From NCBI GenBank assembly GCA_020627505.1, contig JAHDGS010000013.1, positions 2,862-36,216 of the forward strand: DNA of 33,355 nt, given 5' to 3'. A model generated the notes under the pieces. That model searched no databases. It was not told the origin of the DNA and saw nothing but the letters and a program-made list of their open reading frames with translations. Numbering within the stretch: the first letter of the stretch is position 1; the number at the start of each line of letters is the position of its first letter. The DNA comes from Myxococcota bacterium. GTDB lineage: Bacteria > Myxococcota > UBA727 > JAHDBA01. The translations under genes and the position numbers were made by a program. Shown one piece after another: positions 1-33,355 of the stretch.

Positions 1-876
1 CATTACCAGTTTAACCAATTTCGCTATGCTCTATTTTATTATGATCGTGTCTCCAGAGACTCTTCGGCATGGCTAGACTCTTTATTTGAAGGCGCATGGG
101 CACATTTCAGATTAGCACAGTACGAGAATACCTTAGGCAACTTGGTGACGCTGCAATCCCCGTTTTTCAAAGATGAGTATTATCCTGAAAGTCATATTTT
201 GAAGGCGATCACATTTCACGAAAACTGTCGTTACCCAGAAGCACGTTCGTTCTTAGAGGAGTTCAAAGAGCGTTATGGAACTGTTCGTTCCGAAATCGAT
301 CGTATGTTGGGCGAGGACGCGTCGTCTGATCGCTTTTTCCAGACCCTTCTCGATATGGAAGATCGGTTAAGTACAGGTGAAAGCGAACTCGACAGCAGTT
401 CACAGGACACGTTAGCACGGGTTTTGAGGCTGGCGATGTCGGATACACGCCTGAAAGATTTTAGGAAAGCGATTCGAGAGATCGATCAAGAAAAAGAAGA
501 AATGAATAAACTGCCCGGTTCTTTACTCCAAGGTATTGGAAGTGAGGCGATGACGGCGATGGCGCAACGTCGAGGGGAGATTATGAAACGTGCAGGCCAG
601 ATTTTGAAAATCAAACTGAAACGTGAGCAAGAGTTTTTAACGAATCTCTCGTCTCAATTATCACGTATCGAATTCGAAATATCGAAAGGGGAAAAATCTG
701 GGCTGGAGGCACAGATTCGAAATGAAGGACAAGCTGTACCGCTGAAAAACTATAAATATTCGGCGGCAACTGATGATGAACGTGTCTACTATCCATTTGA
801 TGGAGAATATTGGCGAGATGAACTCGGCACATATGAATACACGCTAACACATGGTTGCCGTGAAGGAGACGGCTGA
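1..876 (+). CDS. TPR protein, 3' part of gene (GltC/NfsC-like candidate)
   Basis: The frame is open from base 1, so the gene begins upstream of the window; an internal GTG at 142 is not a convincing start because the residues before it (YALFYYDRVSRDSSAWLDSL and following) already look like a TPR repeat. About 291 codons are visible. The first ~90 residues are TPR-like helix pairs (FEGAWAHFRLAQYENTL, then HENCRYPEARSFLEEF). The middle is a charged helical or coiled-coil stretch, and the tail contains YYPFDGEYWRDELGTYEY. The TGA stop overlaps the gltD ATG (TGATG), so the two are translationally coupled. In the Nfs paralogue cluster a TPR protein, NfsC, precedes NfsD, so a GltC/NfsC role in the periplasm or at the outer membrane is the best inference. 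The N-terminus, and hence any signal peptide, is not visible. Confidence 0.62.
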   Translation, partial: HYQFNQFRYALFYYDRVSRDSSAWLDSLFEGAWAHFRLAQYENTLGNLVTLQSPFFKDEYYPESHILKAITFHENCRYPEARSFLEEFKERYGTVRSEIDRMLGEDASSDRFFQTLLDMEDRLSTGESELDSSSQDTLARVLRLAMSDTRLKDFRKAIREIDQEKEEMNKLPGSLLQGIGSEAMTAMAQRRGEIMKRAGQILKIKLKREQEFLTNLSSQLSRIEFEISKGEKSGLEAQIRNEGQAVPLKNYKYSAATDDERVYYPFDGEYWRDELGTYEYTLTHGCREGDG

Positions 877-3800
877 TGTCGATCGTGAATAAAGCGACTC
901 AGGTGAGTGTGTTGATTTGTGTGCTTGGGCTTATAGCTCCAGCCACAACAGCGCAAAGCAAAAAATCAAGAGGTCCCAAGGGCGATCGTGTTCCAAAGGT
1001 CATCAAAGAAGAAAAACGGGAGAAAGTTGATACGGCTCAGCAAGGTCCGAATCTTTCTTATCGTGATTTTGGAATTAGACAGATCGAAATCAAGCTCGAA
1101 AAGAAACGGCGAGATCTGATCAATCGCCTTGATGACATTCTGGCCTCGAATCCACCAAAGCGTGAGCGTCCAGAATTGCTGTTCCAGAAAGCGGAGCTTT
1201 TCCAAGAGCAATCTCAATTTCATTTCTTTGAGGGAATGGGACTCGATGATAAAATTGGTGCAGCAGAAGACCGGAAAAATACACGCGCCGTTAAATCGCT
1301 GAAAGCGAAGAAAGCAGCAGAGCTCAAAAAGAGTCGTGACTGGGTTAGAGACGCTGTCATCTTGTACAAAGAAATCGAAGATGAACACCCGAAGTATCGA
1401 CGGATGCCAGAAGTTCTTTTTGCGCTTGGGCGCGCCTATTGGGATGCGCAATCTTATAAAAATGCACTTCAAGTATACCGAAAAATTGTTAAAAGTCATG
1501 GCAATAGCCAGTTTGTTCCAGATGCCTGGTTAGCGTTTGGTGAATACTATTTCGAATACAGTCCTGAGAACGAACGAGATTTGAATAAAGCGCTGAGTGC
1601 ATATAATAATGTCCTGAATTTTGAGGAGTCGATGGTTTATGGTTATGCCATCTATAAAAAGGGTTGGGTTCAATTTAACTTAAATCAATTTGAAGAGGCG
1701 GCCGAGCGATTCAAAGAAGTGATTCTTTACTCAGATATCAACAGCGAAATACTCGGCGAGCGTCGTTTAGCACTCGCGCGTGAGGCGCGTCGAGACTATG
1801 TGCTTGCCTATTCTCGTTTTGGCGCGGGGCAGGCTGCGAAAGCGTCGTTTGGTAAGCTCGCAAAAAATGATGAAGATTTATACAAGATGCTGAAACGTGT
1901 TGGTGACATGTATTATGGCGATGGTAAAGATCGTGATGCGATCGTTGTTTATCAAACACTGATGGACATGAAGCCGAATGACATTCGTAATCCGGTTTAC
2001 CAAGGCAAGATTGTTAAAGCGGCTCACCGCATAGGTACGAAAGAACAAGTGGTCAAGCAGTCTGAAAAATTGGTCGCATTGTTAACCAAAGCCCAGGGCC
2101 AAATGAAGCGTATTCCAAAGACGTCGACATCATATGATGAATCGAAAATGAACTATGATGAAGCTGAGCGTGTCACGGACAATGTTCTTCGCTCATTTAG
2201 TACCACGTGGCATAACGAGGCGAAGAAAACACGATACAAAGAAACATATGCAGCCGCCAAAGACATGTATGAGTTATATTTGAAAACGTTTGCCAAAAGA
2301 AAAGAGGCTTATGATATTCGATTTTATTATGCAGAATTGCTTTATCGGCTCGAAGATTTTGAGCATGCGGGTGAAGAGTACACCAAGGTGTTCAATGCAA
2401 GCAAGAAAGGTAAGTGGCGAGAAACATCGGCTGAAGAAGCTGTTCGTGCCTATGATGAGTTGATCAAAGATTACGATGCAGCACATCGAAAAGAAGAAGA
2501 AGCCAAACTTAAGAAAGATCCGAAGCTGAAGCTTAAAGAGCGTCCGATACCGCCGGTTAAAAATAAATACCTGGAGGCATGTGAAACATATGTTCGCAAC
2601 TATCCCAAAGGTGCAATTGCACCTGAGGCAAAATACTCGATCGCGCGTGTTCATTACGGATATGGATATTATGACAAAGCTGTCCCAGGATTCTTAAAAG
2701 TGATCAAGGAGCATCCAAAGCATAAGCGTGCAGAACAAGCTGCTGACTTGGTGCTTGATACATATAACCTGAAAAAAGATTGGGCGAATGTCGATAAGTA
2801 CGCGCGACAGTTTGTTCGCAACAAATACCTGATGCAAAATGCTGACTTTAAGTCACATGTTCAAGAGATTCTGGAGCAAGGGAGTTTTAAACGTATTCAG
2901 TTGCTTGAGAAGAAGCAAGAATATGCAGCAGCTGCAAAAGCCTATGTCGCTTTTACCAAAGAGTTTAGAAAGAGTGACCTGGGAGATAAAGCATTAGCAA
3001 ATGGTGCAGCCATGTATGCCCGCGCGGGAGAGATGGATAAGTCAATTCAAACGCGTAAGGAGTTGATTGCGCGCTATCCGAAGAGTGAGCTGGTGAAAGA
3101 TCAAGTCTACGCTGTTGCGGCAGGTTATGAGAATAAAACCGACTTCAAGAATGCGTCAACATGGCTCACAAAGTTTGCCGAGAAATACGCGAAAGATGAG
3201 CGCTCGCGTGACGCACTATTAAATGCGTCCGTATATCAAGAAGGGATTGGCGACGTAAGTGGCGCGATTGAAACCCGAAAATTATTTTTGAAACGGTATC
3301 CAAAAGATGAGGCGGCCATCGATGTTGCATACACCATCCCGCACGCTTATGAGCGTTCAAAGCAGTGGGTGTCGGCAGTGAAGGCTTACAATTCATTTGC
3401 TTCAAAGTATAAAAATGTGCCCGCAGGTCAAAGTCGAGCCGTGGCCGCACAATATAAAGCTGTCATTTTGAGTCAGCAACATTATAAAGGTGCCGCCAAA
3501 GCCGCAGAATCTCAATTGGTGTTACAAGCGAATCGTTATGGTGCATCTAAAGGTGAACAAGATCCTGCTGCTGATGGTGTCGCTTACGTGGCATTTCAAA
3601 GAGCAGAGAAAAAATTTGAAGCTTATCAAAAACAAAAGATTGCTTCGCCAAATAACACTAAACTTTTCCAGAAAAGTCTGAAAGATAAAAAGGACAAGAA
3701 CCGCGCTGCAGTGATTAAAGGCTATGTCGATGTGGTGAAGATGGGGAGTCCTGAGTGGGCAGTTGCGAGTTTGTATCGGGTTGCACAGGTGACCAAAAAT

Positions 3801-4187
3801 TTGATGCAGAGTATCAATGCGGTACCAGCACCTCGCGGATTCAACGCTGAACAAAGAGACATCTTTAAGCAACAGCTTGAAGAACTCACGTTGCCACTTG
3901 AAGACGATGTTGTTGGGGCAATGGATCGGTGTGTTGCAGAAAGTGGGCGCCTAGGTGTCTATAATGATTGGACTGAAAAATGTGTTGCTTATTTGCAGAA
4001 AAACCGACCTGAACAATATCCGAACGTTGATTCCGAAAAGATTGTTGATGTGAATATTCCACAAAAATCGACTTATCAATCATCATTCTTAGGCGCGGTA
4101 CTCAGTGAACCTGAGTTTTCGAAGGCAGTCGAGTTTGTTGAAGGCACTGCGCCGAATAAAGATCATGCACCCAAAGGAGGCGAATAA
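876..4187 (+). CDS. gltD: Large periplasmic TPR protein GltD (AgnA-like)
   Basis: This 1103-residue protein starts with a Sec signal peptide: a basic start, then hydrophobic VSVLICVLGLIAP, with likely cleavage after ATTA near residue 26. AAGGAG lies about 7 nt before the ATG, and the start overlaps the previous stop. Nearly all of the mature protein is TPR-like repeats, for example FALGRAYWDAQSYKNALQVY, YAIYKKGWVQFNLNQFEEAA and YSIARVHYGYGYYDKAVPGF, with Lys-rich linkers. In M. xanthus GltD/AgnA is a very large periplasmic TPR protein of the gliding machine, and NfsD is its sporulation paralogue. Length, export signal and position immediately before a TPR lipoprotein (GltE) all fit. The stop overlaps the gltE start (TAATG). 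The glt identity rests on order and architecture; an Nfs-type role is possible, but the downstream gltI and gltJ favour gliding. Confidence 0.75.
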   Translation: MSIVNKATQVSVLICVLGLIAPATTAQSKKSRGPKGDRVPKVIKEEKREKVDTAQQGPNLSYRDFGIRQIEIKLEKKRRDLINRLDDILASNPPKRERPELLFQKAELFQEQSQFHFFEGMGLDDKIGAAEDRKNTRAVKSLKAKKAAELKKSRDWVRDAVILYKEIEDEHPKYRRMPEVLFALGRAYWDAQSYKNALQVYRKIVKSHGNSQFVPDAWLAFGEYYFEYSPENERDLNKALSAYNNVLNFEESMVYGYAIYKKGWVQFNLNQFEEAAERFKEVILYSDINSEILGERRLALAREARRDYVLAYSRFGAGQAAKASFGKLAKNDEDLYKMLKRVGDMYYGDGKDRDAIVVYQTLMDMKPNDIRNPVYQGKIVKAAHRIGTKEQVVKQSEKLVALLTKAQGQMKRIPKTSTSYDESKMNYDEAERVTDNVLRSFSTTWHNEAKKTRYKETYAAAKDMYELYLKTFAKRKEAYDIRFYYAELLYRLEDFEHAGEEYTKVFNASKKGKWRETSAEEAVRAYDELIKDYDAAHRKEEEAKLKKDPKLKLKERPIPPVKNKYLEACETYVRNYPKGAIAPEAKYSIARVHYGYGYYDKAVPGFLKVIKEHPKHKRAEQAADLVLDTYNLKKDWANVDKYARQFVRNKYLMQNADFKSHVQEILEQGSFKRIQLLEKKQEYAAAAKAYVAFTKEFRKSDLGDKALANGAAMYARAGEMDKSIQTRKELIARYPKSELVKDQVYAVAAGYENKTDFKNASTWLTKFAEKYAKDERSRDALLNASVYQEGIGDVSGAIETRKLFLKRYPKDEAAIDVAYTIPHAYERSKQWVSAVKAYNSFASKYKNVPAGQSRAVAAQYKAVILSQQHYKGAAKAAESQLVLQANRYGASKGEQDPAADGVAYVAFQRAEKKFEAYQKQKIASPNNTKLFQKSLKDKKDKNRAAVIKGYVDVVKMGSPEWAVASLYRVAQVTKNLMQSINAVPAPRGFNAEQRDIFKQQLEELTLPLEDDVVGAMDRCVAESGRLGVYNDWTEKCVAYLQKNRPEQYPNVDSEKIVDVNIPQKSTYQSSFLGAVLSEPEFSKAVEFVEGTAPNKDHAPKGGE

Positions 4188-5548
4188 TGTTGAAGAATAT
4201 TTATGCCATCACACTTATGATTGGTCTCTTGGGTTCAGGCTGTGCTTCGAAGCAAAAAACAGATTCAAAATCTTCTGCCAAAGCAGAAGAGGTCCCAGCG
4301 TTAAATGTTGAACGTCGTGCAGACGAAAGCGAAGATGAGTTCCGCGTTCGAAAGGAAAGCCGTGAAGCTTTTCGAGCAGGTGTGATCGAAGTCAAGAAGA
4401 ACATCAAATCGAATAAGGCAACATCTTTGTTTAAGAAGGCGGTGAAAACAGATCCATCTTTTGGGTGGCCTGCTTATAACCTGGGTGTGCAAGCACAACA
4501 TGCTGGGCAGACGACCGTTGCGATTCAATATTATCAAGCTGCGCTGAAAGCTGATCCGAAGATCGATCCAGCGATACGCAACCTTGGGTTGCTACTTGGA
4601 CAAACAAGCTCCGAAACGGAACTGGCACGTTTTTATCGCTCGGCATTATCAAATGCGCCTGAATCAGCATGGGCCCGTGTGGGTCTCGCAGAACTGGCCC
4701 GAAATAATGACAACCAAAAGAAAAGCATGGAGCTCGCACGTGAAGCGCTGAAGTATAACGCAAAGCTTGTACCGGCATATGAGGTTTTAGCAGTCGGTTA
4801 CGCGGATGCGAAAAAGAATTCTCTCGCACGTTTATATGCCTTACGCGGGCAGCAGCTTGATGTGAATAACATTGAACTTGATTATGCGTTAGCGAAGGTC
4901 TTGTTGCTTGAAAATGATGTGAGTGCAGGGCGTGCCTTATTGAAGCGGATCTTATCAAAAGAACCGAATCATGAGGGGGCTCGCAAAGCATTTTTGGCAA
5001 TCGTGACCAAACGAAAAGATTGGGCAGGTGTCGCAGCACAACTCAAAGAGATTAGCGAGTTGGGTGTTCGTGATGCGGCATTATTTAATAACTTAGGTGT
5101 CGCACTTAAGGGACAAGGCCGTTTTGGTGATGCGCAAAAAGCATATGAAAAAGCCTTGTCGATTGACGCCGGTTTTGAAGAGGCGCAATGGAACCTTGGT
5201 TTATTAGCGTTGCAACAACTTAAAGACGCGGATAAAGCGAAAACTGCATTCAATGCTTATGCACGACTGAACCCCAAAGGTTACCGCGCTGTTTCACCAT
5301 GGGTGAAGAAAGCAGATGACTTGAAAAAATCACAAATGGAAGAAGAACGTATGCTTCGCGAAATGGAAGCCGAAGAAAAACGCATGGAGGCAGAGGCTCA
5401 GAAAGAGGCAGCTGAAGCCAAACGGCGTGCAGCCGAAGGGCCAAGTCCTGAAGAAATTGCGGCTGAAAAACAACGCCAAGCGGAAGAAGAAGCGCGAATT
5501 GCCGCGGCAAAGAAGAAAGCTGCCGCAAAGGCGCGGGCACGTCGTTAA
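4187..5548 (+). CDS. gltE: Outer-membrane TPR lipoprotein GltE (AglT-like), possibly truncated by an in-frame stop
   Basis: The 453-residue product starts with a lipoprotein signal, IGLLGSGC, with lipid-modified Cys19; Ala at +2 predicts outer-membrane sorting. AAAGGAGG precedes the ATG. Residues ~65-385 are TPR units (YNLGVQAQHAGQTTVAIQYY, LFNNLGVALKGQGRFGDAQK, AQWNLGLLALQ). Residues ~385-453 are a highly charged Glu/Ala/Lys/Arg helix. In M. xanthus GltE/AglT is a TPR outer-membrane component of the gliding complex, encoded between gltD and gltF as here. The TAA at 5546-5548 is followed in the same frame by 23 codons of matching composition and then TGA at 5618-5620, so the ancestral protein was probably 477 residues. 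The last codons before the TAA are CGT CGT. Confidence 0.75.
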   Translation: MLKNIYAITLMIGLLGSGCASKQKTDSKSSAKAEEVPALNVERRADESEDEFRVRKESREAFRAGVIEVKKNIKSNKATSLFKKAVKTDPSFGWPAYNLGVQAQHAGQTTVAIQYYQAALKADPKIDPAIRNLGLLLGQTSSETELARFYRSALSNAPESAWARVGLAELARNNDNQKKSMELAREALKYNAKLVPAYEVLAVGYADAKKNSLARLYALRGQQLDVNNIELDYALAKVLLLENDVSAGRALLKRILSKEPNHEGARKAFLAIVTKRKDWAGVAAQLKEISELGVRDAALFNNLGVALKGQGRFGDAQKAYEKALSIDAGFEEAQWNLGLLALQQLKDADKAKTAFNAYARLNPKGYRAVSPWVKKADDLKKSQMEEERMLREMEAEEKRMEAEAQKEAAEAKRRAAEGPSPEEIAAEKQRQAEEEARIAAAKKKAAAKARARR

Positions 5549-5620
5549 AGGCAACGGGCAGCTGCCAAAAAGAAGACAGCAAAGAAAAAGGCAAGCTCAG
5601 ACGAGGATTTCTTGGATTGA
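5549..5620 (+). other. In-frame continuation of gltE beyond its TAA stop
   Basis: Directly after the TAA at 5546-5548 the same frame reads RQRAAAKKKTAKKK, then ends SSDEDFLD before TGA (5618-5620). This continues the Ala/Lys/Arg tail of GltE without any phase change and closes with an acidic, hydrophobic end typical of a true C-terminus. The segment has no start codon or ribosome binding site of its own. It could reflect a recent nonsense change (CAA, GAA or AAA to TAA), stop readthrough, or a base-call error. Confidence 0.7.
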
Positions 5621-5661
5621 TGGCTCATTTAAAGACATGTAGGACACGCTCGCACGGATAT

Positions 5662-5691
5662 TTGACGAAGGCGAGACAGGTGGGATTTAAT
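5662..5691 (+). promoter_or_regulatory. Candidate sigma-70-type promoter of gltF
   Basis: TTGACG (5662-5667) lies 18 nt before TTTAAT (5686-5691), each matching five of six consensus bases. The predicted transcript would begin about 10 nt before the gltF ATG, with AAGGG at 5701-5705 as ribosome binding site. The -35 half lies in a 12-nt string, ATATTTGACGAA (5658-5669), that recurs upstream of gltH. A 5-bp inverted repeat CTCGC/GCGAG (5649-5653, 5671-5675) brackets the -35 box. The 157 bases between the gltE stop and gltF otherwise hold only the gltE tail continuation. Confidence 0.45.
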
Positions 5692-5708
5692 ATATAGTAG
5701 AAGGGTTG

Positions 5709-5993
5709 ATGAAGATGAAAAAGAGATCATTATTGAGTACCGTACTGTTCATTGTTTTGATGACGATGGGGACCAGCCTATTCGCTCAAGACGAGGGCGA
5801 AGGCGGTGATGGTGTGACATTTGAGTACGCCAAACGAACTGTGATCAATTTTGATGATGATACCATTGAAGGAAGTTTAAGAACACCAGACGGCCAATAT
5901 CTCGAGGTCCGAAAACAAGTTCGGCACGAGTCGTTGATTAGAATACGTCGTCATTTCAAACAGTCTGTTTTGGGCTCGTTTTCAAATTTGTAG
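5709..5993 (+). CDS. gltF: Small secreted gliding-complex protein GltF-like
   Basis: A short exported protein of about 94 residues. The start is taken as ATG 5709; ATG 5715 (MKKRSLLSTVLF) has better spacing from AAGGG at 5701-5705 and is an equally good choice, while the TTG at 5706 is not favoured. The N-terminus is a clear signal peptide (KKRSLLSTVLFIVLMTMG, cleavage near LFAQ), followed by an acidic Gly/Glu patch (DEGEGGDG). The compact remainder ends RRHFKQSVLGSFSNL. In M. xanthus GltF is a small protein encoded between gltE and gltG and associated with the periplasmic complex; size, export signal and position match. I recognise it by context more than by sequence. gltG follows after 10 bp. 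Confidence 0.6.
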   Translation: MKMKKRSLLSTVLFIVLMTMGTSLFAQDEGEGGDGVTFEYAKRTVINFDDDTIEGSLRTPDGQYLEVRKQVRHESLIRIRRHFKQSVLGSFSNL

Positions 5994-6003
5994 GGGGAGA
6001 GTT

Positions 6004-8154
6004 ATGACAACAATTCAATTAGATGTCAGTCGAGACGGAAAAGTTGTTCATAGTGAAAACTTTGAGCGAGAGACGATCAAAATTGGTCGACTTGCGTCGG
6101 CACATCTACGCCTCGAAGATGAAGCTGTTTTTCGAATCCATGCTGTGATCGAAGTGCTTGACGGCGGAAAAGAAGTGTCGATTGTCGATATGGGATCGCC
6201 TGCTGGGACATTGGTCAATGGTGAAAAAATCAGACGACATCGATTGAATTCAGGTGATGTGATTCGCATCGCGGATTATGAAATTGTATGCCAAGTCAAT
6301 ATTTCGGAGGTCCAGACTGAGCTCAAAACCAAGGTCGCAAACCTTGAAGAAGTTGAAGCGCAGATGCGGCAAATGGAAGACGCGACCAAAGTGGTTGACG
6401 TCAATCAAAACCGGGCTTCAGATCCATTTCTAGATCAACATACACAAGCCCTTGCAGAGGACTCGATTGTTGCAGAAATTAACTCTTTAAAGAAAATACC
6501 TTCTCAAGAAGGGGCGCCAGTCGCCGCTGCAGCACCTCAAGTTGAAAGCCGGAAGGCTGTGCCGCTTGATACGGTTGAAGATAATCCAGTTGAAGCAGGT
6601 GATTTTGGGAAGCTACCGCAGGCCAATCGTCTGTCTGCGACGGAGGCGACCGGCAGTTTAACGCTCGCACAATCGAATCATGGATTAAAGCAGGCGACCT
6701 CTAAAAAGCTGCGTAGTCGAGAAGAAGCGTTGAGTGGCCCAGCGTTGCCACATCCTGATGATACCAACGATCGGGAGATTTCTTCTGAGCGGCGTGTCGC
6801 TGAGGTGACCTTGTATTGGGGATCTGATGTTGCAACCGTTCGTCGCTTCGAGGCAGTCTCCGCTGGTGGAAAAGTCAAAAAAGATGCGGATGGCTCCGTT
6901 GTGATTGGTACATCTGACGATGCAGATATTTTTGTGCCGGTCGAAGCGCTGGGTGCAGGTGAGGCGCATACCTTATTGGTTCAGCAACCAGGTGTTGCGG
7001 AGTGGGATATTCGTATTTCACCCCAAATGTCTGGGTCTGTTTCATGGAAGGGGGAAACATTTGCGCTACAGGATTTTCCTGGTTTGAAGCATACAGGGCG
7101 TCCAGATTCGATTACGCTACGTGATGGTATGATCGTTCAGCTTAGTTTTGGGCACTTCACAACAGAAATTCGTCACTCGGAGAAAGCGCGCGTTGTCCCG
7201 TTCATTCCGTACTACGACACCATGTTTCTTAATACGATGATGATCACATTATTCGCCATGCTATTTACCATCGGTGGCTTCATGTTCACCCTTGGAGAGT
7301 TGGGTGATGGCGAAGATGACTTGATGAGTAACCTCAGTGAATTTGAATCGGTGATTCTTGAGCCACCTGAAAAAGATGTTCATAAAGCAACGCTTGATGG
7401 TGGGGGTGAAAAATCGAAAGCGTATAAAGACGAGCAAGGTAAAGCTGGTAAGAAGAAGGCGAAACCAAATAAAAAGAACCGTATGGCGATCAAAGGTGAG
7501 AAACGTGACAATAAAGCACTCGTCTCACAAAAAATGGCAGCGCTTTTTGGTGGTGGCCCCGGCGCGACAGGCTTGTTGAAGTTTGACGGTGATGCGGATG
7601 GCAGTGGTGAGATGATGGCTGCTTTGGGTAATATCACAGGTTCGCAAATTGGTGATGCGCACGGTAATGGTGGTATTGGGCTTTCTGGCAATGGTGCTGG
7701 TGGCGGCGGTGATGGAACTGGAACAATCGGTATTGGTAATGTCGGCACACGAGGTATGGGTGGTGGTAATGGCTCAGGTTATGGTGGTGCTGGCGGTGGT
7801 TTTGGTGGCAAAAAATATAAAAATGTTGGTGTCAGTGTTGGTAAGCCAAAAGTTCGCGGTAGTATGGATGCAGCGATCATTAAACGAATTGTGCGTGAGC
7901 ACATGAACGAGATTCGTTATTGCTATGAAAAAGAATTGAATCGAAATCCGGGTCTATTTGGTAAGATCATTATGAACTGGACGATTGGGCCAACAGGCTC
8001 TGTGTTGAACGCTCGTAAAGCGGCATCTCAGATGAATAATGCAGCAGTTGAGGGTTGTATGGCACGTAAGATTAAGCGCTGGAAGTTCCCACGCCCCAAA
8101 GGCGGTGGTGAAGTAGTGGTCAACTATCCATTTGTGTTTAAGCCATCAAACTAG
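6004..8154 (+). CDS. gltG: Inner-membrane FHA and TonB-C-type gliding protein GltG (PglI-like)
   Basis: This 716-residue protein has a GGGGGAG ribosome site just before the ATG. Residues 1-100 form an FHA domain (IGRLASAHLRLED, then LVNGEKI and DVIRIADYEIV), although the usual phosphopeptide-binding Ser before R-x-H is Phe here (VFRIHA). A second beta-rich domain spans ~265-390. One membrane helix lies at ~404-426 (FLNTMMITLFAMLFTIGGFM). A Lys-rich linker and a Gly-rich stretch (~513-603) lead to a C-terminal AgmX/PglI TonB-like domain (~614-716) with paired Cys640 and Cys685 and the typical RKIKRWKFPRP. The layout predicts a cytoplasmic FHA sensor, a periplasm-spanning flexible arm and a C-terminal outer-membrane contact. 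In M. xanthus GltG and GltJ both have this plan. The domain order leaves little doubt about the family; gltG versus nfsG rests on the neighbours. Confidence 0.85.
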   Translation: MTTIQLDVSRDGKVVHSENFERETIKIGRLASAHLRLEDEAVFRIHAVIEVLDGGKEVSIVDMGSPAGTLVNGEKIRRHRLNSGDVIRIADYEIVCQVNISEVQTELKTKVANLEEVEAQMRQMEDATKVVDVNQNRASDPFLDQHTQALAEDSIVAEINSLKKIPSQEGAPVAAAAPQVESRKAVPLDTVEDNPVEAGDFGKLPQANRLSATEATGSLTLAQSNHGLKQATSKKLRSREEALSGPALPHPDDTNDREISSERRVAEVTLYWGSDVATVRRFEAVSAGGKVKKDADGSVVIGTSDDADIFVPVEALGAGEAHTLLVQQPGVAEWDIRISPQMSGSVSWKGETFALQDFPGLKHTGRPDSITLRDGMIVQLSFGHFTTEIRHSEKARVVPFIPYYDTMFLNTMMITLFAMLFTIGGFMFTLGELGDGEDDLMSNLSEFESVILEPPEKDVHKATLDGGGEKSKAYKDEQGKAGKKKAKPNKKNRMAIKGEKRDNKALVSQKMAALFGGGPGATGLLKFDGDADGSGEMMAALGNITGSQIGDAHGNGGIGLSGNGAGGGGDGTGTIGIGNVGTRGMGGGNGSGYGGAGGGFGGKKYKNVGVSVGKPKVRGSMDAAIIKRIVREHMNEIRYCYEKELNRNPGLFGKIIMNWTIGPTGSVLNARKAASQMNNAAVEGCMARKIKRWKFPRPKGGGEVVVNYPFVFKPSN
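7546..7812 (+). repeat. Gly-rich low-complexity coding repeat in gltG
   Basis: Degenerate GGT/GGC-rich DNA encodes about 90 residues of Gly, Asn and Ser (for example GNGAGGGGDGTGTIG). It lies between the Lys-rich linker and the TonB-like C-terminal domain, so it probably serves as an extended flexible arm across the periplasm. The reverse strand gives a proline-rich shadow frame that is not a gene. Confidence 0.8.
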
Positions 8155-8180
8155 ATGAATGGTCTACAACGCTAAAGAAT

Positions 8181-8219
8181 GAGGCGTATTTCCACAGTGA
8201 ATGCGCCTTTTCTCTTTTT
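8181..8219 (+). terminator. Rho-independent terminator after gltG
   Basis: GGCGTATT (8183-8190) and AATGCGCC (8200-8207) form an 8-bp stem with one U-G wobble and a 9-nt loop, followed by TTTTCTCTTTTT (8208-8219). It starts 26 bp after the gltG stop, so it should end the gltC-to-gltG transcript at least partly before gltH. Confidence 0.75.
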
Positions 8220-8228
8220 GTGATTTAT

Positions 8229-8249
8229 TGAGACGCCGATCCAGTCTCA
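8229..8249. promoter_or_regulatory. Perfect 6-bp inverted repeat upstream of gltH (possible operator)
   Basis: TGAGAC (8229-8234) and GTCTCA (8244-8249) are separated by 9 bp. There is no T-tract on either side, so it does not look like a second terminator. The two-turn spacing would suit a dimeric regulator, but chance is not excluded for arms this short. Confidence 0.25.
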
Positions 8250-8266
8250 TTTGAAGACATCCTGCC

Positions 8267-8278
8267 ATATTTGACGAA
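8267..8278 (+). promoter_or_regulatory. Box shared with the gltF promoter, upstream of gltH
   Basis: The string ATATTTGACGAA is identical to 5658-5669 upstream of gltF and contains a TTGACG -35-like hexamer (8271-8276). No convincing -10 lies 16-18 nt downstream; TAAAGG begins 20 nt after the hexamer. The box is about 58 bp before the gltH start and just past the terminator, as expected for a promoter of the second transcription unit. Confidence 0.4.
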
Positions 8279-8325
8279 TAAATGGATTGCCGAACCTAAA
8301 GGGAGTATCCTGAACATATCAATTT

Positions 8326-8330
8326 GGAGG
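8326..8330 (+). promoter_or_regulatory. Ribosome binding site fixing the gltH start
   Basis: GGAGG lies 5 nt before ATG 8336. It decides against the longer TTG start at 8324, which would overlap it. Confidence 0.8.
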
Positions 8331-8335
8331 GATAT

Positions 8336-9034
8336 ATGCGAATGCAGCGTTGCAATCGGGCACTCAACCGTGTGTGGGTGATGACATTATTCATGGCCAT
8401 GTCTGTCGCCGGATTTGCCCAAAATCAAAGCTACGAAGATGGACTTGAAGAAGATGGTGTCGAGGTGAAAGGCGATTCTGGCGTTGTTGAAATTCACGAA
8501 GTTGAACGTGGTTTTTATGTTGGCTTAGAATATGGTGCGAACTATATGTTGTCTACAGATATTTCAGGTTCAGGATCCACATTTGCCGGTGAACCACTCG
8601 GCCAAAGATTAAAGTTCAACATCGGCTACGATATCGCCAATAATATTGGTCTTGATTTCTTTGTGCTGGGTATGATTAATCAGGGAGATGTATCGGCAGC
8701 TTTGGCGCAGAGTAATCAACTCACTGGAGATGTTTTCCAGTTGATTCCGGGACTTTCCTTGAAGTTTTCTTTTATCACAAAGAAGCATACATTTGTTTAT
8801 GCACGAGGTGCGGCTGGTCTGAACTTCTGGATGCCGGGTGAGATGGTTCGTTCCAACGCTTTGTCGCAGGGAGAAAATAGCAGCATGGGAATATATGTCG
8901 AAGGTGCATTGGGTGTTGAGTACTATACAAAACTGCGACACGTGTCGGTGGGTGTTGAGGCCGGACTTGGACTCGGACTACAACCAGGCGCTATGCAGGC
9001 CTTTTTGACATTCCCCGTGAAGTATACGTTTTAA
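8336..9034 (+). CDS. gltH: Outer-membrane beta-barrel gliding protein GltH-like
   Basis: The start is set at ATG 8336 because GGAGG (8326-8330) sits 5 nt upstream; a TTG at 8324 would include that ribosome site and is rejected. The 232-residue product has a signal peptide (NRVWVMTLFMAMSVAGFA, cleavage near AQNQ). After an acidic stretch come alternating beta strands: GFYVGLEYGANYML, LKFNIGYDIANNIGLDFFVL, HTFVYARGAAGLNFWM, HVSVGVEAGLGLGL. It ends with a C-terminal Phe (FPVKYTF), a standard Bam recognition end. GltH of M. xanthus is predicted to be an outer-membrane barrel encoded between gltG and gltI, so it would be the envelope-side exit point of the machine. gltI follows 12 bp after the stop. 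Confidence 0.7.
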   Translation: MRMQRCNRALNRVWVMTLFMAMSVAGFAQNQSYEDGLEEDGVEVKGDSGVVEIHEVERGFYVGLEYGANYMLSTDISGSGSTFAGEPLGQRLKFNIGYDIANNIGLDFFVLGMINQGDVSAALAQSNQLTGDVFQLIPGLSLKFSFITKKHTFVYARGAAGLNFWMPGEMVRSNALSQGENSSMGIYVEGALGVEYYTKLRHVSVGVEAGLGLGLQPGAMQAFLTFPVKYTF

Positions 9035-9046
9035 ATCAATAGGACA

Positions 9047-12000
9047 ATGATCGATATGGTCTCCTCGGAACAAAAACCTGAAGAAATGGACAACACCTTC
9101 GATAGTCGATGGCTGTTTTTCCGTTATCGGGTTGCTCAGTCTGAAGAGCAGCGAAGTGCGCTATTAGAGACGTGCCGAAAACATCCATTTTCTTCTATTG
9201 CTGAGCAAAAAATTGTTCTTGGAGAATGCCGTCAACTCATTGAAGAAGGTTATCAATCAGTTGATTTATGGCGCTACATCATCACACTCGCTGATGAACT
9301 CAATGCATATCAATTAGCGCGTCAAGGGCGTTACTATCTTTGTTTAAATGATGACACATTGGAAGAATCGCAGAGACGTCAGTTGTGGCGTAGTCATATG
9401 CTTTCCATGTTTCGCAAGTCACATTGGCGTTGGGCATATACCACATGGTGCGATCTTGAAGCAGAATATGGTTTTTCGGGCGTCTTCAACACCCTTGGTG
9501 CAGATAATGTTGCGTTATTGTTTTCGAGTTGCGGACTTGTTCACGTGTTGCTTCGTGGGATTGAGCAAGAGATATCAAATGGGGCGCCTTCAACTTTTGT
9601 CGATGTTGAAATGGTCACAGGATTAGAGACCGAACATGCCGTGAGATGGCTATGTGCTTTAACACCTCAAATCGCTTTTGGTACTCAAATACATACGGTC
9701 GTTCATCGTTGGCTGCGAAGCATCGTGTGTGATGAGCTATCTGATGATGTGCAAACACAAGTACGCACACTTTTAGAGCGGTTTGAAGAATGGGAGGATG
9801 CGCCGCAGAAGATTTATCATGAGGCGACAACAGCACGCGATCGAGAAGACGCAGCTATCCTTTATTTAGGTTACACCCTCAAACAACATCAACGTGAAGA
9901 TGCGGATGCAATCGAAATTGAAAGCCTTTGGAAGCGTATTTTTAGACTTGTTCCGTTGATGCCTGCCGCGCTTGATGTGTTGTTGGAGAAACAAATTGCC
10001 CCTCCTGATTCAATTCAAAGATTGTTAGGACATCAATTACGTCGACAACAGTCGACAATCCAATCGACATATGTGTATCGCCGCTTATATGAAAGTGGTC
10101 CTCACAATCCGCTCAAATTATCATTACCGACATTTGACGAAATTATTGAGGGGCATTTATTTCACTTGATCGAGGCCCCCCGTTTAATCGGGCATGCGCT
10201 TGAACAAGTTGATCAAGAGAAGGCGTCAGTTGAACGTTTGAATCGCGCCTTTTCAGTTATGAAAAAGTGCGCGCATTGGCTCGATATTCGACAACCCATC
10301 CGACAAATATGGACGATGTTATACCGGCATGGCGATATCGTCAGGGCCGCTGATGTTGCATCTTGGTTGGGCAAAACCTTTTCTGATATCGAGGCGGTTG
10401 TCTCAGCTTCACAATGGTATGTCGAGCAGCATTTGATCTCAGATACCTATGGACTGATATATCGACAAATTGCATTGTCATCACCGACAACAGTGATGCA
10501 GTCTGCGCAATTGGGCACCTATCTATCTTGTAGTGAACATTTCTCCGAACATGGGCAGGCACGACAAGCCTTGGTTGTGGCAACCTGGTGCTTTCAGTTG
10601 TGGCCATCGGCAAAGACTGAGGCTGCTTTCATACGATTTGCAGAGCACCAATTATCGGATACTCAGATTTTGGACATTTATCGCTCGATTGATATTGAAC
10701 TAACCGACAATGAAAAATATATGGGTTCATTTGCGACACAACATGCTGAGGTGTCGTTTCGAGCTGGTCACTATCTTCAGGCTTTCAAACAACTCTCTGA
10801 TTTACAGCAACTTGAGTTACCACGTGAAGGACTCGAAGAAGCTTGGCTTGCTGCTTTCACTGGTATTCAAACGGATCGCGAACAGCGCTTGAGTGCATTA
10901 ACATTGTTACCTGATATAAAATCACCAGCCGTGATGAATCAGGTGCTCTCGATTTGTTTGAAGCACGCGACGTCGGTCGAAGAAAACACAAAGATTCAAG
11001 AAGCGATCGAGCGGTTCTTCCATGTTTTGGATGAATCGACGTTTACAAGTTGGCTGGCGTATGTACATAAACATGAACGTCATTCACAGGTGCGTGAGCT
11101 TTGTACGACATTGAATCAACAAAAAGTGATTTGGCAAGAACCCGTATTGGTTCGGCGTCTGATTCAAATGCTCGATGTCGTCGTGACTGATGATGCGTGG
11201 AGCCGTTCACAACTTTCTGCCGTCCTAGAACTTTTCGAAGGGATGCCATATCCAGATCGTTTGATCATTAATATCTCAAAATGGCTTGAGCGCATGAAGG
11301 ACAAGGCGCGCCTAGTCGGAGTTGTGTCAAGTCATTGGCGTTCTCAAGGTGACTTCGAACGTGCGTCAGATGTCCTTCGTCACAATTTTGATTCGCATAT
11401 TCCCCTGCAGAAGCAGCACGGTTTTGCGTTGGAATATATGGCCATTCCAGAGCTTGCATATGCGACCTCACTATCGATGTTTCTATGGAGAGCTCGATTA
11501 TTAAGTGACAAGGAATCGGAGACAGCAGAGGCATTTTTTGAAGAGTCCATTGCAGCAACATTAACACCTGTCGAACGTCAGGTTCTTTATACATCATTAA
11601 TCGAATATGTAGAAACCGAAGTGGATGATGAAGAACATGAAGACGTCTTGCGTGAAGTGGCAGAGAGCCTTATGCGGTCGTCAAGTCTCATTGGCGGTCA
11701 GCCCATTTGTCCGGCGCCAACATTTGGCACCGAAGAAGGGCATATCGATTGGCCGACAACATTCGATAATTATTGTCGTGCACTTGGGGATATATCCTAC
11801 CATCGAGGTCGTGTGATTGATGGGATCATATCTATGTTAAAGACGCGACATCTTTTGTTTGGAGATGTGTCCGACACCCTAGCCCAAACGTTAGAAAAAA
11901 CGACTGACTTAACACGCCAGCAATTTGAAAATCTCTTTAGCACGAGTGATGACTGGTATAATCTTATATTCGATAATGATGCACTCAATGCTGTAGGGCA

Positions 12001-15000
12001 GCGATTACTATCGATATGTTCTGCTCATTTTTATATGCATATTCTTGATGTTGGGGGGGAACAGGCGCGGCAAACAAAGTCGTATAAGCCTTATATGGCC
12101 ATATTGGTTTACCCTGACTTGGCGGATGAAGTCCGCGCACAATGCTGGCCACAGGTACTGAAACGGCTTGATCGTGATATTGCCGATATTCCGAATGACC
12201 TATATGCGACGGCGACGCAATCCATTTACGATGCGCTTGATGATGAGCAACAGTTTTCTTTACTAGCCGATCAGCTCGAGGGTTTACTAGATATACTTTA
12301 TGGTCTTGCCGATGAAGCGTGTGTCGATCGGTTGTCCAAAATTCGAGAAAGCGAAGCACGACTCGCTGAAGTTTATGCTGAAGACCTCATGCAGCCTGAA
12401 CGGCTATATCAACTTCTGCATCGGCGATGCACGACCTTTCCAAATGACTCAGATGCATTCGAGCAAATTCAGGGGCTTGCCAAAATTTTGAACCGACGTG
12501 CTGATATGGTTCAGCTGGCAGAGCACATGATCGATCGCCTCAAAGAGAAAACGCCTTCGCAGTGGTTTAGCATTTTTCAGGATGATATATTTTGTTCAGA
12601 CGAAAAACGTATCTCGTACCTTCAAAAATATGCGCAATATGTGCAGCATGATGATGCATGGTTTTCCGTCCTAGAAACAGGGCTATCGTCTGGTGACTGG
12701 GAATCAGCGTCTGAAGCATTACAATATCTTGATGAAGATTACTTAAAACGTCGGGCTGCCTCATTTGCGCGTTATGAAGACACGCTTTTGCGTGAATCGA
12801 CTGTGACACAGTTTAATGTTTTCATGCCATTGCTCAGACTATTCTTGAATATCAATCCCAACGCACACCGTGTCCGTGAGCGAATCATCGCTTTTCACCG
12901 TGAACATGGTGATTATCATGCGGCGCATCAGCAGTTACATGTGTTATTCGAGTTCACGCAGCGTCCTGAACATTATCAGCAATTATTAACGATGGTTTAT
13001 GAACATGGGCACGATGACACGTTGATGACGTTGTTACAGTCGACCGTGACGAGAGAGCTTTCTGCAGAAGAAGAATCTCTTGTTTGGATAAGTTATCTGC
13101 GTCTATTTGAAAACCCGGATTATTCTGAACATGCAGGATCATGGCTTGAGGCATTTTATAAAGAGCATGAGAAATGGATTGAGCTTGCTGATCTGCATGA
13201 ACAGCTTGCTGATTCCAAAACAAATACGTCTGAACAATTGCATCATTTGGATCAGATCGTTTCAACGAATTGGCATCAACTTGATCAACCGCATGCAGCA
13301 TATGATTTCGCATTGAAGGCGCTCAAAATATCATATTCAGAAGCACGTGAAGAAACATGTTTTGAATTGGCAGAGCAACTTGAAGACTTAGAACCAGTGG
13401 CACAGTTGGTGAGTCAACATCTGATATCACTGAATGATCCACATGATGTGTCCACGATAGCACGCCGCGCAGCATTCTATGTTGCCTCTGTCGATGATGA
13501 ATCTGACTGGGTCAGGCATTTTTCAGAAATTGTTGTTAAACACGATCCGCATGACGAGGCTGCATACAACTTGCTTGAGCAGCATGCTGCCCAAACGAAT
13601 TCGTTTGACGAAGCATCGGTCTTACTTGATCTACGCATAGAGGCTGCAGGAGAAACAGCCGATCAAATTAAATTGTCACAGGCATTGGTTTCGAAATATG
13701 AAAATGCAGGTGCATGGGAGCAAGCAGAGTCGACACATCGAAAACTATTGAAACTTGCTCCAAATGATTACGGTGTATTTCAACACTTTGATCAATTTTT
13801 GAAAGAACGAGAGAAAATTGACCAGCGCGAGATACACTTGAAGAAGATGGCAGCGCAATTTACCAATCACGATCAATATGGTCGCGTATTGGGAACGCTC
13901 ATCGAATTATATATTCGCGATTTAGGCGAGCCGGGTGATGCGTTACCCTGGATTGAGCAGGCGCATGAGCATGGCGAAGCGTCAAGTCGAATACTTGAAT
14001 GGCTATCCGTGGTTGATGAGCATGACACAGACGGGCATTCGACAGCATCCGTCGCAAGCTTGAAGCATCGCGTATTGCGTGATGCTCAATTATTTGAACA
14101 AGCGGCACTTCATGCTGAACGGGTCGCCACTCAACAGGAAACACAAGAAGCACAAGTCTTTTGGCTGGATCAGGCACGAGAAGATTGGTTAGAAGGTGCG
14201 CATGTTGAGCAAGCGTTTATGAATATGATCAAACGTATTGATATCGATGCCAACTTGGCAGATGGAATTCAATCGTTTCTTCAACTCGCCACAGACTCCG
14301 ATAATCTCGATATGGTTGCTGATGTGCTCTTATCGACTGCAGAAGATATCGATGATGTGAAGCTCAAAAGTGAAATGCTTTACGCTGCTGCGTCATATAT
14401 TGAAGAGCCAATTGAAGCGATACCTGCTTATACTGAAGCCGCCGCGCTCAATGACGCCTATATGGTCGATGCCGTCGAATTTGTATTGGCACATGAACAT
14501 GAAGGTGCTGATTATCAGCAACATATTTCTTCGTTGGTTAATCATATTAATGCAACGACGCATCGTTCACTTTATTTAAAGCTCCTCGAACGACAGACAC
14601 GTATTGCTCAAAAATCTGGCGATGCTGAGTCTGTCATACAAAATTTATATGAGCAGGTGAAAATCAATCCAGATGATTCACGTTTAAAATGGCGTTTACT
14701 CGATGAGCTCATACAACATCGTTCATCCGAAGAGTCGATCAAATTTGCTCGTACCTTTCTTGATGAACTCTCTTCGGTCGAGGACGACGATTGTCCGCGT
14801 CTGGCGAAGATGTTATCGGGGTTACTTGCTTCTCATAAACCTGATGCGCGTTCATGGCATGCACATTACGTCCACGCAAAGTCTTTGGGTTGGACAGATG
14901 CCCGTTGGCTAGAAGATGGTGAACAAGCTTTATCCAAATTGTCCTCCAAAATAGATCGATTAGATCGACATATGCTGAGAGTATATTTGATTCAAGCGTA

Positions 15001-18000
15001 TCATGCTGAGCAGAATTTTAACCAAGAATTAAAACTACTGACGGCACATGCAGATGAACTCAGGCGCACCCATGATTCTGCTTTGAGTGGTGTGCTGCTC
15101 TTTAAAGCACAAAGAGCAATACGATATATTGGCGAGCCCGAGACTGGATTTCAATCGCTTGGCGAATTATTAAAAAGACATCCTGATCGAGAAGATATTC
15201 GGGTGACACATGACCACTATGCCGAACAGTTTGCCGATTGGGACAGCTGGCTGAATGTTCAACGAGATATCTTTGAAGACAGTCAGGGAGTCGATCCTTT
15301 AATCGCAAAGCGATATGCGATCCGAGCTGCGGAAGGTTATCAAAAACATCTGGGTAATTATGACGCGGCTGCTGCGATGTACGAAAATGCGTTGCGGCTG
15401 AAGGTTGGCACATCGGAAGAGCAACAACATATCTTAGAAGCACTTCGGCTTATTTTTGTTGAACAAGATGAGGCTGAGGGGCAGCTTGAAATTTACGAAA
15501 AGTTGCTGGCTTTAACCCGAGCAGAAGCTGAAGAAGATGTTACAGATACACATCGTCAATACCTATCTAGTGCAATTACACTTGCACACGATCGACTGAA
15601 CGATGCCTTCTCGACGATTCGAATTGCTGAAAACCATTATCAAACACTCAGTGAAATGCCAGCACTCTTGCGAGTTGTTGCAGATGCGTATCGGTCGCAG
15701 AAAAAATTTACAGCGGCAGTTGGTTATTTTAAAACCTTCATCGCGGCGCCGTCTATCGAAGAGGAAGAGCGCATTGAAGCCCGCTTATCCTTAGCGGAGA
15801 TCTTGAGCAAAGATCTACGGCAAGCCGATGATGCACGCGATGAATGGAAAGCGGTTCTTGAAGCTGACCCATTCAATGAAACGGCGCTTGAGAATGTCCG
15901 AGAGCGATTTGAACAGTCTGGTCGAGAAGATGATGGTCGTTTGCTTGTCGAGGTCTATGGGCGTCGTCATGATCCGACTGGTGTATGTACGTTATACCGC
16001 CAAATGGGTCACCATGCGTTCGAACGTCAAGATCGTCCGAGAGCACACAAAATGTACCTTCGTGCTGCAGATTGTGCGGAGCATGAGCTGCATGATGGCG
16101 AAATTGCCTTGATGTGTATGCTGCAGTGCATGCGTGTTCGGCCAAACGATCCCGATACACGTTCACGTGTTCGTTCTTTGGCCCGCCAACATGAGATGAA
16201 TGATGTTGTCGTCGACTTCCTCGAAGAATTGATTGACGATGTTGAGCATGAGGGGCGTAAAGTCTTGGCCGCAGAACTCAAAGAGATGTTGGGTGACATT
16301 CACTTGAACGAACTCGGTGAAACAGCTGAGAGTATGCGAATATTCGAAGCTGTTTTGCAAGCCCAACCTGGTCGACCTTATGCTTTTGATTGCCTCGTAC
16401 GGATATATATCGAACGCGAAGAATATGCTGCATATCGAGAACTGCGTTTGAAACGAAGTCGATCAACGCAAGATGATAATATACGGGCAGACGATCTCGC
16501 TGAAGCCGCTCGTGTTGAGTGTGAATTCTTAGAGCGTGCTTCTGAAGGGATTCGAAATGCACGGGCCGCACTCAAGTTGGTGCCTGAGCATCCTGTTGCG
16601 CGAGACGTTTTACTGAATCATATGGATGAAAGTGATGACGCGCCATTCATGCGCCGGCTGTTGGAGCGTGCACTCGCTGACCAGCTGAAAGAAGCACCGA
16701 ATGCTCAAGAAACACTGGCACTTCGAAAACGGCTTGCCGTATTTTTGGTTGAAGAATTGGGAGACTATTCAGCAGCCCAAGATCATTGGGAACGACTTTA
16801 TGAAGAAACAGGCTTACAGGCGATTGCATTTGTGACGCTGAGTGAGATCTATCATGAAACGGGGCAGCATACGAAATTTGAAGCACTTATTTCAGAGCAA
16901 ATTGAGTTATCGACGGATGTTGAAACACGTGCAAGCCACTTGTTAACACGTGGTCGTTTGCGTCTGTTGAAGTTGAAAGATCGTCCCGCCGCTATAGAAG
17001 ATTTGACACAGGCACTACGCATTGCGCCTGGGCTTGATGAGGCCCGTTCGAGATTGATCGATGCCTATCGTGAGAACGAAGACTGGGAATTACTTGCCGA
17101 AACCATACGGAGTGCAATACGTCGAACAAGCAAGAAAGAGGATAGCGCACGTCTTCGCTTTGACCTCGCTGATGTACTGATCGATCCATTGCAGCGTATT
17201 GATGAGGCGCATGATGTTGTCATGGGAATTTTGGAACTGGGTCACCTTTCAATGGGAGAGCTTGATCGCTGCCAGAAGATATTCGAGATATCTCAGTTTG
17301 ATGAGGGCCTGTTTGGCGTATATGACCAAAAAGCTGCTCAAACAACCGGTTCAGAAGCGGCATCATATTTACTTGAGATGGCTCGCATACGGCGTAAAGA
17401 TAAAGCAGGTCGACAAGACGCCATTGACGCTTATCGAAAGGTATTACAACTTATTCCTGAAGAACAATCTGCTGGGCACGAACTATCCGAAGTCTACGCT
17501 GAACAGGCGAATTGGCAGTCATGGGTGAAGTTACAAGAAGAACGTCTTGATGTCACCAGAACACCTGCCGAACGCAAGACGATCTTGGTTCATCTGATGC
17601 AGGTGTATGAAAAAGATCTGATTCAACCAGATATGGCGTTTCTGGCGGCCTGCCGTGCCTATAAAGAAGATGAATCGGATGAGTCTATTCGCGAAAAAGT
17701 CGAAGCATTAGGCTTTAAGACTGACAATGCAGAAATTGTGATTAGTGTTTATGAAGATGTATTGGATGGCGTACCAGATGTGAGTCGGACAGCATTCTTT
17801 TATGAGCGTATGGGTGATATCGCTGTTCAGCACTTGGATGAAGCGGATGAAGCAGAACGATACTATCGACAAGTTCTTGAGATCAATAGCCGTTCATTAA
17901 TTGCACTCCAGGGCCTGAAGTCCATATATGGTCACCAGAAAAAATGGGGGCCATATGTTCAAGTCGGACGTCGACTGGCTAAGTTAGCTGATACAAAAAC

Positions 18001-21000
18001 CAAACGTTATGATGGGTTGGTTTCGATTGCTGAGCATATCTATGAATCTGAAGGTGCTGTGCCCTTGGTTTTGGATGTCTACCGCGAGGTGTTGACTATA
18101 TCTCCAAATGAGGCTGAGACGCTGCGTCGAATGAGTGAGTTATGCGCTGCTGGTGATTTGTGGGTCGACTGGCTCGAAATCATGCAGCGTCGTATTGCAG
18201 CAGCGAAAACAAAGAGTGAACAAAGAGCACTTCGCCGAGCAGTGGCCGATATATATGAGACGGAAATGAATGATTTAGAGCGTGCGCTCGAAATGCATCA
18301 TTTGAACCATGAGCACGAGCCCAATGACCTACCGACGTTGCGCTCCATGACGCATATCTTGACGGAGTTGGATCGTCAGCGAGAAGTGATTGATTATTAC
18401 GAAAAAATCAATCTCACTTCGAGAGACTTGAATGAACGTATTGAAGTTCTGTCCAAAGTTGCTGCTATTTGGGATACGGGTCTAAACAACCAGAATGAAG
18501 CTTTACGCTCATTAGAGAAGATTCTTGAGATTGACCCTGGGCATATCGGAACACTTGCTTATGCTGAGCGCCTTGCGAAAGGACTCGGTGATCAAAACCG
18601 CCAAATTCGCTTACAGCGCCAATATGCGTCGCACGTTGACGCGCCTGAAACACGATTGCGTTTATTATCAGAACTCGGCGCATCACTTCACGGACACGGG
18701 GAAACAGAAGCCGCTGAACGTGCCTATTATGATGCGCTTGAGCTTGATGCGCAATATCAACCGGCCCTCATCGGCCTTGCCGATTTCTATCAACAACAGC
18801 AGCGATATAAAGAGCGCGTTAAAGTTCAGAAAGATTTGGTTCAAGTCACCCAAGACGTTGACTTAAAACTGAATACACTCACAGAAATGGGTGATACGCT
18901 ATTACAACATATTGGTGACCTTGATGCTGCTGATGCAATCTATCAGCGTGTATTAAGACTCGAGCCAAAGAACTTGCATGCGCTTTCACAATTGCAAGAG
19001 ATTAGTGATTCGAATGGACATCAGCGCAATGCGCTCACGTGGTTACAGCAACGTGCGCGAGCGACAATCGATGAACAAGAACGTGCGATTCTATTCAGTG
19101 AGGCTGGGGATCGATTTATCGCTGCTTTTGCAGACCCGCGTGCGGCAACCGAAGAGTACGAGCAAGCACTCTTGGCTGTCAATCATCATGTGCCAGCGGG
19201 ACTGGCTTTGATGGATATTTACTATAAATCTGAAAATTGGAAAGCACTCGAGGCGTTATTATTATGGTTGGTCGAAGAAAAAGAAGCGGCACAAGGTCCC
19301 AAAGAGCGTGCCGCAATTCACTTCCGGCTAGCCTATGCTGCCGAACGACTGGGGCATGAAGAAATTGCATATACGCATTTTGGACAAGCACATAAACTCG
19401 ATCAGAAATCTCTGAATGCAGCTGAAGGCTATATTCGTGGTTTGGTGAAAAGAGAGCAATCACTGGCTGCCGTCAAAGCATATCAAACAATTTTGGTCCA
19501 TCATCACGACAATCTTTCGCGTGCAGAGATTGTTGAAATACACCATCATGTTGCAGAGCTCTATTTGAAAGTTGGCGATCGTGAACGCTGTGAAAAGAGT
19601 CTTTTGCGCGGACTCGAACTCGACCCGCATCATCAGCCTTGTCTGACATTGCTCGCGCATACGCAACAGCTCTCTCAGAATTACGAAGCAGCGTATGAAT
19701 CGATGAATCGGCTCATTCAATTACAATCGGGCGTCGAAAAAGTTGATACGCTAAGGGCACTGTCGACACTATCGGAAGAACATTTAAATGATATCTATCG
19801 TGCGATAGATGCGCTCGAGGAGGCCAATCGACAGCAACCTGGTGATATCACGATTCTGCGTCAGTTATGTAAGTATTACCAAAAAACAAAGCAATCGAGT
19901 CGTGCTGTTGATATTTTGTCTGAACTGATTCGCTTAACAAAAAATAAAGCAGATAAAGTCCGCCTCCATCACAGCCTTGGTGAGACGTACCGCGACGAAC
20001 TTCGGCAAACCGAAGTTGCGATTCAATGCTTTAACGCTGCGCTTGATATTGATGCAAAACATTTGAAGAGTTTTCAGGCCATCGAACAAGTCTTAACACA
20101 CGAAAAAGATTGGCGTCTGCTGGAAAAAAATTACATCAAAATGTTGCAGCGACCGATCGAAGATACACAGGCGAAGCTGGTCATTTGGCAAACCCTGGGT
20201 GACTTATATCGATTCAAAATTAAGGACTTTAAAAAAGCGGTTCAAGCTTACGAAGTGGTCCAACGGGCACACCCTGAAGATCTTGACTTAGTTGTACGGT
20301 TGGCAGAACTTCAAAGAAAAGATCCGACGTCTTTAGATAAGGCGAGAGCTAATTATATCGTTCTATTGAACCGCAGTGTTGAACACGAGCGTGCTGCCGT
20401 TCATGCATTGTTTTCGATTGCGATTGAGCAACGCGATCTTGATTACGCGTATGTGATTGCCGGTGCAGCACTTGCATTGGGTGATATGAACGAAAAAGAA
20501 GAACAGTTTTATCGTGCTTACAAGCGAAAGAAAAAGAAACAATCTCCAAAATCATTGACAATGGAGTTATGGATGTCACATGTGATCGTTGATGAGGTGA
20601 ATCGCGATCTCGCGACCATTGCATCCGCATTATCTCGCTTTGGGGCTGAGCTCTTATTCAAGCCAACAAAAAACATCACACGGAATCGAAAGATTGAAGA
20701 GATTGATGTCGATGCGCCTGTCGTTTCATTTTTTGCGAAGCAAGTTCGTTATGTACGAGAAATGATGGGATTACATCGTGTCAGATTTTTTGTACAAAAG
20801 TCTGCGAATGCCCCACTTGAGCCCGTTCCGGTTGTCGATCCAACACTTGTTGTCGGTGTTGAGCATGAACTCCTTCAAGAGACAAATGAACCATTGATTT
20901 GGTTTAATATTGCACGCCAATTAGGGGGGCTGATGCCACCATTTATCGTGCCACGTTTGCTTGGGCGAACGCAGTTCCAAGCATTGGTTGAACAGGTCAT

Positions 21001-21382
21001 TTTGTCGATCGATCCAACCTATGGCTACGTGTCCGATGCACAAACGTTGGCGAAATACAAAAAACTCGTTGCCCGACTGATGGAAAACCCACAATTTGTG
21101 GATCAAGTTCAACCTGCCATTCAGGGCTTATTAACACGAGGAGAGCGGGTATCTTATCGCGGCTATATGGAGGGATTGGAATACTCCATTTTGAGAGCGG
21201 CATTTTTGATTACCAATGATATTGAAATTACGACGCGTGCGATGCGTGCGCCAGCGCCTTCGACACGTTATGCACCAGCTTGGGGAGATCGCTTGCGTTC
21301 GCTTGTTCGCTATTGTGCTTCCGATCGCTATATGGAAGTACGACATGCTCTACGACTGGGGCAAAGGATTAAAAAGGGTTAG
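9047..21382 (+). CDS. gltI: Giant cytoplasmic TPR protein GltI (AgmK-like)
   Basis: This is the largest gene in the window: 4111 codons with no signal peptide or membrane helix. ATG 9047 is only 2 nt after AGGA, so ATG 9056, in frame and 11 nt after it, may be the true start. Residues ~1-3830 are degenerate TPR/HAT helix hairpins. The repeats become more canonical toward the C-terminal half, with recurring A-x-x-x-Y-x-x-x-L-x-x-x-P patterns such as EAERYYRQVLEINSRSLIAL and AADAIYQRVLRLEPKNLHAL. Residues ~3840-4090 are a distinct non-TPR domain (PTLVVGVEHELL, LIWFNIARQLGGLMPP). M. xanthus GltI/AgmK is a cytoplasmic TPR giant of similar size encoded next to gltJ. It likely acts as a scaffold linking the cytoplasmic cluster to the GltG/GltJ tails. 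The stop is 2 bp before gltJ, so the two are almost certainly co-translated. Confidence 0.82.
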   Translation: MIDMVSSEQKPEEMDNTFDSRWLFFRYRVAQSEEQRSALLETCRKHPFSSIAEQKIVLGECRQLIEEGYQSVDLWRYIITLADELNAYQLARQGRYYLCLNDDTLEESQRRQLWRSHMLSMFRKSHWRWAYTTWCDLEAEYGFSGVFNTLGADNVALLFSSCGLVHVLLRGIEQEISNGAPSTFVDVEMVTGLETEHAVRWLCALTPQIAFGTQIHTVVHRWLRSIVCDELSDDVQTQVRTLLERFEEWEDAPQKIYHEATTARDREDAAILYLGYTLKQHQREDADAIEIESLWKRIFRLVPLMPAALDVLLEKQIAPPDSIQRLLGHQLRRQQSTIQSTYVYRRLYESGPHNPLKLSLPTFDEIIEGHLFHLIEAPRLIGHALEQVDQEKASVERLNRAFSVMKKCAHWLDIRQPIRQIWTMLYRHGDIVRAADVASWLGKTFSDIEAVVSASQWYVEQHLISDTYGLIYRQIALSSPTTVMQSAQLGTYLSCSEHFSEHGQARQALVVATWCFQLWPSAKTEAAFIRFAEHQLSDTQILDIYRSIDIELTDNEKYMGSFATQHAEVSFRAGHYLQAFKQLSDLQQLELPREGLEEAWLAAFTGIQTDREQRLSALTLLPDIKSPAVMNQVLSICLKHATSVEENTKIQEAIERFFHVLDESTFTSWLAYVHKHERHSQVRELCTTLNQQKVIWQEPVLVRRLIQMLDVVVTDDAWSRSQLSAVLELFEGMPYPDRLIINISKWLERMKDKARLVGVVSSHWRSQGDFERASDVLRHNFDSHIPLQKQHGFALEYMAIPELAYATSLSMFLWRARLLSDKESETAEAFFEESIAATLTPVERQVLYTSLIEYVETEVDDEEHEDVLREVAESLMRSSSLIGGQPICPAPTFGTEEGHIDWPTTFDNYCRALGDISYHRGRVIDGIISMLKTRHLLFGDVSDTLAQTLEKTTDLTRQQFENLFSTSDDWYNLIFDNDALNAVGQRLLSICSAHFYMHILDVGGEQARQTKSYKPYMAILVYPDLADEVRAQCWPQVLKRLDRDIADIPNDLYATATQSIYDALDDEQQFSLLADQLEGLLDILYGLADEACVDRLSKIRESEARLAEVYAEDLMQPERLYQLLHRRCTTFPNDSDAFEQIQGLAKILNRRADMVQLAEHMIDRLKEKTPSQWFSIFQDDIFCSDEKRISYLQKYAQYVQHDDAWFSVLETGLSSGDWESASEALQYLDEDYLKRRAASFARYEDTLLRESTVTQFNVFMPLLRLFLNINPNAHRVRERIIAFHREHGDYHAAHQQLHVLFEFTQRPEHYQQLLTMVYEHGHDDTLMTLLQSTVTRELSAEEESLVWISYLRLFENPDYSEHAGSWLEAFYKEHEKWIELADLHEQLADSKTNTSEQLHHLDQIVSTNWHQLDQPHAAYDFALKALKISYSEAREETCFELAEQLEDLEPVAQLVSQHLISLNDPHDVSTIARRAAFYVASVDDESDWVRHFSEIVVKHDPHDEAAYNLLEQHAAQTNSFDEASVLLDLRIEAAGETADQIKLSQALVSKYENAGAWEQAESTHRKLLKLAPNDYGVFQHFDQFLKEREKIDQREIHLKKMAAQFTNHDQYGRVLGTLIELYIRDLGEPGDALPWIEQAHEHGEASSRILEWLSVVDEHDTDGHSTASVASLKHRVLRDAQLFEQAALHAERVATQQETQEAQVFWLDQAREDWLEGAHVEQAFMNMIKRIDIDANLADGIQSFLQLATDSDNLDMVADVLLSTAEDIDDVKLKSEMLYAAASYIEEPIEAIPAYTEAAALNDAYMVDAVEFVLAHEHEGADYQQHISSLVNHINATTHRSLYLKLLERQTRIAQKSGDAESVIQNLYEQVKINPDDSRLKWRLLDELIQHRSSEESIKFARTFLDELSSVEDDDCPRLAKMLSGLLASHKPDARSWHAHYVHAKSLGWTDARWLEDGEQALSKLSSKIDRLDRHMLRVYLIQAYHAEQNFNQELKLLTAHADELRRTHDSALSGVLLFKAQRAIRYIGEPETGFQSLGELLKRHPDREDIRVTHDHYAEQFADWDSWLNVQRDIFEDSQGVDPLIAKRYAIRAAEGYQKHLGNYDAAAAMYENALRLKVGTSEEQQHILEALRLIFVEQDEAEGQLEIYEKLLALTRAEAEEDVTDTHRQYLSSAITLAHDRLNDAFSTIRIAENHYQTLSEMPALLRVVADAYRSQKKFTAAVGYFKTFIAAPSIEEEERIEARLSLAEILSKDLRQADDARDEWKAVLEADPFNETALENVRERFEQSGREDDGRLLVEVYGRRHDPTGVCTLYRQMGHHAFERQDRPRAHKMYLRAADCAEHELHDGEIALMCMLQCMRVRPNDPDTRSRVRSLARQHEMNDVVVDFLEELIDDVEHEGRKVLAAELKEMLGDIHLNELGETAESMRIFEAVLQAQPGRPYAFDCLVRIYIEREEYAAYRELRLKRSRSTQDDNIRADDLAEAARVECEFLERASEGIRNARAALKLVPEHPVARDVLLNHMDESDDAPFMRRLLERALADQLKEAPNAQETLALRKRLAVFLVEELGDYSAAQDHWERLYEETGLQAIAFVTLSEIYHETGQHTKFEALISEQIELSTDVETRASHLLTRGRLRLLKLKDRPAAIEDLTQALRIAPGLDEARSRLIDAYRENEDWELLAETIRSAIRRTSKKEDSARLRFDLADVLIDPLQRIDEAHDVVMGILELGHLSMGELDRCQKIFEISQFDEGLFGVYDQKAAQTTGSEAASYLLEMARIRRKDKAGRQDAIDAYRKVLQLIPEEQSAGHELSEVYAEQANWQSWVKLQEERLDVTRTPAERKTILVHLMQVYEKDLIQPDMAFLAACRAYKEDESDESIREKVEALGFKTDNAEIVISVYEDVLDGVPDVSRTAFFYERMGDIAVQHLDEADEAERYYRQVLEINSRSLIALQGLKSIYGHQKKWGPYVQVGRRLAKLADTKTKRYDGLVSIAEHIYESEGAVPLVLDVYREVLTISPNEAETLRRMSELCAAGDLWVDWLEIMQRRIAAAKTKSEQRALRRAVADIYETEMNDLERALEMHHLNHEHEPNDLPTLRSMTHILTELDRQREVIDYYEKINLTSRDLNERIEVLSKVAAIWDTGLNNQNEALRSLEKILEIDPGHIGTLAYAERLAKGLGDQNRQIRLQRQYASHVDAPETRLRLLSELGASLHGHGETEAAERAYYDALELDAQYQPALIGLADFYQQQQRYKERVKVQKDLVQVTQDVDLKLNTLTEMGDTLLQHIGDLDAADAIYQRVLRLEPKNLHALSQLQEISDSNGHQRNALTWLQQRARATIDEQERAILFSEAGDRFIAAFADPRAATEEYEQALLAVNHHVPAGLALMDIYYKSENWKALEALLLWLVEEKEAAQGPKERAAIHFRLAYAAERLGHEEIAYTHFGQAHKLDQKSLNAAEGYIRGLVKREQSLAAVKAYQTILVHHHDNLSRAEIVEIHHHVAELYLKVGDRERCEKSLLRGLELDPHHQPCLTLLAHTQQLSQNYEAAYESMNRLIQLQSGVEKVDTLRALSTLSEEHLNDIYRAIDALEEANRQQPGDITILRQLCKYYQKTKQSSRAVDILSELIRLTKNKADKVRLHHSLGETYRDELRQTEVAIQCFNAALDIDAKHLKSFQAIEQVLTHEKDWRLLEKNYIKMLQRPIEDTQAKLVIWQTLGDLYRFKIKDFKKAVQAYEVVQRAHPEDLDLVVRLAELQRKDPTSLDKARANYIVLLNRSVEHERAAVHALFSIAIEQRDLDYAYVIAGAALALGDMNEKEEQFYRAYKRKKKKQSPKSLTMELWMSHVIVDEVNRDLATIASALSRFGAELLFKPTKNITRNRKIEEIDVDAPVVSFFAKQVRYVREMMGLHRVRFFVQKSANAPLEPVPVVDPTLVVGVEHELLQETNEPLIWFNIARQLGGLMPPFIVPRLLGRTQFQALVEQVILSIDPTYGYVSDAQTLAKYKKLVARLMENPQFVDQVQPAIQGLLTRGERVSYRGYMEGLEYSILRAAFLITNDIEITTRAMRAPAPSTRYAPAWGDRLRSLVRYCASDRYMEVRHALRLGQRIKKG

Positions 21383-21384
21383 GG

Positions 21385-23289
21385 ATGCTGTTCACGTGTA
21401 AAAACTGCGCTGCGCAATATAAAATACCTGATGAGAAGATCGGGGCGCGTGGTTCGAAAGTTCGTTGTAAGAAATGTGCGACGGTTGATGTTGTTTACAA
21501 AGATATCTCTGAACAGTCGACAGCTGTTCAACCGAGTGTAAAAGAAAATACAACATCATCAAATGCAGGTGACTTTGATCAAGCACGTACACGAATTGGT
21601 TCTTTGCACAACAGCGATGAAAATACGAATAGCTTTGACGCCGTAGATAAAAATACAGGTGCCACATCATTTGATTTAAAAAATGTGGGTGCTTCGAAAG
21701 ATCGCGTCCAACAAGCAGATGTGATTGCTGAATCTGGTACACACGTATCGGCACACCTCAATGCAGCTTTTTCTGAGGTATTCTCAGATGAAGCAACCGC
21801 CCAACAAACGCCACAACCATCATCAAATACCGAGAAAGCATCTTGGTTTGTCGCGATTGGTGATGAAGAACGTGGCCCGCTCAAAAAAGATGAGGTGGTC
21901 ACGCTGATTCAGCAGAGTCAATTGCGGCCAGCAGACTTGGTGTGGAACCAAGGCATGTCTGACTGGAAGGCTGCGAAGGATGTGAAAGAGCTCGCAGGTG
22001 TATTTGAAGTGAAGCCGCCTGAGTCAAAACAGACATCAACGACCTCGCAACCCCAAAACCAAAGTGATATGTCGGCCCAAGGTTTGACGGGGATTTATCA
22101 AGCGGCACAGATGATTGGTTCAATTCCATCTGCTGAATCGGAAGCAGTCGAGCCTTCTCAAATAACGTCTTCTAGACATGAAATGCCCACCAAAGAGGCT
22201 CCCCAATCGAGCGAAAGGCGCCAATCGTTGAGCAAGCCATCGCCTTCTTCAAACAGAACGGAGCCAGCGGATCCATATGAAGAAAGTGAGAGTGCCTTGT
22301 GGAACCCGGCTGCAGCCGGAAGCCTCCAGGAATTGGCGAATCGAGAAATTCAAACGATCGACTCGGAGCGTTCTCGTGTTGGATACGCAGAGCTTTCTCC
22401 AACACGCTCTCCTGAGGTGGGGCACACGGTTGTTGGTATTTCACCTGTTCACAGTGTGCCACCAGCTCGACCATTGATCACAGACGATATTGATTGGAAA
22501 ACCTGGTTTCTCAGAGGCGGACTCGCACTCCTCATTTTGGGGACAGTCGGTGCGCTTGGTTATGGTGGTTACCAGATGCTGGGCCAGTCTGATGAGCAGG
22601 TTGTCACATCGCAAAAAGAGGTAGAATCGACCGAGCCTTCGGCGAAAACCCAAACGGCCAACAATGATAAAAGTGAAGACGAGTCGGGCAAGACGGCTAA
22701 AGTAACAAAAAAGCCTATTGTTGAAGAGGTGAAACAAGAAACGAAGTCGCCGACATCGGCGCCGACAAAGCCAGAGCCACAGCCAGAACCGAAGAAAGAA
22801 GAACCCAAAAAAACAGAAGTGAAGAAAGAGCAACCAAAACCGAAGCCGGCGCCGAAGCCAAAACCAAAACCTGCGCCGAAACCAAAACCAGCCCCTAAAC
22901 CAGCCCCTGAACCTACGCCTAAACCGAAACCCGCGTCGAGTGGCTCAAGTGATTGTGATCCGATCCTTGACTTTGGTTGTGACAAAAAAGTGACATCTGG
23001 TTCATCCAATTCGGGGAAATCACGTTTATCGAAGAGTGATGTTCTTCAAGTCGTCCGAGACAATATGGGCGCCGTGAAGCGTTGTGGAAAGAAACATGGT
23101 GCCTCGGGTAAGATTGTTATGCGTTGGCGAATCATGAAATCAGGTCGTCCTTCAGAGGTTGGGGTTGTGACGCCTGAGCATCAAGGGAGTGCTGCAGGGA
23201 AATGCGTCGTATCATCTATTCGAGGGTGGTCGTGGCCGTCATACTCAGGCAAAAGTCCAGGGGTCATTAAAATGCCTCTGAAATTCTAA
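21385..23289 (+). CDS. gltJ: Zinc-ribbon/GYF/TonB-C gliding protein GltJ (AgmX-like)
   Basis: A 634-residue protein with AGGG directly before the ATG. Residues 1-40 form an MJ0042-type zinc ribbon with Cys5, Cys8, Cys28 and Cys31. Residues ~153-210 form a GYF_2 domain (WFVAIGDEERGPLKKDEV, LVWNQGMSDWKAAKDV). A disordered linker precedes one membrane helix at ~376-398 (GLALLILGTVGALGYGGY). Residues ~466-517 are a Pro/Lys-rich periplasmic arm, followed by SSDCDPILDFGCDKK, and ~547-634 form the AgmX/TonB-like C-terminal domain with Cys567 and Cys607. In M. xanthus the GltJ cytosolic zinc ribbon and GYF modules connect the machine to the MglA polarity GTPase, and the periplasmic arm contacts the outer membrane. 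This is the most diagnostic architecture in the cluster and supports the gliding reading over Nfs. Confidence 0.88.
   Translation: MLFTCKNCAAQYKIPDEKIGARGSKVRCKKCATVDVVYKDISEQSTAVQPSVKENTTSSNAGDFDQARTRIGSLHNSDENTNSFDAVDKNTGATSFDLKNVGASKDRVQQADVIAESGTHVSAHLNAAFSEVFSDEATAQQTPQPSSNTEKASWFVAIGDEERGPLKKDEVVTLIQQSQLRPADLVWNQGMSDWKAAKDVKELAGVFEVKPPESKQTSTTSQPQNQSDMSAQGLTGIYQAAQMIGSIPSAESEAVEPSQITSSRHEMPTKEAPQSSERRQSLSKPSPSSNRTEPADPYEESESALWNPAAAGSLQELANREIQTIDSERSRVGYAELSPTRSPEVGHTVVGISPVHSVPPARPLITDDIDWKTWFLRGGLALLILGTVGALGYGGYQMLGQSDEQVVTSQKEVESTEPSAKTQTANNDKSEDESGKTAKVTKKPIVEEVKQETKSPTSAPTKPEPQPEPKKEEPKKTEVKKEQPKPKPAPKPKPKPAPKPKPAPKPAPEPTPKPKPASSGSSDCDPILDFGCDKKVTSGSSNSGKSRLSKSDVLQVVRDNMGAVKRCGKKHGASGKIVMRWRIMKSGRPSEVGVVTPEHQGSAAGKCVVSSIRGWSWPSYSGKSPGVIKMPLKF
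22831..22938 (+). repeat. Pro/Lys-rich tandem coding repeat in gltJ
   Basis: Repeated CCN-AAR codon pairs encode a KPKPAPKPKP-type arm, the rigid periplasm-spanning segment typical of TonB-like proteins. Several DNA units are near-identical, so the repeat number may vary between strains. The Gly/Phe-rich frame on the opposite strand is a shadow. Confidence 0.8.
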
Positions 23290-23296
23290 GTTTCTG

Positions 23297-25870
23297 ATGA
23301 CGCGAACAGATGTTTCAGTGATTGATCATCTCGTCCCGATTGTACGACGTTATATACGTCAAGATCCATCACTGAATCAATTCCTTGATGAGGCACCAAA
23401 TATCGAGTCCTTAGACCAGATTGATTTTGTTGATGTGGCATATACGAAACGTGCATTAAGAAAATGCCGACGTGCTTTGTTTATATATACGGCCGCTCAA
23501 GAGGCGCGGGGAGAAGCATTTCATCATAGCGCACAATGATGGACACGCTTTGCCGACCGGGCCATTCAAATTGCTGCAGAACAAGCTGCTCGTATTCTTG
23601 AAGCAGAAGTCCCTTCAGATATACACCAAGACTATATTCAGTGCCGACGCTTTATCATCGGTCTCGGAAAACTCGGTACGCAAGAATTGAACCCATCTAG
23701 TGATATCGATTTGATGATTGTTTATGAACGACCGGAATCAACAACATTTCATATGCGGTACCATCAAAAATGGGTACAGCAGTTTATTCAAATCTTAAGT
23801 GAGCAGACCGAAGATGGTTTCGTGTTTAGAGTTGACCTCGATCTTCGACCAGAGGGCCGGCAAGGCCCGCTTTTGATTTCAAGAGATGCACTTCAAAAAT
23901 ATTATAAGAATAGAGCGCGCTTTTGGGAACGTGTGGCCATGCTCAAGTATCGATTTATTGTAGAGGAAGGCCCGACAGAAGCACTCGCAGAAACAATCGA
24001 ATCATTTTTACAGCGTGATGAATCGGAGACAGCGCTCGGTGAAGCTCTTGCGCATATTCGTGCACGGATTGAAGCTGAAGAAGGGGCAAAGGGATTTAAT
24101 ATAAAGACGGGTGTTGGCGGTATTCGTGATATTGAATTCATCGTACATTACTTTCAGTTGCTTTCAATTACACGTGGACTTGAGATGGTACGTGGAAGTG
24201 TTCTCGACTTGCTTGAGTGGATGAAACGTCAAAGTCTCTTGCAAGATGAAGATATCGAAATCCTGAGAGATGCTTACCATTTCTTCCGGCGGGTCGAACA
24301 TATTTTACAGTATGCTGGAGACCAACAAAAGCATGAGTTGCCCAAAGGGGTCTTTCGAAAACCGTGGCTCAATCGGGTGTGGTCTTTTTGGGCACTGAAG
24401 CAGAGAGGGCAGCAGGGATCTGAAGCTTTTGAGCACTGCTGCCAGAAGGTGAGAAATATATTCTTGCGTGTCATGGGTGTGCTTGAAACATATGAAGATA
24501 ATTTCGTGATGCTGGCGCTTGATGTTGATGAGCCACTTCATGTACGTGAGCAAGCGCTCTCGCGTCTCGGTTTTGTGCGTTGTCAGGATAAGCTCGAGAC
24601 AATCGAAATACTAAAGAAACAAGATTGGGACAACTGGCAGTGTCGAGAACTATTGATGATGTGTTCTGCTGATGAACGTCCTGAAAGAATATGGCGCTAT
24701 TGCGAAGCACATATATTTTTACTGCCCAGTCAGACAATCGATCGTGCCCATTTTCGTGCAATGAAAAGCTGGTTTAGATGGACAGGTAAAAGTCCGTGGC
24801 TCTTGCGAATTGTGACACGAGATCATGATGACTGCCTGGCACAAGATTGGATTGCACGTGAAATTGCACAAGATGCCATATCTGACATTGACTCGAGGAC
24901 ACAACAGATTGATGCTCGATTTGTTGAACTTCATCGACAGTACCTACAATATGATTTATCGGCACGAGAGATGCTGTCTGCGTTAACGCACGTCGGCCAA
25001 TCGTGGCTATCGAATATGTGGCGAGCCGAGCGTGCGATAGATCTCACACAAGACATTCCGTGCTTACTCTATGGCTCATTGGCGGTCGAACAGCTCTGTG
25101 TTGGCTCGGATCTCGATCTTGTGATCATTGTGCCTGATCATATTGATCGCTCTACGATCGAGCCGCATATATTAAGGTGGCTCAGTCGAATGCGCGCAGC
25201 ACTTTCAGCAGGGAAAGGCTTTCCTGTTGATCTTCGTCTACGTCCACATGGCCGTCAAGGACAACTTCTCAATAGCCTGTCCACATGGAAAGATTACCAA
25301 CACCACGATGCGCATTTTTGGGAACATCTTGCGCTCGTCCGATCGCGGTTTATGTCTGAAGACCATCAGTTAAAAGCAGATTGCCGACAGTTGTTGATCG
25401 AGCACAAGCCAGATAATTTAGGTTGGAAAACACTCGATATGCGTGCGCGTATTCTGAGAGAGCGCCAGAGCCCAAATGGATTCCACATCAAAATAAGTGA
25501 AGGTGGTTTGGTCGATATTGATTTTATGATCGCGGCCGTTTTGTGGAATGCCCTCAAAGATAATGACATTCCATGGCATCATAACCTATATCAAATGCTA
25601 GATACCCTTGCTGAGCATCGCGTGATCGATACACAAGATGCTGCATTCTTAAGTCATGCGCTTGATCTCTATAATCACATTCGTATTTGGTATTGGTTTC
25701 TTGGCGAAGAAAACGAGCCTGTGTGCCAATTGCATGATGCACTCTTTGAACAATGTGCGCGTCAAATGAATCTTGGTTACTCGACGGCCATGCAACTGCA
25801 AGAACGTTTGCTTGATACAGCTGCCCAAGTTCGGGAAATCACGGGTCGCTATCTCAATCGGCTTTCTTAG
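23297..25870 (+). pseudogene. glnE: GlnE-type bifunctional adenylyltransferase/adenylyl-removase, interrupted by an in-frame TGA
   Basis: Reading from ATG 23297, 80 codons (including KRALRKCRRALFIYTAAQEA, the helix before the first catalytic domain) end at TGA 23537-23539. The same frame then stays open to TAG 25868-25870. After the TGA comes the removase motif GLGKLGTQELNPSSDIDL, then RVDLDLRPEGRQGP, ERVAMLKYRF, GVGGIRDIEFIV and the adenylyltransferase half (GSDLDLVII, PVDLRLRPHGRQG, GGLVDIDFMI). GlnE normally modifies and de-modifies glutamine synthetase. The coding potential is ~857 codons, shorter than the ~945 of E. coli GlnE, mostly at the N-terminus. No ATG, GTG, TTG or CTG lies between the TGA and the first motif; the first is TTG 23687, inside that motif, so reinitiation would lose the removase G-K-L-G. 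Nonsense mutation, readthrough or base error are all possible. It begins 7 bp after gltJ. Confidence 0.8.
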
Positions 25871-26025
25871 AGTAAACCTCAACAAAGTTGATCGACGAAT
25901 ATCCGTTCATTTTCCCTGATTCTTCGTCACGTCCTCACAGCATATCCAGATATGCTGTTCCGGTGCTTCTTGAATCAAGAAAAATGCTACGAACATCTGC
26001 CAGACCAACTCTATTGAGGTTTACT
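25871..26025. mobile_element. MITE-like palindromic element with 20-bp terminal inverted repeats
   Basis: The left end AGTAAACCTCAACAAAGTTG (25871-25890) matches the reverse complement of the right end (26006-26025) at 18 of 20 positions. TTAG immediately flanks both ends (25867-25870 and 26026-26029), a candidate 4-bp target duplication; the left copy includes the glnE TAG stop. Inside are two palindromes: 9-bp arms ACAGCATAT/ATATGCTGT around CCAG (25937-25958), and TTCTTGA/TCAAGAA around one base (25967-25981). It encodes no transposase; an internal 61-codon frame has no ribosome site or recognisable content. The rest of the 261-bp intergenic region up to 26131 holds no clear gene. Confidence 0.6.
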
Positions 26026-26131
26026 TTAGTTCAGAGGTGGTCGCATAAATACGACGTGAGAATTTTCCAGTGATTTCGAAATAGTTCGATGCAAGTTTGA
26101 TTTTGACGCATAACATCTATACAGTTGCCTC

Positions 26132-27613
26132 ATGCAACTCCAGCTCAGCAAATACGATTTTGATGATGTCCCGCGCTTGAAAAAAGATAAGGTCAGACGT
26201 GGAAATCAACTGCTGAGCGTATTACCCGGTGCGCTCTTTAAAGATGCATTTTCAGAGCGATTGGCGACTATCTTCGGAAAGCGTTTTGGCACATCTGTCA
26301 AAGCGGGTTTCGAGGGACATCTTGAAGTGACACAGGCATTGTTTGAGAAACGTTTTGCGCAACAAACTGTCTGGCTTGTCCTGGAGTTGGATACCCTCGG
26401 TAGAACATGCTTTATCGATATTGATCGTGAATTGATTCAACATCTCTTATCACAACTCGTGTCGCTGCCAGCGATTCGATTCGATCTGAATTTCCCGCTG
26501 ACAGAGCTTGAACGCGCAGGAATTATGTATACTTTACTGGGGATTCTGAGCGAGTGCCATTTGCAAGACTTCGGCCTAAGTGCACGTATACGTTCAGTCA
26601 TCCTACCTGGCGAAGAAGGCGCAGGTCCTGTGCATCAAGCGTCTCCGACAGTGACTGGTCTCGGCTATTATCTCAACTATGAGAATGTTCGTTACGGATT
26701 TCGGATTTGGCTCCCGCAAGATGTCCTTGAACAAGCCCAAGCAGATGATATCCTCGGTACAGAGGCCTATTTAAGCCGCTATGGTCAACAGTTAGAGCAA
26801 AGAATGGCGCTGTTTGCACGGTGCCCGGCAGAGGTTTATGTTGAAGCCGGTCGAATTGATCTATCCGCGGATGATATCGCACGTCTGGAAGTCGACGATA
26901 TCATTGTCTTTGATCAATGTGGCTTATCAGCTCAGGACAATATGCTCTCTGGAGAGCTTTCTTGTTATGTTGGTCAAAAGCGGAAAGTGCAAGTGATTGC
27001 TCAATATGAAGAGCATGCACACGCACCAGCGGAAGTCGGCATCGAGCAAATTCACATCATAGATATGCCGGATATGCCACGTTGGATGATGGTCGAGACG
27101 ACAACACAAGCATTTTCAGATACATGGGCAACAGATGAGGCGATTTTGAAAGGATTATCGAATAATTTAGACGATCGTATTGACGCTTCGCAACAGAATA
27201 GTGTTGAATGTGGCATGTCTTCCGAGAATATGAACGCCAACCGCTTCCAAATGAGTGAACCTGATGATTTCGACGACTTTGATGATCTCGAACTCGATGA
27301 ACAGGAACCTGATAGTGGCAGCAATATGAGCGAAGAAATTGATGAAGATATGATCGAGCCAGTGAATATGGATCACGAACGCGCAGCATTGGCAGCAGAT
27401 GTGCCCGTCTCTCTTGTCGTCGAGCTCGGTCGAGTCGAACTATCAGCAGCAGATTTAATGCGTGTTCGGCCAGGTATTGTGATTGAGCTTAATCGACAAC
27501 CAGGTGCGCCTGTTGATCTTGTTGTGGGCGATCGTCGAATTGGTAAAGGTGAAATTGTCCAAATTGAAGGCGAGCTTGGCGTTCGTATTCTATCTATCGC
27601 AGATGGAGCATAA
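26132..27613 (+). CDS. sctQ: Type III secretion C-ring protein, two SPOA domains (SctQ / FliM-FliN-like)
   Basis: A 493-residue cytoplasmic protein. An N-terminal region (~1-200) is followed by a first SPOA domain at ~225-300 (CPAEVYVEAGRIDLSADDIA, GELSCYVGQKRKVQV). A very acidic linker spans ~366-415 (DDFDDFDDLELDEQEPD), and a second SPOA domain lies at ~423-493 (VPVSLVVELGRVELSAADLM, VDLVVGDRRIGKGEIV). Two SPOA domains on one chain are typical of SctQ, the sorting-platform protein of non-flagellar type III systems; flagella usually split them between FliM and FliN. The ATG has no good ribosome site. A TTGATT...TATACA pair (26097, 26118) with 15-nt spacing could give a nearly leaderless transcript, so the start is uncertain. 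The FliO-like gene starts 2 bp after the stop. Confidence 0.75.
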   Translation: MQLQLSKYDFDDVPRLKKDKVRRGNQLLSVLPGALFKDAFSERLATIFGKRFGTSVKAGFEGHLEVTQALFEKRFAQQTVWLVLELDTLGRTCFIDIDRELIQHLLSQLVSLPAIRFDLNFPLTELERAGIMYTLLGILSECHLQDFGLSARIRSVILPGEEGAGPVHQASPTVTGLGYYLNYENVRYGFRIWLPQDVLEQAQADDILGTEAYLSRYGQQLEQRMALFARCPAEVYVEAGRIDLSADDIARLEVDDIIVFDQCGLSAQDNMLSGELSCYVGQKRKVQVIAQYEEHAHAPAEVGIEQIHIIDMPDMPRWMMVETTTQAFSDTWATDEAILKGLSNNLDDRIDASQQNSVECGMSSENMNANRFQMSEPDDFDDFDDLELDEQEPDSGSNMSEEIDEDMIEPVNMDHERAALAADVPVSLVVELGRVELSAADLMRVRPGIVIELNRQPGAPVDLVVGDRRIGKGEIVQIEGELGVRILSIADGA

Positions 27614-27615
27614 AT

Positions 27616-27999
27616 ATGGAAACGGAACAACTTGGTTGGGTTTTTGTCAAAACAATGTTGATGCTTGGCATTGTGTTGGGCTTGATTTATGTCTTGTTTC
27701 ATTATGGTCTTGGGCGATTGTTGAAGTCACAAAAGACAGGGCAACAGATTGTTGTGAAAGAGCGTATTGCAATTGATGCCAAACATGCGGTTTGTATGCT
27801 TGAAGTGAATGGCGAAGAACTTTTGGTTGGTGTTTCAGATGGTCAGATTGCACTATTAAAAGATATGAGTCTGAATTCGCCGCCTCGACCGGTTGACGCC
27901 AGTACATTGGTTCGGGAGCATACCGCGCCCACACGCAGCTTTCGCTCGATATTATCTGGGACGTATCGATCTTCAATCGAGGATACCCATGTTGTTTAG
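27616..27999 (+). CDS. fliO: FliO-like export-gate assembly protein
   Basis: A 127-residue protein with one N-terminal membrane helix (~9-30, FVKTMLMLGIVLGLIYVLFH). The short cytoplasmic domain follows the FliO pattern: VVKERIAIDAKHAVCMLEVNGEELLVGVSDGQIALL, here shown as two ideas, a K-x-x-I-x-x-D-A-K-H core and an E-x-L-L-V-G-V strand. FliO helps FliP assemble into the flagellar export gate. It sits directly upstream of and overlaps the SctR/FliP gene by 11 bp, its position in flagellar operons. Non-flagellar type III clusters normally lack it, so its presence beside SctQ/SctR-like proteins is unusual. Confidence 0.7.
   Translation: METEQLGWVFVKTMLMLGIVLGLIYVLFHYGLGRLLKSQKTGQQIVVKERIAIDAKHAVCMLEVNGEELLVGVSDGQIALLKDMSLNSPPRPVDASTLVREHTAPTRSFRSILSGTYRSSIEDTHVV
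27979..27983 (+). promoter_or_regulatory. Ribosome binding site fixing the sctR start
   Basis: GAGGA lies 5 nt before ATG 27989, inside the 3' end of the fliO-like gene. It places the sctR start 96 bases after the longest possible frame start and gives an 11-bp overlap with fliO. Confidence 0.7.
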
Positions 28000-28786
28000 A
28001 CGTCATCATTTGCCAACATACTGGGCTTATTACTTCATCGGCCTTCTTGGCTTATGGACACAATCTCTATGGGCTGCAAAAGATACAGCCTCTCTGACCT
28101 CTGACTTGCTGAACCAAGATTCGATCGCCAATCGACCTGTCATTTTGATGGGCGCGATGACAGCGCTTTCACTGGTGCCGTTTGTCGGTATGATGGTGAC
28201 ATCGTTCGTCAAAATTGCGGTCGTCCTATCGATTACGCGTCAAGCCTTAGGGACACAGCAAGCACCACCGACAACAGTGATCACGGGCTTATCGATTATT
28301 TTGACCGCATATGTGATGCAGCCAGTTGGACTCCAGGTTCTTGAACGCGCCGATCGAATTATTCAAACCGAGGGTGAATTTCTCAGCGGAGATAATGTCG
28401 ATTTGATTGTCAAAGCGTATGAAGCAGGGAAAGAGCCAATTAAGGAATTTTTGAAACGACATGCAGCCCCAAAGAATAAAGAGATGTTTTATCGCGTGGC
28501 ACATCGTATGCGTGCAGAAGCCGATCGTGATCGACTTGCGCGAGATGATATGATTGTCCTCGTGCCTGCTTTTGTGATTTCGGAGCTGACACGGGCGTTT
28601 CAGATTGGTTTTATCATCTTCATACCGTTCCTCGTTGTAGATATGGTCGTCTCAAATATTCTGATGGCGCTTGGGATGCAAATGTTATCGCCAACGACAA
28701 TTTCACTCCCATTCAAAATTTTGTTATTTGTGTTGGTTGATGGCTGGTATCTCATCAGTCGTGGACTTGTGCTGGGGTATCAATAA
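27989..28786 (+). CDS. sctR: Type III export-gate protein SctR (FliP family)
   Basis: The start is set at ATG 27989: GAGGA (27979-27983) lies 5 nt upstream and the next residues are a hydrophobic signal-like segment. A longer frame back to 27893 would run deep into fliO. The product has 265 residues. Family hallmarks are MMVTSFVKIAVVLSITRQAL, GTQQAPP, AYVMQPVG, LVPAFVISELTRAFQIGF and the C-terminal VDGWYLISRGLVLGYQ. The phrases VVSNILMALGMQMLSPTTIS and SRGLVLGY resemble SctR/YscR more than FliP. The protein forms the SctR5 core of the inner-membrane export gate. Its TAA overlaps the sctS ATG (TAATG), giving tight coupling. Confidence 0.88.
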   Translation: MLFRRHHLPTYWAYYFIGLLGLWTQSLWAAKDTASLTSDLLNQDSIANRPVILMGAMTALSLVPFVGMMVTSFVKIAVVLSITRQALGTQQAPPTTVITGLSIILTAYVMQPVGLQVLERADRIIQTEGEFLSGDNVDLIVKAYEAGKEPIKEFLKRHAAPKNKEMFYRVAHRMRAEADRDRLARDDMIVLVPAFVISELTRAFQIGFIIFIPFLVVDMVVSNILMALGMQMLSPTTISLPFKILLFVLVDGWYLISRGLVLGYQ

Positions 28787-29058
28787 TGTCGGTTCAAGAC
28801 TTCGTGATGCAAATCTCTTCAGAGGCCCTGTTCTTGGTTATTTTGGTTTCTCTACCGATGTTGGTGACGTCGCTCGTTGTGGGTATCCTTGTTGCGATTT
28901 TTTCGGCGACGACTCAGATTCAAGACCAGTCATTAAGTTTCGTCGTCAAGATGATTTCTGTTTTTATGGTGATGGCAGCGGTTGGTTCTTGGGCTGGCTC
29001 CACAATGATTCGCTTCGCGGCGCGCTGTATGAACGGCATTGTCGAGGTCGCTTTTTAG
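28786..29058 (+). CDS. sctS: Type III export-gate protein SctS (FliQ family)
   Basis: Ninety residues, the normal family length, with two membrane helices (ALFLVILVSLPMLVTSLVVG and FVVKMISVFMVMAAVGSWAG) around the conserved loop TQIQDQSLSF. SctS/FliQ packs outside the SctR ring to seal the export channel. The start overlaps the sctR stop, and sctT begins 10 bp after the stop. Confidence 0.88.
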   Translation: MSVQDFVMQISSEALFLVILVSLPMLVTSLVVGILVAIFSATTQIQDQSLSFVVKMISVFMVMAAVGSWAGSTMIRFAARCMNGIVEVAF

Positions 29059-29067
29059 TGCTGTCAA

Positions 29068-29883
29068 ATGACTGACGTATTTTTTGCCATTCAAAAGCAA
29101 ATTGATTCGACACGCAATATTGTCATTTTTGCTTTGATTATGGCCCGGGTGATGTCCATCGTTTTATTGACGCCATTTTTAGGTGGCAAGAATGCGCCAC
29201 CCACAGTGAAGATGGGCATCGGAATCACGCTCACTTTCGTGCTGTGGCCGACAGTTGTCATGTCGATGCCGGGCGATGTTCCCATCACACCTGTCGGCTT
29301 CATCTTAATGATGATGAAAGAGGCCTTTGTTGGGCTCATCATGGGATTTATCTGTGCTGAAGTATTTTATACCGTCGAAATATCGGGGCAGCTTGTCGAT
29401 ATTTTTCGTGGCGCAAACCAAATCCAGGTTCAAGTTCCGGAGATTCAAGAACGGTCGAGTGCATTTGGTAACTTCAATTATCAGTTGTTGTTGTGCTTAT
29501 TTTTGGCACTTGGCTTACATACTTTTTTTATCGAAACATTATTCGAAAGTTTTCGGTTGATACCCATTAATACGCTCCCAGGCATTGAACAGGGATTCTG
29601 GGCTTTGACTGATGCGCTTCTCAAGCTTGGGCAGCATATTTTGACAACTGCGGTCATGCTAGCGGCACCCATTGCGATGGTTTCATTGATTACTGAGACG
29701 ACCTTTGGTCTTATGAATAAAGTCGCACCGCAAATCAACGCCTATTTTATGGCGTTTCCAGCGAAAGTATTTGCCGGCGTTGCTGTATTCTACTTGGCGC
29801 TGGAGTTGATCGTCTCAGAGATGCTTAAGCATAGTTATGAAATGCTTCAACTCTTAGAGCATATTGTCGGGTTACTTGAATGA
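29068..29883 (+). CDS. sctT: Type III export-gate protein SctT (FliR family)
   Basis: A 271-residue polytopic inner-membrane protein of normal family length. The conserved early segment LLTPFLGGKNAPPTVKMGIG is followed by KEAFVGLIMGFICAEVFYTVEISGQLVD and a near C-terminal APQINAYFMAFPAKVF. SctT/FliR caps the SctR-SctS assembly. No sctU/flhB follows, which is the usual next gene; instead the TGA overlaps the ATG of a dehydrogenase-like gene. The rest of a secretion apparatus (SctU, SctV, the ATPase SctN, rings) must lie elsewhere if the system works. Confidence 0.87.
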   Translation: MTDVFFAIQKQIDSTRNIVIFALIMARVMSIVLLTPFLGGKNAPPTVKMGIGITLTFVLWPTVVMSMPGDVPITPVGFILMMMKEAFVGLIMGFICAEVFYTVEISGQLVDIFRGANQIQVQVPEIQERSSAFGNFNYQLLLCLFLALGLHTFFIETLFESFRLIPINTLPGIEQGFWALTDALLKLGQHILTTAVMLAAPIAMVSLITETTFGLMNKVAPQINAYFMAFPAKVFAGVAVFYLALELIVSEMLKHSYEMLQLLEHIVGLLE

Positions 29884-30740
29884 GAGCTTTAGGCCATACT
29901 CTTGTACTCGGAGCTGGATACACTGGTCGAAGATTGTGTGACCATCTTGAAAATCATGACGTTGAATTAGGTATGCAGGGGCTGGTGAGAACGCGTACAG
30001 TTCAAGAAGCAGGATGTATATCGCTAGATTTATCTCAACAGTCGTCAATCCAAGCGTTTTGCGAGAAGCAAGAATATCCTTTCGAGACATGCTTTGTCAC
30101 GATATCTCCAGCAAAGGCACCGACGTTACTTGAAAGCCTAAACTATTTAACACGCCATGCGGTCATATCTTCTGCTCGGTTAATTGGTATTGTCAGTACG
30201 GCAACTTATGGCGATGTCTCAGGTCAAGTTAATGAAGCGACACCACCAAATCGACGTACAGAGCGGCACCAAACGTGGGGTGCTTATGATGATGGCTTGC
30301 TCGCTTTATCTGGCAATCAGTTAGATGTGTGTGTGGTTCGTACGCCAGCGATATATGGACCAGGACGAGATCATCGCAAAAAGTTATTAGAAGGGACCCA
30401 CCGCGTGATTCAAACAAATGCGTGTACAAGTCGTATTCATGTTGATGATCTCGTTTCTATTCTGATTGCAGTCGCAACCTCGAAAGAGCTTCACCCGTGT
30501 GTGCTTGCGACAGACAATGCGCCTGCACCGACCCATGAAGTGGTGAAATATGCTGCGCGACTTTTGGGCACTCCGCCACCGCGAATACTGAGCCTTGAAG
30601 AAGCTCAAGCCGAAATGACGGAACGACAACGAAGCATGTGGATGCAAAACAGACAGTGCGTCTCATTACACCTAGAAGAACTCGGTGTTAAGCTAATGTA
30701 CCCGACTTACCGCGAAGGGTTAGCCCACCTTGCAGAATGA
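29880..30740 (+). CDS. NAD(P)-binding SDR/epimerase-like protein (YeeZ-type)
   Basis: A 286-residue soluble protein with an N-terminal Rossmann signature, VLGAGYTGRRLCDHL (G-x-G-x-x-G). Later features of extended SDRs are IGIVSTATYGDVSGQVNE, VVRTPAIYGPGRD (sugar-epimerase-like YGPG) and SRIHVDDLVSI. The usual Y-x-x-x-K is not evident (WGAYDDGLLAL takes its place), which is common in YeeZ-like atypical SDRs. The substrate cannot be inferred. Its ATG overlaps the sctT stop (ATGA), so it is translated with the export-gate genes although it has no obvious secretion role. The convergent kinase gene ends 1 bp beyond its stop, leaving no room for a separate terminator. Confidence 0.7.
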   Translation: MRALGHTLVLGAGYTGRRLCDHLENHDVELGMQGLVRTRTVQEAGCISLDLSQQSSIQAFCEKQEYPFETCFVTISPAKAPTLLESLNYLTRHAVISSARLIGIVSTATYGDVSGQVNEATPPNRRTERHQTWGAYDDGLLALSGNQLDVCVVRTPAIYGPGRDHRKKLLEGTHRVIQTNACTSRIHVDDLVSILIAVATSKELHPCVLATDNAPAPTHEVVKYAARLLGTPPPRILSLEEAQAEMTERQRSMWMQNRQCVSLHLEELGVKLMYPTYREGLAHLAE

Positions 30741-30741
30741 C

Positions 30742-32514
30742 TCATTTGGGCCCAAGCCAGCCGACATGTGTGAGTAATAGGTATTCAGGATCGACAGTTC
30801 GGAGTGTGTTCTGGTAGGTGTCCGCTTGTTCTGGAACCATTTTAATCAGGCGTCGCATATAACTGGCGTAGCGATGCCAATTCCCTTCTCCTGCACATGC
30901 ATTGGTCAGGGTTGTTAATGACTGAATATCGTCAGGGTCATCGAAGACGAGTTTTTCCAAGGTTGAAATACGTTCGTCGATTGGTTTGCCAAAGTTGAAC
31001 TGATGACTTGTTGTGAGCGTATTAAAAGTCTGTGCAACCGTTTGATTTTGCGGTTGTATCAAACATGCCTTATACGCATATAAAGCCGCACAAGCCGGGT
31101 GATTCTGTGACTCAAAGTGTTGTGCACATCCATCATAGTATGTCGCTGTTGCCTGACAGAGTGTTTCGTGCACTTCACGGGATTGATGCACAAAGTCTTT
31201 CAATAAGTTTGGGTTTCGTTCATTGAGTGCGTCGACAAAAGGTTGGAGCATATTGACGACATCTGCAGCCGAGTATTTTCGCTCGTCTGGATCTTTCTGT
31301 GTCAATGTGTCGACGATGTACTCAAGAATGTAGGGAGTGAATGGGAGTTCTTCAAAAATACGCGGTGATGGCTCACGCGTAATTGCAATCATAGAATCGG
31401 TTGGTGTTGACCGCCTGAAATAACTGCGCCCACTCATCATCGTAAATAAGATGAGGCCGACACAAAATAAATCTGTCGCAGGTGAAAGTGGTCGGCCAAG
31501 TGCTTGCTCTGGACTCATGAAATCAACGGTTCCGATCACCATACCTGTTTTGGTCAAGCCTTGCTCGCCAAGTAATTTCGCGACACCAAAATCCATCAGC
31601 TTAAATTCACCGTGCTTGTTCACCATCATATTGGATAGTTTCAAGTCGCGATGAAGGACGTCTTTCTCATGCGCGTGATCGAGGGCTGACAGCAAACTAT
31701 GCAAAATAAGAATCGCAATCTGAGGAGAGAGCCGACCACCAGCTGCACCAAGTAAGCCTGGCAAGGTTTCTCCTTCGACATATTCCATGACCATGAATGG
31801 GCCTTTATCGGTATGGCCCTGCTGATACACAGACGTAATCGCCGGGTGATTCAATCCTTTCATGGTTTGGACTTCTCTTTCGAAACGCTTGTATGCTTCG
31901 GAGTTATCAGCCATTGAGGCAAGCAATAGTTTGATGGCATAACGGCGGCCTGTCGCACGTTCCACGCCGAGCAGAACTTGTCCCATACCACCTTCGCCGA
32001 GTGTTTTTTCGATATCGTAGTCGTCAAAGTTGTCTGATGGTGGTGGGTTGCTATAATCAACTTCGATTGGCGCCTGAACAGCTGGCGCATGAGATGTGTT
32101 GGCCGTCAGTACATGAGATTGTGTTCGGTGTTCTGAGCCGACCTGCTCTAAATCAAGTAAAGCTGGAACTGCGTCGAGTTCGATGGTCCCGCCAAAGCCA
32201 CCCACTTCTTCTTGCTGGTGAAGTTCTATCAATTGTGATTTCGCCTTAACAGTTGTCGGCGAAACACCTGGTTTATGACCCAAGACAACATAGGTTTCAG
32301 ATTCTGCCGCTTCCGTTTGATGCTGAAATGGAGACTTCATGATTTTAGATAGGAATTGGTCGACCCATTCACCTTCATAGCCGGAACGTGTCAATGTCCG
32401 TCCAAGATGATTGGGGTCGTGTTTACAAAGTTTGAGTAGCCCTTTAGCGCCTTTTGTATCAAGTGCAAAGGTTTCGGCAACTGTTTCGATGATATCTGTT
32501 TGATTCAGCGACAT
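30742..32514 (-). CDS. Hanks-type serine/threonine protein kinase
   Basis: A 590-residue protein with AGAGGA upstream of the ATG. Residues 1-60 form an unassigned helical N-terminal domain, ~60-160 is a disordered linker, and the kinase domain covers ~166-430. The catalytic signature is complete: G-loop LGEGGMGQV (172-180), Lys195 (YAIKLL), HRDLKLSN with Asp290, DFG at 308-310, GTVDFMSPEQ and D347 (ATDLF). The protein should therefore be active. Residues ~430-590 are TPR-like helices (ALYAYKACLIQPQNQTVAQT). No membrane helix is seen, so it is cytoplasmic, unlike PASTA-type kinases. Myxobacteria and relatives carry many such kinases. Its target is unknown; the FHA protein GltG about 23 kb away is only a speculative reader of its phosphorylation. 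Confidence 0.9.
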   Translation of the reverse strand: MSLNQTDIIETVAETFALDTKGAKGLLKLCKHDPNHLGRTLTRSGYEGEWVDQFLSKIMKSPFQHQTEAAESETYVVLGHKPGVSPTTVKAKSQLIELHQQEEVGGFGGTIELDAVPALLDLEQVGSEHRTQSHVLTANTSHAPAVQAPIEVDYSNPPPSDNFDDYDIEKTLGEGGMGQVLLGVERATGRRYAIKLLLASMADNSEAYKRFEREVQTMKGLNHPAITSVYQQGHTDKGPFMVMEYVEGETLPGLLGAAGGRLSPQIAILILHSLLSALDHAHEKDVLHRDLKLSNMMVNKHGEFKLMDFGVAKLLGEQGLTKTGMVIGTVDFMSPEQALGRPLSPATDLFCVGLILFTMMSGRSYFRRSTPTDSMIAITREPSPRIFEELPFTPYILEYIVDTLTQKDPDERKYSAADVVNMLQPFVDALNERNPNLLKDFVHQSREVHETLCQATATYYDGCAQHFESQNHPACAALYAYKACLIQPQNQTVAQTFNTLTTSHQFNFGKPIDERISTLEKLVFDDPDDIQSLTTLTNACAGEGNWHRYASYMRRLIKMVPEQADTYQNTLRTVDPEYLLLTHVGWLGPK

Positions 32515-32532
32515 ATCTTCCTCTTTTGAGAA

Positions 32533-32561
32533 AGTTTAATGGAGGTCGACGATAAATTCAA
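32533..32561 (-). promoter_or_regulatory. Candidate promoter of the kinase gene
   Basis: On the minus strand TTGAAT (32556-32561) lies 17 nt before TAAACT (32533-32538), each four of six consensus matches. It sits about 20 bp before the ATG. The 152-bp region to 32666 separates divergent genes and should hold both promoters; I see no strong one for the plus-strand gene. Confidence 0.3.
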
Positions 32562-32666
32562 AAGAAGCCTGAAAATAGGGGTTCTTGTCTCAAAAACGAT
32601 GTTCAATTAGTCTTGTATTCGGAGACAGTTTTGCGGCTTTGTTGGGAGTTATGCTAGATTTCTGGC

Positions 32667-33355
32667 ATGTATTTTCGTTTGGGCATCGTGTTGACAATCA
32701 TGGTACTGGCGGCTGCGTCTCGTGCTGACGTTCAGACAGAAGAGACAGCGTGTGCCGATTTAATCTCAGGTTATATCGAATCTGAAAATGCCCGTTGGCG
32801 ATCGACACATATATCGAAGCAGTTATTTCACCGTTTAACATTGGTTGAGCACCGCTATGCAGCGACGATTGAATTTTTAAATCAGGGGCGCTCGTTCACG
32901 AAGCAGCTCGATTTTGGGACTGAGGACTGTGCTGCTGTTCCAGATACCTTAAGACTCTGGGTTCATCGGCAAGAGAAGATGCTCCATCAAACAGGAGAGA
33001 TTGGTCGTCAAGATTCCTTGAATGCGCATGCCCAAATCCCAGAAGAACAATGTGAAGAACGGTTTTATACATGTCCATCTGGTCGTCATGTTCAGGTCGA
33101 TGCATCAACTTGTACAGCTGATTGTCAAGGTGAACAAAGCCGAGCCATCTTCGAACTTGGTGCGGCTTTCCGCCCAAACGAAATGCTCTATTCAGTTGAA
33201 ACATCATTGAGTTGGCAGTTCTTTTTATCGAGACCACACTTGAAAAAGCGTGTCTCCGATCGTCAATTTAACCTGTATATTGCACCTGCTTTACAGTTCC
33301 AATACGGTCCGCCTCAAGAAATACTCGGCGCTGATTTGGTTCGTCTTCGGTATTT
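32667..33355 (+). CDS. Secreted Cys-containing protein of unknown function, cut by window end
   Basis: The frame from ATG 32667 is open through the last base (229 full codons) and has no stop in the window. A signal peptide is clear: MYFRLGIVLTIMVLAAASRA, with cleavage before DVQTEE. A helical region follows (ENARWRSTHISKQLFHRLTL), then a Cys-rich spacer with Cys in EEQCEERFYTC and STCTADC. After that come amphipathic strands such as IFELGAAFRPNEMLYSVETS and RQFNLYIAPALQFQYG, suggesting the beginning of an outer-membrane beta domain. The start lacks a good ribosome site, so it may lie elsewhere, but the signal peptide supports it. It is divergent from the kinase. I do not recognise the family. 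Confidence 0.7.
   Translation, partial: MYFRLGIVLTIMVLAAASRADVQTEETACADLISGYIESENARWRSTHISKQLFHRLTLVEHRYAATIEFLNQGRSFTKQLDFGTEDCAAVPDTLRLWVHRQEKMLHQTGEIGRQDSLNAHAQIPEEQCEERFYTCPSGRHVQVDASTCTADCQGEQSRAIFELGAAFRPNEMLYSVETSLSWQFFLSRPHLKKRVSDRQFNLYIAPALQFQYGPPQEILGADLVRLRY

Follow-up and report, generated by a model that had tools for sequence, protein, structure and literature searches.

A row of genes resembling the gltD-E-F-G-H-I-J gliding cluster of Myxococcus xanthus, in DNA of moderate GC content, raises the question of which machine it encodes, whether that machine is complete, and how it was acquired. The row lies at positions 1-23289 of the window (the whole stretch of 33,355 nucleotides that was analyzed), which is the terminal 33 kb of contig C84 of the source genome G000, a 2.77 Mb draft MAG that is 70% complete. 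Comparisons were made with G001, the nearest relative (same family, sister genus; 93% complete), with G002 (same order, another family), and with G057, an M. xanthus-like genome used as reference. We consider it probable that half of a genuine Agl-Glt machine, the transducer, is encoded in the window, and that this machine was vertically inherited in Myxococcota and serves, most likely, adventurous-type gliding.

All eight frames of the row, counting the part of gltC, are present in the window, and gltD to gltJ follow one another in the M. xanthus order, as a sequence-only reading of this DNA had proposed. The genes and the evidence for each are as follows.

1..876, + strand: 3' part of gltC, in a frame open at the left (NF033756, E 1.3e-96 on the partial frame; phylum-wide search)
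L006:1983-3737, + strand, same contig: full gltC gene, containing a run of about 102 N
876..4187, + strand: gltD, secreted TPR protein, 1103 aa (similarity, synteny, tree)
4187..5548, + strand: gltE, TPR lipoprotein with an LLGSGC lipobox-like start, 453 aa (NF033758, E 8.9e-45)
5706..5993, + strand: gltF/cglF, small secreted protein, up to 95 aa (NF033764, E 1.8e-25)
6004..8154, + strand: gltG, FHA, TM, and TonB/AgmX C-terminal domain, 716 aa (NF033760, E 1.6e-122; FHA, 1.2e-14; tree)
8324..9034, + strand: gltH/cglE, outer-membrane barrel, up to 236 aa (NF033755, E 1.4e-27)
9047..21382, + strand: gltI, TPR solenoid, 4111 aa (TPR families; similarity and synteny with G057 GltI)
21385..23289, + strand: gltJ, zinc ribbon, GYF, and AgmX C-terminal domain, 634 aa (NF033761, E 2.4e-43 end to end)

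Stop/start overlaps were confirmed at gltC/gltD and gltD/gltE. The GltC-like gene had been described as fused to the front of the row; the overlap is real, but the gene is a separate, ordinary gltC that is cut by the window edge. When the proteins were searched with NCBIfam models, as had been suggested, those for GltC, GltE, CglF, GltG, CglE, and GltJ all matched, with E-values from 1e-25 to 1e-122. Among the Glt models, CglE (=GltH) alone cleared its curated cut-off (96.7 versus 70 bits), CglF (=GltF) fell narrowly under it (88.8 versus 90 bits), and GltC, GltE, GltG, and GltJ scored well under the curated equivalog cut-offs, as expected of a distant branch. For GltD and GltI, none of the Glt-specific NCBIfam models matched. 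GltD scored 536 bits with the syntenic G057 protein (32% identity; 52% with that of same-family G001), and GltI scored 364 bits with the syntenic G057 GltI, the lengths being 4111 and 4132 aa; M. xanthus GltI is likewise 4132 aa long (PMC3169522). GltJ also matched the solved M. xanthus GltJ domains, i.e. the zinc ribbon (7zok) and GYF (7z3c).

GltA and GltB had been reported as not in view, which turned out to be an effect of the window. The remainder of gltC lies in the first 2.9 kb of the contig, along with two GltA/GltB-type barrels (OMP_myx_plus, TIGR04565; 282 and 313 aa). Both match the pair of barrels located ahead of gltC in G057; since each matches both G057 barrels, the assignment of GltA versus GltB is tentative. 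The genes thus form a contiguous, single-direction block A-B-C-D-E-F-G-H-I-J on C84 with several stop/start overlaps, and profiles, similarity, and synteny place both the core transducer proteins (GltC, D, E, and G) and the gliding-specific ones (GltA, B, F, H, I, and J) within the Glt families. In G001, no gltK could be seen upstream of the barrels; the G000 contig stops 194 bp before the first barrel, in a MAG that is 70% complete.

The ten-gene glt order is identical in G001, and a one-block layout was also found in G048, G030, and G035. The barrels and/or gltC adjoin gltD in G002, G004, G020, G026, G033, and others; in G057, gltC is 3 Mb away from gltG. The M. xanthus genes are divided into G1 (gltD-J), G2 (gltK-B-A-C), and M1 (aglRQS), and Luciano et al. 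(2011) reported that the homologues of G1 and G2 lie together in Anaeromyxobacter and deduced the loss of ancient linkages (PMC3169522). The one-block layout is not new, being common in Myxococcota, and the further lineages that have it support one block as the ancestral arrangement.

The Nfs machine consists of paralogues of the Glt proteins, which might make the window set a sporulation-type Nfs machine. We inspected this by maximum-likelihood trees of GltD (36 rows) and GltG (37 rows), built by a quick method with SH-aLRT support and without bootstrap. The results showed that in both trees glt, nfs, and a third Glt-like set each lie on one side of a branch with 99-100% SH-aLRT, and that the window GltD and GltG belong to the glt clade (SH-aLRT 99 each), beside their own family and then their own order, and outside nfs. 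The choice between glt and nfs that had been left to a tree thus comes out for glt. The separate, well-supported nfs clade holds another set of G000 (contig C42, L038:253-9727), and the nfs loci that were read showed no match to gltI or gltJ. An Nfs identity is contradicted by the two trees, and we assign it a negligible probability. Nfs-type sets were found phylum-wide, and we know of no fruiting or sporulation in the G000 lineage.

The trees also bear on the origin of the block. GC content by sampled loci was 45.5% in G000, 48.4% in G001, 67% in G002, and 71% in G057, and a value below that of the classical groups might suggest horizontal acquisition of the cluster, or contaminating DNA of a classical myxobacterium. 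However, GC is uniform (44-48%) across contig C84, same-family G001 has the identical block plus identical right-hand neighbors, and the GltD and GltG gene trees track genome kinship. Uniform GC, synteny, and tree order together rule out a foreign source, which we hold to be exceedingly improbable. The moderate GC that had been pointed out is therefore real, but it is a trait of the G000/G001 family, which differs from another family of the same order in this respect, and does not point to foreign DNA.

The host belongs to an uncultured order inside Myxococcota. The placement of the cluster 'outside the well-studied group' was only partly right: the order is uncultured, yet the phylum is Myxococcota and Glt sets are phylum-wide. 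Named AglR matches ranged from uncultured 'Myxococcota'/'Myxococcales' MAGs to Myxococcus, Corallococcus, and Archangium, the nearest being on a JAHDBA01 contig ('Myxococcota bacterium isolate MAG-10'). A direct search of the same named genome collection found no close GltG relatives, while the AglR search gave matches.

The genome search that had been advised found homologues of AglRQS, MglA, and MglB in G000. The two outcomes named beforehand as refuting, proteins outside the GltD-J/Nfs families and a genome lacking a TolQR-like motor, did not occur. AglRQS is encoded on contig C9 as a TolQ-TolR-TolR triad of 223/161/198 aa. Its best G057 match is a triad of 245/162/194 aa, which are the published AglRQS lengths (PMC3169522). 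The membrane Asp, the key motor residue, is conserved in AglQ and AglS of C9. The AglR group as one clade is weak (52/78), and the G000 AglR is placed in the order-level AglR group with 100/100 support. Contig C101 encodes a vWA protein with a weak resemblance to CglB (NF033757, E 4.6e-22, 78 bits versus a cut-off of 200). Contig C110 (L040) carries recR, mglB, and mglA and, next to mglBA, the third Glt-like set (L040:8165-19996). This set has a TolQ/TolR/TolR motor of its own, and in the first of the two TolR-like proteins Asn is aligned with the membrane Asp. The third set is conserved in several lineages, and mglBA adjoins it in G057 and several other genomes.

Judging by homology, GltG and GltJ would dock the AglRQS proton channel in the inner membrane. 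GltD, GltE, and GltC would then carry force across the periplasm to GltF and the barrels GltA/B/H, and GltI together with the zinc-ribbon/GYF part of GltJ would constitute the cytoplasmic assembly side.

The genes to the right of gltJ occur in the order GlnE-like, sctQ, fliO, sctR, sctT-type, epimerase, and kinase, and this order is the same in G001. Those identified by family are as follows.

23687..25870, + strand: GlnE-like adenylyltransferase, 727 aa, not part of the machine (PF03710, 1.7e-46; same place in G001)
26132..27613, + strand: sctQ-like C-ring protein (TIGR02551, 109.8 bits versus cut-off 100.8)
27616..27999, + strand: fliO-like protein (PF04347, 6e-10)
27995..28786, + strand: sctR, start approximate, longest frame from 27893 (TIGR01102, 235 bits versus cut-off 208.6)
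29068..29883, + strand: sctT/fliR-like export gate (PF01311, 6.9e-52)

The GlnE-like protein is shorter than the 946-position bifunctional model, whose second nucleotidyltransferase domain was matched weakly. A flagellar origin of the export genes was rejected, as no rod/hook family was found in G000 or G001 and SctR and SctQ clear secretion-type cut-offs; the FliO-like gene leaves some ambiguity in this reading. In G057, the best match to the window SctR (56%) is encoded at 2.85 Mb, flanked by SctQ/FliO/SctT-type genes, and this position suggests that the export genes are related to T3SS*. The needleless T3SS* of M. xanthus (mxan_2434-2464) is used in prey lysis and predation (PMC12075869). 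The export genes adjoin glt in both family genomes and are unlinked in the others checked; in G002 and G057, SctR-type genes are on a different contig or distant from glt.

The frame at 28671-29075 (134 aa) matches no family and looks out-of-frame; it overlaps sctR, lies just before sctT, and was not taken as sctS. A promoter/terminator scan of the right end gave counts near chance. On C138 (L058), an FlhA/SctV gene is split into two overlapping frames, possibly by an assembly frameshift. Six genomes of the same order (G005, G007, G011, and G013-G015; family f5) are 1.1-1.8 Mb in size and have little or no glt; their SctR proteins are 61-64% identical to the window SctR.

In Myxococcus, MglA-GTP sets the assembly of the machine. 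The G000 mglB-mglA pair (L040:7023-8099 on C110) is in its normal genomic place beside recR, and its products match PDB entries (MglA to MglA, E 7e-56; MglB, 4e-18). MglA keeps the P-loop, the R53-type switch Arg, and the Q82-type switch Gln; given these catalytic residues and the normal place, it may still work. The sequences have nevertheless diverged. MglA and MglB are 48% and 31% identical between G000 and G002, as compared with 85% and 67% between G002 and G057, whereas for most machine proteins tested the G000-G002 identity is at least as high as the G002-G057 identity, as kinship predicts. Other exceptions to the kinship order were gltI and a short gltJ alignment (in the reverse direction), and recR was approximately level. 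Canonical MglA in other sampled genomes is 73-88% identical to M. xanthus-like MglA, to be compared with 48% for G000 MglA, which is on a branch of length 1.29; G000 MglB is 36% identical to its M. xanthus-like counterpart.

At the syntenic site of G001 (L200:3711-3966), about 255 N-free bases separate recR from the gene that comes next in the locus, and mglBA is missing between them. The search of this 93% complete genome found no Roadblock protein, and its sole MglA-family match was a 293-aa paralogue that groups with a 303-aa one of G000. G001 nevertheless keeps glt and aglRQS. The absence of mglBA from G001 may be real, although incompleteness cannot be fully excluded. With MglAB sharply diverged in G000 and lost from its site in G001, this family has probably relaxed or rewired the way in which polarity or reversal is controlled.

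The MglAB divergence could mean that the machine serves another surface-transport task. A functional Agl-Glt machine might thus serve attachment or contact with prey by moving an adhesin or a surface polymer, without gliding of the whole cell, much as the Nfs proteins of M. xanthus work with AglRQS in a non-motility role, the building of the spore coat (PMC3858216). A polarity switch diverged in G000 and missing in G001, and a genome of just 2.8 Mb, are in line with this, but the gliding-specific gltA/B, F, H, I, and J have all been retained, and the trees group the window set with gliding Glt and away from Nfs. We therefore regard this alternative as unlikely. The sequence-only reading had named gliding or polymer transport; the Glt gliding set is there, and gliding is the explanation that best fits the sequences. 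More tentatively, and with less than even probability, the complete AglRQS-Glt machine may work without a canonical MglA/MglB switch (lost in G001, remade in G000), the assembly of focal adhesions being triggered otherwise, such as by the longer MglA paralogue of both genomes or by a direct coupling to prey contact and the neighboring T3SS*-type apparatus.

The machine itself is ordinary; less ordinary are the divergence or absence of MglA/MglB and the T3SS*-related genes after glt. With these results, an uncultured family with small genomes of moderate GC content joins the lineages in which the Glt/AglRQS set is apparently complete, and genomes that have the motor and the transducer with decaying MglA/MglB provide a natural test of whether the switch is indispensable.

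As compared with the M. xanthus Agl-Glt system, the ten glt genes A-J, the D-to-J order, the domain make-up, the AglRQS-type motor, and the MglBA neighborhood are alike. G000 differs in having G1 and G2 in one block, 45% GC, a 2.8 Mb genome, and MglA and MglB with 48% and 36% identity to the M. xanthus-like proteins, and in that gltK was not seen (contig end, MAG 70% complete). The Anaeromyxobacter-like genomes (G048 and G030) share the single block of two barrels followed by gltC-D-E-F-G-H-I-J; G000 is a distant branch inside the glt clade, and, unlike in G000, the SctR-type genes of these genomes are distant from glt. The M. xanthus Nfs spore-coat machine (PMC3858216) has paralogous GltC/D/E/F/G-type proteins, and G000 also has an Nfs set, but the window set is outside the nfs clade. 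With the M. xanthus T3SS*, G000 shares the SctR match, and no flagellar rod/hook family was found in it; it differs in that its export genes directly follow glt.

What the first reader, a model, noticed from the sequence alone, without database searches (positions are those of the whole stretch)
23297..23705. glnE is split by a single in-frame TGA, with no usable restart before the first catalytic motif
The codons on both sides of CAA TGA TGG read as one GlnE, and the frame after the TGA contains GLGKLGTQELNPSSDIDL. No ATG, GTG, TTG or CTG lies between the TGA and that motif; the first TTG (23687) is inside it. The gene therefore makes full-length enzyme only by readthrough or recoding, otherwise only an adenylyltransferase-half product, unless the TGA is a base error. 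More than 770 codons downstream stay intact, arguing for a very recent lesion or continued function.
Basis: partly seen in the sequence, partly recalled or inferred. Interest (0 to 1): 0.62.

Follow-up and report, generated by a model that had tools for sequence, protein, structure and literature searches.

The report
Stop codon inside a glnE gene
A nitrogen-control gene (glnE) in an assembled bacterial genome carries one stop codon near its start, most likely a recent ordinary mutation (or a base error) and not a special way of decoding the gene.

Summary
In detail: TGA at 23537-23539 interrupts one glnE frame, with 80 codons before it and 776 open codons after it, and no ATG, GTG, TTG or CTG before the first nucleotidyltransferase motif. 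The genome is a fragmented, 70%-complete assembly. Recoding finds no support: no SelB or tRNA-Sec over cut-off, no UCA tRNA, a normal tRNA-Trp, an intact RF2-like gene, TGA ending 106 of 373 long frames, and no unusual RNA fold after the TGA. The position is variable in relatives (80 loci: E 37, D 16, no W, one C, no stop). The downstream frame keeps both catalytic halves. With 329 of 6984 substitutions able to make a second stop, any loss is recent, under about 3% neutral divergence. A second gene in a 26% sample of the genome has a like in-frame TGA at a variable position. Best reading: a recent nonsense mutation, fixed or polymorphic, or less likely a base error. Low interest.

The parts
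23297..23536 (+). N-terminal 80 codons of glnE, from ATG
   Evidence: residues 48-80 lie in the Pfam GlnE match 48-226
23537..23539 (+). in-frame TGA (residue 81)
23540..25870 (+). 776 open codons of glnE after the TGA, ending in TAG
23660..23713 (+). first nucleotidyltransferase motif GLGKLGTQELNPSSDIDL (adenylyl-removing half)
   Evidence: (aligned to 1v4a)
23687..23716 (+). first possible in-frame restarts: TTG 23687, TTG 23711, ATG 23714; all too late to keep the motif
25064..25120 (+). second nucleotidyltransferase motif LLYGSLAVEQLCVGSDLDL (adenylyltransferase half), intact
   Evidence: D605, D607, D645 invariant in 4 of 4 rows

Best explanation
It is an ordinary glnE gene (glutamine synthetase adenylyltransferase/adenylyl-removing enzyme) that has recently taken a single-base nonsense change in the strain or strain consensus that was assembled. 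Translation stops after 80 residues. At most trace full-length enzyme would come from background misreading of UGA; any product from internal starts would lack the first catalytic motif and so the deadenylylating half. Shown: the TGA, the intact frame on both sides, the absence of known recoding machinery in the held 70% of the genome, and the variability of the residue in relatives. Inferred: that the base is real, that it is recent, and its effect on the enzyme.
For: Single lesion with 776 open codons and all catalytic residues kept. 329 of 6984 possible substitutions after the TGA would make a further stop, so no second stop puts the loss below about 2.7% neutral divergence at the 95% level (my arithmetic, equal rates, no indels). 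Relatives carry diverse sense residues there: A in the only same-family genome, R and L in two same-order genomes, and E 37, D 16, G 6, A 4, S 3, N 3, Q 2, L 2, R 1, C 1, gap 5 in 80 loci. A second such lesion exists in the same genome, in an amidohydrolase-like gene (L091:2984-2986) where relatives have S, L, H or F, so sporadic nonsense changes occur here. A published survey finds in-frame stops in bacterial genes widespread and mostly short-lived, at the scale of polymorphism (PMC7918605; abstract, first part of Results and first part of Discussion read).
Against: No reads and no sister strain are at hand, so a base error cannot be told from a mutation. The downstream frame shows no decay, which also fits continued function by readthrough. 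Both homology-checked in-frame stops in the sample are TGA, not TAA or TAG (2 of 2; small number).
Confidence: 0.66

Rival explanations
1. Base-calling, assembly or consensus error: the organism has a sense codon there.
For: Fragmented assembly of 167 contigs, 70.3% complete; the frame is otherwise perfect. Other MAG records also hold broken copies, e.g. L199 with a disrupted motif.
Against: Sampled genes are clean: 21 of 21 ABC-domain matches, 3 of 3 release-factor matches and 1 of 1 GlnA match have no internal stop. Substitution errors are rare in well-covered short-read assemblies (general knowledge; platform and coverage unknown here).
Confidence: 0.22
2. UGA is read through at a useful level (background misreading or a programmed event), giving low amounts of full-length GlnE, so the gene remains functional.
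For: Frame and catalytic residues intact; a second gene with a single in-frame TGA and no near restart; in-frame stops under purifying selection are reported in bacteria (PMC7918605).
Against: No unusual fold after the TGA (z 0.14); tRNA-Trp has anticodon CCA, a full 5-bp anticodon stem, A9 and G24 (my numbering), so none of the UGA-reading changes seen in the passages of PMC13092985; no UCA tRNA among 29; RF2-like gene intact; no W at this column in 80 loci.
Confidence: 0.09
3. Selenocysteine insertion at the TGA, or genome-wide reassignment of TGA.
For: Only that the frame continues after a TGA.
Against: Best SelB-model hit 179.2 bits against a cut-off of 242.25, in a 402-residue frame of EF-Tu size; best tRNA-Sec score 45.8 against 47, at a place ARAGORN calls tRNA-Ser(TGA); C in 1 of 80 at this column; TGA ends 106 of 373 long frames. 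The genome is only 70% complete, so absence is not proof.
Confidence: 0.02

Closest known systems
GlnE, bifunctional glutamine synthetase adenylyltransferase/adenylyl-removing enzyme (Pfam PF03710 and PF08335; solved domains 1v4a and 3k7d)
   Same: two nucleotidyltransferase halves, each with its motif and Asp residues
   Different: one in-frame TGA at residue 81; scores below the NCBIfam equivalog cut-off (331.2 of 487), as a diverged member
In-frame stop codons in bacterial genes that persist at polymorphism scale (PMC7918605)
   Same: single in-frame stop in an otherwise intact gene
   Different: there shown by orthologous stops in two or more genomes; here one genome only

Membership tests
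GlnE | Pfam GlnE domain over cut-off | tested here: met
   201.7 bits, cut-off 24, 2 stretches (read-through protein)
GlnE | both catalytic halves with their Asp residues | tested here: met
   D136, D138, D180, D182 and D605, D607, D645 invariant in 4 of 4 rows
GlnE | NCBIfam full-length equivalog cut-off | tested here: not met
   331.2 bits, cut-off 487; read as a diverged homologue, not proof of the same function
GlnE | one uninterrupted reading frame | tested here: not met
   TGA at 23537
selenoprotein | SelB in the genome | tested here: not met
   best 179.2 bits, cut-off 242.25; genome 70% complete
selenoprotein | tRNA-Sec | tested here: not met
   0 over cut-off; genome 70% complete
selenoprotein | structured element after the TGA | tested here: not met
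   z 0.14, 105 of 200 shuffles fold at least as well; no Rfam match in the window
selenoprotein | Cys or Sec at the column in relatives | tested here: not met
   C in 1 of 80 loci
TGA reassignment (TGA = Trp) | suppressor-type tRNA or altered tRNA-Trp | tested here: not met
   29 tRNAs, none UCA; [quoted passage not shown]
TGA reassignment (TGA = Trp) | TGA no longer a terminator | tested here: not met
   TGA ends 106 of 373 long frames in the sample
pseudogene or nonsense polymorphism | intact copies in sister strains, TGA supported by reads | not testable with these tools
   no reads; no same-genus genome listed, one same-family genome

The most novel reading that the evidence does not exclude
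In this lineage UGA is a leaky stop that is tolerated inside otherwise intact genes: two single-TGA genes (glnE and an amidohydrolase-like gene) in a quarter of the genome would then be low-output alleles kept by readthrough.
Probability: 0.06. Interest if true: 0.45.

Novelty: already known. Interest (0 to 1): 0.12.

Why it matters
As a single-genome nonsense codon it matters little beyond annotation: the gene should be marked as interrupted, and the 727-residue ORF from TTG 23687 should not be taken as the real protein. If reads and peptides showed that full-length GlnE is made, it would be a test case for in-gene UGA readthrough in this lineage, in an enzyme whose usual regulator PII was not found here.

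Tried and rejected
Selenocysteine, TGA reassignment and altered tRNA-Trp were tested and not supported. Out-of-frame restart: ATG codons overlap the TGA (AATGATGG) but in another frame, and the frame from the ATG at 23539 closes after about 20 codons (read by eye). A conserved split gene: not seen in relatives. Close relatives: the first scan of genome contigs found none; the second, with a four-row alignment, kept the best 80 of 108 loci, best-segment identities 24-40%, none of them a sister species. The plasmid collection gave only distant hits. Literature: searches listed no paper about a glnE nonsense codon in this group; I saw listings only, except PMC7918605 (abstract, first part of Results, first part of Discussion) and PMC13092985 (abstract and passages).

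Scan for other in-frame stops: a cut of 8 on both sides gave 0 of 964, glnE itself scoring 4.1 and 3.9, so the cut was lowered after seeing this (2 of 964 pass at >2 with the first start 20 or more codons on; these are glnE and L091:2984). On the larger sample, 30-codon windows gave 65 of 3629 at >1, of which 22 with frames of 60 or more codons on both sides were printed, mostly ordinary neighbouring genes in one frame by eye, and glnE was not among them; 40-codon windows gave 31 of 1674 and 50-codon windows 14 of 794 at >0 with the first start 12 or more codons on, both including glnE and L091. Of these only glnE and L091 were checked by homology; the rest look like gene ends or short frames by eye. 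The scan misses stops followed soon by a start codon.

Full report
Observation. The window lies at G000:C84:2862-36216 in a 2.77-Mb assembly of 167 contigs, 70.3% complete. ATG 23297 opens a frame that is broken by TGA at 23537-23539 and then runs open for 776 codons to TAG at 25868-25870. No ATG, GTG, TTG or CTG lies in frame between the TGA and TTG 23687. The genome search itself reports one TGA inside the match.

One gene, not two. The Pfam GlnE match spans residues 48-226, across the TGA at residue 81. Reading through raises the GlnE model score from 318.0 to 331.2 bits. The protein matches two solved GlnE domains (1v4a, 3k7d) and keeps the catalytic aspartates of both halves. It is a diverged member: 857 residues, below the NCBIfam equivalog cut-off of 487 bits. 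In the relatives search 24 of 97 genomes gave a match, the count including G000 itself.

Placement. Of the held relatives only G001 is of the same family and none of the same genus. The contig of G001 that bears glnE has the same length (112,772) as a record titled Myxococcota bacterium, so the phylum is probably Myxococcota (inference).

What stands at the TGA in relatives. In the only same-family genome (G001) the aligned residue is A; two same-order genomes have R and L. Pairwise tblastn agrees for G001 and L005, but places A rather than R for L004, so the local alignment is not certain. In 80 loci from named records, most of them distant, the column holds E 37, D 16, G 6, A 4, S 3, N 3, Q 2, L 2, R 1, C 1 and a gap in 5; no W and no stop. 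Control columns are nearly fixed (K125 in 78 of 80, D180 in 80 of 80). The site is therefore variable, not a conserved Trp or Cys. Of these 80 loci, 75 are open for at least 30 codons upstream of this site, 4 run into a contig edge and 1 (L199) has a stop: its frame is disrupted at the GMGKLG motif, an independent broken copy in another MAG.

Recoding tests. SelB: best hit 179.2 bits, cut-off 242.25, in a frame of 402 residues that fits EF-Tu (EF-Tu is my reading of the size). tRNA-Sec: none over cut-off. tRNAs: 29 found over cut-off, none with anticodon UCA; tRNA-Trp is CCA, with a 5-bp anticodon stem, A9 and G24 by my numbering. This matters because PMC13092985 reports that 4-bp-stem tRNA-Trp, which can read UGA, is more prominent in several phyla including Myxococcota (passage). 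Release factors: three RF-1-family frames without internal stops; one of 376 residues has the SPF and GGQ motifs of RF2 (motifs recalled) and one of 356 residues resembles RF1. TGA ends 106 of 373 long frames in the sample. RNA after the TGA folds no better than shuffles (z 0.14), and no Rfam family matches the window. All absences are limited by the 70% completeness.

How recent. Of 6984 single substitutions possible in the 776 codons, 329 would make a stop. With neutral drift of d substitutions per site the expected number of new stops is about 110 d, so the absence of any gives d below about 0.027 at the 95% level (my arithmetic). Either the lesion is recent, or it is no lesion (error), or the gene is still under selection.

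Is it alone? In a 26% sample of the genome including the window (731,771 bases) a second gene has an in-frame TGA without a near restart: L091:2984, between 351 and 235 open codons. It is amidohydrolase-like by recall of its motifs; 76 of 97 genomes match it, G000 included, and in the 11 loci aligned the residue is L in 8, and S (same family), H and F in one each. Two sporadic TGAs at unrelated variable residues speak for ordinary nonsense changes; that both are TGA is noted, but the number is too small to weigh.

Setting. The genome has one GlnA match, which keeps the tyrosine region (DKDIYGLSPEE; the adenylylation site is recalled). PII was not found here, nor in the 93%-complete same-family genome G001; 6 of 15 same-family or same-order genomes have it. 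Loss of GlnE control may therefore be less costly in this family (inference), but G001 keeps an open glnE frame (938 residues).

Verdict. The best explanation is a recent single-base nonsense mutation, fixed or polymorphic (0.66), with base error next (0.22); functional readthrough (0.09) and Sec or reassignment (0.02) have no positive evidence. This is an ordinary finding.

Noticed in passing
L091:1973-3694 (G000:C94), TGA at 2984: A second single in-frame TGA, in an amidohydrolase-like gene, with no start for 65 codons after it; relatives have L, S, H or F there.
   Followed up: partly
whole genomes G000 and G001: No PII (PF00543) found in this genome or its same-family relative, though both carry GlnE; 6 of 15 same-family or same-order genomes have PII.
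   Followed up: partly
26132-29883: Next to glnE: FliM/N-C, FliO, FliP and FliR-type export genes in a row, i.e. a flagellar or type III secretion apparatus cluster; TPR and FHA genes lie at 876-8154.
   Followed up: no
9047-21382: One 4111-residue open frame fills over a third of the window; not analysed.
   Followed up: no
L199 around 2881-3000: A glnE of another MAG (JABTVA010000002.1) is disrupted at the GMGKLG motif, with a TAG and apparently a frame disturbance.
   Followed up: partly
G061:C18:38582-39931: One amidohydrolase-family match in a relative carries an internal TAG.
   Followed up: no
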